Made by a program: the position numbers and the translations under genes
Notes under the pieces: model-generated
What the model saw: the letters and a program-made list of their open reading frames with translations, nothing else
What the model was told of the DNA's origin: nothing
The model's database searches: none
Assembly: GCA_025981625.1 (NCBI GenBank)
Contig: JAICXF010000005.1
Coordinates: forward strand, 1 to 54,730
Source of the DNA: Sphingomonas sp.
GTDB lineage: Bacteria; Pseudomonadota; Alphaproteobacteria; Sphingomonadales; Sphingomonadaceae
Direction: 5' to 3'
DNA: 54,730 nucleotides
In this document: positions 1 through 54,730 of the stretch, in pieces
Position numbering within the stretch: position 1 is the stretch's first letter
Layout: the number at the start of each line of letters is the position of its first letter

Positions 1-1
1 G

Positions 2-2398
2 ACCAACCTCGCCCGTTTCAGCCGGATGCTTCAGGGCGAGCGCGATCTGGCGACGGTTTCGAACCTCATCATGTCCGAGCTCGCGCCGCTGGTGAACGCG
101 CAATATGGCGTGTTCTACGTCACCAAGCGCGAGGAGGACGAGACCAAGCTTGAGCTGGTCGCCAGCTACGGCGCGGAGAGCGCGGACGAGCTGAAGCAGG
201 AGTTCCGGCTGCGCGAAGGCCTCATCGGTCAGGCCGCGGCCGACCGGCGCCCGATCCTGCTCAAGGAAGTGCCGAACGAGTTCATCCGCATCGGATCGGG
301 TCTCGGTCATGCGACCCCGGCGAACGTGAATATCCTCCCTGCCCTGTTCGAAGACGAAGTGAAGGCGGTGATCGAGCTCGCCTCGTTCAACGAGTTCAAC
401 GAGACCCACCAGAACTTCCTCGACCAGCTGATGGAATCGGTCGGGATCGTGCTCAACACCATCGCTGCGACGATGCGCACGGAAGGGCTGCTCAAGCAGT
501 CGCAGCTGCTCACGCAGGAGCTCCAGGCGCGCCAGACCGAGCTCACCCGCAAGCAGCAGGAACTGCACGCGACCAACGAGGAGCTTCAGGAAAAGGCGCA
601 GCTGCTCGAGAACGAGAAGAAGCAGGTCGAGGCGAAGAATATCGAGATCGAGATGGCTCGCCGCGCCGTCGAGGAGAAGGCCGAACAGCTGGCGCTGACG
701 TCCAAGTACAAGTCCGAATTCCTCGCCAACATGAGCCACGAGCTGAGAACTCCGCTCAACTCGCTGCTGATCCTGTCCAAGCTCTTGTCCGACAACGCCC
801 AGGCGAACCTCACGGAGAAGCAAGTCGAGTTCGCGCGGACGATCAACTCGGCGGGATCGGACCTCCTCAACCTCATCAACGACATCCTCGACCTGTCGAA
901 GATCGAATCCGGAACGGTGTCGATCGAGGTCGGCGAGATGCCGGTCGCGCATCTCAAGCAGCACATGGAACGGACCTTCCGCCAGCTCGCGGCGGACAAG
1001 GGCCTCGATTTCAACGTCAAGTTCGACGGGAAGCTGCCCGGCACGATCCGGACCGACGAGAAGCGCCTCCAGCAGATCGTCCTCAACCTGCTGTCGAACG
1101 CGTTCAAGTTCACGTCGAAGGGCAGCGTCACGCTCGGCGTTCGCTGCGCGGAGAGTGGCTGGAGCCCGACTCACCCGGTTCTGCGCAACGCCGACCGGGC
1201 GATCGAGATTGCGGTCACCGACACCGGCATCGGCATTCCCGAGGACAAGCAGAAGCTCATCTTCGAGGCGTTCCAGCAAGCCGACGGCACCACCAGCCGC
1301 AAGTACGGCGGCACGGGTCTCGGGCTTTCGATCAGTCGCGAAATCGCGCGCCTGCTCGGCGGCGAGCTTCAGGTCCGGTCGCGGCCGGGCGAAGGCTCGA
1401 CCTTTTCGCTGTACATCCCGCTCGAGGCGGAGGCGGAGCTCGGGCCCGCGATCGCCGGGACCCCTCCCCGCTACGACAATAGTGGCGCGATGGTCCCGAC
1501 CGCGCTCCCGACCAGCTTCGAAGTCAACGACGACCGCGACGACCTGGGCAAGGACCCGTTCGTGCTGATCGTCGAGGACGACCCCACCTTCGCCTCGATC
1601 CTGCTTGAAGCGGCGCATGAGGCCGGATTGAAGGGCGTGGTGTCGACCGCGGGCGCGGGAACGCTCAACATGGCGCGCAAACTCCAGCCGAGCGCGATCA
1701 CCCTCGACCTCGGCCTCGCCGACATCGACGGCTTCGTGCTGCTCGATCTTCTGAAGCACGATCCGGACACTCGGCATGTGCCGATCCACGTCGTCTCGGG
1801 CGCCGACCGGAGCGGCGCGGTGATGGGCATGGGCGCGTCCGGGATGACCGAGAAGCCCGCCGAACGCCAACAGCTCGTCGCCGTGTTCCGGGACCTTCGC
1901 GAAGTCGCCGAGCGCAAGCCACGCAAGCGCGCCAAGGCCGCGGACCCGGTCGCCAAGGCGCTGCCGGAGCTCGCCGGCGCCAAGGTCCTGATCGTCGATG
2001 ACGACATCCGCAACATCTTCTCACTGACGAGCGTTCTCGAAAGCCATGACGTGGAAGTGCTCCACGCGGAGCGGGGAAAGGACGGGATTTTGATCCTGGA
2101 GCAGACGCCGGGGGTCGATGTCGGGCTGATCGACATCATGATGCCGGACATGGACGGCTATGAGACAATGCAGCAGATCCGCGAGCGGCCCGCGCTTGCC
2201 GACCTCCCGCTGATCGCCGTCACCGCCAAGGCAATGAAGGGCGACCGCCAGAAGTGCCTCGACGCGGGCGCGTCCGATTACATCGCGAAGCCGGTGGACA
2301 TCGAGCTCCTCCTCGCACTCTTGCGCGTGTGGGTAGCCCGGCGCCGGGAGGCGCAATTGGCAGCGGCGCCGCCCGTCCCGCTGGAGGCGGCGGAGTAA
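2..2398 (+). CDS. Hybrid sensor histidine kinase (GAF-HisKA-HATPase-REC-REC), 5' end outside window
   Basis: Membrane-associated or cytoplasmic hybrid sensor kinase that autophosphorylates on His and passes phosphate to Asp. The reading frame is open to the left edge, and codons before the first ATG (26) read TNLARFSR, the usual linker before the GAF domain in this family, so the gene starts upstream and an N-terminal sensor/HAMP part is probably missing. Numbering from the ATG at 26: a GAF-like domain at about 10-150, a Glu/Gln-rich coiled coil at about 160-230, the HisKA motif SHELRTPLNSLL (phospho-His) near 238, an HATPase with N (LLSNAFKF), G1 (DTGIGIP) and G2 (GGTGLGLS) boxes at about 345-470, then two receiver domains. 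The REC near 515-630 has acidic pair EDD and acceptor in TLDLGLADIDG. The REC near 655-775 has DDD and IDIMMPDMDG. Stops 4 nt before the next kinase gene. The signal sensed is unknown. Confidence 0.9.
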   Translation, partial: TNLARFSRMLQGERDLATVSNLIMSELAPLVNAQYGVFYVTKREEDETKLELVASYGAESADELKQEFRLREGLIGQAAADRRPILLKEVPNEFIRIGSGLGHATPANVNILPALFEDEVKAVIELASFNEFNETHQNFLDQLMESVGIVLNTIAATMRTEGLLKQSQLLTQELQARQTELTRKQQELHATNEELQEKAQLLENEKKQVEAKNIEIEMARRAVEEKAEQLALTSKYKSEFLANMSHELRTPLNSLLILSKLLSDNAQANLTEKQVEFARTINSAGSDLLNLINDILDLSKIESGTVSIEVGEMPVAHLKQHMERTFRQLAADKGLDFNVKFDGKLPGTIRTDEKRLQQIVLNLLSNAFKFTSKGSVTLGVRCAESGWSPTHPVLRNADRAIEIAVTDTGIGIPEDKQKLIFEAFQQADGTTSRKYGGTGLGLSISREIARLLGGELQVRSRPGEGSTFSLYIPLEAEAELGPAIAGTPPRYDNSGAMVPTALPTSFEVNDDRDDLGKDPFVLIVEDDPTFASILLEAAHEAGLKGVVSTAGAGTLNMARKLQPSAITLDLGLADIDGFVLLDLLKHDPDTRHVPIHVVSGADRSGAVMGMGASGMTEKPAERQQLVAVFRDLREVAERKPRKRAKAADPVAKALPELAGAKVLIVDDDIRNIFSLTSVLESHDVEVLHAERGKDGILILEQTPGVDVGLIDIMMPDMDGYETMQQIRERPALADLPLIAVTAKAMKGDRQKCLDAGASDYIAKPVDIELLLALLRVWVARRREAQLAAAPPVPLEAAE

Positions 2399-2402
2399 GC
2401 CG

Positions 2403-4472
2403 GTGAACGGACTCGTGGGAGAAATTCCCATGCCCCTGCGAGCGGCCGCCGATGGTCCGGCGCTTGTGGCGAGTGCCGAGCCGGCGCGCGTGCTTCTCGT
2501 CGACGACGATGAACGCAACCTGCTCGCCGTCGCGACGGTGCTCGAGGATCTTGGCGAAGTGGTGCTCGCGCGCTCCGGCGAGGAGGCGCTGCGCCACCTG
2601 TTGAAAGGCGAATTCGCCGTCATCCTGCTCGACGTCTACATGCCAGGCATGGACGGCTATGAAACCGCCCAGATCATCCGCGGTCGCGAGCAGACCAAGG
2701 GCATCCCGATCGTGTTCCTGTCGGCGGTGAACAAGGAAACCGAGCATCAGCTGCGCGGCTATTCGATGGGCGCCGTCGATTACGTCTTCAAACCCGTCGA
2801 CCCGATTATCCTGCGATCGAAGGTCGCGGTGTTCGTCGAACTGTTCGACAAATCCAAGGAGGTCGAGCGCAAGGCCCGCCACGAGCAGGCGCTGCTCGAC
2901 GCGAACCTCCGCGCAAACGCCGAGCGGCTGCGAGCGGAGCAGGAACTCCGCCGCGCCGAGCAGCGTCAGGCGGCGATCATCCAGTCGCTGCCGATGGTGC
3001 TCTATCTCGAGCCCTACGAAGCCAACCCGCGCGCGCCGACCTACATCAGCGGCGACCTCGAGGCGATTTGCGGGTTCAAGCTCGACGATGTCCGCGAGCG
3101 GCCGGAAATCTGGGCCGAGCGGCTCCATTCCGACGACCGGGTGCGGGTCCTGGCGGCGCTCGAGGTCCGGCGCAGGAGCGGCCGCTCATCGATCGAATAT
3201 CGCTGGCAGTGCGCGGACGGCAGCTACAAGCATTTCCTCGACCAGGCGGTGCTCCTGCGCGACAACGACGGGAAGCCGGTGGAGTTCGCCGGCACGCTCA
3301 CTGACGTCAGCGAGCAACGCTCGCTCGAAAGCCAGCTGATCCAGGCCCAGAAGATGGAGGCCATCGGCAAGCTCACCGGCGGCATCGCGCACGACTTCAA
3401 CAATCTGCTCGCCGCGGTGATCGGCGGCCTCAGCCTGATCGAGAAGCGGGCCGACCTTGCCGAGGAGCAGCAGCGCGTGCTCGGAATGACCAAGCGCGCG
3501 GCCGAGCAGGGCAGCGAACTGGTCCGGCGGCTGCTCGCCTTTGCTCGCCGTCAGCGGCTCGAGCCGCAGCCGGTTGAGCTTGTCTCGCTTCAGGAAGCCG
3601 TGCGCGACCTTCTCACCCACACGCTCGGCGGCCTGGTCAACCTCGAATGGAGCGTTGCGAAGGACGCCTGGACGGTATTCGCCGACCAGGCGCAGCTCGA
3701 GCTCGCCCTCGTCAATCTCATCATCAACGCGCGCGACGCCAGGCCCGCCGGCGGGACCGTCACGATCGCGGCCGAGAACCGCGAGATAGACGCCGACTCG
3801 ACGCTCGGGCTCGAGCCCGGCGATTATGTCCGCCTCACGGTCGAGGACACCGGCACCGGCATATCGGCCGAACACCTGCAAAAGGTCATGGAGCCATTCT
3901 TCACCACCAAAGAAGTCGGCAAGGGCAGCGGCCTGGGCCTCAGCATGGTCTATGGCTTCGCCCAGCAGTCGAACGGGGCGTTCCAGCTCGATAGTGAACT
4001 CGGGCGGGGAACACGCGCCGAGCTGTGGCTGCCGCGCGCGCCGGCGGCCACGGTCGCCGAAACGCCGACCCCGCCCGAGCCGCTCGCGCGTCCGCAGCGT
4101 CCGTTGAAAGTGCTTCTGGTCGACGATCACCCGGAGGTCAGGAGCACCACGGCGGCGGTGCTGGAGGATTCGGGCCACAAGGTCGTGGAGGCCGAAAACG
4201 GGGCCGAGGCGCTGGCGCTTCTCCAAAAAGGCGCGTGCGACTTCGACCTGCTGATCAGCGACTACGCGATGCCGCATCTGTCCGGCACCGATTTCCTTCG
4301 CGAAGCACGGAAATTGTGCCCCGGCGTGCCGGCGCTGCTGATCACCGGCTATGCGGAAGGCGACATGATCCGCGACAAGCCGGATGGCATCGAAACACTG
4401 CTCAAACCGTTCACGCCGTCGATCCTGGACTCGGCCGTCGCCAAGGCGTGCAACTCCACGGCCGTGGCGTGA
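2403..4472 (+). CDS. Hybrid response regulator/histidine kinase (REC-PAS-HisKA-HATPase-REC)
   Basis: A 689-aa protein starting with GTG, 4 nt after the upstream kinase; GGAG of the preceding gene end can serve as its ribosome site (an ATG at 2430 is an alternative). Order of domains: N-terminal receiver (about 30-145; DDD pair, acceptor in [11 protein letters not shown]), an Arg/Glu-rich coiled coil (150-195), a PAS domain (about 200-310) with a PAC-like tail, a HisKA domain with [11 protein letters not shown], an HATPase ([24 protein letters not shown]) and a C-terminal receiver (about 575-685, acceptor in LLISDYAMP). Having receivers at both ends around a kinase core suggests a phosphorelay member that may take phosphate from the adjacent kinase. 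No output DNA-binding domain is present, so the final regulator lies elsewhere. Confidence 0.88.
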
Positions 4473-4543
4473 TTTCCCCATGGCAGCCGGAATTATCTTA
4501 AGTTAGGTAGCCGGCGGAACGACAGAGTGGACCGTGAGTCGAC

Positions 4544-4735
4544 ATGAGTGCCATGGATGAATCTCGCGATGGCGAGGCCGAAGAAGCGAACGACAAGCTC
4601 AACGAGGGACTGAAAAGCTGCCGCGCGGTGGTCTCGAACTATCGCGCGCTGCTCGACGAAAAGCGCGCCCAAGCCGCCACACATGAGGCCGGTCCCGAAC
4701 CGGACGGCAGCGACAGCGAGCCTCCACCCGCGTAA
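4544..4735 (+). CDS. Small acidic hypothetical protein (63 aa)
   Basis: A 63-residue frame, ATG at 4544, rich in Glu, Asp and Ala, with a central basic/helical stretch (about 15-45, including SCRAVVSNYRALLDEKRAQ) and a Pro-ending disordered tail. No signal peptide, membrane segment or known domain. It follows the sensor kinases by 71 nt in the same direction and could be co-transcribed. No strong Shine-Dalgarno is visible in front of the ATG, so the call rests on codon pattern and position. Function unknown. Confidence 0.5.
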   Translation: MSAMDESRDGEAEEANDKLNEGLKSCRAVVSNYRALLDEKRAQAATHEAGPEPDGSDSEPPPA

Positions 4736-4773
4736 GATTGCGCCCATCATCCAAGGGGCAGCATCGGCCAATG

Positions 4774-5766
4774 TCAGAACACGCCGCGCTTGCGACCCCA
4801 GGCGAATAGCACCTCCTGCCAAGCTTCCACCGACTTCCCCTTCGCCAGGCGCAGGCCGAAACCGTGGCCGCCCTCCGGGTAGAGATGCGTTTCGACGGGC
4901 ACCTTCGCCTTGAGCAGTCCCTCGCGAAGCATGAGCGTGTTGGCCACGGGCACCGCCGGATCGTCCTCGGCGTGGCACAGAAAAGCCGGCGGCGCATCCG
5001 ATGGAACGTTGAGCGCCGGATTATAGGCTCGCTCGAGCTCGGCAGTGGCGTGCTCCCCGATCAGAAGCGCGCGCGATCCGGCGTGCGCCGTCGGCGCGCT
5101 CATCGAAATGACCGGGTAAATTGGCGCCGCGATATCAGGACGGGCCGAAAGCGAGTCGGCTGAATCGATGGGGTCATATACGTGCGCTCCGAACCGCGTC
5201 AGGAGACTCGCGCAGACGTGACCGCCGGCGGAAAATCCCAAAGCGCTGAACCGGCGCGGATCGATTCCGTACGTGCCCGCGCGATGGCGGATGAGACGGA
5301 CCGCGCGCTGCGCATCGATCAGCGGCGTGTCCGGACCAGACTGCCACCCGTCCGCCGGAAGACGATAGAAGAGCACGAACGCGGTGATTCCGCGCGCCGC
5401 GAGAAGGCGCGCCATTTCATAGCCTTCCTTGTCGACGACCACCCAACGATAGCCCCCGCCCGGGAAGATCAACGCCGCGCCTCCGTTCGGATTAGCGGGT
5501 CGAAAAACGGCCATTCGCGGGCGACTGATGCCGGTCACATAGCGGTCGTTGTACGCGGGGTCCCTGCTGCGCTCATGCACGGTCTCGACGGGAAGCGTGG
5601 CTGGAGCACCAGGCGGACCTCCAGGCCACAGGTCGATCGTCTCGGTCGGATCCGGGATCGCCACCCAGTGCGATTCCGTCGTGGCCGGTGGGCGGGTCAG
5701 GCTGGCGGCCTGGGCACTGACGCCTGCTGCAAGCGATCCGATCAGCAGGCTGCGACGGTCGATCAT
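4774..5766 (-). CDS. Secreted alpha/beta-hydrolase (acetyl-esterase-like)
   Basis: A 330-aa serine hydrolase. The N-terminus (DRRSLLIG followed by a hydrophobic stretch and AQA) is a Tat-type signal peptide, so it should act in the periplasm. Motifs: oxyanion-region PGGGY (near 103), nucleophile elbow GFSAGGH (near 198), acid loop in HAEDDPAVP and the terminal His in EGGHGFG. This is the BD-FAE/esterase-lipase fold seen in xylan and pectin acetyl esterases. It is the last gene of the TBDR1-GH43-hydrolase operon and overlaps the GH43 stop by 4 nt (ATGA), so translation is coupled. Removal of acetyl or similar ester groups from pectin is inferred from context; the substrate is not determined. 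Confidence 0.82.
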   Translation of the reverse strand: MIDRRSLLIGSLAAGVSAQAASLTRPPATTESHWVAIPDPTETIDLWPGGPPGAPATLPVETVHERSRDPAYNDRYVTGISRPRMAVFRPANPNGGAALIFPGGGYRWVVVDKEGYEMARLLAARGITAFVLFYRLPADGWQSGPDTPLIDAQRAVRLIRHRAGTYGIDPRRFSALGFSAGGHVCASLLTRFGAHVYDPIDSADSLSARPDIAAPIYPVISMSAPTAHAGSRALLIGEHATAELERAYNPALNVPSDAPPAFLCHAEDDPAVPVANTLMLREGLLKAKVPVETHLYPEGGHGFGLRLAKGKSVEAWQEVLFAWGRKRGVF

Positions 5767-7382
5767 GATAGCGCTCGGTAGGTGAAGTTGGAAAAACGGG
5801 CCTCGCCGGAACCGGCCGAGTAAAGCGCCGGCCGAAGGCTCAGGAAGTCGCCAGCGACATTATGGTGATAGCCCGAGACTTCCATCTGAGGCTCATATTT
5901 GCGCCACGAAGAGCCGCCGTCCACGCTTGTGTTGATGCTGAGAATGTTGCGGTCGTTCGTCAGCCGCATCCTGATCCGTCCAGGCATGCCCGGCAGGAGC
6001 GCGCCGGGACGCTCGAGCCCATAGCGATGCATGACGCTTCGCTCCGATGAAAAGCCAAGTCCCGCATAAAGACGGCTGTTGTAGAATAGCAGGAGGCCGG
6101 CCTCGTTGCCTGGGCCTGGTTCGACGTCGCACTCGATCTGGTAGCGCTGATCGCCGACGATGCAGGTGATCGGCGAGCAGTCGCTCGGACTGGCACCCTT
6201 GCCGCGCATGAACATTGCACCGCCCGCTCGGCGGACCCGCGCCGCCTCGTTCGTCCCGGGCGCGTAGAAGCTCCACTGGATGCCGAACTTGTCGCGCGAA
6301 AAATCGTCGCTCAGCGGCATCCCGTGCGGCTGCCGACCGGCGTCCACCGGCTTCTTGAGGGGTTTCGAAAGATCGCCGCCAAGCGCGCGCGGCCACCCGT
6401 CCGCTGTCCATGCGACCGGCTGCAACAGTGTCTGTCTGCCCAGCGTCCAATAGCCGTTCTCGTAACCGTGATAGATCATCCACCAAGCACCGCCCGGCCC
6501 TTCAAACAGCGTCGCATGTCCGCGCGACCACCACTTCTCCATCGCGGATTGCGTGTGGACCACCGGGTTCGCCGGATCATTCTCCCAGGGTCCGGCAAGC
6601 GACCGCGATCGCGCGACGATCACCATGTGTCCGGTGGGGGGCCCGGCCGTGCCGCCGACCGCGGTTATGAGATAGAACCACTCGCCGCGACCGACGATCT
6701 TCGGCCCTTCGGGAGAGAAGCCCTCGACCACCCAGCTCTCGGGATAATGCCATGGGTCATAGACGTGTTCGGGCGCGCCGATCGTCGAAAGACCGTCATC
6801 TGACAGCCGGACGCGGTCGCCGCCACTGAGGAACAGCCAGCGTTTGCCCTGCTCGTCCACGATATGCGCGGGGTCGATGTGTTTGGGCAGGTGAAGGTCG
6901 ATCGGCTCGGACCATGGCCCTTCGATCCGGTCGGCATGAATCGCATAAATCGATCGCCGGTCCGGCAGGCGCGCCGGAATGTAGCAGTAGAATTTCCCGC
7001 CGTGCTTCGCGAGCCCAGGCGCCCACACGGAGCCAATCGGCGTCTTGAGCGCGGCGGTCAGCGGGCTCCAGTTCACGAGGTCGCGGCTGTGCCAGATGAC
7101 CAGCCCCGGATAGGCATCGAAGCTGGAGAAGGTCAGGTAATAATCATCACCGTCACGCAGAATCGCGGGGTCCGGGTGATCGCCGGCGAACACCGGGTTG
7201 AGGAAATTGCCGTTGCCGAGGTCCGCCCGGCGCTGACCCTCGAACCCCCGTCCCCACCGCATGAACGCATAAGGATCAAGCGACGAGGATGCGCGCGATC
7301 CTTGTGCCAGGAGGGGCCGCGGAAGAAGCGCCACAGCGCCGCTTGCCGCGATTCCCCTCAGGCTGGTCCTTCGATCGATCAA
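5763..7382 (-). CDS. Glycoside hydrolase family 43 protein, Tat-exported
   Basis: Five-bladed beta-propeller glycosidase, probably an arabinofuranosidase or beta-xylosidase acting on pectin side chains. TTG at 7382 is chosen as start: it lies 13 nt past the TBDR1 stop, has a GGATCGAG ribosome site, and opens a Tat signal (IDRRTSLRG, then hydrophobic, then LLAQ). Starting further upstream would run into the TBDR gene. The protein is 539 aa. The propeller begins with HPDPAILRDGDDYYLTFS (catalytic-base Asp), followed by blade motifs VWAPG and SRGHATLFEGPGG. After about residue 360 there is a concanavalin-A-like C-terminal domain (from LSDDFSRDKFGIQWSFY), typical of GH43 beta-xylosidase-like enzymes. 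Middle gene of a three-gene operon downstream of TBDR1. Confidence 0.87.
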   Translation of the reverse strand: MIDRRTSLRGIAASGAVALLPRPLLAQGSRASSSLDPYAFMRWGRGFEGQRRADLGNGNFLNPVFAGDHPDPAILRDGDDYYLTFSSFDAYPGLVIWHSRDLVNWSPLTAALKTPIGSVWAPGLAKHGGKFYCYIPARLPDRRSIYAIHADRIEGPWSEPIDLHLPKHIDPAHIVDEQGKRWLFLSGGDRVRLSDDGLSTIGAPEHVYDPWHYPESWVVEGFSPEGPKIVGRGEWFYLITAVGGTAGPPTGHMVIVARSRSLAGPWENDPANPVVHTQSAMEKWWSRGHATLFEGPGGAWWMIYHGYENGYWTLGRQTLLQPVAWTADGWPRALGGDLSKPLKKPVDAGRQPHGMPLSDDFSRDKFGIQWSFYAPGTNEAARVRRAGGAMFMRGKGASPSDCSPITCIVGDQRYQIECDVEPGPGNEAGLLLFYNSRLYAGLGFSSERSVMHRYGLERPGALLPGMPGRIRMRLTNDRNILSINTSVDGGSSWRKYEPQMEVSGYHHNVAGDFLSLRPALYSAGSGEARFSNFTYRALS

Positions 7383-7395
7383 CTCGATCCGCTGC

Positions 7396-10296
7396 TCAGT
7401 AGGTGTAGCGGAGACCAGCCAGGAACTCCCTCCCGGTGTGGTGATACACCGATAGCATGTTGCGGCTGTCGACGAACTGATCCTGCGCCTCATTCGTGAG
7501 GTTAATGCCTTCGAACGTGAGCTTCAGGTGCGGATTGATCGTGAACTGCGCGGAGGCGTCGATGTTCACGGTGCTATTCGTCCCCTGCACGTCATTGCCC
7601 GCTTCCGAGGCGGGGACCTGAGTGAGATAGCGACTGCGGTATGAGGCCGATACTCGAGCGCTCAGGAACTTGTCCTCATAATAAACGGTCGCGTTCGCCG
7701 AACGACGCGAAAGCTGGGTGAGATCGGTTTGAGCCACAACGGCGCCGGCGGCGTTCAGATATTTGATCTTGGAGCGAACGCCTGTGTAGTTGAGCAGCAC
7801 GCCCGTGTTGTGCAGAAGTCCGGGCAGGAATCTGAAGGGCTGCTGATAGTTGACCTCGAAGCCCTCGACGGGACCGCCCGGCGTATTGGCGGGCGAGCTG
7901 AAGGTCCACTGGGTCGTGGTCGTATTGCAGGTACCCGGATTGAGGCCCGCGCAGGCGGCGTCGGCCAGGCTCGTCGGGATGCCGAACGGATTCTGGTCGA
8001 ACGTCCCGCGGCTCTGCAGAGTCGAGATGAAGCTGCTGACGTCCTTCTTGAACAGAGCCAGCGAGAGCAGCGCGCCGGGAGCCGGATACCATTCGAATGC
8101 CAGGTCATAGCTCTTGGCCCGATACGGTTGCAGGAACGGATTGCCGCCGCTGACCGTCCGGTTTGCTCCGGAAACGTTGATGGTGGCGCCCGGATTGAGC
8201 GAACCCAGGTTCGGACGCGCCATGACTTTCGCCGCGGCAAAGCGGATGACCGTATTGCGCGTCGGCTCCAGCACCAGGTTCGCCGCCGGCAGCCAGTCGT
8301 GATAACTGTTGTCCACCGTCACCTGATTGAGCGCATTGGCGACGATCGCGTACCCGGTCGAAATCTGCTTCGTCTCGACGTAGCGAACGCCGACATTGCC
8401 GCGGAACGTCATGCCGCCAAATTGATGGTTCCATGAGGCCTGCACGAAGCCTGCCTTGTCGCGCTCCTTGACGGTTGCATTGTTTCCAAGCGACGGCCCG
8501 GGACCCAGCGCGAAGGCGCCGCCAAATGCCGTCTGGCTGCCAAAATCAAACAGCGAGTCGCCCTTGAAATAATTGGGTATGAGGAAATTGTAGCCGTCGA
8601 TGCTCACCAGTGACGTGTAGTTCGCGAGCGGGGTATTCTTGATCTCGGTCGGGATCACCGATTCCTGGTTGGTCCCGGGGCTCGCGGGGTTCTCGCGCCG
8701 AAGCTCGGTCGTGTCGAAGCGGTATGCCTTGTAACTGGCGCCGGCATCGAGATGGACTTCGCTGCTCACGTCCCAACGCCCGGCGAGCTGCGCCGTGTCA
8801 TAGATGTTCTTGGCAGTCGCGGCCCTCAGGCGGATCTGCGAAAGCGTCCACGCCGTCGGCGACGTGAGACTCGCCGTGCCAAAGTCGAATGTCGGATTGC
8901 GACCGCTCGGCGAGCCGTAATCGTAGCTGTAATTATCGACGTTGAGCTGGTCCATCGTCAGCGTGTTCTGGACCGGATTGTTGTGATCCGACGACGAATG
9001 GCCGCCAAGGAAAGTGAGGGTCACCGGCCCGAGTTTCTGCGACGCGTCGACCGTGAGTTGCTTGAAGATCGTCTTCAGGATGTCGAAGCGGTTTTCCACG
9101 CGCAGGTCGACATCGTTGAACGTGCCCTTGTACATAACGCCGTTCTCGATGGTCGAATTGACGACGTCGACATCGCCGATTCCGCTCGATCCTCCGGAGC
9201 TGAAGACGGGCGCTTCGAGGTACCGCTCTTCGCGAGTGCCGCTGAAATCGGCGTACAGACCGTCGACCGAGACGAGCGTGTTGTCGGACGGCTTCCACTG
9301 GAGCGACGCAGTGACGCCGATCCGCTTCTGGTCATCGATATAATAGTCCTCGCGCGGGAAGCGCGGGTGCTGCGCGGCGTCGGCCGTGACGCACGTCGCA
9401 GGAACCGGGGTGACGAGGCAATTGACGCCTCCAACGCTCTGGAACCCGGGCGAGAAGCTGCTCGCCGGCGCCCAGCGAACCGTGCTGGGGCCTTCCTCGA
9501 CAATCTTCCGCTTGGTGTAGGCAACCGAAACTAGCGCGCCGAGCGTGTCGTGGGCAAAGTGATCCGAAATCAGGAACGCGGCTCTCGGCGTCGCTTTCTT
9601 GCTGAGGTCGTTATAGCTCGCCTGGACGGAGCCGGTCATCGTGAACCCGCGATAATCGAAGGGTCGCGCGGTCCGCAGATCCACGGTCGCTCCAAGAGAC
9701 CCTTCGTCGATCGATGCCTCGGCCGTCTTGCGTACGGTGATCGAGTTGAAGAGGTCCGACGCGAAGATGTTGAAGTCGAAGGAGCGGCTGCGGTTGGTGC
9801 CGCCACTCGCGTCGGCGCCCCCGGCCGTGGTCAGCGCTTCCATCCCGTTGATCCGAACGCGTGTGAACTGCGGGCCAAGGCCGCGTACTGTGATCTCGCG
9901 GCCTTCGCCGGCGTCGCGCTGCAGCGCCACGCCCGGGATCCGCTGGATCGACTCGGACAGGTTGAGATCGGGAAACTTGCCGATGTCCTCCGCCAAAATC
10001 GAATCGGTCGACGCGTCTTCCGACCGCTTCATGTTGAGCGCCTTGGCGAGGCTGCTGCGGAAGCCGGTGATCACGATGCGGTTGTCCGACGGTGTTGCCG
10101 TGGCATCGGGAACCGTGGGCGTGGCAGGCTGGGCGGCTGTGGCCTGCGCCGAGGCCGTCGCAACTGCTTCCGCTGCACCGGCCTGCTGCTGCGCCCATGC
10201 CGGCGTGGCGCTCAGGCCCGCGGCCAAGATCCACAGCGCCGTGGCGCTTTTCAGCCGCGCGTGTGCGCCAAGCCGCTGTCCCGTTGCCAGTTCCAT
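7396..10296 (-). CDS. TonB-dependent receptor 1 (pectin-derived glycan uptake)
   Basis: A 966-aa outer-membrane active transporter. ATG at 10296 is preferred over the TTG at 10317 because AGAGGGG sits just ahead of it. A Sec signal (LWILAAGLSATPAWAQ) is followed by an Ala/Thr/Pro linker, the TonB-box-like IVITGFR, a plug with AEDIGKFPDLNLSESIQRIPGV and the ITVRGLGPQFTRVRINGME core, and a 22-strand barrel ending in FLAGLRYTY with a terminal aromatic residue. It is of the size and type (TIGR01782-like) used for oligosaccharides in sphingomonads and Caulobacter. It heads an operon with the GH43 and the alpha/beta-hydrolase and has two operator copies upstream, which ties it to the pectin regulon. 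The exact ligand is inferred. Confidence 0.93.
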   Translation of the reverse strand: MELATGQRLGAHARLKSATALWILAAGLSATPAWAQQQAGAAEAVATASAQATAAQPATPTVPDATATPSDNRIVITGFRSSLAKALNMKRSEDASTDSILAEDIGKFPDLNLSESIQRIPGVALQRDAGEGREITVRGLGPQFTRVRINGMEALTTAGGADASGGTNRSRSFDFNIFASDLFNSITVRKTAEASIDEGSLGATVDLRTARPFDYRGFTMTGSVQASYNDLSKKATPRAAFLISDHFAHDTLGALVSVAYTKRKIVEEGPSTVRWAPASSFSPGFQSVGGVNCLVTPVPATCVTADAAQHPRFPREDYYIDDQKRIGVTASLQWKPSDNTLVSVDGLYADFSGTREERYLEAPVFSSGGSSGIGDVDVVNSTIENGVMYKGTFNDVDLRVENRFDILKTIFKQLTVDASQKLGPVTLTFLGGHSSSDHNNPVQNTLTMDQLNVDNYSYDYGSPSGRNPTFDFGTASLTSPTAWTLSQIRLRAATAKNIYDTAQLAGRWDVSSEVHLDAGASYKAYRFDTTELRRENPASPGTNQESVIPTEIKNTPLANYTSLVSIDGYNFLIPNYFKGDSLFDFGSQTAFGGAFALGPGPSLGNNATVKERDKAGFVQASWNHQFGGMTFRGNVGVRYVETKQISTGYAIVANALNQVTVDNSYHDWLPAANLVLEPTRNTVIRFAAAKVMARPNLGSLNPGATINVSGANRTVSGGNPFLQPYRAKSYDLAFEWYPAPGALLSLALFKKDVSSFISTLQSRGTFDQNPFGIPTSLADAACAGLNPGTCNTTTTQWTFSSPANTPGGPVEGFEVNYQQPFRFLPGLLHNTGVLLNYTGVRSKIKYLNAAGAVVAQTDLTQLSRRSANATVYYEDKFLSARVSASYRSRYLTQVPASEAGNDVQGTNSTVNIDASAQFTINPHLKLTFEGINLTNEAQDQFVDSRNMLSVYHHTGREFLAGLRYTY

Positions 10297-10332
10297 CTCG
10301 TTCCCCTCTCGCTTCAACGCGCCGTTGGCGGT

Positions 10333-10361
10333 GCGTTACTGATGACACCGGTGTCTGTCAC
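10333..10361 (-). promoter_or_regulatory. TBDR1 promoter with LacI-family operator
   Basis: Read on the minus strand, GTGACA (10361-10356) and TAACGC (10338-10333) are 17 nt apart and fit a sigma-70-type promoter. The spacer holds GACACCGGTGTC (10344-10355), a perfect 12-bp palindrome and the most symmetrical copy of the regulon motif in this window. Transcription would start about 30 nt ahead of the ATG at 10296. Binding here would block RNA polymerase directly. The promoter hexamers are a reading by eye; the operator copy is certain as sequence. Confidence 0.7.
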
Positions 10362-10465
10362 TGGCCCCCGGAAAGGCCCGGAAAGAGCGTGCCCGCGATT
10401 GCCCGCGCGCCGGTCGCACCTCTCCTCGAACGCAGCTATTCTAACGCAAATTCCGACCGGTCCAC

Positions 10466-10492
10466 TTGACAGAGTAACCGGTGTCATAGCCA
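10466..10492 (+). promoter_or_regulatory. Second operator copy, with -35 of the divergent LamG lipoprotein promoter
   Basis: A perfect TTGACA (10466-10471) is followed by the operator ACCGGTGTCAT (10477-10487), the inverted form of ATGACACCGGT. A -10 match is poor: TAGCCA at 10487 is only 15 nt away and GCCAAC at 10489 has correct spacing but weak sequence. The site is 77 nt ahead of the LamG lipoprotein gene and 183 nt ahead of TBDR1, so it may serve both divergent genes. Centre-to-centre distance to the TBDR1-proximal copy is 130 bp. Confidence 0.6.
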
Positions 10493-10556
10493 ACGTGAAC
10501 CGGCGTGCGACGGCTGTCAAGGCGGCTGCACGCGGAGGATTGTGGAGGATGAGACG

Positions 10557-11288
10557 ATGCGATTTGCAGCCGGAATCAGTGCCTTTCTGCTCGCAACCGG
10601 CTGCACCCATCTGCTGGCTGGCAACGGCCGTTCCGAAGGCATCGTCTGGCGCTTCGACAATCTCCAGCGGATCGGCGGTCATCTCGTGCGGATCGAGGGC
10701 CAGCCGCGGCTCTTCGCCACAGCCGCGGGACCGGCGATTGCATTCGACGGGGTGCATGATGCGCTGTTCATACCGGCGCACCCGCTAGCCGGCGCAAAGA
10801 CCTTTACATTCGAGGCCGTCTTTCGACCGGACGGCGGCCCCTTCGAACAACGATGGTTCCATCTCGCGCAAGCCGATCCGGAGGCACCGCCCGGAACATA
10901 CCCGCCGGTGCAAGCGAGCGGGCCGCGATTCCTGTTCGAGATTCGAGTCGTCGGCAACAGCTGGTACCTGGACGCATTCACCGCCGGTCCCGGTTACTCG
11001 AAGACTCTCGTAGCACCCGAACAGCGATACCCCATCGGCCATTGGTACGATGTTGCGCAGACCTACGACGGGCACACGTATCGGAGCTACGTAAATGGGA
11101 GATTGCAGGCCCAGGCCGAACTCAGCTTCACGCCGCAGGGACCCGGTTTCGCCTCGGTCGGAACCCGGATCAACCGGCGCAACTACTTTCACGGCGCGAT
11201 CTATGCGGCTCGCTTCACCCCGCGCGCCCTTGCTCCCGGCGAATTCATGAAGGTCCCGCCAGCGCTCGAGCGCGTCCCTTCGCGCTAG
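10557..11288 (+). CDS. LamG/concanavalin-A-like domain lipoprotein
   Basis: A 243-aa protein. ATG at 10557 has GGAGG 8 nt upstream; a GTG at 10542 is less likely. The N-terminus ends in LLATGC, an acceptable lipobox, so the mature protein is probably lipid-anchored at Cys 16. The rest is a jelly-roll LamG-like fold: FDGVHDALFIPAHPL, FTFEAVFRPDGG, WYDVAQTYDGHTYRSYVNG (the usual WHHVA..YDG..RLYVNG pattern) and a final ARFTPRALAPGEF strand. No catalytic residues are recognisable, so a glycan-binding role is more likely than an enzymatic one. It is divergent from TBDR1 and shares its operator-bearing intergenic region, suggesting a surface binding partner for pectin fragments. Its TAG stop overlaps that of the convergent esterase. 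Confidence 0.72.
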   Translation: MRFAAGISAFLLATGCTHLLAGNGRSEGIVWRFDNLQRIGGHLVRIEGQPRLFATAAGPAIAFDGVHDALFIPAHPLAGAKTFTFEAVFRPDGGPFEQRWFHLAQADPEAPPGTYPPVQASGPRFLFEIRVVGNSWYLDAFTAGPGYSKTLVAPEQRYPIGHWYDVAQTYDGHTYRSYVNGRLQAQAELSFTPQGPGFASVGTRINRRNYFHGAIYAARFTPRALAPGEFMKVPPALERVPSR

Positions 11289-12817
11289 GTGCCCGGCTGA
11301 ATGTAAGGCACGCGGGCGAACAGTTCGCGCTGCTCGCGACGCGGATCGTTCTCCGTGTGCGGCGGAACGTCGAAGATCATCGTCGAACGCTGCGGCAGGC
11401 GGTACATCGGCCAGAACGGCAGGCCTCGGTGGTTGGGATCGCCCCGTGCGGCGAAGGTCATGAAGGAGCGCATCACGACGTCGCTCGCCGCACGCGCGGC
11501 GGCTCCGGTACCGGTGAATGAGCCCGGCGCGTCGATCGTCCCGAACGCCAATGGGATGTCCATGGTGTGGGGTGCGCCGCGCCAGGGGTCCGTCGGAGAA
11601 GCGAAATCGACCTGGTAGACCCAGGTCGGAGCATGGGCCTTTGCCCGCGCTTCCGCTTCTTCGACCTGACCACGCCAGCTGCGTCCGGCCGTTGTGGCGG
11701 CGTAGAATATCTGTTCCGGCGTATAGGCCGGGAACATCCGCCGGTACTCCGAAACGACCCACTCGGGCAGGATATCGATCTTCAACTCCGGGGCCATGCG
11801 CTCGGCGAGATTGTCCCAGGTTAGACCGGCCATCTTCGCGCGCGGGATAAAGGCGCGTGTTTCGTCGTGCGTATTGCCGAGCATCATCGGGATGGCGTTG
11901 GACTGCGGATTGGCGTCGGGCCAGAACGGGTGGCGAGTGAGCCACTTCATGTCGAGCACGGGCCCGAAATAGAGGCCGCCGCCCATCACCGGGTCCGTGG
12001 CGTCAAGCGCGTCGACAAGCCGCTCTACCGGCATGGCGACGAGATCTGCCGGCGCGGCTTTCAGCCTTGCGAGATAGGCGCGTGCCCGCTCGGTCGCGTG
12101 CAGCGGCCCGGATGCAGTCACCTGCTGACCGCTCATCGTGATCGCTCGCTGGAACAGCCCTTCTGCCGCAGGCATGCCCATCATGGTCGCGATCTTGGCG
12201 CCTCCGCCTGATTGGCCGAACACCATCACGCGAGAGGGATCGCCGCCGAAGGCTGCAATATTGTGCCGGATCCACTCGAGCGCGAGAATGAGGTCCAGTT
12301 GGCCAAGATTGCCGCTGTCCGGAAAGCGCGGATCGAGACGCGCAAGATACAGATAGCCAAGCGCGTTCAGCCGGTGATTGACCGTGACGACGACGGCCCC
12401 GCGGTCCGCCAGATGACGCCCGTCATTGAGCGGATCGACGACGCTTCCGGTCGAGTATGCGCCGCCGTGAATATAGACCATGACCGGGAGGTTCGCCCCG
12501 CGCCTGCCTTCCGGCGTCCAGACGTTCAGAAACAGGCAGTCTTCGCTTTGCGGCTTGTACGTGTTGTTGCGCTGCGGCGCCGACGGCCCGAAAGCAGAGG
12601 CGTCGATCACGCCGTGCGCGCGCGGCGGTGTCACGGGCGCACGAAACCGCGCGGCCGTACCGTAGCGAATGCCACGGAAGACCTGCAGCCCGCCCTCGCT
12701 CGATCCACGAACAAGGCCGAGCGACGTCTCGACGGTGCCAGATCTCGCACTGGCTGCACCATGAACTATCGTCGGAATCGCGGCTGCACCAAGTACGAAC
12801 GAGCGTCGCGTGATCAT
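11285..12817 (-). CDS. Carboxylesterase type B, Tat-exported
   Basis: A 510-aa serine esterase of the carboxylesterase/cholinesterase family. Signal: ITRRSFVLG plus hydrophobic core and HGAASA (Tat). Motifs: IRYGTAARFRAPV near the mature N-terminus, EDCLFLNVWTP, oxyanion hole YIHGGAYSTGS, nucleophile elbow FGQSGGGAK (Ser near 203), a GNTHDETRAF region and the terminal His segment with PHTMDIPLAFG. Length is normal for the family. Last gene of the kduI-kduD-kdgK-esterase operon, starting inside the kdgK stop (ATGA overlap). In a pectin context removal of methyl, acetyl or feruloyl esters is plausible. The family is broad, so substrate is not assigned. Confidence 0.85.
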   Translation of the reverse strand: MITRRSFVLGAAAIPTIVHGAASARSGTVETSLGLVRGSSEGGLQVFRGIRYGTAARFRAPVTPPRAHGVIDASAFGPSAPQRNNTYKPQSEDCLFLNVWTPEGRRGANLPVMVYIHGGAYSTGSVVDPLNDGRHLADRGAVVVTVNHRLNALGYLYLARLDPRFPDSGNLGQLDLILALEWIRHNIAAFGGDPSRVMVFGQSGGGAKIATMMGMPAAEGLFQRAITMSGQQVTASGPLHATERARAYLARLKAAPADLVAMPVERLVDALDATDPVMGGGLYFGPVLDMKWLTRHPFWPDANPQSNAIPMMLGNTHDETRAFIPRAKMAGLTWDNLAERMAPELKIDILPEWVVSEYRRMFPAYTPEQIFYAATTAGRSWRGQVEEAEARAKAHAPTWVYQVDFASPTDPWRGAPHTMDIPLAFGTIDAPGSFTGTGAAARAASDVVMRSFMTFAARGDPNHRGLPFWPMYRLPQRSTMIFDVPPHTENDPRREQRELFARVPYIQPGT

Positions 12818-13824
12818 CGGCGAACGTCCAGATTGCCTGCGAGAAACGAATCAAGGTCCGCCGGCCCAAACAGGCTCGAATCGCCCGGCAAGCTATGCTT
12901 GAGGCAGGACAGCGCCAGTCCGTAATTCACTGCCCGCTCGTTTGGCGCCCCGCTGAGCACACCGTGGAGCACGCCGGCGGCGAACGCGTCGCCCGCGCCG
13001 ATCCGGTCGACGATTCCGGCAAGCACCGTTTCATCCGTTTCGAATTCGGCGTCGGGCGTGTCGATTCGTGCCGCCATGCGGTGGCGGTCAGCATCGTCGA
13101 TTTGCCGACTGGTCGAGGCGATCAGCCGAAGATTGGGAAACCGGTCGAACGCCGCTTCCGCAGCTTCGCGTCGCCGCTGCCTGCCATCGCCTTCAAATTC
13201 CCGACCAAGCAGGAGTGAAACATCACGGTGATTCCCGAACAGGATGTCCGCCTTGCTCACGAGTTCACCGAGAATCGCCTTGGGATCGGACTCCCAAGCC
13301 TGCCAGAGCTGTGCGCGATAATTACCGTCGAACGAGACCGTCAGGCCGAGCGCACGGGCAGCATCCGCCGCCGCGAGTGCGGCTTGCGATGACCGCGCGC
13401 CGAGAGCGGGCGTGATTCCGGACAGATGAAGCAGCGCGGCACCGTCAAGCAGCCGCTGCCAGTCGAACTCGCTTTGGTTCGCCTGTGCGAAGCTGCTGCC
13501 CTCGCGATCATAAACGATCGATGAGGGACGCAGCCCCGCACCAGCGGACAGGAAATAGAGTCCCATCCGGCCCGGCCCGCGTCCGACGCCGTCGGTCGAC
13601 ACTCCGCACCGCCGCAGATAAGCAATCGCGGCGTCCCCGAGGGGATTGTCGGGCACGCGGCTGACCATCGCCGTTTCGTGCCCCAGGCACGCCAGCCCGA
13701 CGGCAACGTTCGCCTCGGCGCCGCCGACATGCACGTTCAAGCGGCCGCTCTGAAGCAGCAGCTCGCGACCCGGAGCACTCAGCCGCAGCAGCAGCTCGCC
13801 GAAACAGACAATTTTGGCGCTCAC
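12814..13824 (-). CDS. kdgK: 2-keto-3-deoxygluconate kinase (PfkB family)
   Basis: Phosphorylates 2-keto-3-deoxy-D-gluconate (KDG) at C6 with ATP to give KDPG, the entry point to the Entner-Doudoroff aldolase. 336 aa, GTG start at 13824 inside the kduD stop (GTGA). PfkB signatures are clear: N-terminal FGELLLRLSAPG, VHVGGAEANVAVGLACLG (near 32-49), substrate-side FDGNYRAQLW (165-174), and the C-terminal anion-hole motif GAGDAFAAG (276-284) with catalytic Asp 279. Position right after kduI and kduD supports KDG rather than another sugar. Cytoplasmic; no signal peptide. Confidence 0.9.
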   Translation of the reverse strand: MSAKIVCFGELLLRLSAPGRELLLQSGRLNVHVGGAEANVAVGLACLGHETAMVSRVPDNPLGDAAIAYLRRCGVSTDGVGRGPGRMGLYFLSAGAGLRPSSIVYDREGSSFAQANQSEFDWQRLLDGAALLHLSGITPALGARSSQAALAAADAARALGLTVSFDGNYRAQLWQAWESDPKAILGELVSKADILFGNHRDVSLLLGREFEGDGRQRRREAAEAAFDRFPNLRLIASTSRQIDDADRHRMAARIDTPDAEFETDETVLAGIVDRIGAGDAFAAGVLHGVLSGAPNERAVNYGLALSCLKHSLPGDSSLFGPADLDSFLAGNLDVRR

Positions 13825-14576
13825 CGGGCCAACCAGCCGCCGTCCACCGCCAGGATGTGGCCCTGCACGTAATCGGATGCATCAGACGCGAGAAAAACGA
13901 CCGCACCGGCGAGATCGGACGGCTTGCCCCAGCGCCCGAGCGGGATCCGCTCGATGATCTGCCGGTTTCGGACCTCGTCCGATTGCAGCGCCGCGGTATT
14001 GTTGGTTGCAATATAGCCCGGGGCGATGGCGTTCACGCAGATGCCGCGAGCCGCCCATTCGTTCGCGAGCAGCCTGGTGAGGCCGGCCAGTCCGCTCTTC
14101 GAAGCCGTGTAGCTCGGGACCCGTATGCCGCCCTGGAAGCTTAGCATGGAGGCGATGTTGATGATCTTGCCCCGACCCTTCGTCACCATGTGGCGGGCGG
14201 CAGCCTGACACAGGAAGAACACAGACTTGAGATTGGTATCCATCACCGCATCCCAGTCTTCCTCGCTGAAGTCGAGCGCGTCGGCTCGGCGGATAGTTCC
14301 GGCATTGTTGACGAGGATATCCAAGCCGCCAAGCTCGGCGATGGTCCTGTCGACGAGCTCCTGGACGGGCGCGATGCTGGATAGGTCGGCGCCGATGATC
14401 GCGGCTCGCCGGCCGGCGGCGCGCACGCGCTCGGCCGTTTCCTCGGCCGGAGTGCGCCCGACGAGGGCAACGTCGGCGCCCGCTCCGGCCAGCGCCAACG
14501 CCAGCCCTTGCCCGATGCCGGTGTTCGCGCCGGTGACGACGGCGACCCGGCCGGCAAGGTCGAACATGTCGGTCAT
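13821..14576 (-). CDS. kduD: 2-dehydro-3-deoxy-D-gluconate 5-dehydrogenase (SDR)
   Basis: NAD(P)H-dependent reductase turning 3-deoxy-D-glycero-2,5-hexodiulosonate into KDG. ATG at 14576 ([10 protein letters not shown]) is taken because it overlaps the kduI stop by 4 nt and matches the family N-terminus; the frame continues further upstream only by running through kduI. 251 aa. Classical SDR motifs: TGANTGIG (15-22), LVNNAG (88-93), and catalytic Ser with YTASK (Tyr 156, Lys 160). The C-terminus ends [16 protein letters not shown] as in KduD proteins. Its placement between kduI and kdgK fixes the substrate with good confidence. Confidence 0.9.
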
Positions 14577-15412
14577 TGCAGCTGACAGATGTCGAGGACA
14601 TTCATGTCCGTATAGTCCTGGTTCTCGCCGGCCATCGCCCAGATGAAGGCGTAAGACTTCGTGCCCGCGCCCATGTGGATGGACCACACCGGGCTGATCA
14701 CCGCTTCTTCATTGGCGACGACGATGTGGCGCATGGCTTCACCTTCGCCCATGAAGTGCATCACCCGGTCATTGTCGCCGTCGAGTTCGAAATAGAAATA
14801 GATTTCGCTCCGGCGCTCATGAATGTGCGGCGGCATGGTATTCCAGACGCTGCCGGGCTTCAGGACCGTTAGGCCCATGACCAGTTGGGCGCTGTCGCAC
14901 ACCCCTGGAATGACGAGCTGATAGATCGTGCGCTGGTTCGACTCCTCGAGGCTGCCCCGCTCCAGAGCATTGGCTTCGGCAATCGACAGCTTGCGGGTCT
15001 GGAAGGCCTTGTGGGCAGGACAGGACGCCAAATAGAAACGTGCGCCCGCGCCGGAGAATACGACGTCCTTGGCACCCATGGTCACGAACAGGCAATCCTT
15101 GTTGCCAAGCTCGAAGCGCTCGCCGTCCACGGTGACCGCCCCAGGCTGCGTTCCGACGTTGACGATCGCCAACTCGCGCCGCTCCAGGAACGGGTGACCG
15201 GCGGCGGAGGCAGGCTCCACCTGCTCGGGCAATCGCACGTCCGACTTACCGACCAGGACTCCGCCGATCACGAACCGGTCGGCGTGGGTGTAGTTGAGAA
15301 CGACCTCTCCCTCGCGGAACAGGTTCGGGATGAGGTAACGGTCCCGAAGCTCGTCACTGGAGACACATTCCATCATGTCTGGGTGCGTCGCGTAGTAATT
15401 GCGTTCGAACAT
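14573..15412 (-). CDS. kduI: 5-dehydro-4-deoxy-D-glucuronate isomerase
   Basis: Isomerises 5-keto-4-deoxyuronate, released from unsaturated oligogalacturonides, to the KduD substrate. 279 aa, full family length, bicupin fold. Recognisable segments: N-terminal [22 protein letters not shown], the ADRFVIGG region, the metal-site segment [47 protein letters not shown] and the terminal [18 protein letters not shown] at 15412 has GGAG about 10 nt upstream. First gene of a four-gene operon whose stops and starts all overlap; an operator copy lies 84 nt upstream. Confidence 0.95.
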
Positions 15413-15488
15413 TTGAAACTCGCTCCGTTTCAGGCTTCCAGCGGTTGCCGCTCACTAACCCCTATTCGCGGCCAACCAGGCCGTATGC

Positions 15489-15505
15489 AGGTAACCGGTG
15501 TCAGT
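15489..15505 (-). promoter_or_regulatory. LacI-family operator upstream of kduI
   Basis: On the minus strand this reads CTGACACCGGTTACC, one of nine copies of the window-wide motif. Its centre is 84 nt ahead of the kduI ATG, in the 119-nt gap between kduI and the regulator gene. A possible promoter around it (CTGCAC at 15509-15504 and ATACGG at 15486-15481, 17 nt apart on the minus strand) is weak. The operator itself is exact over the ten invariant bases. Confidence 0.75.
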
Positions 15506-15531
15506 GCAGCCGACAAGACGCCGCCGCTCGG

Positions 15532-16593
15532 CTACTCAGATTTTGGCGGAGCAACCGAGCCGCGCCGCACGAGCGTCGAAACGAACATCGACGGCTCATC
15601 GACATCACTTCCCGGATCGATGATGTCCCCGACCAGCTTCAGCGCCGCCGAACGACCCATCGAGACCGTCGGCCAGCGGATGGTCGTCAGCGGGGGCCAG
15701 ATGTGCGACGCGATGGCTGTGTCGTCAAAGCCGACGATCGACAGGTCCTGCGGCACGTCCAATCCGCGCTGCAGCGCCGCGTGGAGCACCCCGGCGGCCA
15801 TTTCGTCGTTCGACGCAAGGATTGCCGTTGGCCTTGGGACCAGGTCCAGAAGAAGGTTGCCGGCGCGCGCGCCGGATTCGAACGTGTAGCTGCCTTCCGC
15901 GATAAGGCTTCGAGGCAGCTTGATGGCCGCCGCGGAAAGCGCGTCTTCGTAACCGAGCCGCCGTTCAGCGGCGGACCGGAATCCGTGCGGACCTTCGATG
16001 AGACCAATCCGACGGTGACCTTGCTCGATCAGATAATTGACCGCCTCGCGAACGGCTTCACGATCGTTGGAGGCAACCAGATGGTCCGGATCGTCGAGTT
16101 CCGCGGAGCCCATGCGCGTGTAGCGCACCCCCAGTTCCTCGCACAAACGCGCGAGCGCTTCATTCTCGGACAGCGGCGGCATGATGACGACCCCGAAAAG
16201 CCGCTGCCGCTCGAGGAAGTTGCGGATGTCCTCGAGCATCCGGGGCGAGGTTCGGTCAAGCGGACGCACAACCAGTCCAAAGTCCGTATCGTGAAGAGCG
16301 TCGAGGATTCCCTGCTGGACATTGATAACCGTCTGAGCGTTTGGATTGTCGTGGATAAGGCCAATCAGCGAATTGCGACGCAAGGCCAGCGCGCGGGCCT
16401 GCGGATTCGGCACATAGCCGAGCTGCTTGATGACCTTCTCTACTCGTCCGCGCGTATCGTCGTTCAGAAGCGGCGAATTGTTGATCACTCGGCTGACGGT
16501 CTTTTTGGACACGCCGGCAATGCGCGCAACGTCATTGATCGTTGGCAGCTTGCCGTTTCTTTTGTGTTCCGAAGTTTCCGTGCCGTCGACCAT
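15532..16593 (-). CDS. LacI/GalR-family transcriptional regulator (pectin/galacturonate)
   Basis: A 353-aa repressor-type regulator. Start ATG at 16593 is chosen for AGAGG 5 nt upstream and because the helix-turn-helix follows at the normal distance; the open frame reaches further but without a ribosome site. Residues about 18-65 form the LacI DNA-binding domain (PTINDVARIAGVSKKTVSRVINN, hinge LGYVPNPQARAL). The remainder is a periplasmic-binding-protein-like sensor with LIGLIHDNPNAQ, HRRIGLIEGP and the C-terminal SIVGFDDTAIASHIWPPLTTI typical of the family. It sits between kduI and uxaA. The ACCGGT core with a central CpG found in all nine nearby operators is what a LacI-type protein would bind. 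Effector is probably KDG or a uronate (inference). The divergent uxaA operator is 92 nt from its start, so it may control itself. Confidence 0.9.
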   Translation of the reverse strand: MVDGTETSEHKRNGKLPTINDVARIAGVSKKTVSRVINNSPLLNDDTRGRVEKVIKQLGYVPNPQARALALRRNSLIGLIHDNPNAQTVINVQQGILDALHDTDFGLVVRPLDRTSPRMLEDIRNFLERQRLFGVVIMPPLSENEALARLCEELGVRYTRMGSAELDDPDHLVASNDREAVREAVNYLIEQGHRRIGLIEGPHGFRSAAERRLGYEDALSAAAIKLPRSLIAEGSYTFESGARAGNLLLDLVPRPTAILASNDEMAAGVLHAALQRGLDVPQDLSIVGFDDTAIASHIWPPLTTIRWPTVSMGRSAALKLVGDIIDPGSDVDEPSMFVSTLVRRGSVAPPKSE

Positions 16594-16647
16594 CACACCT
16601 CTGCTGTTCGAATAACCACTGTTAAGAGTCTTGCCAACGCTTGCCGC

Positions 16648-16690
16648 TTGCGAAACTCCGCGGCGATGCATAGCTTATGACACCGGTTTC
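16648..16690 (+). promoter_or_regulatory. uxaA promoter and operator
   Basis: TTGCGA (16648-16653), a 17-nt spacer and TAGCTT (16671-16676) form a plausible promoter. The operator ATGACACCGGTTTC (16677-16690) begins directly after the -10, so transcription should start inside it. The uxaA ATG is at 16693, only 2 nt past the operator, which leaves room for a leader of about 8-11 nt and no Shine-Dalgarno. Confidence 0.65.
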
Positions 16691-16692
16691 CA

Positions 16693-18210
16693 ATGAATAT
16701 TGCAAGTCACCCCGAGACTCTTGAGCACATTCCGGCCGTTATCCAGGTCCACGAGGATGACGAGGTGGGAGTCGCGCTGCAGGCAATTCAGCCGGGTCAG
16801 CTGGTCGACGTCGCAGGCCGGCAAGTGCGTGCCCGCGACGCGATCGAGACGGGACACAAAATCGCGCTCCACGACATCGCCGAAGGCGCCACGGTCCGGA
16901 AATACGGCTGGCCGATTGGCCGTGCCACCAGCGACATCGCCGCAGGCGCGCATGTCCACACCCATAATCTTGCGACCCTGCTGACTGGCGTCGAAGGCTA
17001 CAGCTATCGGAAGCTTCCCGCCTCCCCGCTTCCATCGGCAAATGACGCCCGGTTTCTTGGCTATCGGCGAGCGGACGGCGCGGTCGCAACGCGGAATGAA
17101 ATCTGGATCCTGCCCACCGTCGGCTGTGTCGCTCGGACCGCGGAGCGGATCGCGGACATCGCTCGGGGGCGCTTCTCGACTGATGTCGACGGGGTTTATG
17201 CTTTTCAGCATCCGTTCGGATGCTCGCAGCTCGGCGACGACCTTGCCGCGACCCGGTCCGTGCTCGCTTCGCTGGCCTGCAATCCGAACGCGGGCGGCGT
17301 GCTGGTCATCGGCCTCGGCTGCGAGTCCAACCAGCTTAACACACTGCTGGATCTCATTCCGGAGCCGCTCCGCGACAAAATCCGCACGCTCAAAGCTCAG
17401 GCCGAAGAAGACGAGATTGAAGCTGGACTGGCCCTGGTCGAGGATCTGGTCGCGGAGGCCGCTCGGGCGAAGCGCGAGCCCGTGCCGCTCTCCAAGCTGG
17501 TCATTGGTCTCAAGTGCGGTGGCTCGGACGCCTTTTCGGGGCTCACGGCCAATCCCCTCGTGGGCCGAATATCGGACCTCGTGATCGGCTCCGGCGGCTC
17601 TGCCATCCTGACGGAAATCCCCGAGATCTTCGGCGCCGAGCGGATGCTGATGGCGCGCGCTCAAAGCGAGGGGGTTTACGACAAGCTGGTTGCCGTAGTG
17701 AACGATTTCAAACGCTACTTCCTGTCGCATAATCAGCCTGTCTCGGAGAACCCCTCCCCCGGCAATCTACAGGGCGGTATCACGACCCTCGAAGAGAAGT
17801 CGCTCGGCGCGATTCAAAAGGCCGGCCGCGCACCGGTTGCCGACGTCATCCGTTATGGCGATCGGATCCGCGCGTCCGGACTGACACTGCTCGAGGCGCC
17901 GGGAAATGACGCGGTTTCCTCGTCCGCGCTCGCCGCGGCCGGCGCCACGATGATCTTGTTCACCACCGGGCGAGGCACTCCACTGGGATTTCCGGTCCCC
18001 ACCGTGAAGATCGCGACCAACAGCGCACTTGCCCAGCGAAAGAAGAATTGGATCGACTTCGATGCGGGCGGCACGCTCGAGCATGGGTTCGACGCGAGCT
18101 CGACCGGGTTGCTGTCGCTGATCACCAGCATCGCGTCGGGCGAAAGCACCGCGGCCGAACGCAATGGAGAACGCGAGATTGCGATCTGGAAACGCGGTGT
18201 AACGCTGTGA
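16693..18210 (+). CDS. uxaA: Altronate dehydratase
   Basis: Dehydrates D-altronate to KDG in the isomerase branch of galacturonate catabolism. 505 aa, close to the usual length for the fused UxaA form. An N-terminal SAF domain (about 12-100: VHEDDEVGVALQ, ALHDIAEGATVRKYGWPIGRAT, AGAHVHTHNL) precedes the large catalytic domain with FLGYRRADGAVATRNEIWILPTVGC, a Cys cluster region (PFGCSQLG, GLGCESNQ), GLKCGGSDAFSGLTANP and TTGRGTPLGFPVPTVKIATN. These are the iron-site and signature regions of UxaA/UxuA-type enzymes. Divergent from the LacI-type regulator. The start lacks a ribosome site; MNIASHPETL gives a normal N-terminus for the family, so the ATG at 16693 is kept. Confidence 0.92.
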   Translation: MNIASHPETLEHIPAVIQVHEDDEVGVALQAIQPGQLVDVAGRQVRARDAIETGHKIALHDIAEGATVRKYGWPIGRATSDIAAGAHVHTHNLATLLTGVEGYSYRKLPASPLPSANDARFLGYRRADGAVATRNEIWILPTVGCVARTAERIADIARGRFSTDVDGVYAFQHPFGCSQLGDDLAATRSVLASLACNPNAGGVLVIGLGCESNQLNTLLDLIPEPLRDKIRTLKAQAEEDEIEAGLALVEDLVAEAARAKREPVPLSKLVIGLKCGGSDAFSGLTANPLVGRISDLVIGSGGSAILTEIPEIFGAERMLMARAQSEGVYDKLVAVVNDFKRYFLSHNQPVSENPSPGNLQGGITTLEEKSLGAIQKAGRAPVADVIRYGDRIRASGLTLLEAPGNDAVSSSALAAAGATMILFTTGRGTPLGFPVPTVKIATNSALAQRKKNWIDFDAGGTLEHGFDASSTGLLSLITSIASGESTAAERNGEREIAIWKRGVTL

Positions 18211-18319
18211 TCGCGGCCTCATCGCTGCCGGGCTGACCAACGGCATGGTCGATCCGGTGAAGATGGCGAGATCGGATAAGCGACAAGCGATAAAGACGGC
18301 TAAATTCGTCGCCCCGACA

Positions 18320-18348
18320 TTGCAGATGACACCGGTTTCCTTTAGCTC
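18320..18348 (+). promoter_or_regulatory. Promoter of hydratase-like gene with operator in the spacer
   Basis: TTGCAG (18320-18325) and TAGCTC (18343-18348) are exactly 17 nt apart, and the spacer consists of the operator copy ATGACACCGGTTTCC (18326-18340) plus two bases. Transcription would begin about 20 nt ahead of the GTG start, leaving a leader with GGAGGGA. The rest of the 164-nt gap after uxaA shows nothing else recognisable. Confidence 0.7.
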
Positions 18349-18374
18349 GATGATGAAATGGGGCCGGAGGGAGC

Positions 18375-19202
18375 GTGACAGTTACAACCAGTGAAGCCGC
18401 AGCAATTGCGGAACGGTTTCTTACCGCGCGACGCGCTGCGACAGGATTGGCCGAGTATCCTGGAGAGATGCCCGAGACTCTCGATGGAGCCTACGCGATT
18501 CAGGATGCCGCGATTGCGGCGTGGAGCCGTCCCGTGGTCGGCTGGAAGGTGGGGCGGGTTCCGTCCGCGCTGGTTTCGCGTTTTGGGACCGATCGGCTCG
18601 CCGGTCCGATATTTTCAAGCCGTCCGGACGGTGCCGCCAACGATGGTCCCGAAATGCCCGTCTTCGGACTGGGCTTTGCCGCTGCCGAGGCGGAGTTCCT
18701 CCTGAGGATCGGACGTTCGCCAAAGCTTGGACAGTCGCGATTCTCGCTCGAAGAAGCAGCGGACCTCATCGACGCAGTGCACGTCGGCATCGAGGTCGCG
18801 AGCTCTCCCCTGGGCGCGATCAACGCCCTCGGGCCGGTTGCCGTCGTATCGGACTTCGGAAACAACAATGGCCTGGTCATTGGCGACCCCATTCCCGACT
18901 GGCGAAACTCCGGATTCGAGGAATCGTCAGTGACAACCCTGATCGACGGAACCGAGGTCGGAACAGGGCGCGCCTCGTCATTTCCGGATGGAGCGATCGG
19001 CTCGGCCCGGTTCCTATTCGAGTTGATGGCGAAGCGCGGCATCGAGCTTCAACCGGGGCAGTGGATTTCGTCGGGCGCGGTGACCGGCGTCCACGACGTC
19101 CGCCCCCGGCAGCTCGTCGAGGCGCGGTTCGGCCAAGGCCTGAGCGTTCGCTGCCGGCTTATTGCGGCAACTGCGGACCAGCTGACTGCCGATTGTCGGT
19201 GA
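18375..19202 (+). CDS. 2-keto-4-pentenoate hydratase-like protein (MhpD/FAH superfamily)
   Basis: A 275-aa cytoplasmic enzyme of the 2-keto-4-pentenoate hydratase / 4-oxalocrotonate decarboxylase branch of the FAH superfamily. GTG at 18375 has GGAGGGA ahead of it. Visible family features are GWKVG (near 55), a central GFAAAEAEFLLRIG with the metal-binding Glu pair, a VHVGIEVASSP segment with another Glu ligand, and a C-terminal QPGQWISSGAVTGVHDVRPRQLVEARFG. Members usually act on 2-keto acids from aromatic meta-cleavage, but no aromatic pathway is present here. It sits between uxaA and exuT, each with its own operator, so a role on a KDG-type or other 2-keto-3-deoxy acid is inferred. Exact reaction unknown. 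Confidence 0.7.
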   Translation: MTVTTSEAAAIAERFLTARRAATGLAEYPGEMPETLDGAYAIQDAAIAAWSRPVVGWKVGRVPSALVSRFGTDRLAGPIFSSRPDGAANDGPEMPVFGLGFAAAEAEFLLRIGRSPKLGQSRFSLEEAADLIDAVHVGIEVASSPLGAINALGPVAVVSDFGNNNGLVIGDPIPDWRNSGFEESSVTTLIDGTEVGTGRASSFPDGAIGSARFLFELMAKRGIELQPGQWISSGAVTGVHDVRPRQLVEARFGQGLSVRCRLIAATADQLTADCR

Positions 19203-19221
19203 CACCGGTTTTCCGTAGAAC
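19193..19221 (+). promoter_or_regulatory. exuT promoter and operator overlapping the upstream stop codon
   Basis: TTGTCG (19193-19198) and TAGAAC (19216-19221) are 17 nt apart. The spacer begins with the operator GTGACACCGGTTTTCC (19199-19214). The TGA inside TGACACC is also the stop codon of the hydratase-like gene, so the operator starts within coding sequence. Transcription would begin roughly 40 nt ahead of exuT, and GAGGG and AAGG ribosome-site matches follow. Confidence 0.7.
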
Positions 19222-19267
19222 CACGAGTCAAGGGTTCCTCACGAGGAGCGAAGAGGGTGAATAAGGT

Positions 19268-20563
19268 ATGGCGAGGAGCCTAGCTGAAGAAACTTCGGCG
19301 CCTGCGGCAGCGAAAGTCGGCCGAGTGCGATGGATCGTCGTCCTCTTGCTCTTCGCGGCGACGGTCATCAACTATGTCGACCGGCAGATGATCGGCCTGC
19401 TGAAGGATCCGCTCAGCAAGGAATTCAACTGGCACGAAACCACCTATGCCGACATCGTCTTCTACTTTCAGCTCGCCTACGCGATCGGCTACATTTTCTT
19501 CGGAAACATTGTCGACCGAATCGGCTCGCGGCTAGGTTATGCCGTCGCCTTCCTGATCTGGACGGCAGCGCATATGCTCCACGCCGCGGCCAGCTCGGTG
19601 GCCAGCTTTGCCGCGGTCCGGTTCATGCTCGGAATCGGTGAAAGCGGCAGCTTTCCGTCCGCGCTCAAGTCAGTGACCGAATGGTTCCCGAAGAAGGAGC
19701 GGGCATTCGCGACCGGGCTGTTCAACGCCGGAAGCAATCTCGGCGCGATCATCACGCCCTTCATCGTCGCGTTCCTGGCTCCGCTTGTCGGATGGCGCGG
19801 CACGTTCGTGGTAACGGGCGTTTTCGGCATTCTGTGGCTGATTGCCTGGCTCGCCGTTTACCGACGGCCGGAGCAGGCGAAGAGGCTGTCAAAGGCGGAG
19901 CTCGCCTATATCGAGCAGGACGCGCCGGATGCCGCAGCGCCGGTTCCGTGGACGCGGCTTCTGACGCGCAGGGAAACCTGGGCGTTCGCCATCGGCAAAT
20001 TCCTGACCGACCCGGTCTGGTGGATGTTCCTGTTCTGGCTGCCGGATTTCCTGCACAAGCGGCACGGCCTCGATCTCACCACCTTCGGTCCGCCGATCGC
20101 GGTCATCTACATCGTCTCGGACCTGGGTTCGATCGGCGGCGGCTGGCTGTCCTCGCACCTCATCCACCGCGGCTGGACCATCAACGCGGCGCGCAAGTCG
20201 ACGATGCTGATCTGCGCGCTCGCAGTGACACCCATTTTCTTCGCCCGCTACGTCGACGGCCTGTGGGCCGCGGTGGCCATCATCAGCCTCGCCGCTGCCG
20301 CCCACCAGGCATGGTCGGCGAACCTCTACACGATCGCGTCCGACATGTTCCCGAGGAAAGCGGTTGGATCGGTGTACGGGATTGGAGGAACTGCGGGCGC
20401 GGTCGGCGGCATGCTATTCTCGCTGTTCATCGGCGAAGTGCTCGAGAAGAGCGGCAACTACACGCTCATCTTCCTCGTCTCAGGCTGCGTGTATCTGATC
20501 GCATTGCTCATCATCCACCTGCTGAGCCCGCGACTTGCGGAAGCGAAGGTCGCCGACGCCTGA
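19268..20563 (+). CDS. exuT: Hexuronate transporter, MFS (ExuT-like)
   Basis: Inner-membrane proton-coupled importer of galacturonate/glucuronate. 431 aa with about 12 membrane segments. The N-terminus reads VVLLLFAATVINYVDRQMIGLL, the NYxDR motif of the anion:cation/hexuronate symporter branch of MFS, followed by FYFQLAYAIGYIFFG and GIGESGSFPSALKSVTEWFPKKERAFATGLFNAGSN-type loops characteristic of ExuT/GudP transporters. ATG at 19268. Own operator 61 nt upstream. The stop overlaps the start region of the TSUP permease gene, so both are likely translated together. Confidence 0.9.
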   Translation: MARSLAEETSAPAAAKVGRVRWIVVLLLFAATVINYVDRQMIGLLKDPLSKEFNWHETTYADIVFYFQLAYAIGYIFFGNIVDRIGSRLGYAVAFLIWTAAHMLHAAASSVASFAAVRFMLGIGESGSFPSALKSVTEWFPKKERAFATGLFNAGSNLGAIITPFIVAFLAPLVGWRGTFVVTGVFGILWLIAWLAVYRRPEQAKRLSKAELAYIEQDAPDAAAPVPWTRLLTRRETWAFAIGKFLTDPVWWMFLFWLPDFLHKRHGLDLTTFGPPIAVIYIVSDLGSIGGGWLSSHLIHRGWTINAARKSTMLICALAVTPIFFARYVDGLWAAVAIISLAAAAHQAWSANLYTIASDMFPRKAVGSVYGIGGTAGAVGGMLFSLFIGEVLEKSGNYTLIFLVSGCVYLIALLIIHLLSPRLAEAKVADA

Positions 20564-21327
20564 GCGTCTTCCCGGATAGCGCTGAATTCTACCTATTCGC
20601 CATCCCGGCGGTGGTGTTGATCGGACTTGCAAAAGGCGGGTTTACCGGGCTCGGAGCGCTGGGCACCCCGCTCATGGCGCTTGGAATGGGCGACCCGGTC
20701 CGGGCTGCCGCGATCCTGCTGCCCATCCTTGTTGCACAGGACGTCGTCGGCGTGGTCGCGTTCCGAAGGACATGGAGCAGGCGAATTCTCGCGGTCATGC
20801 TTCCCGGTGCCATCATCGGAATCGGCCTCGGTTACCTCGTTGCAGCAACCATCTCCGAAACCGCGGTCATGGCCGTGCTCGGCGCGATTTCGATCCTGTT
20901 CGGGGCCTTTCGCTTGTGGGCTGAACACGGGCGGAGAATATCCGCTCCCGCCAATTCACCGGCCTGGGTTGGCACCTTGTTCGGCGTCGCGACCGGCTTC
21001 ACGAGCCAGATCGCCCACGCCGGCGGGCCTCCATTTCAAATGTGGGTGATGCCGCAAAAGCTCGACCGCGACACGTTCGTCGGCACCTCGGCCATCTTTT
21101 TCGCGGCGGTGAACTGGATGAAGGTCCCGGCCTATGCGGCGCTTGGACAATTCACGGTCGCGAACGCCTTCGCCACGCTCGCGCTCTTGCCAGTCGCGGT
21201 GCTGTCTAGCTTCGCCGGCGTGAAGCTGGTCCGCAAAGTGCCGGCGGAGCGCTTCTATGTCATCGTTTACTGGCTCATGATCGTCGCCGGATCAAAGCTC
21301 ATGCTGGACGGCATCGGGATCGGGTGA
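20560..21327 (+). CDS. TSUP (TauE/SafE) family permease
   Basis: An integral membrane protein of about 255 aa with 7-8 hydrophobic segments (FYLFAIPAVVLIGLAKGGF, AAAILLPILVAQDVVGVVAF, AVMLPGAIIGIGLGYLVAA, AVMAVLGAISILFGAFRLW and so on) and the GFTSQIAHAGGPPFQMW loop of the sulfite exporter TauE/SafE family. No ATG, GTG or TTG occurs early in the frame: the first GTG lies within membrane segment 1. A CTG at 20560 overlaps the exuT stop as CTGA, exactly where an ATGA overlap would be expected, and gives a full-length protein; it is taken as start with reservation. The substrate may be an organic acid or sulfo-compound; nothing in the sequence decides this. Confidence 0.78.
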   Translation: MSVFPDSAEFYLFAIPAVVLIGLAKGGFTGLGALGTPLMALGMGDPVRAAAILLPILVAQDVVGVVAFRRTWSRRILAVMLPGAIIGIGLGYLVAATISETAVMAVLGAISILFGAFRLWAEHGRRISAPANSPAWVGTLFGVATGFTSQIAHAGGPPFQMWVMPQKLDRDTFVGTSAIFFAAVNWMKVPAYAALGQFTVANAFATLALLPVAVLSSFAGVKLVRKVPAERFYVIVYWLMIVAGSKLMLDGIGIG

Positions 21328-21331
21328 TCCC

Positions 21332-24300
21332 CTAAGGCAAGGTGACCTCGTTGTTCAGGCGAGTCACCTCAGGCGCGTCGCCCGGCAGGCTGATCGAAAT
21401 CCGGCTGCCATGAGCCTCCATTGCGGACGGCAAAGTCACTCGCACTTCCGCCGTCTTCGGTCTGAGATCGAGCGGTGCAGCCAGCGGCGGAATTGCGGCG
21501 CTCGCCAGGACCCGCCCCGAAGCGTCGCGAACCTGGAGAGTACCACCTGCGGTTGGCGCGGCACCGAGACTGTGAACTGTCACGGAGAGCTGGCGGCCGG
21601 CAAGCCGCACGTCACTTCCGCCGATGCCGAGGTCGGGGCGCCGCTCCACGGGAGTCGTCGGCCGGTCGAGCGTGAACTCGAGCACGGTCGTCTGGCGCGG
21701 TGCGAACGTGACGTTCACCGACGCACTGCGCTCGAGGGGAACTTCCTCACTCTTGAGGGCAGCATCCGCCTTGTCGTCACCGTTCGAATCGATGCCGCTG
21801 GTCATCCGCCAGACTCCGGCATCGACATCCCAGCCGGTCATGCGCGCCAGTTGCGGCTGGTCGCTCATGTTGTACGCGATCACCTTGAAGTGGTTTGGCG
21901 TGGCCCCCGGAACGAGCATCGCCACCTGCTCGGCACCATTGGCATCCGCGAAGCGCCAGCTCACGCTGTTCCCGGGCCAGGTCTGGTTTCGCCGCAGCGC
22001 AATGCCGCCAAGCCGCTCACGCTGGAGGATCTCGTTCGGTTGATCGACGCGGTCGGACCACCAATGGCCTTCCGTCAACATGTACATGTTCTGCGACTTG
22101 GACCGGATCGCCTCGGCATGGAGCTTGTCGAGCGACGCCTTGTCGCCGGTCATGTCCCACGCAACATATTGGCCGAACGGCCCTGACGGCTTCTCGGTAA
22201 GCGCCTTGCCCCAATCCTTCCGACGGCCGAGGACATCGATCGCATTCTCGTTGATTTCGGCAAGCGTCGATGGAGCTTCGTCAACGCGAGTCTCGAGCGG
22301 ACGAAGATATTTCGAGTCTCCGCTCCAGCGATATGAGGCCCATGCGGCCTGCAGCGGCGTCGTCAGCCCGCCTCGGTCGCCGACCCGTTCGGCATCGGTG
22401 CGCCAGTTGATCTCGTTCGGGAAGCTCCAGCGTCCGTCCGCGCCTTTCTTGCCGTGCGCGAGCCAGCCGTCGATAGTCCCCGTAACCAGCGCGCGCGCCT
22501 GCGGATTGCCGTTGTAGAGACCGATCAGGATCGGGGCGTGCAGCACCGTGAAGGAATAAGGCTTCTGCCATTCCCATGGCCCTTCGCGGTATATCTTGCG
22601 CCCGCCATACCAGTTGCTGGCGAAGTGCATGTGGCCGGCGGGATTCGCCAGAATGACGTTCTGGAGCGCGCGCACCGTGTCCATCAGCCGCTCGATCGAC
22701 TTCGGCTCGCCCCAGTTGAGGTACAGCCGCTCCGCGTCCGAATTCAGCCCTTCCTCATAAGCGTGCAGCTCATCCGTGGTGATGTAGCCGAGACCGTTCA
22801 CCCGCATCCCGTTCTTGTAAACGGCATCCGAAAGAGCCCGCAGCGACGTGTTGATCTTGTCCGGATCGACACCCATCAGCGCGAGCCCCGGCCATTGCTC
22901 CGTAAGGTCGACGTCGTCGGAAATGCCGCCGCCGAAATCGCCGTATGGCACCTGGCGATTGTCGATCCACCAATTCACGAAATGACGCACCAGCTTCAGA
23001 TCTTCGAGCTGACGAAAGGCCCACAGCGGCACGCCTGCCGGGGGTTGCGGCTGCGTAAACGGCAGCGGCCCTTGGGCATTGTAGCTGATGTCGGCCCAAT
23101 ACTCCCGCGCCAGCCGATTATCGGGATCGACCTTCAGCAAATCCGAGATGTCGCCGAACAGCCTGCGGTAGAGCGCCTCGCGCTTCGATGCCGTATGCTC
23201 CTCGACCAGGAAGCCCCAATTGTCCTTCACCTGGTTGAAGCGGTCGGCGACATGCTCCTTCATCGCCTCCTCGCGGGGCTTGAACACGAGACGGATGTTC
23301 ATTCCCTTGAGATCGGAGGGACCGAAATCGGGCGCTGCCGAAGCGACCGTCAGATAGAAACTGTCATCGGTCAGGATGCGGTCGCGGGTATCGAGCCAGA
23401 GCGTGCGCGCCTCGCGCGGGCGGACCGAGACCGAAACGTCGATCAGGTCGCGTTGCGGCCAGATCGGATCCTTCACGCGGATATCGAGCGGAATCAGGCC
23501 GGCGGCGTTGGGCTGTACATTCAGCGGCGGAATATCGATTGCGACGCCGTCGAGGCCGTCGTGCACGTTTTCCCAGCCGTAATTCCAGGCGCGCGACGGA
23601 GCTCTGGCCGGCAGCGCATCGCCGAAGCCCGACGGAATCAGGATATGGACGATCGGCGAGCTCCCGGCCTTGCGCTGGACCGTGCCGGTCGAGGTGGGAT
23701 CGCCGGCTGCTGCGGCGGCTCGTCCGCTCGATGCGCCGGCGGGGAGGGCAACCACCGTCTCTCGCTCATCGGCGGGATAGCGCCCCTCGATGAACCGGGT
23801 CAGCGGCTTCAGATTGCCATAGTCGGGCGCTGCATCCGGATTCACCGTGTAGCTGAGCTTCAACGTTCCCTTGGGCTCCTCGCCCGCCGTGACGTCATAG
23901 GCCCAGATCTCCTGGATCGGGGTCTCCTGCGCGACGTTGGTGAAGCGCAGCCGCCCACCCTCGCGCTCGGGGAAACTGTCGAAGGTGCGGACCACTCCTT
24001 GCGGTCGGCGAGCGAGGTTTCGCCAGTGCTGGCCCTCACCGGACCAGCTCAGATCCCCGTAGGCCGCGCCCCTGATCTCGACCCGGTTGAATTTCTCGCC
24101 CGCGGGCACCGCAAGGTCATAGGCCTTCCCGCCTTCGACATAGACGTTCCAGTCCGGAAGCTCGAAATAGTCGTCGCGGCCGGGCAGTCGGGAACGGTTG
24201 TATACGCCGGGCCAGGTGGTCTCGCTGATGCCGTCGACACCCTTCCACATCCATTCTTTGAGATCCTTCGCGTCGGCGAATTCCACCTTGCGAATGCGCG

Positions 24301-25156
24301 TGGATGGGGATGCCAACACCGGCGGGCTCGCGCGGTCCCAGCCGTAGCGGTGCAGCCATTCTTCCCGGCGCCCCGCAGCGGACACGGGCACGGCTGCGTC
24401 CGGCTCCTGCTTGCGCGCCAGTGCCGCGACCGACTGCGGCGCGAGCATTGCGTCGTAAATCCGGATTTCGTCGACGTCGCTGCCGCGCATGAATGAATAG
24501 CGGCTCTGCACCTGGTGCGGAGAGACGACGCGCGCGGCCAGTCCGAATTGGTCGAGACCGGTATCGTAATCGGCCTTCGTGTCCTTGCGCGCGGCCTCTC
24601 GGCCATCGACGTACAGGCGCACGCCGACATTTTCGTCCCAACTGAACGCCAGGTGGTGCCAATCGTCCGGCTTGGGCAGTCCGTTCAGACGAAAGGAAAC
24701 GCGCGTTCGAGCGAGGTTGGCGTCCGTGACGAAAGCATCAAAGCCGTGACCGTTCCAGTCGATGCGGAGCCAGGCCATGTCCCAGCTCGTGTGATCGGCG
24801 AAGCCGACGCGAAAGATGTTGAATGGCGCCTCGCCAACCCGTGTGCGTGAGCGCCAGAAGAAGGAGAGCGTGCCCCGTTGCGCGTAGATGTTGCCGGGCG
24901 CGTTCCACGTCACCACGCCATCGTCGTCCCAATGAATGGCGCCTCCGATCGCGCCGTCAGGGACGATCCGGACCTTATCCTTGAAATTGGGCACGGGATC
25001 GCCGCCGGCTTTGTCGGCGATGAAGCCCTGGTCGGCCGAGAGGCGGAAGAGAAGATTAGGCGCATCGGCCCGGGACGGGCTGGCGGCACAAAGCGCCGCG
25101 ATCATCGCAGTCCCAGCGAGTTGCGCCCGCATCGTGGGCTTCCACTTCCGCCGCAT
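21332..25156 (-). CDS. Large secreted LamG protein with putative alpha/alpha-toroid core (unknown activity)
   Basis: A 1274-aa exported protein. ATG at 25156 is chosen because GGGAGGG lies just upstream; a Sec signal follows (LAGTAMIAALCAASPSRADA). Regions by eye: a LamG-like lectin fold at about 32-250 (WHHLAFSWDENVGVRLYVDG, VDEIRIYDAML), a beta-rich middle part (about 265-620), a helical Trp/Tyr/Asn-rich region at about 640-1010 (VRHFVNWWIDNRQVPYGDFGG, HFASNWYGGRKIYREGPWEW, MYMLTEGHWWSDRVDQP), a beta region to about 1165 and a CARDB-like terminal domain ending in RLNNEV. A helical barrel flanked by beta-sandwiches recalls polysaccharide lyases and toroid-fold glycosidases, but I do not recognise a family. 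It has its own pectin operator and lies downstream of PL1 and GH28, so action on pectin is inferred. Confidence 0.7.
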   Translation of the reverse strand: MRRKWKPTMRAQLAGTAMIAALCAASPSRADAPNLLFRLSADQGFIADKAGGDPVPNFKDKVRIVPDGAIGGAIHWDDDGVVTWNAPGNIYAQRGTLSFFWRSRTRVGEAPFNIFRVGFADHTSWDMAWLRIDWNGHGFDAFVTDANLARTRVSFRLNGLPKPDDWHHLAFSWDENVGVRLYVDGREAARKDTKADYDTGLDQFGLAARVVSPHQVQSRYSFMRGSDVDEIRIYDAMLAPQSVAALARKQEPDAAVPVSAAGRREEWLHRYGWDRASPPVLASPSTRIRKVEFADAKDLKEWMWKGVDGISETTWPGVYNRSRLPGRDDYFELPDWNVYVEGGKAYDLAVPAGEKFNRVEIRGAAYGDLSWSGEGQHWRNLARRPQGVVRTFDSFPEREGGRLRFTNVAQETPIQEIWAYDVTAGEEPKGTLKLSYTVNPDAAPDYGNLKPLTRFIEGRYPADERETVVALPAGASSGRAAAAAGDPTSTGTVQRKAGSSPIVHILIPSGFGDALPARAPSRAWNYGWENVHDGLDGVAIDIPPLNVQPNAAGLIPLDIRVKDPIWPQRDLIDVSVSVRPREARTLWLDTRDRILTDDSFYLTVASAAPDFGPSDLKGMNIRLVFKPREEAMKEHVADRFNQVKDNWGFLVEEHTASKREALYRRLFGDISDLLKVDPDNRLAREYWADISYNAQGPLPFTQPQPPAGVPLWAFRQLEDLKLVRHFVNWWIDNRQVPYGDFGGGISDDVDLTEQWPGLALMGVDPDKINTSLRALSDAVYKNGMRVNGLGYITTDELHAYEEGLNSDAERLYLNWGEPKSIERLMDTVRALQNVILANPAGHMHFASNWYGGRKIYREGPWEWQKPYSFTVLHAPILIGLYNGNPQARALVTGTIDGWLAHGKKGADGRWSFPNEINWRTDAERVGDRGGLTTPLQAAWASYRWSGDSKYLRPLETRVDEAPSTLAEINENAIDVLGRRKDWGKALTEKPSGPFGQYVAWDMTGDKASLDKLHAEAIRSKSQNMYMLTEGHWWSDRVDQPNEILQRERLGGIALRRNQTWPGNSVSWRFADANGAEQVAMLVPGATPNHFKVIAYNMSDQPQLARMTGWDVDAGVWRMTSGIDSNGDDKADAALKSEEVPLERSASVNVTFAPRQTTVLEFTLDRPTTPVERRPDLGIGGSDVRLAGRQLSVTVHSLGAAPTAGGTLQVRDASGRVLASAAIPPLAAPLDLRPKTAEVRVTLPSAMEAHGSRISISLPGDAPEVTRLNNEVTLP

Positions 25157-25226
25157 ACATGTCCCTCCCGGATTCACTCGACTCACCCACCGCAGCACCG
25201 CTCTAGCGCCGGGCGAACGCTTCACC

Positions 25227-25257
25227 TTCATAGGAACATTATGACACCGGTATCAAT
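25227..25257 (-). promoter_or_regulatory. Operator and promoter of the large LamG gene
   Basis: The operator ATGACACCGGTATCAA (25241-25256) is nearly a full inverted repeat. On the minus strand TTGATA (25256-25251) and TATGAA (25232-25227) are 18 nt apart, a fair sigma-70 match overlapping the operator. The expected leader is about 65 nt. This lets the LamG gene be transcribed separately from the TBDR2-GH28-PL1 genes upstream. Confidence 0.7.
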
Positions 25258-25287
25258 CTGGTTTTCAATCTCCACTCCGTCGCGCAG

Positions 25288-26607
25288 CTATGCGTGCGGA
25301 CGGCCGCTGGCGAGAGCGTTGAGATAGCGTTCGAGATTGGTGCTGCCATCGGCCGCTACGCCACCCGCGCTATCGTCCTTCGCCGGGTTGAGTCCGTGTC
25401 GCCGCTCCCATGCGTCCGGCATCCCATCACCGTCGCTGTCGCGGGGTGCTGGAGCCGTGGCGAGGACCGGCCACCCGCCGACATCGCGCTGGCTATCGAT
25501 TTGTTGACCCGTGCGCGTGCGGACCCCCTCAATGATCGCGGCGTCGACCGAGTCTCTCGCAATGGAATCGCCGGCGCTGGCGAGAACCTTCCGGTACGCC
25601 GCGGCTGGCGGGTCGTCGGTCACCGGTGGCATCGGAACGGGCGAGGTCAGCCGATAGCCTTGGGGCTGCACGCCGTTGACCAGAGTCCAGGGGTCGGTCG
25701 GTACCGCGCCGTTCATGCTGTTGCCCGCGAAATAAGCGTGCGCGAGCACGTCGGATTCGTGGAACGCCACGGGTTCCTTGGACTGTGGCCCCATGACGTA
25801 TGCGTTGTTGACGAAATTGTACTGCGACAGGGTCGCGGCGTCGGCGTTGTAGCCCGACCAGCCCCTGCCCCAGTTATAGAATACGTTCGACCGGAAATCG
25901 AAGAATGCACCGACGGGATCGATGTCCGGCCCCGAGTAATTGCCCGGCCTCGGCATCCGGGCTTCGTGGTTCGCCCAGAGATTATGATGGAAGCTGATCC
26001 GGGCTCCGCGCCCTCCGCGAATGAGGCTGCCGTAGCCGTGCTCGCCCTTGGCATGCAGCGAATGGGTGAGCGAATCCGCGATAATCGACCATTGTACCGT
26101 CAGGTCATAAAATCCCTCGCCGGGCTTCGTGTAATTTGCCGATGCGGAGAGCGTCTCGTCGACGGACCAGCTGGCGGACACGTGATCGAGAATGATCCGG
26201 TGACCGGCGATGATCCATATCGCGTCCGACTGGGTCCGGGATTCGTCGCCCAGCCGCGAACGAATGAAGCGGATCACCACGTCATCGGCCGCAACCTCGA
26301 GCGGCTGGTCGCGAAGCGTAATGCCGCCTCCAGGAGCGGTCTGGCCGGCGATGGTGATGCGCGGCTCGGTGATCCTGAGCGGCTTGGCGAGCTTGATGGT
26401 GCCGGAGACTTTGAAGACGATGGTGCGCGGACCTGGCGTATCCACCGCCGCGCGCAAGCTGCCCGGCCCATTGTCGTCGAGGTTCGTGACGATCAGAACC
26501 TTGCCGCCCCGCCCTCCCAGCGAGAAGCGGCCGGCGCCCTCTGCTCCGGGAAAGGCGAGGTGCTGCGGAGCCGCCGCGGCCGCCGCGAGAAGGATGAGTG
26601 ACAGCAT
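25288..26607 (-). CDS. Pectate lyase, polysaccharide lyase family 1-like
   Basis: Secreted lyase cleaving de-esterified homogalacturonan by beta-elimination to unsaturated oligomers, which feed the KduI/KduD branch. 439 aa, ATG at 26607 with GAGGAA 6 nt ahead, short Sec signal (MLSLILLAAAAAA). Right-handed beta-helix features: FPGAEGAGRFSLGGRGG (19-35), ITIAGQTAPGGGI (84-96), VVIRFIRSRLGDE (110-122) with Ca-side residues, and DHVSASWSVDETLS (141-154). The C-terminal part carries DSDGDGMPDAWERRHGLNP, a thrombospondin-3/dockerin-like Ca-binding repeat common in these enzymes. Third gene behind TBDR2, 18 nt after GH28. Confidence 0.9.
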   Translation of the reverse strand: MLSLILLAAAAAAPQHLAFPGAEGAGRFSLGGRGGKVLIVTNLDDNGPGSLRAAVDTPGPRTIVFKVSGTIKLAKPLRITEPRITIAGQTAPGGGITLRDQPLEVAADDVVIRFIRSRLGDESRTQSDAIWIIAGHRIILDHVSASWSVDETLSASANYTKPGEGFYDLTVQWSIIADSLTHSLHAKGEHGYGSLIRGGRGARISFHHNLWANHEARMPRPGNYSGPDIDPVGAFFDFRSNVFYNWGRGWSGYNADAATLSQYNFVNNAYVMGPQSKEPVAFHESDVLAHAYFAGNSMNGAVPTDPWTLVNGVQPQGYRLTSPVPMPPVTDDPPAAAYRKVLASAGDSIARDSVDAAIIEGVRTRTGQQIDSQRDVGGWPVLATAPAPRDSDGDGMPDAWERRHGLNPAKDDSAGGVAADGSTNLERYLNALASGRPHA

Positions 26608-26625
26608 GCGATTCCTCGATTGCGG

Positions 26626-28038
26626 TTAGGACAGCGACGACGCCGGGAGGCCGTTCACGAGCACCCGCTTGAGCGCGAGGTCTTCGGTGAACCGAATTAT
26701 GCTGGGCTCGGTGACGCCGTCGAACCGGCAATCGAGAATGCTGATGTCGCGCACCGGGGCTCCGGGCAGTCCCTGGCTGTCGAGTACCCGCTTTGCCTGT
26801 GCGGCGCGAAGGCGTTCGATGACGATGTGGCGCAGGATCGGCTTGTACGGTCCCTTTGCACCCTCTTCATAATTGAAGTCGCAGGCAATCGCCGCGCGCT
26901 GGACCTGTCCCACCCGGATGTCCCGGAAGTAGAAGTCCTCGAGCACGCCGCCGCGGGCTGCATTGTTCTTGAACCGCAAGGCGTAATAGAGGTTCGGGCT
27001 GTCCATGACGCAGTTTTCGGCGAAAATTCGCCTTGCTCCGCCTGAGATTTCCGACCCGATCGTCACTCCTCCGTGGCCTTCCTTCATCCGGCAATTACGG
27101 ATGACGATGTCCTCGCTCGGCGTATGAAGCCGCCGGCCATCCGCGTTGCGCCCCGACTTGACGGCGATGCAATCGTCGCCCGTGTCGAACGTGCAGCCCT
27201 CGATCAGCACCATCGAGCAGCTTTCCGGATCGCAACCGTCGTTGTTGGGCCCGTGACCATAGATGTCGAGGTTGCGGACGATCACGTTCCTGCACAGGAC
27301 CGGATGCACCTGCCAGAAGGGGGCCCCGCGTAGCTTCACCCCTTCGATCAGGACGCCCTCGCAGCCATAGGGCTCAATGAACGACGGGCGGAGGTAGCTT
27401 CCGTCGCCGAACACGCGTTTCTCGACTGGAACTCCCGCTTCGGCCATCTGCGCCAGGCGCGCACGCGCGGGCCGCTGATCAGGCATCCCTTCTCGCCAGC
27501 CGTTGCTAACCGTGCCGCGCCAAGGGCCTTTCCATGCCCACCAATGGCTGCCGCTCGCTTGACCGTCGAGCGTACCCTCACCGGTGATGGCGATGTTTCG
27601 CTGCCGGTAGGCGTAAACCAGCGGCGAGTAGTTGATCAGCTCGAACCCTTCCCACCGAGTCCGCACCAGCGGGTAGTGCGAGGGGTCGGTCGAAAACAGC
27701 AACGTAGCGCCGCGCGCAAGGTGGAGCTCGACATTGGAACGCAGGTGGACGGCGCCGGTCAGGAAACGTCCCGGCGGGACCAGAACCCGTCCCCCGCCCG
27801 CTGCCGCGCAAGCGTCGATCGCCGACGCGATGGCGGCAGTCGCTAGCGTTTTCCCGTCACCTCTCGCGCCGAAACTCGTGATCGGGAACGTGCGCCGTGG
27901 AAACACAGGCGCCCGAAGCGAACCGGCGATGGCCTGCGCATGAGCCCAGGGATCGACCGGTCCTGCTCCGACGAGGGCCGCACCGCTCAGTGCGGCGCTC
28001 GCACCCAGCAGCTCCCGACGGGTTGTCCGTATCAGCAT
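26626..28038 (-). CDS. Polygalacturonase, glycoside hydrolase family 28
   Basis: Hydrolyses alpha-1,4-galacturonosyl bonds (endo or exo not decidable). 470 aa, ATG at 28038, 22 nt after TBDR2. The N-terminus has TRRELLG plus hydrophobic core, a Tat signal. The pectin-lyase-like beta-helix contains the GH28 catalytic signatures in order: GPNNDGCDPES (263-273, general-acid Asp), TGDDCIAVKSG (286-296, paired Asp), GHGGVTIGSE (321-330, His) and RFKNN (355-359, in place of the usual RIK). An N-terminal SFGARGDGKTLATAAIASAIDACA segment is also typical. Products would be taken up by TBDR2 and, as monomer, by ExuT. Confidence 0.93.
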   Translation of the reverse strand: MLIRTTRRELLGASAALSGAALVGAGPVDPWAHAQAIAGSLRAPVFPRRTFPITSFGARGDGKTLATAAIASAIDACAAAGGGRVLVPPGRFLTGAVHLRSNVELHLARGATLLFSTDPSHYPLVRTRWEGFELINYSPLVYAYRQRNIAITGEGTLDGQASGSHWWAWKGPWRGTVSNGWREGMPDQRPARARLAQMAEAGVPVEKRVFGDGSYLRPSFIEPYGCEGVLIEGVKLRGAPFWQVHPVLCRNVIVRNLDIYGHGPNNDGCDPESCSMVLIEGCTFDTGDDCIAVKSGRNADGRRLHTPSEDIVIRNCRMKEGHGGVTIGSEISGGARRIFAENCVMDSPNLYYALRFKNNAARGGVLEDFYFRDIRVGQVQRAAIACDFNYEEGAKGPYKPILRHIVIERLRAAQAKRVLDSQGLPGAPVRDISILDCRFDGVTEPSIIRFTEDLALKRVLVNGLPASSLS

Positions 28039-28060
28039 GTCGCCCGCTTCCGCCTGAATG

Positions 28061-31000
28061 TTAGAAAGAGAGGCGAAGACCCACGGTAATGACCCTGCCC
28101 GTGCTCGAATAAGTCTGGGTCACCGGGCTGGCGGCATACATTGTCTCGTAATCGGGCGCATTGGTGAGATTGCGACCCTCAAGCCTGATCTCCGCATATG
28201 GCGTGATATTGTATGCGAGCGCCGCATCCACGTTGAGCTGGCTTTCGCGATAGCGGAAGTCGGCGATGACCGGGGAATTGCAGGCGCCGCCATTGTTTGT
28301 GGTCAGGCCGGCATCGCAAGTGCCGCTGACGAGGGGGAAGCGATTGACATAGCGCGTCCGATAGGCGGCCGAGACCCGCGCAGACCAGATCTTGTTCTCA
28401 TAGAACAGCGTCGCATTGAAAGAATCGGGCGAGGTATTGAGCCACGGCGCCGTCGCGTACGCGTTGCTTACCTTCGGATTCGATCCCGATTGGGTCACCG
28501 CCAGCACGGTGTTGGTCAGATAGTTCAGCTTCGACCAGATGTGCGTGTAATTGGCGGTGATCCCCATGTCGTCGAATGGGTGCGGCAGGAAAGTGAAGTT
28601 CGACTGCACGTCGAGTTCGACTCCCCGGATGTTTCCGCCGGGCGCATCCTGGAACTGGCGAACCGCCCACTCACCCCCGGCCTGAGTGTAGGCCCGCAGC
28701 GTCGAGCTCGTCATGTTCGCCACAACCTGCTGATAGATCGCCGGCTCGAACACGTCGGCGAGCGGCGCTTCGATGGCAATCTGCTGCGGGAAGGTGTCGA
28801 TGTGCTTGGTGAACGCCGCGACCGCAATCAGGCCACCGCGTCCGAAATAGCGCTCGATACTCACGTCGAAATTGGTCGAACGGAACGGCTTGAGGTACGG
28901 ATTGCCGACGGTGACCGTTGGTGCCGCGCCGGAACTTGATAAGCCGCTCGAGAAGGATGTCGTGCCGGGCGTCAAATTTTGCAGCATCGGTCGCGAAATC
29001 GTCTTCGACGCAGCGAACCGAACCAGCAAGCCGCGCGACGGCTCATAAACCGCGTTCAGCGCGGGCAGCCAGTCGGTATATTGGTTGTGCGCCGTGACCG
29101 GCAATCCAAGGACGCCGTCGGTTGCGCCGATCGAGCCGACACCCTTCTCGCGCGTCTGAGCGACGCGCATTCCAAGGTTGCCGCGCAGCGGATGTCCGAA
29201 GACGTCGAAATTATAGTCCACCTGGCCAAAGCCGGACAGATCATCCTCGGTCACGGAATTCCGCTGTCGACCATCGACAACCGCACGGAAATCGCCCCAC
29301 TTGTTCACGCAATTGCAGTCGATCCCGAACTCCTGGACGAACTTGCCGAGATCCGGCGCATAGAAGCTCGTCGGCGTACCCTGCGATACGTCCAGGCCCT
29401 GGCCGAAGCCGACCGTCTTGCCGAGATCGGTGATGTTCAGGTGTGACTCGAGGAGCGTTGGATTGATCGCCTCAATGTCCTGGTTGCGCCGCGCCTGGTC
29501 GCTATTGAACTGATATTGCTTGCGCGTGGCGCCGAAGCGCAGGGAGAGGTTCTCGGGGATGAGATCCCAGGTGAAGTTGAGGCGACCGACCTTGAAGCTG
29601 TTATCGATATAGCCCTGGTAGAATCGGATCGTCGAAAGCCCCTTTACGAGCGACCAGCTATTGGGGTTGGCGACGTCGAAGCCGGGGCTGAAGATCGGCA
29701 TCTTGCCGCCGTCACGCTCGTCGAAAACGTAATTGTCCTGGTCGATCGCATTGAACTCGGCGAGCAATCCGGTGAACTTGAATTCCGATTTGGACCAGCC
29801 GAGCGTGACATCGGCGTGGAACCGGTCCGTGAAGTCCTGGTGTCCGTTCAGCGACGCCTGCTTGAAAAGCGTGTTGCCGAACTGGGCATCCGCCGAGCTG
29901 CGCCAATCGACATCGTTCAGTTGGAGATAATCGGCCTGGCCCGCTGCATTGACATCGGCGGCCATGATCTTGGTCGCTGGACGCCCGATCAGCTGCGAAT
30001 AGAAGCCGGTCTTGTTCGACGTTGCGACATAGCCCGGGGACGAGGGCGAATTGTAATAATCATAGGGATTGAGGTTGTTCGGATTGATGCTGTTGACCAT
30101 GCCGGGCAGCACGGCCCCGCCATAAATCATGGCGCCGCAGTCGGTGGTCGCGCTCGGCACGCAATTCGGGTAGAGCGCGACCCGATCCGCGATGCCGCTG
30201 GAGGAAGTCGGCGAGCGCAACGTCCCTTGAGTGGCGCGCGTATTGGTCCCGTTCCGGTTGAGCCCGATGGTGGTGATCCCATCGTTGTCCGAAGTCTGAT
30301 GATAGGTCGAGATCACTCCGTCGAGGATGATTTCGGTATGATCGGTCGGCTTCCACTGCGCGGTAAGCGTCGCTCCCAGACGCTTGTAACTCAGCTCCCG
30401 GCGCGAGATCGACGGACGCGCGGGAATGATCGTCGTCGGCGTGATCTTCGAATAGGCTGCGGGGTCGGACCCATAGATCGGGCCGGTCCCGGCCGTGGAC
30501 GGCAAGGCGAAGCCAAACGTCGGCGGGCTGATGCCGTTGATCTGTGAATTGCGGTACGCATATTCGAAAGCGCCGATGCTGCGGCTGTACGAATCGACCG
30601 TCTGCTGCTGCCTTTGGTAGGAGATCGACCCCAGAACACCGAACCGGTCGGTGACCCGCTTCGAGAACAGGCCAGTGAGCCGAGGGCCGACCTTGTGCCC
30701 GTTCTGTCGATATTCGCCCTCGATCCCGATCGCGACGCGGTCCTTCTTGTAGGAGAGCGGCCGACCGGTCGTCAGATCGATGATCGCGCCGAGCGAACCC
30801 TCGTCGTCGGAGGCTGCCGTCGTCTTCGTGACCGTCACGGCGCCGAACAGATCCGAGGCGAACGTGTTGAAATCGAATCCACGAGTGCGGTTGCCGCCCG
30901 CGTCCGAGCTGTTGCCGCCCGCGACCGATTGCGCATCGACGCCATTCAGTCGCGTGAGCTGAAAATCTCCGCTCAGCCCCCGGATGGTGACTGAACGACC

Positions 31001-31399
31001 TTCGCCGTTGTCGCGATCGATGGACACGCCGGGCAGTCGCTGAATCGACTCGGCGACGTTGGCGTCGGGGAATTTCGCAATGTCCTCGGCGGTGATCGCG
31101 TCGATGATCTGATTGGACCGCCGCTTCAGGTTTACGGAGGCGGCAAGCGACGCGCGAAAGCCGGTTACCACGATCGCATTGGCGTCGGTCGGCTGTGCGC
31201 CCTGGGCGCTCTGTGGCTGGCTTGTTGTCGGCGCCTGCCCCGCCTGTGGCTGCGCAGAGGCAATCTCGTTCGGGATCGCCGCCTTTGAACTCGAGGCCGC
31301 TGCTGTTGTGTGAGAAAGCGCCGGCGACGGCATCACTGCCACGATTGCCATGGCTGCGCACGAGACGCTGCTGCGAAGCACCCCTTTGACCTGATTCAT
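28061..31399 (-). CDS. TonB-dependent receptor 2 (oligogalacturonide uptake)
   Basis: A 1112-aa outer-membrane transporter. ATG at 31399 with GGAGGGG upstream; Sec signal with AMAIVAVMPSPALSH; a Gln/Ala/Pro linker; TonB-box-like IVVTGFRASL; a plug with AEDIAKFPDANVAESIQRLPGV, SVTIRGLSGDFQLTRLNG and a long barrel ending in VITVGLRLSF (terminal Phe). Its plug is similar in layout to TBDR1 but the barrel is longer. It is followed on the same strand by GH28, PL1 and the large LamG gene, which makes oligogalacturonides the likely cargo. Two operator copies lie in the 302-nt upstream gap. Confidence 0.93.
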   Translation of the reverse strand: MNQVKGVLRSSVSCAAMAIVAVMPSPALSHTTAAASSSKAAIPNEIASAQPQAGQAPTTSQPQSAQGAQPTDANAIVVTGFRASLAASVNLKRRSNQIIDAITAEDIAKFPDANVAESIQRLPGVSIDRDNGEGRSVTIRGLSGDFQLTRLNGVDAQSVAGGNSSDAGGNRTRGFDFNTFASDLFGAVTVTKTTAASDDEGSLGAIIDLTTGRPLSYKKDRVAIGIEGEYRQNGHKVGPRLTGLFSKRVTDRFGVLGSISYQRQQQTVDSYSRSIGAFEYAYRNSQINGISPPTFGFALPSTAGTGPIYGSDPAAYSKITPTTIIPARPSISRRELSYKRLGATLTAQWKPTDHTEIILDGVISTYHQTSDNDGITTIGLNRNGTNTRATQGTLRSPTSSSGIADRVALYPNCVPSATTDCGAMIYGGAVLPGMVNSINPNNLNPYDYYNSPSSPGYVATSNKTGFYSQLIGRPATKIMAADVNAAGQADYLQLNDVDWRSSADAQFGNTLFKQASLNGHQDFTDRFHADVTLGWSKSEFKFTGLLAEFNAIDQDNYVFDERDGGKMPIFSPGFDVANPNSWSLVKGLSTIRFYQGYIDNSFKVGRLNFTWDLIPENLSLRFGATRKQYQFNSDQARRNQDIEAINPTLLESHLNITDLGKTVGFGQGLDVSQGTPTSFYAPDLGKFVQEFGIDCNCVNKWGDFRAVVDGRQRNSVTEDDLSGFGQVDYNFDVFGHPLRGNLGMRVAQTREKGVGSIGATDGVLGLPVTAHNQYTDWLPALNAVYEPSRGLLVRFAASKTISRPMLQNLTPGTTSFSSGLSSSGAAPTVTVGNPYLKPFRSTNFDVSIERYFGRGGLIAVAAFTKHIDTFPQQIAIEAPLADVFEPAIYQQVVANMTSSTLRAYTQAGGEWAVRQFQDAPGGNIRGVELDVQSNFTFLPHPFDDMGITANYTHIWSKLNYLTNTVLAVTQSGSNPKVSNAYATAPWLNTSPDSFNATLFYENKIWSARVSAAYRTRYVNRFPLVSGTCDAGLTTNNGGACNSPVIADFRYRESQLNVDAALAYNITPYAEIRLEGRNLTNAPDYETMYAASPVTQTYSSTGRVITVGLRLSF

Positions 31400-31463
31400 T
31401 CCGGCATCCCCTCCTGCCAGACGCCGACCTGGTCCCTGAATGGACGCAGATACTCGCCGTCCT

Positions 31464-31479
31464 ATGACACCGGTAACAT
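31464..31479 (-). promoter_or_regulatory. Proximal operator upstream of TBDR2
   Basis: ATGACACCGGTAACAT (31464-31479), with both outer half-site ends conserved. Its centre is 72 nt ahead of the TBDR2 ATG and 116 bp from the distal copy. No convincing -10/-35 pair surrounds it, so it may be an auxiliary or roadblock site. Confidence 0.75.
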
Positions 31480-31572
31480 CAACCTTCGGTAATCCGCAAC
31501 ATGGCGTGCAAAAATTCCGTTTGAACGCGGTTTCGAGCCGCTTGAAAGCGCCTGGAAGGGCATTTCGGCAGA

Positions 31573-31601
31573 AAATGCAGGAAAACCGGTGTCATGGGCA
31601 A
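31573..31601 (-). promoter_or_regulatory. Distal operator and probable promoter of TBDR2
   Basis: On the minus strand TTGCCC (31601-31596) is followed by the operator ATGACACCGGTTTTC (31595-31581) and, after a 17-nt spacer, GCATTT (31578-31573). This is the same layout as at exuT and at the hydratase-like gene. Transcription from here would give a leader of about 165 nt. The rest of the 302-nt gap (31400-31701) shows no gene. Confidence 0.65.
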
Positions 31602-31701
31602 GGTGCTGCTGGTTGGTGCCCGGACGGCACGCTTACGTGGGGGCTATCGGCGAACTGCTGTGCAATGTTGCCGAGTCGCCGGCGTGTAGCCGACCGGCTC
31701 G

Positions 31702-32376
31702 TCAATCCTTTGGCGCGGCGATGGTGAAGGCGTGCTCGTCGCCGGCGATGCGCACCCGCAGGTGCAGCGTGCGGTCCTCGCCTTTATTGAACTTCAGCTT
31801 CTGACTGACGACCTCCCCGGCCGCGACCCGGCCGGGCTGAACAGTCGTATCTTGCAGCAGCGCCTGCTGAAGCGCCGCGATCTGCGCTTGTGCGGTCTGC
31901 CGGTCGATCGTCGGCTTCGACTTTCTTGCTACGCGGTTCGCTTGTCGTACCATCTCGTCGGCGCCGACGGTTGAGCCGCCGGTGAAATTGCTCACGTCGG
32001 GGTGCCCCGCACTGTCCACCTGCATCTGCGGCGCCGCATAGCCGCCTGCCACGGGAGCCGGGGGCGGTGCCGCCTCGACCGTCATCCCCGCCGCGGCGCG
32101 GACGTCATTGGTGAGCTGCTGGAGCGAACTCAGGGCTATGGCCTCGCCGCTCGGCTTGCTGATCGAAACCGACGTCGGCCCAAAGGGAACCGACGCGCCC
32201 GTGCTGTTCTGGGCGGCCACCTTGAGCACCAGACGGCCATCGTTGAGCTGCGGCTCGACGAGCAGGCTGACATTGCTGTGCGGCTGCCTGGACGTGGCGA
32301 CGGCGGGACTGTCCGGCGCGGCAATCGCCGGCGAGGCCAACAGAAAGGCGGCACACAACGCAAGCATCCTCTTCAT
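31702..32376 (-). CDS. Secreted protein of unknown function, halogenase operon
   Basis: A 224-aa exported protein. ATG at 32376 has AGAGGA upstream and opens a clean Sec signal (MKRMLALCAAFLLASPAIAA). An ATG at 32400 overlaps the preceding stop (ATGA) and would add 8 basic residues to the signal, so either start is possible. The mature part has an Ig-like beta region (VSLLVEPQLNDGRLVLKVAAQN, TSVSISKPSGEAI), a Pro/Ala linker near 105-120, a helical Gln-rich stretch (RQTAQAQIAALQQALLQDTTV) and a last beta unit (EDRTLHLRVRIAGDEHAFTI). No known catalytic motif. Fourth gene of the TBDR3 operon; a periplasmic partner of that system is the only inference possible. Confidence 0.7.
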   Translation of the reverse strand: MKRMLALCAAFLLASPAIAAPDSPAVATSRQPHSNVSLLVEPQLNDGRLVLKVAAQNSTGASVPFGPTSVSISKPSGEAIALSSLQQLTNDVRAAAGMTVEAAPPPAPVAGGYAAPQMQVDSAGHPDVSNFTGGSTVGADEMVRQANRVARKSKPTIDRQTAQAQIAALQQALLQDTTVQPGRVAAGEVVSQKLKFNKGEDRTLHLRVRIAGDEHAFTIAAPKD

Positions 32377-32396
32377 CCGGATCGGTCCTCTGCGAT

Positions 32397-33938
32397 TCAT
32401 GCCTGCAATCTCACGGGGCGGTTTACGGCGGTCATCTCCGCCGCACGGCAATGACGATCGATGAACTGCTGGTGCGTCGGCATTTGGCGAGCCGCTTCCG
32501 CGATCGCTGCACGCATTCCAGCAAGGACCTGGTCCACATCGCGGGGAGCGATCGACTCGACCATCGGGTCGAACGCCTCCGGTTCAATGCCCTGGCCGAG
32601 CAGCACCGCGACCCAGCTGGTCAGCTTGAACACATCGTAGCCAAGCTCGGGATAGCGCCCGCTACCGCGGAACATGGCGATCTTGCAGGCGAGCGTGTCA
32701 GGGATCGCCATCGTCCGGCAGTAATCCCAGAACGGCTCCCCCGAACGCTCGGTCGCGTGATAGTGGAGCACCAGGAAATCGCGAACGGACTCGGTCTCCT
32801 CGCGCGCTTGCCGGTTATATTCGTCGATGATGGGCGGATCGAAGCGCCGATCCGGGAACAGTCCAACGAGCTTGGTGATTCCGGTCTGAATGAGATGAAT
32901 GCTGGTGGACTCCAGCGGCTCGAGGAAGCCAGAGGCGAGCCCCAGCGACACGCAGTTCTTGCGCCACTGCTCGGTTCGGCGGCCGGTGGTGAAGCGGAGC
33001 GGACGCGGATCCGTGAGCGGCGCTGCGTCGAGATTGGCGAGCAACTCGGCACGCGCGTCCTCGTCCGAGATGTATCGGCTGCAATAGACGTAGCCGTTGC
33101 CGGTCCGCTGTTGCAGTGGGATGCGCCACTGCCAACCGGCACTTCGGGCTGACGAACGCGTGTACGGGATGGGATCGGCAATGCGCTCGGTTGGAACCGC
33201 GAGTGCGCGGTCGCACGGCAGATAGGCCGACCAGTCTTCATAGCCGACACCGAGTGCCTCACCGATCAGCAATGCACGAAATCCGGTGCAGTCGATGAAC
33301 AGCTCGCCGTCCACCCTTCTGCCGTCCTGCAGCTCAAGACCTTCGATAAAGCCGTCATCGGGGCGCAACTTCACTGCGGCAATTTTGCCCTCGACCCGTT
33401 CGACCCCTCTCGCGTCGGCCAGCGTGCGCAGGAACTTCGCATAGAGGCTTGCATCGAAATGGTAGGCATAGCCGTACGTGTTGAACACCGCTGGAGCGCC
33501 GGCCCCTCCGCGCTGGAACTTGCCCTGCAATGCGGCGACCGTGTTGAGGGAAAACTCGCCAATCGGAACCGGATATCCGAACGAGCGGGCGCGGAGCCAC
33601 TGCTGATGGAACGGCGTCATTCCGAAGTCGTCGCCAAAACGGCCAAACGGATGGAAATAGCGGTGGCCAGGCCGGAGCCAATCGACGAACTCGATCCCGA
33701 GCTTGAACGAGCCTCTGGTCGCTCGGACGAACGCATCTTCGTCGATCTGCAGCAGCTGGTTGAACAGCTGAATGGTCGGAATGGTCGCCTCGCCGACCCC
33801 GACGATCCCGATCTCGTCCGATTCAACAAGGGTGATCTTCAGCCGTTCCGGGGGAAGCGCCCTGGACAACGCCGCGGCCGCCATCCAGCCGGCCGTGCCA
33901 CCGCCCGCTATGACGACGCTGCGAATGGGCTCCGTCAC
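32397..33938 (-). CDS. Tryptophan-halogenase-like flavoprotein (second copy)
   Basis: A 513-aa FAD-dependent protein of the Trp_halogenase family. Dinucleotide-binding start VVIAGGGTAGWMAAAALSRAL (GxGxxG-type), ESDEIGIVGVGEATIP, the region FKLGIEFVDW carrying the Lys that corresponds to the catalytic lysine of flavin halogenases, and GWQWRIPLQQRTGNGY, a match to the family GWxWxIP motif. C-terminal FLEPLESTSIHLIQTGI and ARQMPTHQQFIDRHC are also typical. No signal peptide, so cytoplasmic. ATG at 33938 overlaps the stop of the first copy (ATGA). Copies of this type beside TBDR genes are widespread in Caulobacter, Xanthomonas and sphingomonads; their physiological substrate is generally unknown. 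Confidence 0.87.
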   Translation of the reverse strand: MTEPIRSVVIAGGGTAGWMAAAALSRALPPERLKITLVESDEIGIVGVGEATIPTIQLFNQLLQIDEDAFVRATRGSFKLGIEFVDWLRPGHRYFHPFGRFGDDFGMTPFHQQWLRARSFGYPVPIGEFSLNTVAALQGKFQRGGAGAPAVFNTYGYAYHFDASLYAKFLRTLADARGVERVEGKIAAVKLRPDDGFIEGLELQDGRRVDGELFIDCTGFRALLIGEALGVGYEDWSAYLPCDRALAVPTERIADPIPYTRSSARSAGWQWRIPLQQRTGNGYVYCSRYISDEDARAELLANLDAAPLTDPRPLRFTTGRRTEQWRKNCVSLGLASGFLEPLESTSIHLIQTGITKLVGLFPDRRFDPPIIDEYNRQAREETESVRDFLVLHYHATERSGEPFWDYCRTMAIPDTLACKIAMFRGSGRYPELGYDVFKLTSWVAVLLGQGIEPEAFDPMVESIAPRDVDQVLAGMRAAIAEAARQMPTHQQFIDRHCRAAEMTAVNRPVRLQA

Positions 33939-35449
33939 GCGGCTTCGGCCATGCAGAAGCGCCGGATGAACGTCTCATGCGTCGGCATCGACTCGGCGAT
34001 TCCGGCCAGCTCGGCGCGGCGACGAGCGAATATCTGCCGCAGCTGTTCGGTCGGGATATTGTCGACCAAGGCTTCGTAGCGGCGCGGAAGAAACCCGTTG
34101 CCGACAAGAATCGCAACCCAACTCGGCTCGGCGTAGCTGTCTTCGGTGTGACGCGGCACTTTGCCGCACGATCCGAACAGCTCGATCGTGTGTGCGAGGG
34201 TGTCGGGAAGCTCCATCTCGGCGCAATAGCGCCAGAACTCGCTGTCTCGCCGTTGCGTCAGGCAGTAATGAAGGATCAGGAAGTCCCGGATCCGTTCATG
34301 CTCGCCTGCGGTGAGGCTGTTGTACTCGTCGATCATGACCGGATCGAAGCTCTGGTCCGGGAAATACTGGACCAGGCGCGCGGCCGCCGTCTGGATCAGC
34401 TGAATGCTGGTCGATTCGAGCGGCTCCATGAATCCGGCGGCAAGTCCGATCGCGACGCAATTCTTGTGCCACGCCTTTTTTCGACGGCCCGCCGTGAACC
34501 GGAGTTGGCGTGGTTCGGCGAGCGGCGCTCCGTCGAGGTTCGATAGAAGCACGTCACGAGCTTCATCATCCACCATGAAGCCGCTCGAATAGACCAGGCC
34601 ATTGCCGCTGCGGTGCTGCAGCGGAATTCGCCATTGCCAACCGGCTGTCCGGGCGGTCGATCGGGTGAACGGGGTGGGCGCTGAGGTCACTTCGGACGCC
34701 ACCACGAGCGCGCTGTCGCACGGGAGCCACCGGCGCCAATCCTCATAGCCCGTTTGCAGCGCCTCTTCGATCAACAGCCCTCGAAACCCCGAGCAGTCGA
34801 TAAAAAGGTCCGCAGACAGCTCGCGCCCGTCGGCAAGGGTCACACGATCGACAAAGCCATTTTCAGGGGAAAGCGCGACATCGACCACTTTTCCCTCGAT
34901 GCGCGTCACGCCGAGATTTTCCGCGTAGCCGCGCAAAAATCGTCCGTAGAGCCCGGCATCGAAATGGAACGCGTGCTTGAAGAAGCTCGCAGGATTGTCT
35001 TCGCCTTTCGGGGCGATCGCGAAATGCCCGCGCCGTGCGATCGCGTAGGGCAGCGAATAATCGTCGAGCGGCCGATTATCGCCAAGCTGGCGAAGCTTCA
35101 GCCAGTAATGATGCGCCGGAATGCCCTGAATATCGGCGCCATAATCGCCAAAGCCGTGAAAGAAGACGCCGCCCACCCGTGCCCAGTCGCGAAACTCGAT
35201 CCCGAGCTTGTAGGTGCCGTACGTCGCTTTCAGGAATTCGCGTTCGTCAATTCCCAGCAGCCCGTGGAACTGCTGCAGCAGCGGAACCGTGGCCTCGCCG
35301 ACCCCGACAATGCCGATTTCGTCGGACTCGACGAGCACGATCTGGAGCCGCTCGCGCGGGAAGATCCGGGCAAGCGTGCTCGCCGTCATCCAGCCGGCGG
35401 TGCCGCCGCCCACGATCAGCACCCTTTGGACCGGCCGGAATTCCATCAT
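33935..35449 (-). CDS. Tryptophan-halogenase-like flavoprotein (first copy)
   Basis: 504 aa, paralogous to the next gene over its full length. VLIVGGGTAGWMTASTLARIF (FAD site), ESDEIGIVGVGEATVPLLQQFH, TYKLGIEFRDWARVGGVFFHGFG (putative catalytic Lys in YKLGIEF), GWQWRIPLQHRSGNGLVY (GWxWxIP motif) and FMEPLESTSIQLIQTA. The C-terminus ends with PTHETFIRRFCMAEAA. Starts 58 nt after TBDR3. The two copies differ clearly in the substrate-side region after residue 90, which points to different substrates or a heteromeric pair rather than a recent duplication. A flavin reductase partner is not in the window. Confidence 0.87.
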   Translation of the reverse strand: MMEFRPVQRVLIVGGGTAGWMTASTLARIFPRERLQIVLVESDEIGIVGVGEATVPLLQQFHGLLGIDEREFLKATYGTYKLGIEFRDWARVGGVFFHGFGDYGADIQGIPAHHYWLKLRQLGDNRPLDDYSLPYAIARRGHFAIAPKGEDNPASFFKHAFHFDAGLYGRFLRGYAENLGVTRIEGKVVDVALSPENGFVDRVTLADGRELSADLFIDCSGFRGLLIEEALQTGYEDWRRWLPCDSALVVASEVTSAPTPFTRSTARTAGWQWRIPLQHRSGNGLVYSSGFMVDDEARDVLLSNLDGAPLAEPRQLRFTAGRRKKAWHKNCVAIGLAAGFMEPLESTSIQLIQTAAARLVQYFPDQSFDPVMIDEYNSLTAGEHERIRDFLILHYCLTQRRDSEFWRYCAEMELPDTLAHTIELFGSCGKVPRHTEDSYAEPSWVAILVGNGFLPRRYEALVDNIPTEQLRQIFARRRAELAGIAESMPTHETFIRRFCMAEAA

Positions 35450-35507
35450 CCCACTCTAACGGAGACACTCGTCAAACGACACTCCCCGTCCAATGTGTCG
35501 AGCGAAC

Positions 35508-38500
35508 CTACTGCCCCCGTTCGCCCTTGGTTGCCGGTGGTGGTGGCGGTGGAGGCGGCGGAGCCGGACAGGCCGCCGTTACTGCGATAACCGAACCATC
35601 GGAGCACGTCTGCGTCGCCGGAGGGGGCGGCGGCAGAGGCGGCGGCGGCGGTGGAGGCGGCGGAGCTGCCCGCGCTCCCATGCTCGCGCGAAGCACGACC
35701 GCGAATCGGCGATCGGTGACAGTCCACTGATAGCGTGGGTGGTAAACCGTGCCTGCAACCTGCGTGTAATTTTCCAGGATTGTCTTGGCCGCGAGCAGGT
35801 TGGTCCCCTGAACTCCGATCTTGAAGTGACTCGTGATGTCATAAAAGATCGAGCCGTCCAGCTGCCCGTAATTTTCGATCCACACCGGCCCGCCTGCATT
35901 GGCGGACGACGCGGTCAGGAGATATCTGGAGCGCCAGTTCCAGGCGAGACGCGCGCTGATCCCGTACTTCTCGTACATCGCCGCGACGTTGTACGAATAT
36001 TTGCTGACCCCCTCGACCGGCAGGTTCAGCTTGGTGAACGTGACATCGCTCGTGTCGAACACGTTGCTCGGCACGTTCGGAACGTTGCTGTCGACATACG
36101 TGAAGTTCGCCAACAGCCCGAGGCCGTCCAGAGGCCTCGGCAGGAAATCGTAAAACTGCTGATACGCGAGCTCCACGCCCTTGACCGACGCCTTGTCGGC
36201 GTTGACGTAGCGCAGCACGTTGAAGTCGAGCGAATTTCCGTTGGCGTTGGTGAACGTCTCGGTCGTGTTTTCGCCGATGATCAGATCAGAGATTCGCTTG
36301 TAGAAGACTCCCGCGCTGAGCTGCCCGGCCCTTCCGAAATAATATTCGAGACTGGCGTCGAACTGGTCGGACTTCTGCGATTTGAGGTTGGGCGACGCTC
36401 CGGTGCCCGTGAAGGTGAACTGCTGCTGAGAAGTTCCATAGTTTATCGGCAGGCCGCTTATGTCAAAATTGAAGCCGAGCGACGCGAACGTGTTCAGTTG
36501 ATAGAATTGCGGGCGATAGATGGCCCGAGCTGCGGCGAGCCTCAAATAGAGGCTGTCCTGAAGGAAGAAGCGCAGGTTCAAGCTCGGCAGGAAGTCCGTG
36601 TAGCTGTTCTTCGGACTGATCGGGTTGTCGTTGACCTTCGCGGAGAGGAAGGTCAGCGCGGCCGAGAGCGGAGCGCAGGCCTTCGTCGGGTCCAAGCCTT
36701 TGGTCTGCGCGTTGCTCGTGCAAACCGCGACCTGCTGTTGCAGCGTCGGATTGCTTACCGTTCCCCCACTTCCATTGGGAACTGCGACCTGCAGCGTCCC
36801 GACGGAAATGCCCGATCCATGGGCATCGTTTTCGGTTCGCACCACCCTCAGGCCAATGTTGCCGTCGAAATGGCCGAGCGGACCGTTGTCCATGCCGAAC
36901 CGCAGCAGCCCATAGCCGGCGTAGGTCTTCTCAAGCTGATCGTTGAGGCCGCCCGAGACGTTGTCGACGGCCGGCGTTTTGGTGAGATAGGCATCCGGCC
37001 CAAGCGGTGTCCAGCTCCAGCCCTGGCTGCGCGCCTGCTGCAGCAGCTGATAGGCGCCTTGCGTGCCTTCGCTGAGAAGACTCGCCGCCGGGAACCAGGT
37101 TCCGGGCACTGCCGGATTGTTGCCGCGGAAGAAGTTGTTGAAGTCGACCAGCGTGGTCGCGCCGGCGAATGCGGCGCCCGTGATCGGGATCGCTCCGCAG
37201 CCGCAGCCGTGGAGATCGCTGAGGAGGCCCCAGTTGAACCCCGTTTCGCGGGTGATCGCTTCCTTGTCGGTGTAGCGTACGCCGAACCGGAACGACTTCA
37301 GGAACGAATTGTCGAGCCACTTGTATTCGGCGTCTGCGCGGGTGGCCCATTCGCCAGCGTTGTTATGCTGGTAATGGTCCATCGCCGCTTCCCACCAATA
37401 GGTGCTGGCGTTTGCCGTGTCCTGACCTGCGGGTGCTTGGTAGGTGAGCGTCGGCGAATTGGTATTCAGGCCAGTGAACACCGCGGTCGGCAACACCGAG
37501 GTTTGGGTATAAACCGTAAAGTCGACGATATCGGCTTTCGAATAGACACGCTGCAAATCGGCACTGAGGGTCCAGTGCGAGCCGGGAGTCCAGGTTACGT
37601 TTCCGGAGAAATCTTCCGTGATGAAACGGTGCGTGCTGATGCGCGTGTCGTTGCTGAAATCGCGATTGGGAGCCTGGCCGGAGACCAGGAAGCCGTTGCT
37701 GTCATAAGTGTTGCTCGGGAGCGGCGGTATGACGCTGTTATAGTCGCCGATCAGATACTCCTGATCCTTCGGAGTCGCCTTGGAGTAGATGCCTTCGACC
37801 GTGAACGTCAGATCCGGGCTCGGTTGATACTGGGCTGACCCATCGAAGGTTATGCGCTTCTGCTGCCAGTCGATCCGCCGAATGCCGAACGAGGAAGGCG
37901 TGATTCCCTTGAACTCGTCGCCGCTGTTGGGCAGATTTGGCGTGGGATCGTAAGTACGCTGCGCCCACAGCCCCGTCTGGATGCTGTCGCTGCGATTGCC
38001 GATGTTGTTGATGCTGCCCGACAGCAGCAATCCGAATTGGCCACCGTCACCCACGCCCCAGCGGTTGCTGTACAGCGCATTGCCCGACCAGAAACCCTTT
38101 TTGCGGAAGTCGGCGTAGTTGTAATCGACCGATCCAGCGATCAGCTGGCCCGCCTGATCGAACGGCTTGCGCGTGCGAAGATTGACGAGACCGCCGATGC
38201 CGCCTTCAACCTGTTCCGCGGAGGGGTTTTTGTAGACGTCGACGCCGGCGAGGAGATCGGCTGAAACATCTTCGAAATCCAGGCCCCGGCCGTTCCGCGC
38301 GGAGAATACATCGCGGCCGTTGAACTCGGAGCGAATCCACGACAGTCCGCGGATGAAAACGCCGCCGCCTTCGGCCGAAAGACGTGCGGGGTCTCGCGCT
38401 TCATTGGTTCGCTGGAGCGTGATTCCCGGAATGCGCTGGAGCGCTTCGGACACCGAACGGTCCGGGAGTGCCCCGATATCCTGCGCGGTGATCGAATCGA

Positions 38501-38777
38501 CGATCTGCTCGGCGTTCTTTTTGCGGTCCCGAGCGCTTCTGAGGGAGGCGCGGATACCGGTCACAACGATTGCGTTGCTCGGGGTCGGCGCCTGGAGACT
38601 GGATTGATCCGTCGGAGCGGGCTGAGTCGTCGCCTGTGCGTTGGCTGACGCATCCGCCGTCTGCTGGGCGATTGCTGGACTGGCAACCGTAAGTGCCAAC
38701 GCAAAGCCCGAACAACCGACCAGAAGCTTCGCAGCGCGGCCCCCCGACCACTGCGCAAATAAGTCGACGTCACTCAT
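35508..38777 (-). CDS. TonB-dependent receptor 3 with proline/cysteine C-terminal tail
   Basis: A 1089-aa outer-membrane transporter heading the halogenase operon. ATG at 38777 (MSDVDLFAQW) has AAAGGGG 8 nt upstream; the open frame extends further but without a ribosome site. Signal segment KLLVGCSGFALALTVASPAIAQ, TonB-box-like IVVTGIRASLRSARDRK, plug with AQDIGALPDRSVSEALQRIPGITLQR, then a long barrel. After the last barrel strand (RRFAVVLRASMG) there are about 55 further residues: nine Pro, Leu, five Pro, a TQTCSDGSVIAVTAAC segment, nine more Pro and a charged end. Most TBDRs stop at an aromatic residue after the final strand, so this tail is unusual. No pectin operator is present; the ligand is unknown, with fucose-containing glycans possible from the neighbouring pathway. 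Confidence 0.9.
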   Translation of the reverse strand: MSDVDLFAQWSGGRAAKLLVGCSGFALALTVASPAIAQQTADASANAQATTQPAPTDQSSLQAPTPSNAIVVTGIRASLRSARDRKKNAEQIVDSITAQDIGALPDRSVSEALQRIPGITLQRTNEARDPARLSAEGGGVFIRGLSWIRSEFNGRDVFSARNGRGLDFEDVSADLLAGVDVYKNPSAEQVEGGIGGLVNLRTRKPFDQAGQLIAGSVDYNYADFRKKGFWSGNALYSNRWGVGDGGQFGLLLSGSINNIGNRSDSIQTGLWAQRTYDPTPNLPNSGDEFKGITPSSFGIRRIDWQQKRITFDGSAQYQPSPDLTFTVEGIYSKATPKDQEYLIGDYNSVIPPLPSNTYDSNGFLVSGQAPNRDFSNDTRISTHRFITEDFSGNVTWTPGSHWTLSADLQRVYSKADIVDFTVYTQTSVLPTAVFTGLNTNSPTLTYQAPAGQDTANASTYWWEAAMDHYQHNNAGEWATRADAEYKWLDNSFLKSFRFGVRYTDKEAITRETGFNWGLLSDLHGCGCGAIPITGAAFAGATTLVDFNNFFRGNNPAVPGTWFPAASLLSEGTQGAYQLLQQARSQGWSWTPLGPDAYLTKTPAVDNVSGGLNDQLEKTYAGYGLLRFGMDNGPLGHFDGNIGLRVVRTENDAHGSGISVGTLQVAVPNGSGGTVSNPTLQQQVAVCTSNAQTKGLDPTKACAPLSAALTFLSAKVNDNPISPKNSYTDFLPSLNLRFFLQDSLYLRLAAARAIYRPQFYQLNTFASLGFNFDISGLPINYGTSQQQFTFTGTGASPNLKSQKSDQFDASLEYYFGRAGQLSAGVFYKRISDLIIGENTTETFTNANGNSLDFNVLRYVNADKASVKGVELAYQQFYDFLPRPLDGLGLLANFTYVDSNVPNVPSNVFDTSDVTFTKLNLPVEGVSKYSYNVAAMYEKYGISARLAWNWRSRYLLTASSANAGGPVWIENYGQLDGSIFYDITSHFKIGVQGTNLLAAKTILENYTQVAGTVYHPRYQWTVTDRRFAVVLRASMGARAAPPPPPPPPPLPPPPPATQTCSDGSVIAVTAACPAPPPPPPPPPATKGERGQ
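35536..35665 (-). repeat. Two G-rich tracts encoding polyproline
   Basis: Plus-strand GGT/GGC/GGA triplet runs at 35536-35563 and about 35620-35665, separated by a non-repetitive part encoding TQTCSDGSVIAVTAAC. They encode the proline runs of the TBDR3 tail. Such runs are prone to slippage, so repeat number may vary between strains or be misassembled; the frame stays open to the stop. Confidence 0.85.
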
Positions 38778-38981
38778 CGAAGAACCCCTTTCATCATGAC
38801 GCAATCCACTCGTGCGGCGAACTGCGGCACCCCCAGCGCGCGCTCGATCAGAAGGCGCCACTCCCCATCGATCGCTTTCCCATGCGGGCAGCGCCCGCTG
38901 GTTTGATTGAGCCTGGTGATCGAAGCGCTCCTCGCGCGCCCTTCCACCGGCCTCTCCTATGGCGTTCCATGCCACGCTTTA

Positions 38982-39011
38982 ATCATATTTGAAAGAGATT
39001 TTTAAATGCAA
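38982..39011 (-). promoter_or_regulatory. TBDR3 promoter, in the 435-nt gap 38778-39212
   Basis: On the minus strand TTGCAT (39011-39006) and TATGAT (38987-38982) are 18 nt apart in an AT-rich block that stands out from the GC-rich surroundings. The expected leader to the ATG at 38777 is near 200 nt. Just upstream of the -35 lie CACATATGA (39037-39029) and the palindrome AACATGTT (39039-39046), positions suited to an activator. The rest of the gap holds only a GC-rich hairpin near the fuconate dehydratase end; no gene is seen. Confidence 0.65.
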
Positions 39012-39160
39012 ACAGAACCAACGGCGTGTCATATGTGCAACATGTTTTCACAAGCACATTGACGGTCCTGTGCAACGTCGCCTAGCTGACAATCGTCGCT
39101 GCGGCTTGCGACGCCCAATCCGTCCTGGCTCAGGCCTCGCCGGATCTCTCTCTTAGCCGC

Positions 39161-39190
39161 GGGCCCGCGCGTCCTCGCGCGCGCGGGTCC
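39161..39190 (-). terminator. GC-rich hairpin downstream of fuconate dehydratase gene
   Basis: GGGCCCGCGCG (39161-39171) pairs with CGCGCGGGTCC (39180-39190), 11 bp with one G-T pair and an 8-nt loop, 23 nt past the stop of the minus-strand dehydratase gene. There is no T-run after it on that strand, so it is not a canonical intrinsic terminator; it may aid Rho-dependent termination or protect the 3' end. Confidence 0.35.
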
Positions 39191-39212
39191 AACCCGTCTC
39201 AGCAGCGATGAG

Positions 39213-40502
39213 TCAGGCCGCAGCTCCAAGCGGGCCAGCGAAAGCGGCGAGCGTCGACTCGGTCATCTCGGCCGAGAAACCCGCTCGCCAGGGCGGCATA
39301 TATCTGCCGTTGCGGATGATCGGCGGATCAACGAAATTCTCGTGCAGGTGGTCGACATATTCGGCGACCCGCCCCTCGGTTGTCGCGGAAAAGCAAAGAT
39401 AGTCGATCATCGACAGATGCTGGGCATATTCCGGCAGGCCGACGCCGCCTGCGTGCGGACAAACTGGCAAATCATATTTTGCGGCCATCAACAGAACGGC
39501 CATCACCTCGTTGAGGCCCGCCAGCCGGCAATTGTCGAGCTGAACGACGTCGATCGCTCCGCGCATGATGAATTGCTTGAACAGGATTCGGTTCTGGCAC
39601 ATTTCGCCGGTGGCCACCTTCACCGGCGCGACGGCCTCCCGGATCTTGCGATGGCCCTCGATGTCGTCGGGACTGGTCGGTTCCTCGATGAACCACGGTT
39701 CGGCGAAGCTCAGCGCCCGCACATAATCGATCGCCTCGCCGACCTCCCAAACCTGGTTGGCGTCGATCATCAGCTTCCGATCGGGACCGATCACTTCCCG
39801 TGCGATGGTGAGGCGCCGGATGTCGGCGTCGAGCGACCGGCCCACCTTGAGCTTCAGGTGATCGAACCCCTGCTCGATTGCTTTTGCGCAAAGCTCGGCG
39901 AGCTTGCGATCCGAATAGCCGATCCATCCGGCCGACGTCGTGTACGTCGGATAGCCGTTGGCTTCGAGGTCGGCGATTCGGGCGGCCTTGCCGATCGCAC
40001 GGTCCCTGAGAAGTTCGAGCGCCTCGTCGGGCGTGATGCAGTCCGAAATGTAGCGAAAATCGATCGATCCAACGATTTGCTCGGGGGTCATGTCCGCGAC
40101 AAGTCGCCACACCGGCTTGCCTTCGCTCCTCGCCCACAAATCCCAAACGGCATTGACAATGGCCGCGGTGCCGAGATGGACCACGCCTTTGTCCGGTCCC
40201 ACCCAGCGCAGCTGGCTATCTCCCGTCACTCGCCTCCAGAATCGGGCGGGATCCTCGCGAATCCACTCGAGGTCGAGTCCCTCCACCAGCGGCGCGAGGG
40301 CGTCGATCGCCGCACAGCAGAGCTCGTTGCCGCGGCCGCTGGTAAAGGTGAGGCCGTAGCCGGTGAGGTCGGCGCAATCGGTTTCGGCAATGCAATAAGC
40401 CGCCGAATAATCCGGCGCGGGATTCATCGCGTCCGATCCGTCGAGTTGGGCCGATGTCGGGAAGCGGATGTCGAGCGGTCTTAGCCTGGTGATTCTCGTC
40501 AC
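39213..40502 (-). CDS. fucD: L-fuconate dehydratase (enolase superfamily)
   Basis: Removes water from L-fuconate to give 2-keto-3-deoxy-L-fuconate. 429 aa, GTG start at 40502 preceded by GGGGAAGC. N-terminal capping domain with RFPTSAQLDGSDAMNPAPDYSA, then the barrel with the KxK motif in DHLKLKVGRSL (the base Lys), metal ligands in LMIDANQVWE, WFIEEPTSPDD and ATGEMCQN, and a C-terminal His in VCPHAGGVGLPEY. The length and the opening signature match L-fuconate dehydratases of the Xanthomonas type rather than mandelate racemases. It is transcribed away from the rest of the fuc cluster across a 245-nt shared promoter region. Confidence 0.92.
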   Translation of the reverse strand: MTRITRLRPLDIRFPTSAQLDGSDAMNPAPDYSAAYCIAETDCADLTGYGLTFTSGRGNELCCAAIDALAPLVEGLDLEWIREDPARFWRRVTGDSQLRWVGPDKGVVHLGTAAIVNAVWDLWARSEGKPVWRLVADMTPEQIVGSIDFRYISDCITPDEALELLRDRAIGKAARIADLEANGYPTYTTSAGWIGYSDRKLAELCAKAIEQGFDHLKLKVGRSLDADIRRLTIAREVIGPDRKLMIDANQVWEVGEAIDYVRALSFAEPWFIEEPTSPDDIEGHRKIREAVAPVKVATGEMCQNRILFKQFIMRGAIDVVQLDNCRLAGLNEVMAVLLMAAKYDLPVCPHAGGVGLPEYAQHLSMIDYLCFSATTEGRVAEYVDHLHENFVDPPIIRNGRYMPPWRAGFSAEMTESTLAAFAGPLGAAA

Positions 40503-40616
40503 TCGGGTACGCTTCCCCGCTTGTGGATGTCTGACATGGCGTGCTTCCCTTTTCCCCCGACCGGCCCCGAAAGGTCCACTTCAAGCACACCAACGAACGG
40601 TTCGCGAGTGAGCACA

Positions 40617-40656
40617 GTTTTCATATGTGAGAAAGCACTTCCACGCAATATATGTG
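40617..40656. promoter_or_regulatory. Candidate regulator sites in the divergent fuc promoter region
   Basis: In the gap between the dehydratase and mutarotase genes, TTTTCATATGTGAGAAA (40618-40634) and a second AATATATGTG (40647-40656) occur. TTTTCATA recurs exactly at 43743-43750 ahead of fucP, and TCATATGTG recurs at 39029-39037 ahead of TBDR3. These shared words are candidates for the IclR-family protein encoded in the cluster, by position only. Confidence 0.4.
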
Positions 40657-40747
40657 TTCTGCTACGACGGCCACGAACCTTTCTAGCTGGAGGGGAGCGC
40701 CGAATGACAGTCCTGAGCAAGCGCCACTCGTGTGGGGCGTGTGGCTG

Positions 40748-41077
40748 ATGCCACGGCGCTGTTTCGCTCTCGATCTCGGCAGCGACCCCGAATTGATCGC
40801 GGAATATGAGCGGCTTCACGAACCCGGCGAGGTATGGCCCATGGTCATCGAGCATATTAGGGCAAGCGGTATCACGGATATGCAAATCTGGCGCACCGGC
40901 GATCGCCTGTTCATGATCGCGGAGACGACCGACGATTATCCGCGACCGATCGAGACGCCGCCGGAGGTCAGGCATTGGGAAGAGCTCATGTGGCGCTTTC
41001 AGCGGCCGCTTCCGCACGCGGCGCCCGGCGAGAAATGGATCTCCATGAAACGCATCTTCGACCTCGAGGAGCAATGA
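40748..41077 (+). CDS. L-fucose/L-rhamnose mutarotase family protein
   Basis: A 109-aa protein of the L-rhamnose mutarotase (COG3254) family, which interconverts alpha and beta anomers of 6-deoxyhexoses. The family pattern is clear: CFALDLGSDPELIAEYERLHEPGEVWP with the conserved YxRLH, HIRASGITDMQIWR, RLFMIAETTDDY, and RHWEELMWRFQRPLP with EKWISMKRIF. ATG at 40748 gives the normal length; GTG codons at 40739 and 40730 are alternatives. The next gene starts inside its stop codon (ATGA). In this context it would supply the anomer used by the L-fucose dehydrogenase. Confidence 0.85.
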   Translation: MPRRCFALDLGSDPELIAEYERLHEPGEVWPMVIEHIRASGITDMQIWRTGDRLFMIAETTDDYPRPIETPPEVRHWEELMWRFQRPLPHAAPGEKWISMKRIFDLEEQ

Positions 41078-42126
41078 CCCCTCCCCTGCCGACCCGTTCC
41101 CTCGGCCGGGCTGGACTCCGCGTCACCGCTCTCGGGCTTGGCCTTGCACCGCTCGGCAACCTCTATCGTCCGATCTCGGACGAGGAGGCACGCGGCACTC
41201 TCGACACCGCGCTCGAGCTTGGAATACGCTATTTCGACACTGCACCCTTTTACGGGTTCGGCCTAAGCGAGCGCCGCACCGGAGATGCGCTTCGGGGGCG
41301 CAGCGACACCATCATTTCGACCAAAGCCGGACGGCTGCTGGAGGCGACCGCAGAGAGCGCGTTGCAAGCCGAACGACATGGATTTGTCTCGCCGATGCCG
41401 TTCGAGCCGGTGTTCGATTATTCGCACGACGGCATTCTGCGCTCTTACGAGCAAAGCCTGCAGCGACTGGGTCTCGCGCGCATCGACATTCTTCTGCTCC
41501 ACGACATCGGGCCGCAGACACATGGCGCGGCGCACCGCCAAAAGCTTGCGCAACTGATCGATGGCGGCGGCCTCACGGCACTGCGCCGCCTTCGCGACGA
41601 AAGAGCGGTTTCGGGGATCGGCGTTGGTGTGAACGAAGTGAACATCTGCCTCGAGCTGCTCGAGCTCGCCGAGCTCGACGTCATCCTCCTCGCAGGACGA
41701 TATACATTGCTCGAGCAAGGGGCGGTCGAGCAACTACTTCCCAAATGCCTCGCGGCAGGCGTTGCAGTGGTGGTCGGCGGACCGTTCAATTCCGGAATTC
41801 TCGCGACCGGCGCCTCCACCTCAGAAGCGGCCCATTACAATTATGCGCGCCCCACCAGCGCGGTCCTTCAGCGCGTCCGTCGTCTCGAAACGGTCTGCGC
41901 GGCCCACCATGTGCCGCTCGCCGCGGCTGCCCTCCAGTTTCCGCTCGCGCATCCAGCTGTCGCTTCGGTGGTTCCCGGTTTCGCCAGTGCCGCCGAAGTC
42001 CGCTCCGGGGTCGACCACTTCCACACACCCATTCCGGCGGCACTTTGGAGCGATTTGCGCAGCGAACGGCTGATTGATCCGCGCGCGCCTACTCCCCAGC
42101 CACAGATCGAGGCAGACCATTCATGA
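41074..42126 (+). CDS. Aldo/keto reductase, probable L-fucose dehydrogenase
   Basis: A 350-aa AKR that should oxidise L-fucose to L-fucono-1,5-lactone with NAD(P). ATG at 41074 overlaps the mutarotase stop. Catalytic tetrad: Asp and Tyr in IRYFDTAPFYGFGLSERRTG, Lys in IISTKAG, His in ILLLHDIG. The N-terminal TRSLGRAGLRVTALGLGLAPLGNLYR and the pyridine-nucleotide region VVPGFASAAEVRSGVDHF match D-threo-aldose/L-fucose dehydrogenases. Position between mutarotase and the SDR supports the substrate; other deoxysugars or D-arabinose may also be oxidised. Confidence 0.87.
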   Translation: MTPPLPTRSLGRAGLRVTALGLGLAPLGNLYRPISDEEARGTLDTALELGIRYFDTAPFYGFGLSERRTGDALRGRSDTIISTKAGRLLEATAESALQAERHGFVSPMPFEPVFDYSHDGILRSYEQSLQRLGLARIDILLLHDIGPQTHGAAHRQKLAQLIDGGGLTALRRLRDERAVSGIGVGVNEVNICLELLELAELDVILLAGRYTLLEQGAVEQLLPKCLAAGVAVVVGGPFNSGILATGASTSEAAHYNYARPTSAVLQRVRRLETVCAAHHVPLAAAALQFPLAHPAVASVVPGFASAAEVRSGVDHFHTPIPAALWSDLRSERLIDPRAPTPQPQIEADHS

Positions 42127-42854
42127 GCAAGCGTCTGGTTGGGAAAAATGCGCTGATCACGGGAGCGGGCCAGGGAATCGGACGCGCGGCGGCGATCGCA
42201 TTTGCGGCCGAGGGTGCAACCGTCTGGGCAACCGATCGAGACCGCGAATCGCTCGCGGGCATCGACGGCTGCATCCCGCGCGAGATGGACATCACCGATC
42301 CCGAGCAGATCGCGGCCGTGATGGCCGAAGCTGGTCCATTTGACGTCCTTTTCAATTGCGCCGGCTATGTCGGGAGCGGCACGATTCTGGACTGTACCGA
42401 AGCCGATTGGCGGTTCTCGTTCGACCTCAACGTCACCGCAATGTACCGGACGATCCGGCTCGCTCTTCCCGCCATGATCGACGCCGGCAGCGGATCGATC
42501 ATCAACATGGCGTCTGTCGCGAGTTCCGTTATCGGAGTCGCCAATCGATTTGCCTACGGCGCATCCAAGGCGGCAGTCATTGGCCTGACCAAGTCCATCG
42601 CACGCGACTTCGCGGGAACGGGGGTGCGATGCAACGCAATCTGCCCGGGCACGGTCGATACTCCGTCGCTTCGTCAGCGCCTCAGCGAGACCGGCGATTT
42701 TGCGGAGGCGTGGGCGACCTTCAACGCTCGGCAGCCGATGGGCCGGCTCGGCGCCGCGGAAGAAATCGCCGCCCTCGCGCTGTATCTTGCATCGGATGAA
42801 TCCGCTTTCACGACCGGCCAGTGCCACATTATCGATGGCGGCTGGACAGCCTAG
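42123..42854 (+). CDS. 2-keto-3-deoxy-L-fuconate dehydrogenase (SDR)
   Basis: Oxidises 2-keto-3-deoxy-L-fuconate to 2,4-diketo-3-deoxy-L-fuconate with NAD. 243 aa, ATG at 42123 overlapping the preceding stop by 4 nt. SDR motifs: NALITGAGQGIG (near 9-20), LFNCAG in place of the common NNAG, Ser in SVASSVIGVANRFAYGASK with YxxxK, and the RCNAICPGTVDTPSL loop. The C-terminus closes with GQCHIIDGGWTA. This is close to SDRs in known non-phosphorylative L-fucose clusters. Its TAG overlaps the convergent iclR-type stop in CTAG. Confidence 0.85.
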   Translation: MSKRLVGKNALITGAGQGIGRAAAIAFAAEGATVWATDRDRESLAGIDGCIPREMDITDPEQIAAVMAEAGPFDVLFNCAGYVGSGTILDCTEADWRFSFDLNVTAMYRTIRLALPAMIDAGSGSIINMASVASSVIGVANRFAYGASKAAVIGLTKSIARDFAGTGVRCNAICPGTVDTPSLRQRLSETGDFAEAWATFNARQPMGRLGAAEEIAALALYLASDESAFTTGQCHIIDGGWTA

Positions 42855-43642
42855 ATGCGGCTGTCGCTCTCGACCAACTGGCTGGAAATGCGGTCGGCGG
42901 CCTGGCGCACCAGTTCCGCGGTTTGCTTTTGGGACGTCGAGGGCACCAACTTCTTGAGATAGGGCACGGTGAGCGCCGCGGCGGCAAGCCCGCCGCGCAT
43001 GACCGGCGCTGAAATGTCGGTGACCCCGATGACGAACTTGCTCGGCGTCATCGTCATCTTGCGCTTCCTGATGGCGTTCGCCTGGGTACGGAATTCCTCG
43101 AGCTCGTTAGCGGTAAGCGACGGGTTGAACAGCGCCTCCCAGCGGCGCCGGACGTCGTCGGGCTGAAACGCATAGAGCACGGCACCGGACGCGGTCTTCG
43201 GAAGCGGGCGGCGATAACCGATGCGCACCGAAAAGCCTTGAAGCTGGGCCGATTCAATTCGGGCGACCACGACGATATCGCCGAGGCTGTGCACGGCGAG
43301 GTGACACGACTGGACCACGGAATCGGCGAGATGGCGCATCACCGGAAGCGCGATTTCGAGCAGCGTGCGCATGCGCGGCTGCTGCATTCCAAGCGAAAAC
43401 AGCCGGTCCGTCAGCCGATAACCCTCGCCTGCCGATTCCTGTTCGATGAACCCGCGATGCTCGAGGACCTGCAACATCCTGAAGAGTTCGCCATGCGAAC
43501 GGCCGAGCTGCTTGACGATGGCCGACAAGGTCATCGGGTCCGACTGGGCGGCGAGCAATTCGAGAACGTCGAGCCCCTTTTCGAGCGCAGGTGCACGATA
43601 GCGTGGTTCCGTCACCGGCCGCTCACTCCCTTGTCGGTTCAT
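42851..43642 (-). CDS. IclR-family transcriptional regulator
   Basis: A 263-aa regulator, ATG at 43642 (MNRQGSERPVTEPRYRAPALEKG), giving the standard length. N-terminal winged HTH (about 15-75: ALEKGLDVLELLAAQSDPMTLSAIVKQLGRSHGELFRMLQVLEHRGFIEQ) and a C-terminal GAF-like effector domain (LEIALPVMRHLADSVVQSCHLAVHSLGDIVVVARIES, GYRRPLPKTASGAVLYAF). It lies between the two halves of the fuc cluster, so control by L-fucose, L-fuconate or a keto-deoxy acid is inferred. Convergent with the SDR gene, with overlapping stop codons. Confidence 0.88.
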   Translation of the reverse strand: MNRQGSERPVTEPRYRAPALEKGLDVLELLAAQSDPMTLSAIVKQLGRSHGELFRMLQVLEHRGFIEQESAGEGYRLTDRLFSLGMQQPRMRTLLEIALPVMRHLADSVVQSCHLAVHSLGDIVVVARIESAQLQGFSVRIGYRRPLPKTASGAVLYAFQPDDVRRRWEALFNPSLTANELEEFRTQANAIRKRKMTMTPSKFVIGVTDISAPVMRGGLAAAALTVPYLKKLVPSTSQKQTAELVRQAADRISSQLVESDSRI

Positions 43643-43830
43643 GTCCCACAGTCCCCTTCGCGACCGCGGCATGCATATCCCGGCCGGCGACCACCTTATA
43701 AGAGGCTTGCCTTCAGTCCACTTGTTTCGCGGGTAAAATTGCTTTTCATACACGCAGGCACTGGCTACGCTGATATCGGGAGACGACCAATGACCACGGT
43801 TGGCGGCGCGCATCGGGCGGGCAGGAACGG

Positions 43831-45117
43831 GTGAACAAAGCGGCCTCTCCCGCGAAGCGGCCGATCGTCCCCATCGTTCTGATCGTGAGCCTGTTTTTCC
43901 TCTGGGGGATGGCGAACAACCTCAACGATCCCCTGATCAAGCATTTCAAGAAGCTGTTCACATTGAGCGACTTCGGGTCGTCGCTCGTCCAGCAGTCCTT
44001 TTACCTCGGCTATTTCCTGCTCGCGATCCCGGCGGCACTCTTTATGCAGCGTTTCGGCTACAAGGCTGCGGTGATCCTCGGCCTGTGCATCTACGGCATC
44101 GGCGCCCTGCTCTTCTATCCCGCCGCCCATGCGCAGAGCTACGCGTTCTTTCTGGCCGCTTTGTTCATTGTCGCCGGAGGGCTCGCTTTCCTGGAGACGT
44201 CCGCCAATCCCATGGTCGCCACGCTCGGACCTCCCGAGGACTCCGAACGACGACTTAACTTCGCCCAGTCGTTCAATCCGCTCGGCTCGATCGCAGGCGT
44301 GCTGATCGGCCGGAGCTTCATTCTCTCGGGAATCGAATATACCCCGCAGCAGTTGCAAGCGATGACCCCGCAGGCGATCGATGCCTGGCATGGGCGCGAG
44401 GCCGCCGCTGCTCAGTGGCCCTACGTGATCATCGGAATCGGCGTGCTGCTGTGGGCGGCGCTCATCGCCGTCACGCAATTTCCGCAGTCAGCCACCCGGA
44501 CCGGAACTCATGAGGCAAACACCAGCTTCCGCCGCTTCGGCGAGTTGCTTCGCAACAGGCGCTATCGCTTCGGCGTGTTCGCGCAATTCTGCTACGTCGG
44601 TGCTCAGGTCGGCATCTGGAGTTTCACGATCCGCTACGTTCAGTCGGAGCTGCCCGGGACCCCCGAGAAGACCGGGGCCGATTTGCTGACCGCGGCGCTG
44701 GTCCTGTTCATGATCGGGCGGTTCGCCGGAACCGCGCTGATGCGCTGGGTAGATCCGTTCCTGCTGCTGATTTCCTTTGCCGCGATCAATTTGGTCTTGT
44801 GCGCGACCGCTGCATTTGCCGGGGGAGCACCAGGCCTCCTAGCGCTCACGGCGGCGAGCTTTTTCATGTCGATCATGTTCCCGACCATCTTCGCCGGTTC
44901 GATCCGAGGTCTGGGCGAGCTCACCAAGCTTGGTTCGTCGATGCTGGTAATGGCGATCATCGGCGGCGCCGTACTGACCGCGCTGATGGGCAAGCTCTCG
45001 GACGTGACGGGGCATATTCGCCTGGCGATGCTGGTGCCATTGGCATGCTTCGCCGTCGTCGCAGCGTTCGCCGCCATGACCCTGGGTGAGCGGCGGCGCA
45101 GCCAGGCGCTCGCATGA
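43831..45117 (+). CDS. fucP: L-fucose:H+ symporter (MFS)
   Basis: Inner-membrane importer, 428 aa, about 12 membrane segments. The start is GTG at 43831 with AGGAA 3-4 nt ahead. FucP signatures: LIVSLFFLWGMANNLNDPLIKHFKKLF in the first loop, QQSFYLGYFLLAIPAALFMQRFGYKAAVILGL, and GGLAFLETSANPMVATLGPPEDSERRLNFAQSFNPLGSIAG with the acidic ETSANP motif. First gene of fucP-lactonase-hydrolase, each overlapping the next by 4 nt. TTTTCATA, shared with the other fuc promoter, lies 80 nt upstream. Confidence 0.93.
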   Translation: MNKAASPAKRPIVPIVLIVSLFFLWGMANNLNDPLIKHFKKLFTLSDFGSSLVQQSFYLGYFLLAIPAALFMQRFGYKAAVILGLCIYGIGALLFYPAAHAQSYAFFLAALFIVAGGLAFLETSANPMVATLGPPEDSERRLNFAQSFNPLGSIAGVLIGRSFILSGIEYTPQQLQAMTPQAIDAWHGREAAAAQWPYVIIGIGVLLWAALIAVTQFPQSATRTGTHEANTSFRRFGELLRNRRYRFGVFAQFCYVGAQVGIWSFTIRYVQSELPGTPEKTGADLLTAALVLFMIGRFAGTALMRWVDPFLLLISFAAINLVLCATAAFAGGAPGLLALTAASFFMSIMFPTIFAGSIRGLGELTKLGSSMLVMAIIGGAVLTALMGKLSDVTGHIRLAMLVPLACFAVVAAFAAMTLGERRRSQALA

Positions 45118-45920
45118 TCGATGCCCACGTTCATCTGTGGTGCCTCGGCCAAAACGGCTGCGCGTGGCCGACACGCGATCTGACGCCCATTTACCGCGAC
45201 TTTGTCCTCGACGATCTGAAGGAAATCGTGCGTGCAGCCGGGATCGACGGCGTGATCCTCGTCCAAAGCCAGGAAGATGCCGCGGACACTCGATGGCTCC
45301 TCTCGAATGCCGGCGATTCGATAATTGCCGGAGTCATTGGGTGGACCGATTTCACGGCGGGTGCGTCGACGGCGATCGGACAGCTTGCCTCGGACAGCCG
45401 ATTGCGCGGTTTGAGGCCAATGGTCCAGGACCGCGAACCCGATTGGCTGGATGCGGTCGAGCTGGATGAAGCCTTTGCCGCGATGACCGCGCTCGACCTC
45501 GTCTTTGACGCTCTCGTCCGCCCCCGCCATCTCCCATCGCTTTTCAGGCTTGCGGTCCGGCACCCCGATTTGTCGATTGTGATTGACCACGCCGCCAAGC
45601 CGGTTCCGGAGGAACTCGATTCATGGGCCGAGCAGATTGAGCTCATAGCCCGGCTGCCTAACGTCTGCTGCAAGCTTTCAGGACTGCTTACCGAGCTTCC
45701 CCCCGGCGCGTCGGCGGATGCACTTACCTGGATTTTCGATCGGCTGTGGAATGCCTTCGGCGGCGAACGATTGATCTGGGGCAGCGACTGGCCGGTGCTG
45801 ACCCTCGTCGGCACCTATGACGGTTGGCTCGACCAATGCCGGCGGCTCGTTCCACCTGCCCATCACCAGGCCGTGTTCGACGCGAACGCGCGCCGCATCT
45901 ACCGGATTGGATCATCATGA
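45114..45920 (+). CDS. L-fuconolactonase (amidohydrolase superfamily)
   Basis: Hydrolyses L-fucono-1,5-lactone to L-fuconate. 268 aa, ATG at 45114 in an ATGA overlap with fucP. Amidohydrolase-2 barrel: N-terminal MIDAHVHLW (HxH metal ligands), WPTRDLTPIYRDFVLDDL, DLSIVIDHAAKPVP (His), NVCCKLSGLLTE (Lys region) and RLIWGSDWPV (metal-side Asp). These are the typical COG3618 lactonase motifs. Context between FucP and the final hydrolase supports the assignment. Confidence 0.9.
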   Translation: MIDAHVHLWCLGQNGCAWPTRDLTPIYRDFVLDDLKEIVRAAGIDGVILVQSQEDAADTRWLLSNAGDSIIAGVIGWTDFTAGASTAIGQLASDSRLRGLRPMVQDREPDWLDAVELDEAFAAMTALDLVFDALVRPRHLPSLFRLAVRHPDLSIVIDHAAKPVPEELDSWAEQIELIARLPNVCCKLSGLLTELPPGASADALTWIFDRLWNAFGGERLIWGSDWPVLTLVGTYDGWLDQCRRLVPPAHHQAVFDANARRIYRIGSS

Positions 45921-46762
45921 AGCTCGCACGCTATGGGGCTCCCGGCCAGGAACGGCCCGCGTTTGTGGACCGGGACGGCGCGCTGCGCGACCTTTCGGCG
46001 CACATCGGCGACATATCCGGTGAGAGCATCGGTCCGGCTAGCCTCGCGGCGCTCGCCAGGCTCGACCCTCGGTCCCTGCCCGTCGTCCATGCACAGCCGC
46101 GGATCGGCCCCTGCGTCGGATCGGTGGGAAAGTTCCTTTGCATCGGACTCAATTATTCCGATCACGCCGCCGAGACCGGCGCGGTGGTGCCGCCGGAGCC
46201 GGTGCTGTTCATGAAGGCGACGAGCGCGATCTCGGGGCCCAACGACGACGTGCGCCTGCCCCGCGGCTCGACCAAGACCGACTGGGAAGTCGAGCTCGGG
46301 ATCGTCATCGGCACAACCGCGAAATACGTAACCGAAGCCGACGCCGCGCAGTACATCGCAGGCTATTGCGTCGTGAACGACATTTCGGAGCGCGAATTCC
46401 AGCTCGAGCGGCATGGCACATGGGACAAGGGCAAGGGCTGCGACACGTTCGGACCGATTGGACCGTGGCTGGTCACCCCTGACGAGGTGGGTGATCCCGC
46501 CGACCTGTCGATGTGGCTGGACGTCAACGGCCACCGCTACCAGGATGGTTCCACCGCGACGATGGTTTACAAGCCGGCGTTCCTTGTCAGCTACATCAGC
46601 CAGTTCATGACTTTGCTGCCCGGCGACGTAATCTCGACCGGCACGCCGCCCGGCGTCGGGATGGGACAAAAGCCGCCCGTGTTCCTCAAGGCAGGCGACA
46701 CGATCCGGCTTGGTGTGGAGAAGCTGGGCGAGCAGCGGCAGAAGGTCGCCGCCGATCAATGA
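45917..46762 (+). CDS. 2,4-diketo-3-deoxy-L-fuconate hydrolase (FAH family)
   Basis: Last step of the pathway: cleavage of 2,4-diketo-3-deoxy-L-fuconate to pyruvate and lactate. 281 aa, ATG at 45917 inside the lactonase stop. FAH-fold motifs: FLCIGLNYSDHAAETG, FMKATSAISGPNDDVRLP, DWEVELGIVIG with paired Glu ligands, YCVVNDISEREFQ, GKGCDTFGPIGPWLVTPDE and ISTGTPPGVGMGQKPPVFLKAGD. These match the ureidoglycolate lyase/diketo-deoxysugar-acid hydrolase subgroup. The gene ends only 62 nt before the tRNA fragment marking the edge of the mobile element. Confidence 0.9.
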   Translation: MKLARYGAPGQERPAFVDRDGALRDLSAHIGDISGESIGPASLAALARLDPRSLPVVHAQPRIGPCVGSVGKFLCIGLNYSDHAAETGAVVPPEPVLFMKATSAISGPNDDVRLPRGSTKTDWEVELGIVIGTTAKYVTEADAAQYIAGYCVVNDISEREFQLERHGTWDKGKGCDTFGPIGPWLVTPDEVGDPADLSMWLDVNGHRYQDGSTATMVYKPAFLVSYISQFMTLLPGDVISTGTPPGVGMGQKPPVFLKAGDTIRLGVEKLGEQRQKVAADQ

Positions 46763-46824
46763 CCGCGTGAGGCGACGCGCAAGGCATGCCCATCATCCTC
46801 GAACCGGTAAATTGAGCCAAGTGC

Positions 46825-46869
46825 TGGCTGGGGCGGCAGGATTCGAACCTGCGAATGCCGGTACCAAAA
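46825..46869 (-). other. tRNA-Gln(TTG) 3' fragment, probable attachment site of an integrative element
   Basis: Read on the minus strand, 46869-46825 is the 3' part of a tRNA-Gln: anticodon loop TTTTGGT (anticodon TTG), the 3' anticodon-stem strand ACCGG, variable loop, T arm with GCAGG-TTCGAAT-CCTGC, acceptor strand CGCCCCA, G and the encoded CCA. The 5' half (acceptor, D arm, 5' anticodon strand) is absent; the sequence to the right is unrelated. A 3' fragment of this kind is what integration into a tRNA gene leaves at one end. Its internal side faces right, so the element extends to higher coordinates and the intact tRNA-Gln should lie beyond the window. Confidence 0.85.
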
Positions 46870-46912
46870 TCCAAATCAAGGTCAATCGACCCCGACCCAG
46901 CGCATCCGAGAA

Positions 46913-46992
46913 CCGCAGAAATCTGCGGATTCCTGGCCCTTAGCCGAGACGCCCGCAGGAAGCAAATAAAATCCAGGCATGAATCCAGGCAT
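46913..46992. repeat. Hairpin and direct repeats next to the attachment site
   Basis: A short hairpin CCGCAG-AAAT-CTGCGG (46913-46928) and a tandem pair of AATCCAGGCAT (46970-46980 and 46982-46992) with a following T-run lie between the tRNA fragment and the RES gene. They may be accessory recombinase/excisionase sites, or the hairpin may end transcription. Both are exact in sequence; function is a guess. Confidence 0.5.
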
Positions 46993-47015
46993 TTTTGCCC
47001 TGCCGAAAAGCGGCC

Positions 47016-47729
47016 TTACGTTCGCGTCCACGAGCGACCGGAAAGCAGTTCACGCTTCTCGAAAATATTCGAAATGCGCTCGCCGTCCCAGCGATAGGTC
47101 AGATGCCGTTCCTGGCGACAGTCGGACAGCAAGCGCGGCCGGAAGACGGCAACGCACGTGCCGCCCTGATCGCGGACGCTGTTGAAGATGATGCCGTTCG
47201 AACCTTCGGACCGAAGCCTCACGCCGAGCGCCTGGCTGGCATCATATCGGCTTGGATGGTGGATCGCCGCCGGTGCGCCCTTGCGCAGGTCGTGGAGCTC
47301 GCCGTCGAGGCGGGCGAGATAGACACGCATGTCGAGATCGATCGGCCGCCCGGCCTCGCTCGCCGCAAGGAATTCCTCGCGGCGGTGCTTGGTCTCGGCG
47401 ATCGCCGTGTCGATGGTCAGGCCGGCGTAGAACACGCCGAAAGTCGAGTCCGCGAACCGGCTCCCTTCCGGATTGAGATGGGTGAAGGCAGCCATGATCG
47501 GCGTCGAGCCGGGCCCGACCACCCGGTCCTCAGGCGGAACGAGACTGATGTCGCCGACCTCCTGGCGGACGCGGTCGTTGGTCATTGCTTCGATCGCGAA
47601 TACCGCCTCCAAGTCCCCGGGTGCGGTAATCCTGTCGAACAGCGAGACGGGCGGGAAGCGCGATGAGACAATGCGGTAGACATCGAAGCCCGTCGCCGCG
47701 AGCGGCGGCTGAAAATCGAAGCTGTTCAC
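47016..47729 (-). CDS. RES-domain toxin
   Basis: A 237-aa protein of the RES family, whose members deplete NAD+ and are the toxins of Xre/RES type II systems. GTG start at 47729, 1 nt after the antitoxin stop. Domain signatures: DVYRIVSSRFPP (Arg), TFGVFYAGLTIDTAIAETKHRREEF (Glu) and GSNGIIFNSVRDQGGTCVAVFRP (Ser), giving the R-E-S set in order. Length is within the family range. The pair sits at the left edge of the mobile element, where it could stabilise it. Confidence 0.88.
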   Translation of the reverse strand: MNSFDFQPPLAATGFDVYRIVSSRFPPVSLFDRITAPGDLEAVFAIEAMTNDRVRQEVGDISLVPPEDRVVGPGSTPIMAAFTHLNPEGSRFADSTFGVFYAGLTIDTAIAETKHRREEFLAASEAGRPIDLDMRVYLARLDGELHDLRKGAPAAIHHPSRYDASQALGVRLRSEGSNGIIFNSVRDQGGTCVAVFRPRLLSDCRQERHLTYRWDGERISNIFEKRELLSGRSWTRT

Positions 47730-47730
47730 C

Positions 47731-48123
47731 TCAGCCCCGCTGGGCGTCGAGATACTGCCTCACGACATAGAGGTCGCCGATGTTGCCGGTCGTCATTCGG
47801 TCGAGAGCGCTGCGGCCGCCGAAGAGCGGTGCCTTGTTCGGCAGTCGGATCCATTCGTCTGCCCGCCTGGAGTCAGGCAGCAGCATATTGATCGCCTTGA
47901 AGATGCCGAGCAGGTAGGAGATGCGCTCGAGCGTGTCGCGGCTGACCTTGCTGACGCGGCCGCCCTTCCACGCGTGAAGCGTCGAACGGCTCTTAAGCCC
48001 AAGGAGCTTCATCTGCTCGCGCTCGCTGAGATCCCAGGTCTTCGCGAGGTTGAAGAAGGTGCGCAGCGCCGGACCACCGAGATCGGCGACACTGGTCTCC
48101 CGGTCGAGCTCCACGACTGCCAT
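47731..48123 (-). CDS. Xre/MbcA/ParS-type antitoxin
   Basis: A 130-aa partner of the RES toxin, ATG at 48123. N-terminal Xre-like helix-turn-helix (NLAKTWDLSEREQMKLLGLKSRSTLHAWKGG) and the C-terminal toxin-binding domain (ERISYLLGIFKAINMLLPDSRRADEWIRLPNKAPLFGGRSALDRMTTG), the NKAPLFGG..AL..M pattern of the DUF2384 family. It precedes the toxin gene, the normal order, and probably represses its own promoter in the 201-nt gap shared with the recombinase gene. Confidence 0.9.
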   Translation of the reverse strand: MAVVELDRETSVADLGGPALRTFFNLAKTWDLSEREQMKLLGLKSRSTLHAWKGGRVSKVSRDTLERISYLLGIFKAINMLLPDSRRADEWIRLPNKAPLFGGRSALDRMTTGNIGDLYVVRQYLDAQRG

Positions 48124-48324
48124 CAGCCCTCTTCCTCTGCTCGTCAGAACATAGGCATGGATGGACTAAATGTCTATATCTTGAACAACTGCCGTCCGTT
48201 TCCGCTCAACCAAGGGCGTTCCTCACAAGGCGCCGGCCTGATGTCCGCCGCGATCCGTTGTAGACATCGGCGCCAGACGCGCTCCGTCCCAAGCGAAGGC
48301 CGACTCTGGTTGAGGGAGGCAGGA

Positions 48325-50052
48325 ATGAGTTACCAGACTTCATCCGAGCGGCAGATTACGCGCTGCGCGATCTACACCCGCAAAAGCACGGAACACGGGC
48401 TCGATGCCGCGGTCAGCTCGCTCGATACACAACGCGACGTGTGCCGATCCTACATCAAGTGCCAAGCCCACCGAAAGTGGATCACAGTGCCTCAGCATTA
48501 TGACGACGGCGGATATTCGGGCGGCACAATGGAACGGCCGGCGCTTCAGCGACTGATCGCCGACATCGAGGCCGCACGAGTTGATATGATCGTCATTTAC
48601 AAGGTGGACAGACTGACGCGGTCGCTGCTCGACTTCGTTCGTCTCATCGACGTCCTTGAACGCCACCACGCCGGATTCGTCAGTGTCACTCAGGCGTTTG
48701 ATACGTCCGACAGCATGGGACGCCTGGTTCTGAACGTCCTGCTCACCTTCGCGCAGTTCGAGCGCGAACTGATGAGCGACCGGGTGCGAGATAAAAAGGC
48801 AGTGATGGCCCGAAACGGCCTTTTCACCGGCGGTCTTCCACCCTTCGGCTATCTGGTCTCTAAAGGGGGGCACCTGCTGGTCGACGCCGAACGGGCGCCG
48901 TTGGTGCGATCGATCTATGAACGCTACATACAAGAGCGATCGACAAAGGCGGTGGTCGATGATCTTCATGACCAAGGTTGCCGAACGCGAGTCTACGTCA
49001 GCAAGCAGGGGCTCGCCCATGGCGGTCAGCCGATCACCACTGCGATCGTGCGGCGCATCCTCACAAACCCCATTTACACCGGTTCGATCGTTCATCGGGG
49101 AGAGTGGATCCCCGCCCAGGTTCGGCCGCTGATAACCAAGGCGCTGTGGGATGAAGCACAAAAGGTGCGCATCGAACTTACGTCGATCAGCGATCCCGCG
49201 CGCGATTTCCTGCTGGGCTTTCTCTTCGACCAGCATGGACGCCGGATGGGGATCAGGGTTTTTGGCCCGGGCCGAACCAACAAATTGCGTTATTATCATT
49301 CTTCAGAGCGACACTGGAGCAGTGCCCATGTGGTTCCGCGTTTGATGGTCAACGCGGACAAGCTGGAACGATTAGCAATCAGTACCCTGTCGGCACTGCT
49401 GTTCGACCGGGTGCGTCTTAACGAAGCCGTTTTGTCCATGCGCCTGTATTCAAGGGAACTTGAAAAGGCGCTGCGCCAGGGAGCCCGCGCGGCCCGGCGG
49501 ATCGCGGACATGGACAAGCCACATCTGCGCAGCGCGCTGCTCGCGTTGATCTCGAGGGCCGAAGTATCCCAACGGAAGCTGAGCCTATACGTCTCCTGCC
49601 CTGAACTCGTCCGCTTCCTCGAATGGGATGGAACGGGGCACTTTCAACGAAAGGCACCGGCGAACTCCACCGGCGAGCCCGTCTACCTATTGAGTTCGTC
49701 CGCGATTCTCGTGTCGCCGAAAAGCCTGTTGACGCTATCGATCAAACCGCGCGCGCGCTCGGATGGCACGCCCAAGCCATGGCTGGTGTCTGTCCTCAAA
49801 CAGGCCCTCGAGCTTCACTCTCTCGTCCTTGAAAATCGCGAGAAGACGATTGGCGAGCTAGCCAAGATCAAGCGCATGGGACCTGCACATTTTGCTCGCG
49901 TCCTGCGCGCGAGCTACCTGGCTCCCGATATCCAGGCATCGATCATGGATGGTACGCAACCGGATACGCTCACGCAGTATGATATGCTCAATAGCGCGCT
50001 ACCCCTCGACTGGGAGCAACAGCGCCAGTTTTTGGGCTTTTCGGCGCTCTGA
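48325..50052 (+). CDS. Large serine recombinase
   Basis: A 575-aa site-specific recombinase. ATG at 48325 (MSYQTSSERQ) with GAGGGAGG just upstream; the frame is open further left but that part lies in the intergenic/antitoxin region. Resolvase catalytic domain in the first 150 residues: CAIYTRKSTEHGLD with the nucleophile Ser in RKST, SSLDTQRDVCRSYI, VIYKVDRLTRSLLDF (Arg pair) and FERELMSDRVRDKKAVMARNG. Then a recombinase domain (GGLPPFGYLVSKGG, VVDDLHDQGCRTRVY, ITTAIVRRILTNPIYTGSIVHRG) and a long C-terminal part with an HTH-like AKIKRMGPAHFARVLRASYLAPDIQ. It may move this element or a smaller unit inside it; a tRNA target is more typical of tyrosine integrases. Confidence 0.9.
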   Translation: MSYQTSSERQITRCAIYTRKSTEHGLDAAVSSLDTQRDVCRSYIKCQAHRKWITVPQHYDDGGYSGGTMERPALQRLIADIEAARVDMIVIYKVDRLTRSLLDFVRLIDVLERHHAGFVSVTQAFDTSDSMGRLVLNVLLTFAQFERELMSDRVRDKKAVMARNGLFTGGLPPFGYLVSKGGHLLVDAERAPLVRSIYERYIQERSTKAVVDDLHDQGCRTRVYVSKQGLAHGGQPITTAIVRRILTNPIYTGSIVHRGEWIPAQVRPLITKALWDEAQKVRIELTSISDPARDFLLGFLFDQHGRRMGIRVFGPGRTNKLRYYHSSERHWSSAHVVPRLMVNADKLERLAISTLSALLFDRVRLNEAVLSMRLYSRELEKALRQGARAARRIADMDKPHLRSALLALISRAEVSQRKLSLYVSCPELVRFLEWDGTGHFQRKAPANSTGEPVYLLSSSAILVSPKSLLTLSIKPRARSDGTPKPWLVSVLKQALELHSLVLENREKTIGELAKIKRMGPAHFARVLRASYLAPDIQASIMDGTQPDTLTQYDMLNSALPLDWEQQRQFLGFSAL

Positions 50053-50078
50053 GCTTCCCCGCATAGTCCGGGAGGAGT

Positions 50079-50903
50079 TCAAACCCCCATGATGTGCCGC
50101 GCCGTCGCGTGCCACCAGGGCGTATCCCAGACCTGGTACATGACAAGCGACGCGGGCAGATAGATCGCCGCCCACACGAGATAGGCTTCGTGCACGCGAC
50201 GGTTCCTGATCACGTCCCATAACAATAGCGGCGAGAGCGCCAGCAGGATGTGGCCGTCGGTCCCCATCGGGCTTGCCGGAAGCGTATTGGGCAACCACCA
50301 CATGCGGTCGATCGAGGCGCCCAGCGGCACCGCCGTCGCCAGGAAGATCATCCGCTTGTGAAACCCGCTGTTCACGGTCCGCGCAGACAGCGCCATCGTC
50401 ATGAATATGGCGAACAATATGCCCGCATGCAGTTGCAGCAGGAGGATGTTCTCCAGCTGCGGAATAACCGGCGTCAGCAGCGCCTGCACCTGTGGCGGCC
50501 CGTGATGCGCGCCGTCCCACACCGTATGATAGACCGTGGGCGCGAGGATGATCCCGACGACGACCAGCGCCGGCACCAGCACGAACGCGCCGATGCCGAC
50601 CTGCTTGTGGAGCGCGCTCCGCCCGGTCGCCATCATGATGCTCTGCGCCAGCAACAGCAGCAGGAACGATCCCATCAGCACTGCATGAACGTGAAGAATC
50701 GGCGGGAACGGCGGGTGCGTACCCGCCTTTACCGCGGCAACCTTGCCGATCGCATCGGGGATGAACCCGACCAGCACGATCAGGATGAACCATGCCGCCA
50801 TGGCGACGAAGATCCAGCGGTCGATCGCATGCGCACGAAGCGTGCCCGACAGAATGTCGGGACGCCTTTCCCTAAGCGAAAATTTCCCGGCAACAGTCGC
50901 CAT
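50079..50903 (-). CDS. Polytopic membrane protein of unknown function
   Basis: A 274-aa inner-membrane protein with about seven hydrophobic segments (near 30-48, 75-95, 105-123, 155-175, 185-203, 215-232, 240-256). Conserved-looking His residues (PPILHVHAVLMGSF, LQLHAGILF, TPWWHATARHIM) at membrane borders suggest a haem- or metal-binding cytochrome-like protein, but no CxxCH or other firm motif is present. Convergent with the recombinase gene (26-nt gap). The 170 nt between it and the AlpA-like gene shows no gene. Probably cargo of the element. Confidence 0.75.
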   Translation of the reverse strand: MATVAGKFSLRERRPDILSGTLRAHAIDRWIFVAMAAWFILIVLVGFIPDAIGKVAAVKAGTHPPFPPILHVHAVLMGSFLLLLLAQSIMMATGRSALHKQVGIGAFVLVPALVVVGIILAPTVYHTVWDGAHHGPPQVQALLTPVIPQLENILLLQLHAGILFAIFMTMALSARTVNSGFHKRMIFLATAVPLGASIDRMWWLPNTLPASPMGTDGHILLALSPLLLWDVIRNRRVHEAYLVWAAIYLPASLVMYQVWDTPWWHATARHIMGV

Positions 50904-51073
50904 AGCGCACCCCCTTGCTATGTCCGTGAGTCGACTTCCTACACCTCCCCAGCGCTCGGTAAAACCTCGAAATCACAACCTCCTCACCCGCGCCACTCCG
51001 GAGCACGTTTCGCTCAGCACCGTTATCGCCCAGACCATCGCGTCGGCGCGGTTACGAGCATCACCTCGACATG

Positions 51074-51292
51074 TCAGAAGAGTGCGCGCGAGTTCAGCCA
51101 GGCGTCCACTTCCGAGCGCTTGAACCGGGGGCAGCTGCGGAACTTGCTGAGGCCGCTGCTCAGCTCATATTCGCGCGGGAACGCCGGTGGACGCCGCTTG
51201 CGAAGCCGGTCGATCTGCCGCCTCGACAGGCGTGCGAGACCGGCAAACTCCTCGACGGTGATGAACTCGGGCGGAGAGTCCCGGCTATCCAT
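51074..51292 (-). CDS. AlpA/MerR-like helix-turn-helix protein (excisionase-type)
   Basis: A 72-aa DNA-binding protein: ITVEEFAGLARLSRRQIDRLRKRRPPAFPREYEL followed by CPRFKRSEVDAWLNSR, the layout of HTH_17/AlpA regulators and excisionases. ATG at 51292, overlapping the end of the DUF2274 gene by 8 nt. Last gene of the conjugation operon as seen here. A role in transcription of the transfer genes or in excision is inferred. Confidence 0.82.
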   Translation of the reverse strand: MDSRDSPPEFITVEEFAGLARLSRRQIDRLRKRRPPAFPREYELSSGLSKFRSCPRFKRSEVDAWLNSRALF

Positions 51293-51518
51293 TTCGATTG
51301 CCAGCCTCCCGCCGCGCCCGAACCAACGTCTTGTCGCTCTCCAGAAATGCGGAAAGCATCGCCGGAATCAGCTCGGCAAGCGGCTCGTCGCTGCCGTAAG
51401 TTCTCGCATAGAGGGCAGCATAATCGGCCAGCGCCTGGTTGAGCACGGGCGTGATGCTGATCGTGATTCTGACCGGCGTCCGGTCGGGAAGCCTCGCGAG
51501 CCTCAGATCGGCCATCAT
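51285..51518 (-). CDS. DUF2274 protein, Trb operon
   Basis: A 77-aa protein (MMADLRLARLPDRTPVRITIS...) found downstream of trbI in proteobacterial conjugative elements. ATG at 51518 overlaps the trbI stop; ATG at 51515 is equally possible and has better spacing from GGAGGGG. Sequence shows an N-terminal beta strand and an amphipathic helical part (VLNQALADYAALYARTYG, LAELIPAMLSAFLESD) like ribbon-helix-helix small proteins. Biochemical function unknown. Confidence 0.8.
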   Translation of the reverse strand: MMADLRLARLPDRTPVRITISITPVLNQALADYAALYARTYGSDEPLAELIPAMLSAFLESDKTLVRARREAGNRNG

Positions 51519-52729
51519 CCCCTCCACGGTTCCAGCACGAGGTCCTTGTTGACCAGTGCGCGGACCGGCCAGCCTGGACGCACCACGATCGTTGGCTGGA
51601 TTTCGAGGTTGCGCGAGGTGATCTGGTCTCCGGCATGAGCGGCATTTTCCTGAGTCGATTCCCGCAGCGCGCGCACGAGATCGCTTCCGCTGCCGCCAAT
51701 GCTCAGCTGTGTCCCGACGCCAAGCAAAGTCGACATGGCGATACCCTTCAGCAGTTGCCAGCTGTGCAAATCGACCCCATCGGTGATGCCCGAATAGCCG
51801 GAAGCATCGGTCGCCGGCATGTGGTCGAGCTCGACCGAGGACCCATCGGGAAAGACGATGCGCGACCAGATGAGCAGGGCGCGGCGCTGGCCGAAGGCCA
51901 CGGCCGAATCATATTTGCCGATCAGCCTGGCGCCCTGCGGGACCAGGATCGCCCGGCCGGTGGCGCTGTCGCGGACGTTCTCCGTCACCTGCGCCAGCAC
52001 CATGCCGGGCAGATCCGAATTGAGGCCGGTGATCAGGCTTGCCGGAATGATCGTGCCGGCGCTCAGCATCCATGGAGATCGCGCGGCGACAAGTCGGCTC
52101 GGGCTGACCGGACCGCCCTCGCCGGACGCAAAGTCGATGTTGTGCCGCTGCCTTGACGAGGCAGCTGCAACCGCGGCTTCGCCAACCGCCGGGGGCCCTG
52201 AAGCGCCGGCGGCACTCCGCGGATCAATGGTGGTCGATGCCGCCTCGCCGCTTCCGAGCTGGACCATGAGACCGGAGGTGCGCGCCGCCAGCCGCGCCGC
52301 CTCCGCGCGCTCGCGGCCGAGCTCCGCGGCGGACCGGTCCTCGCGCAAGTCGCGCGCGGCTCCCGCGGCTTGCCCCGGCAACGGCCGGTCGAGACCGCGC
52401 TCATGCTCGAGGATCGAGCGTCCGAGGTCCCCCGGCAGCGGCGGCCCGAGCCGGGGCACGTCGCCGTAGCTTTTCGGCGCATTGGCGAGCGCATCGGGCG
52501 GAGCCCTCGAGATCGGCTCGTCGCCGCTTTCGGCCGACGCCGCCTTGCGAAAGCCGGGCGGCTCGAGCGCCCACCATGAGACGGTCACCAGCGAGACCGA
52601 CACTGCCGCGGCAAGGCCGGCGATGAGGCCGCGTCGGAAGCGGACGGCGGGACGCGGTTTCCCGCGAAGGACGAGTGTCTCCGGATCTTCCTTCCGCGGC
52701 GGCGCCGGGGCATCCTGCGGCTGGGTCAT
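51515..52729 (-). CDS. trbI: Conjugal transfer protein TrbI (VirB10-like)
   Basis: A 404-aa inner-membrane-anchored core component of the type IV secretion system, spanning the periplasm to the outer membrane. Cytoplasmic Pro/Arg-rich N-terminus, one membrane segment (RRGLIAGLAAAVSVSLVTVSWWAL, cut here to its core), a Pro/Ala/Glu-rich periplasmic linker to about residue 200, then the conserved VirB10 domain: SAGTIIPASLITGLNSDLPG, VTENVRDSATGRAILVPQGARLIGKYDS, RALLIWSRIVFPDGSSVELDHMPATDASGYSG and GTQLSIGG. The start overlaps the trbG stop. Confidence 0.93.
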   Translation of the reverse strand: MTQPQDAPAPPRKEDPETLVLRGKPRPAVRFRRGLIAGLAAAVSVSLVTVSWWALEPPGFRKAASAESGDEPISRAPPDALANAPKSYGDVPRLGPPLPGDLGRSILEHERGLDRPLPGQAAGAARDLREDRSAAELGRERAEAARLAARTSGLMVQLGSGEAASTTIDPRSAAGASGPPAVGEAAVAAASSRQRHNIDFASGEGGPVSPSRLVAARSPWMLSAGTIIPASLITGLNSDLPGMVLAQVTENVRDSATGRAILVPQGARLIGKYDSAVAFGQRRALLIWSRIVFPDGSSVELDHMPATDASGYSGITDGVDLHSWQLLKGIAMSTLLGVGTQLSIGGSGSDLVRALRESTQENAAHAGDQITSRNLEIQPTIVVRPGWPVRALVNKDLVLEPWRG

Positions 52730-53672
52730 GCCGGCCTCCGCTGACGGCTGCCGTCGTCGCGAACGATGCGGACGATTTGCTGATGCTTGCCGCCAAGCCG
52801 CAGCTCGGCGGCCGTGAACAACCGGTCGACCACATAATAACGGCCCTTGACGCGATAGTTGACGAGCGCCGCCGTCCCGTCCGCTCCGGTGACGAAGAGC
52901 GGCGGCGCCTCGCCGTCCCCGAGATTAGCCGGGAACTCGATGAAGGTCTGGTGGCCGTCGTCGAACACCCGCTGCGGTCGCCAGGTCGCCTTGTCTCCGA
53001 CGATGCGGTAGTCGAAGTTCAGGGCCTCGACCGCCGCCGCGGGCGCGACGATGGGCTCCTGCGCCGCTCGAGCACTGGTCCCACCCACGATCATGCTGTC
53101 CTGCGGATAGGTCCACGAGATGATCGCCATGGCGGCGCGCGCGGTGCTTACCGCTTCGACATGATAAATGCGGCGGTCGGTCGCGATAATGAGATTGGTG
53201 CGAAGACCCGGCGCGGCGGGCTTGACCAGGATGTGCACCCGCCGGGTCGGGCCGCTGCCGCTCGACGTATCGCCGATTACCCAGCGCGCTGTGTCGCCGG
53301 CGGCGACCGAGACCAGCGCTTCGCCCGGCTGAAGCGCAACGTCGCTGATCTCCTCGGGCGCCGCATAGAGTCGGTAGAGCGATCCCTCGCTCCAGGGATA
53401 GACCTGCGCCGCGCCAAGATAGAAGGCCGGCTCCGGTTCGCGCACCGCATACGCTTGGCGGTGACCACCCGAGCGAGCGGCGTCGGCCTGACCGCGCTCG
53501 CAGCGGCCCCGCGATGTTCCGTCGGATGGACGCTGGCTCGCGGGTGGAGGATGGGGCCCTGATCCAGCATGCCCGCGGCGAGCACGCCCGCGGTCGGCAC
53601 TGCCGCGGAGACCCCGGCGAAAGAGAGGCTGGCGGCAATCGGCGCCAGCGCGAGGCTCGAGCATCGGATCAT
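52726..53672 (-). pseudogene. trbG: trbG (VirB9-like), single-base frameshift
   Basis: Outer-membrane-side component of the conjugation channel. The first part starts at ATG 53672, overlapping the trbF stop as ATGA, and reads as a Sec signal plus linker (MIRCSSLALAPIAASLS ... LARVVTAKR). Homology then continues in another frame with AYAVREPEPAFYLGAAQVY, PWSEGSLYRLYAAPEE, VALQPGEALVSVAAGDTARW, the VirB9 domain with HILVKPAAPGLRTNLIIATD, and ALNFDYRIVG, to the stop at 52726. The switch lies at about 53454-53475. The gene is 947 nt, one short of a multiple of three, as expected for one missing base. No slippery heptamer is visible, so mutation or sequencing error is more likely than programmed shifting. 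Confidence 0.82.
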
Positions 53673-54493
53673 TGGCTGTTCCTTGTGAATGGCAGAGTTT
53701 GCTGGATCGGGGCGCCCGCCAGCGGATCGAGCGGCGAGCCGAGCGGAATGTCGCGGGGCGGTGATGACGACGCAGCGGGCTGCGGCGACGCCGCGCCACC
53801 TGCCGCTGCCGTGTCGAGCTCCTGGCTCCAGTCGATCGCGTCGACGTACAGCCCGAGCGGGTTCCTGCGCAGGGTCTCGGCCGAGCCGGGCGGCCGCATC
53901 ACGACCGAGATCATCGCCGTCCAGTGACTGGTCCCGGCCGACTCTCCGCGCTCGTAACGGCTTTCGGTCCATTTGACCTGGAACGACCGGTCCGACGCAC
54001 GGACCACGCTGGTCACCTGGACCGACACGGTGCGCGTGCCCACCTCACCGAATGGGTCGGCCGAACGCGCATAGTCGCTGAGAAACCGCGCGCCGCGCGG
54101 AGTCACGAAATCATAGGCCGACATCCAGTGCTGGCGCATCAGCACGGGATCCAGCGACACCGTCCGGACGTCGCCGATGAAGTGCGCGAGATGCCAGGCG
54201 ATCTGCGGGTCGGTCGCCTGATAATCCTTGTCCGCGGGTGAGACCGCCCGGGCTTCCCCGAGCCGGTCGACCGCCACCACATAAGGAACGATCCGACTGT
54301 CCAGCGACTGCCAGACGAGGCCAGCCGAAAGCCCGGTCGACAGGATCAGGCCGGCCATCGCCATCAGCCGCCAGTTGCGCGCCTGAACCCGCGCCGAGCC
54401 GATCCTTTCGTCCCATACCTGGGCTGCTTTCTGGTAGGGTGTGACCGCCCCGGGGGTCTTGCCGTAACGCTGCACAGCGCGCCTGAATCGCAT
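53669..54493 (-). CDS. trbF: Conjugal transfer protein TrbF (VirB8-like)
   Basis: A 274-aa inner-membrane T4SS assembly factor. Cytoplasmic N-terminus RFRRAVQRYGKTPGAVTPYQKAAQVWDERIG (in pieces), membrane segment LMAMAGLILSTGLSAGLVW, then the NTF2-like periplasmic domain with VDRLGEARAV, DPQIAWHLAHFIGDVRTVSLD, FQVKWTESRYERG and NPLGLYVDAIDWSQEL. The tail (Ala/Ser/Pro-rich, ending LPFTRNSQ) is longer than in many TrbF. ATG at 54493, 3 nt after trbL. Confidence 0.93.
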   Translation of the reverse strand: MRFRRAVQRYGKTPGAVTPYQKAAQVWDERIGSARVQARNWRLMAMAGLILSTGLSAGLVWQSLDSRIVPYVVAVDRLGEARAVSPADKDYQATDPQIAWHLAHFIGDVRTVSLDPVLMRQHWMSAYDFVTPRGARFLSDYARSADPFGEVGTRTVSVQVTSVVRASDRSFQVKWTESRYERGESAGTSHWTAMISVVMRPPGSAETLRRNPLGLYVDAIDWSQELDTAAAGGAASPQPAASSSPPRDIPLGSPLDPLAGAPIQQTLPFTRNSQ

Positions 54494-54496
54494 CGC

Positions 54497-54730
54497 TCAG
54501 TCCTCCTTTTCCTTGATGTCGGGATTGGCCGCGGCGCCGCCGCCGTCGCCCTCGCGAATGGCCTGCATCGCGCTGTGGCGATGATGGCGGGCGCTCTGCT
54601 CGGCGCGGAGCCGCCGTGCCCAGTCGGGTGTTCCGCCGGGCCCACCCGCCTCCGCGGCTGAGTCCGCCGCCGATCGCGATGAGCCGGCGAACAAGGCGGC
54701 GCGCTGTCCGCGCTCCGCTGCGGCGGCGAA
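54497..54730 (-). CDS. trbL: Conjugal transfer protein TrbL (VirB6-like), C-terminal fragment
   Basis: Open from the right window edge to the stop at 54497; reads FAAAERGQRAALFAGSSRS, then AGGPGGTPDWARRLRAEQ and a charged end IKEKED. Only the cytoplasmic, Ala/Gly-rich C-terminus of what should be a multi-pass membrane protein is visible. The call depends on the tail composition and on the fixed order trbL-trbF-trbG-trbI. Confidence 0.75.
   Translation of the reverse strand, partial: FAAAAERGQRAALFAGSSRSAADSAAEAGGPGGTPDWARRLRAEQSARHHRHSAMQAIREGDGGGAAANPDIKEKED

Follow-up and report, generated by a model that had tools for sequence, protein, structure and literature searches.

We identified nine copies of a candidate operator in the window (the whole stretch of DNA analyzed, 54,730 bases). 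We put the probability at about 85% that the LacI-family protein encoded at 15532 to 16593 uses these copies as operators and acts as a sugar-released repressor of pectin use. The sites, the set of genes beside them, their co-occurrence with the regulator, and their fixed distances to promoter-like elements were read directly from the DNA.

The word TGACACCGGT is present exactly nine times in the window. It is found at 10343, 16678, 18327, 19200, 25242, and 31465 on the plus strand and at 10477, 15494, and 31585 on the minus strand. The first-pass annotation had reported nine exact copies on either strand, and the recount agreed. Its plus-strand positions stood, and its three minus-strand positions were each one base too high. 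It had also estimated about 0.1 chance copies. This held, with a mean of 0.05 copies per window in 100 dinucleotide-preserving shuffles and nine copies in none of them. With one mismatch allowed, the window contained 14 copies against 2.5 expected. We also scored the window with a weight matrix built from the exact copies in relatives, which favors the exact word by construction. The top nine matches were the nine exact copies, at 17.8 to 26.6 bits. The tenth-best match was inside the PelZ-like gene at 15.7 bits. It was within the shuffle range, in which the best score over 20 Markov-shuffled windows was 16.8 bits.

The copies lie between genes, as had been described, except that the copy at 19200 starts on the TGA stop codon of the gene at 18375 to 19202. 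The site at 16678 to 16691 stops one base before the listed uxaA start. The last copy ends at 31594, and the halogenase and fucose-type clusters beyond it contain none, again as described. The genes without copies are the halogenase genes, a third TonB receptor, and then enolase-superfamily, aldo/keto reductase, SDR, MFS, and FAA hydrolase genes.

Table 1. Predicted operators, regulator, and neighboring genes in the window (TTG and TA offsets are relative to the site).
Feature	Coordinates	Strand	Remarks
Esterase	4774-5766		After TBDR1 and GH43
GH43	5763-7493		After TBDR1
TonB-dependent receptor 1 (TBDR1)	7396-10317	-	
Operator (predicted)	10343-10356	+	26 bp before the TBDR1 ORF, orientation opposite to TBDR1; right half GTCT
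Operator (predicted)	10473-10486	-	Distal site of TBDR1 pair, proximal to LamG gene; TTG at -7; right half TACT
LamG-domain protein	10542-11288	+	Putative lipoprotein in the first-pass annotation
Carboxylesterase-family protein	11285-12817	-	Family search
PfkB sugar kinase, KDG-kinase-like	12814-13824	-	Below NCBIfam cutoffs
kduD (2-dehydro-3-deoxy-D-gluconate 5-dehydrogenase)	13821-14687	-	Above TIGR01832 cutoff
kduI (5-dehydro-4-deoxy-D-glucuronate isomerase)	14573-15412	-	Above an NCBIfam cutoff
Operator (predicted)	15490-15503	-	Before kduI-kduD-kdgK-esterase; TTG at -13; right half TACC
LacI-family regulator (P0001), 353 aa	15532-16593	-	HTH, hinge, and sugar-binding domains
Operator (predicted)	16678-16691	+	Divergent gap between uxaA and LacI gene; right half TTCC
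uxaA (altronate/galactarate dehydratase family)	16693-18210	+	
Operator (predicted)	18327-18340	+	Before hydratase-like gene; TTG at -7, TA at +16; right half TTCC
Hydratase-like protein	18375-19202	+	Distant kin of 2-keto-4-pentenoate hydratase and NahK; without a Pfam family
Operator (predicted)	19200-19213	+	Before exuT-like gene; TTG at -7, TA at +16; right half TTTC
exuT-like MFS transporter	19268-20563	+	Nearest model D-galactonate transporter subfamily, below its cutoff
Large LamG-domain protein	21332-25231	-	
Operator (predicted)	25242-25255	+	Before large LamG gene; right half ATCA
PelZ-like protein	25288-26607	-	Below NCBIfam cutoff
GH28 protein	26626-28038	-	Nearest model alpha-D-galacturonidase BT4155, below its cutoff
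TonB-dependent receptor 2 (TBDR2)	28061-31399	-	
Operator (predicted)	31465-31478	+	Proximal site of TBDR2 pair; right half AACA
Operator (predicted)	31581-31594	-	Distal site of TBDR2 pair; TTG at -7; right half TTTC

Family searches placed pathway, transport, and depolymerase genes beside the sites, which supports the earlier claim that the sites precede genes for pectin and galacturonate use. TBDR1, the GH43 gene, and the esterase gene perhaps form one operon. Neither uxaC nor a genuine uxaB was found in the window by tblastn. A uxaB candidate at 18129 to 18215 was rejected. It was a weak match, lay nearly entirely inside uxaA, and consisted of the first residues of a mechanically chosen frame.

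The regulator contains a LacI helix-turn-helix domain (PF00356, 1.1e-19) and a periplasmic-binding-protein-like sensor domain (PF13377, 1.1e-36). The few protein matches that carried an organism name were from Sphingomicrobium and Allosphingosinicella. In the regulators of the window and the best 80 of at least 571 related loci, the recognition-helix residues KKTVSRVIN were identical in 81 of 81. An invariant helix is expected if the operator stays constant. It also left no obtainable signal of co-variation between helix and operator in the 81 sequences. The hinge residues QARALAL were present in 80 of the 81 aligned regulators, and the hinge leucines were present in all 81. The site has the center ACC/GGT and thus the central CG that hinge helices of the LacI family read, according to the available part of one study (PMC2978694). 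This fits the proposal that the ACCGGT core with its central CpG suits this protein. Residues 17 to 350 of 353 align to residues 4 to 332 of the Lac repressor, and the protein ends before the Lac-type tetramer tail. This C-terminal tail is optional in the LacI/GalR family. Because it is absent, a dimer is expected.

Relatives were taken from one scan of genome contigs, and the best 80 of at least 571 loci were used. Some of these are near-identical strains, so the counts are overstated. Cultured sphingomonads with the orthologue include Sphingomonas mali and S. leidyi (L005 and L040). These 80 loci contained 258 copies of TGACACCGGT, with at least one copy in 76. Scrambled words of the same letters (up to 300 words) gave a mean of 3.45 copies in the 80 loci and a maximum of 57. 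Among the same best 80 loci, all 74 hydratase site-gene pairs had the site oriented along the gene, as did 23 of 23 kduI sites, 27 of 28 uxaA sites, and 4 of 4 exuT sites. All 7 large LamG sites and all 3 GH28 sites pointed against the gene. The TBDR1 sites were mixed, with 44 along the gene and 23 against it. With the window included, 43 of 267 sites matched none of the queried genes. Where gene order varies, the sites tend to keep the company of the same genes. Much of this constancy can be attributed to common descent.

It had been predicted that the missing pathway genes carry the same site. For uxaC this was seen, with its own site directly upstream in the two relatives examined (L024 and L009), where the site lies after the regulator. 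For uxaB the support is positional. Of 10 genomes, 4 (G001, G002, G004, and G012) have a mannitol-dehydrogenase-family gene flanked by the uxaA and hydratase sites, and the other 6 have it elsewhere. Behind the uxaA site it is, by its position, of the uxaB type. Four of the best 80 of at least 571 loci (L058, L072, L074, and L076) lack the word around the regulator. Away from that locus, each of their genomes has between 2 and 4 copies of TGACACCGGTNNC. The copies in G011 precede a TonB receptor and kduI, and the same stretch includes an esterase gene and an MFS gene. By sequence, the sites, the pectin and galacturonate genes, and the LacI-family regulator appear to travel together in relatives, even where the regulator locus lacks copies.

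In the genomes of 12 relatives, TGACACCGGTNNC was counted 85 times and the reversed pattern 4 times. We examined 18 stretches around outlying or additional copies, mostly picked for a plausible right half. A recognized TonB receptor, glycoside hydrolase, esterase, transporter, or TonB-like gene was beside the site in 13 of the 18. TonB receptors were found in L111, L113, L118, L119, L121, L122, L123, L125, and L128. The others were a GH28 gene (L116), an MFS transporter (L114), an esterase (L115), and a TonB-like gene (L120). No recognized family adjoined the site at an E value of 1e-10 in L112, L117, L124, or L126, and L127 was outside the scan. A further 17 outlying copies in the 12 genomes (right halves such as GGC, GCC, AGC, and CAC) may be due to chance. 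The regulon had been described as local. In relatives it is not purely local, and outlying copies adjoin TonB receptors, GH28, transporter, and esterase genes.

We then compared the distribution of the site and the regulator across 249 genomes of the family. TGACACCGGTTWCC was present in 77 genomes with 213 copies, and the reversed control had 4. Orthologues were defined by at least 56% identity to the regulator; the next full match was at 48%. Of the 67 genomes with an orthologue, 65 contained the site, as did 12 of the 182 others (Fisher p about 1e-44). When two fragmentary orthologues (G064 and G236) were counted, the site was found in 66 of 69 and 11 of 180. All p values here come from related, non-independent genomes and are overstated, so they serve as a rough guide. 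Three of the 67 orthologues (G054, G110, and G234) have an internal stop. The strict site is missing from two genomes with an orthologue. In G245, the DNA from the regulator to the hydratase gene contains TGACACCGGTGTCT; in G103, all that was found was a copy with one mismatch, 4 kb away from the regulator.

These counts bear on whether the sites serve another regulator of the same pathway, with the LacI gene merely adjacent. Among the 75 genomes with uxaC, the site was present in 48 of 50 with the regulator and in 4 of 25 without a detected orthologue (p 1.3e-12). Those 4 genomes would fit another regulator. Among genomes without uxaC, the site was present in 18 of 19 with the regulator and in 7 of 155 with neither. 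The site thus tracks the regulator with or without uxaC and follows the regulator, not the pathway. The central CG of the site also fits a LacI-family protein. We consider control by another regulator very unlikely. The 14 sites in 180 orthologue-free genomes exceed the reversed-pattern rate (4 in 249). Some of them may belong to another regulator or to an orthologue that was not assembled.

A class-wide sample of 385 genomes contained 7 with a regulator at 48 to 51% identity. Exact copies were present in 6 of the 7 stretches around these regulators. The TTTCC form was near the hydratase gene in 6 of 6, along the gene in 4 and against it in 2. These hydratase-side sites have TTG at -7 in 3 of the 6 stretches. 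TTACC follows the regulator in L131 and L133, and L134 has a one-mismatch form. The seventh stretch (L137) contains no exact copy, and the regulator was its only match to the queried genes.

The site is pseudo-palindromic in sequence. The left half had been called far better kept than the right. It is, and in most copies from relatives the right half is a distinct sequence. In the window and the best 80 of at least 571 loci, the four bases after TGACACCGGT were TACC in 87 copies and TTCC in 78, or 165 of 267. The perfect palindrome TGACACCGGTGTCA was found in 0 of 267. Judged from these copies, the weak right half has not decayed but forms a half-site type of its own, and whether it reads TACC or TTCC depends on the promoter.

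In many copies, the right half is tied to promoter-like elements at two fixed distances. Among 264 non-identical sites, those with TTG at -13 had the right half TACC in 51 of 54, and those with TTG at -7 had TTCC with TA at +16 in 56 of 66. In 72 of the 264, TTG was in neither register, the right half was not TACC, TTCC, or TACT, and TA was absent at +16. The background of TTG around the sites is 2% per position. In a mirror control of 265 sites, no TTG offset exceeded 14 on the opposite side, and the TGACACC side had 69 and 54. In both registers the distance from the start of TTG to TA is 23 bases, i.e., a 17-base spacer. The -13 register was present at 34 of 50 sites that directly follow the regulator gene and at 13 of 19 kduI sites. 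The -7 register was found at hydratase promoters (TTG in 56 of 61 and TA in 55 of 61) and at exuT (4 of 4). The uxaA site mostly lacks the conserved TTG in relatives (at -13 in 4 of 27). Six sites of the window are oriented along a gene, and when read by eye, 5 of them show TTG at -7 or -13. At the distal sites of both receptor genes (TBDR1 and TBDR2), the TTG at -7 is not accompanied by TA.

In the -13 register, the -10 element begins with the TA of TACC, and this shared use explains part of the asymmetry. In the -7 register, TTCC is part of the spacer, and its conservation must have a different cause. T is the first base of the right half in 170 of 183 sites along the nearest gene and in 16 of 43 sites against it. 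We also found TTGACA 25 times upstream of sites, mostly starting 31 to 34 bases before, and twice on the mirror side, with scan ranges that were slightly unequal (36 bases against 30 on the mirror side). TTGACA at 31 to 34 bases would place the operator just after the -10 element.

A composite site (e.g., TGACACCGGTTACC) could account for the asymmetry. The LacI protein would bind one half, and the other half (GGWAACC on the opposite strand) would be required by a second protein or a mixed dimer. The frequency of TACC and TTCC, the lack of a perfect palindrome, and the -7 register, for which promoter needs alone fall short, point this way. One homodimer on mixed half-sites is nevertheless the predicted outcome of the degenerate code of the family, in the available part of PMC2978694. 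LacI itself prefers a slightly asymmetric operator, in the available part of PMC6375646. We regard a composite site as quite unlikely. A tentative possibility is that one regulator uses two half-site types for different jobs. Hybrid sites of TGACACC and GGWAACC would serve enzyme and transporter promoters, with TGACACC toward the -35 element at two locked distances, and more symmetric pairs would serve the receptors. If so, uptake and catabolism would answer at different signal levels. In a stronger form of the hybrid reading, a partner protein would read the second half-site.

Neighboring sites less than 300 bp apart formed 38 pairs. Of these, 24 were inverted, at 117 to 173 bp from center to center, and every inverted pair was close to the 5' end of a TonB-receptor match. 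DNA looping by the inverted pairs was considered and rejected. Rayleigh tests gave 0.004 to 0.019 for periods of 10 to 11, but 0.12 against jittered distances. Looping is not claimed because the distances cluster anyway and the protein lacks the Lac-type tetramer tail.

Repression by a sugar-released dimer is the reading we prefer. Without a sugar signal, the dimer would occupy a 14-bp site of the form TGACACC/GGTNNNN. At enzyme and inner-membrane transporter promoters, the site would fall either within the -35/-10 spacer or on the -10 element itself, and RNA polymerase would be blocked. At TonB-receptor promoters, two inverted sites would be placed around the start or upstream of it. The signal is probably galacturonate or a breakdown product. 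It would free the repressor, and outer-membrane uptake, depolymerases, the inner-membrane transporter, and the uxa/kdu pathway would be turned on together. We infer binding, repression, the inducer, and autoregulation. The simplest account is likely a dimer that represses by steric hindrance, because many sites lie inside promoter-like elements, the protein belongs to a repressor family, and its recognition helix is invariant. The protein could instead be an activator or a dual regulator; PckR, of the same family, is predicted to be dual in the available part of PMC4052901. Sites with the TTG registers lie between or over the -35- and -10-like elements, not upstream of them, and we consider this role highly improbable.

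LacI-family regulators of galacturonate and glucuronate use are known. They include the ExuR, KdgR, UxaR, and UxuR groups (Ravcheev et al. 2014, PMC4052901) and UxuR2 of Algoriphagus marincola (PMC5507952). Likened by their descriptions in the available parts of these accounts, they share with our regulon a LacI-family protein on galacturonate and glucuronate genes. The regulon of the window adds TonB-dependent receptors and pectin depolymerases. The available parts of both accounts name no sphingomonad case. KdgR and UxaR of PMC8579813 were rejected as close kin; KdgR is IclR-type and UxaR is predicted to be DeoR-type in the part available.

The sux locus of Xanthomonas campestris encodes SuxR, a LacI/GalR-type protein, with a TonB-dependent receptor (PMC1790865). 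Likened by gene content, and as far as the available part describes it, it also places a TonB-dependent receptor, an inner-membrane transporter, and a sugar enzyme under one LacI-type repressor. Unlike the window, it has four genes and acts on sucrose, not pectin. The lac operator O1 of Escherichia coli is also asymmetric, and its left half-site has the stronger sequence preference (PMC6375646, available part). O1 has an intervening base between its half-sites (PMC2978694, available part), whereas the center of our site is even. Operators of the LacI family with two half-site types have been described (Camas et al. 2010, PMC2978694). The available part gives a general scenario; here, a specific mixture is found at two fixed promoter-like distances.

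Our literature search covered titles and the starts of abstracts, with few subscription journals and with RegPrecise outside its range. Within it, we found nothing on TGACACCGGTGTCA, only other topics for TGACACCGGT, and, for sphingomonad LacI/pectin or LacI/uxaC regulons, no description of this one. LacI-family regulation of uronate use is thus already known, and this sphingomonad regulon was found in no publication searched. Its least ordinary feature is the hybrid operator at two fixed promoter distances.

Sphingomonads are often found on plants. The regulon provides a testable operator, regulator, and gene set for their use of pectin. Its membership points to genes that are not yet assigned, including the hydratase-like gene, the LamG genes, and the TonB receptors. 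The fixed promoter distances and the nonpalindromic half would make it a natural case of a homodimeric repressor on an asymmetric operator.

The hydratase-like gene has the most site-gene pairs of any gene (74, counted over the loci of 80 relatives plus the window). A search of its product against Pfam families matched none. The protein contains the conserved stretches GWK.G, E.E and G.E.A.SP, and its distant kin are 2-keto-4-pentenoate hydratase and 4-oxalocrotonate decarboxylase.

Upstream of the TBDR1-like gene, the operators of the more distant relatives form close pairs, 34-35 bp apart. The right halves of these operators are more palindromic, and one of the operators is a perfect palindrome.

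No operator copies were found across the halogenase pair and the adjacent third TonB receptor. The recombinase-type gene hints at a possible mobile insertion.

Features in the window and in stretches from more distant relatives (L132-L136).
Feature	Position	Basis
Hydratase-like gene	18375-19202	
Two side-by-side tryptophan-halogenase-family genes and third TonB receptor	31702-38975	
Serine-recombinase-type gene	47974-50052	Resolvase and Recombinase domains
Close operator pair before TBDR1-like gene	L132:15184-15231	
Same	L133:4742-4789	
Same	L134:12195-12243	
Same	L135:13133-13180	
Same	L136:2020-2067	

Genome G084 contains 12 copies of TGACACCGGTTWCC spread across two contigs, the maximum among the 249 genomes of the family. 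Its regulon is possibly expanded. In the relative G002 (L120:3023-3993), a TonB-like gene has a site copy about 290 bp ahead of it. This site, from one relative, suggests that the regulon includes a dedicated TonB.
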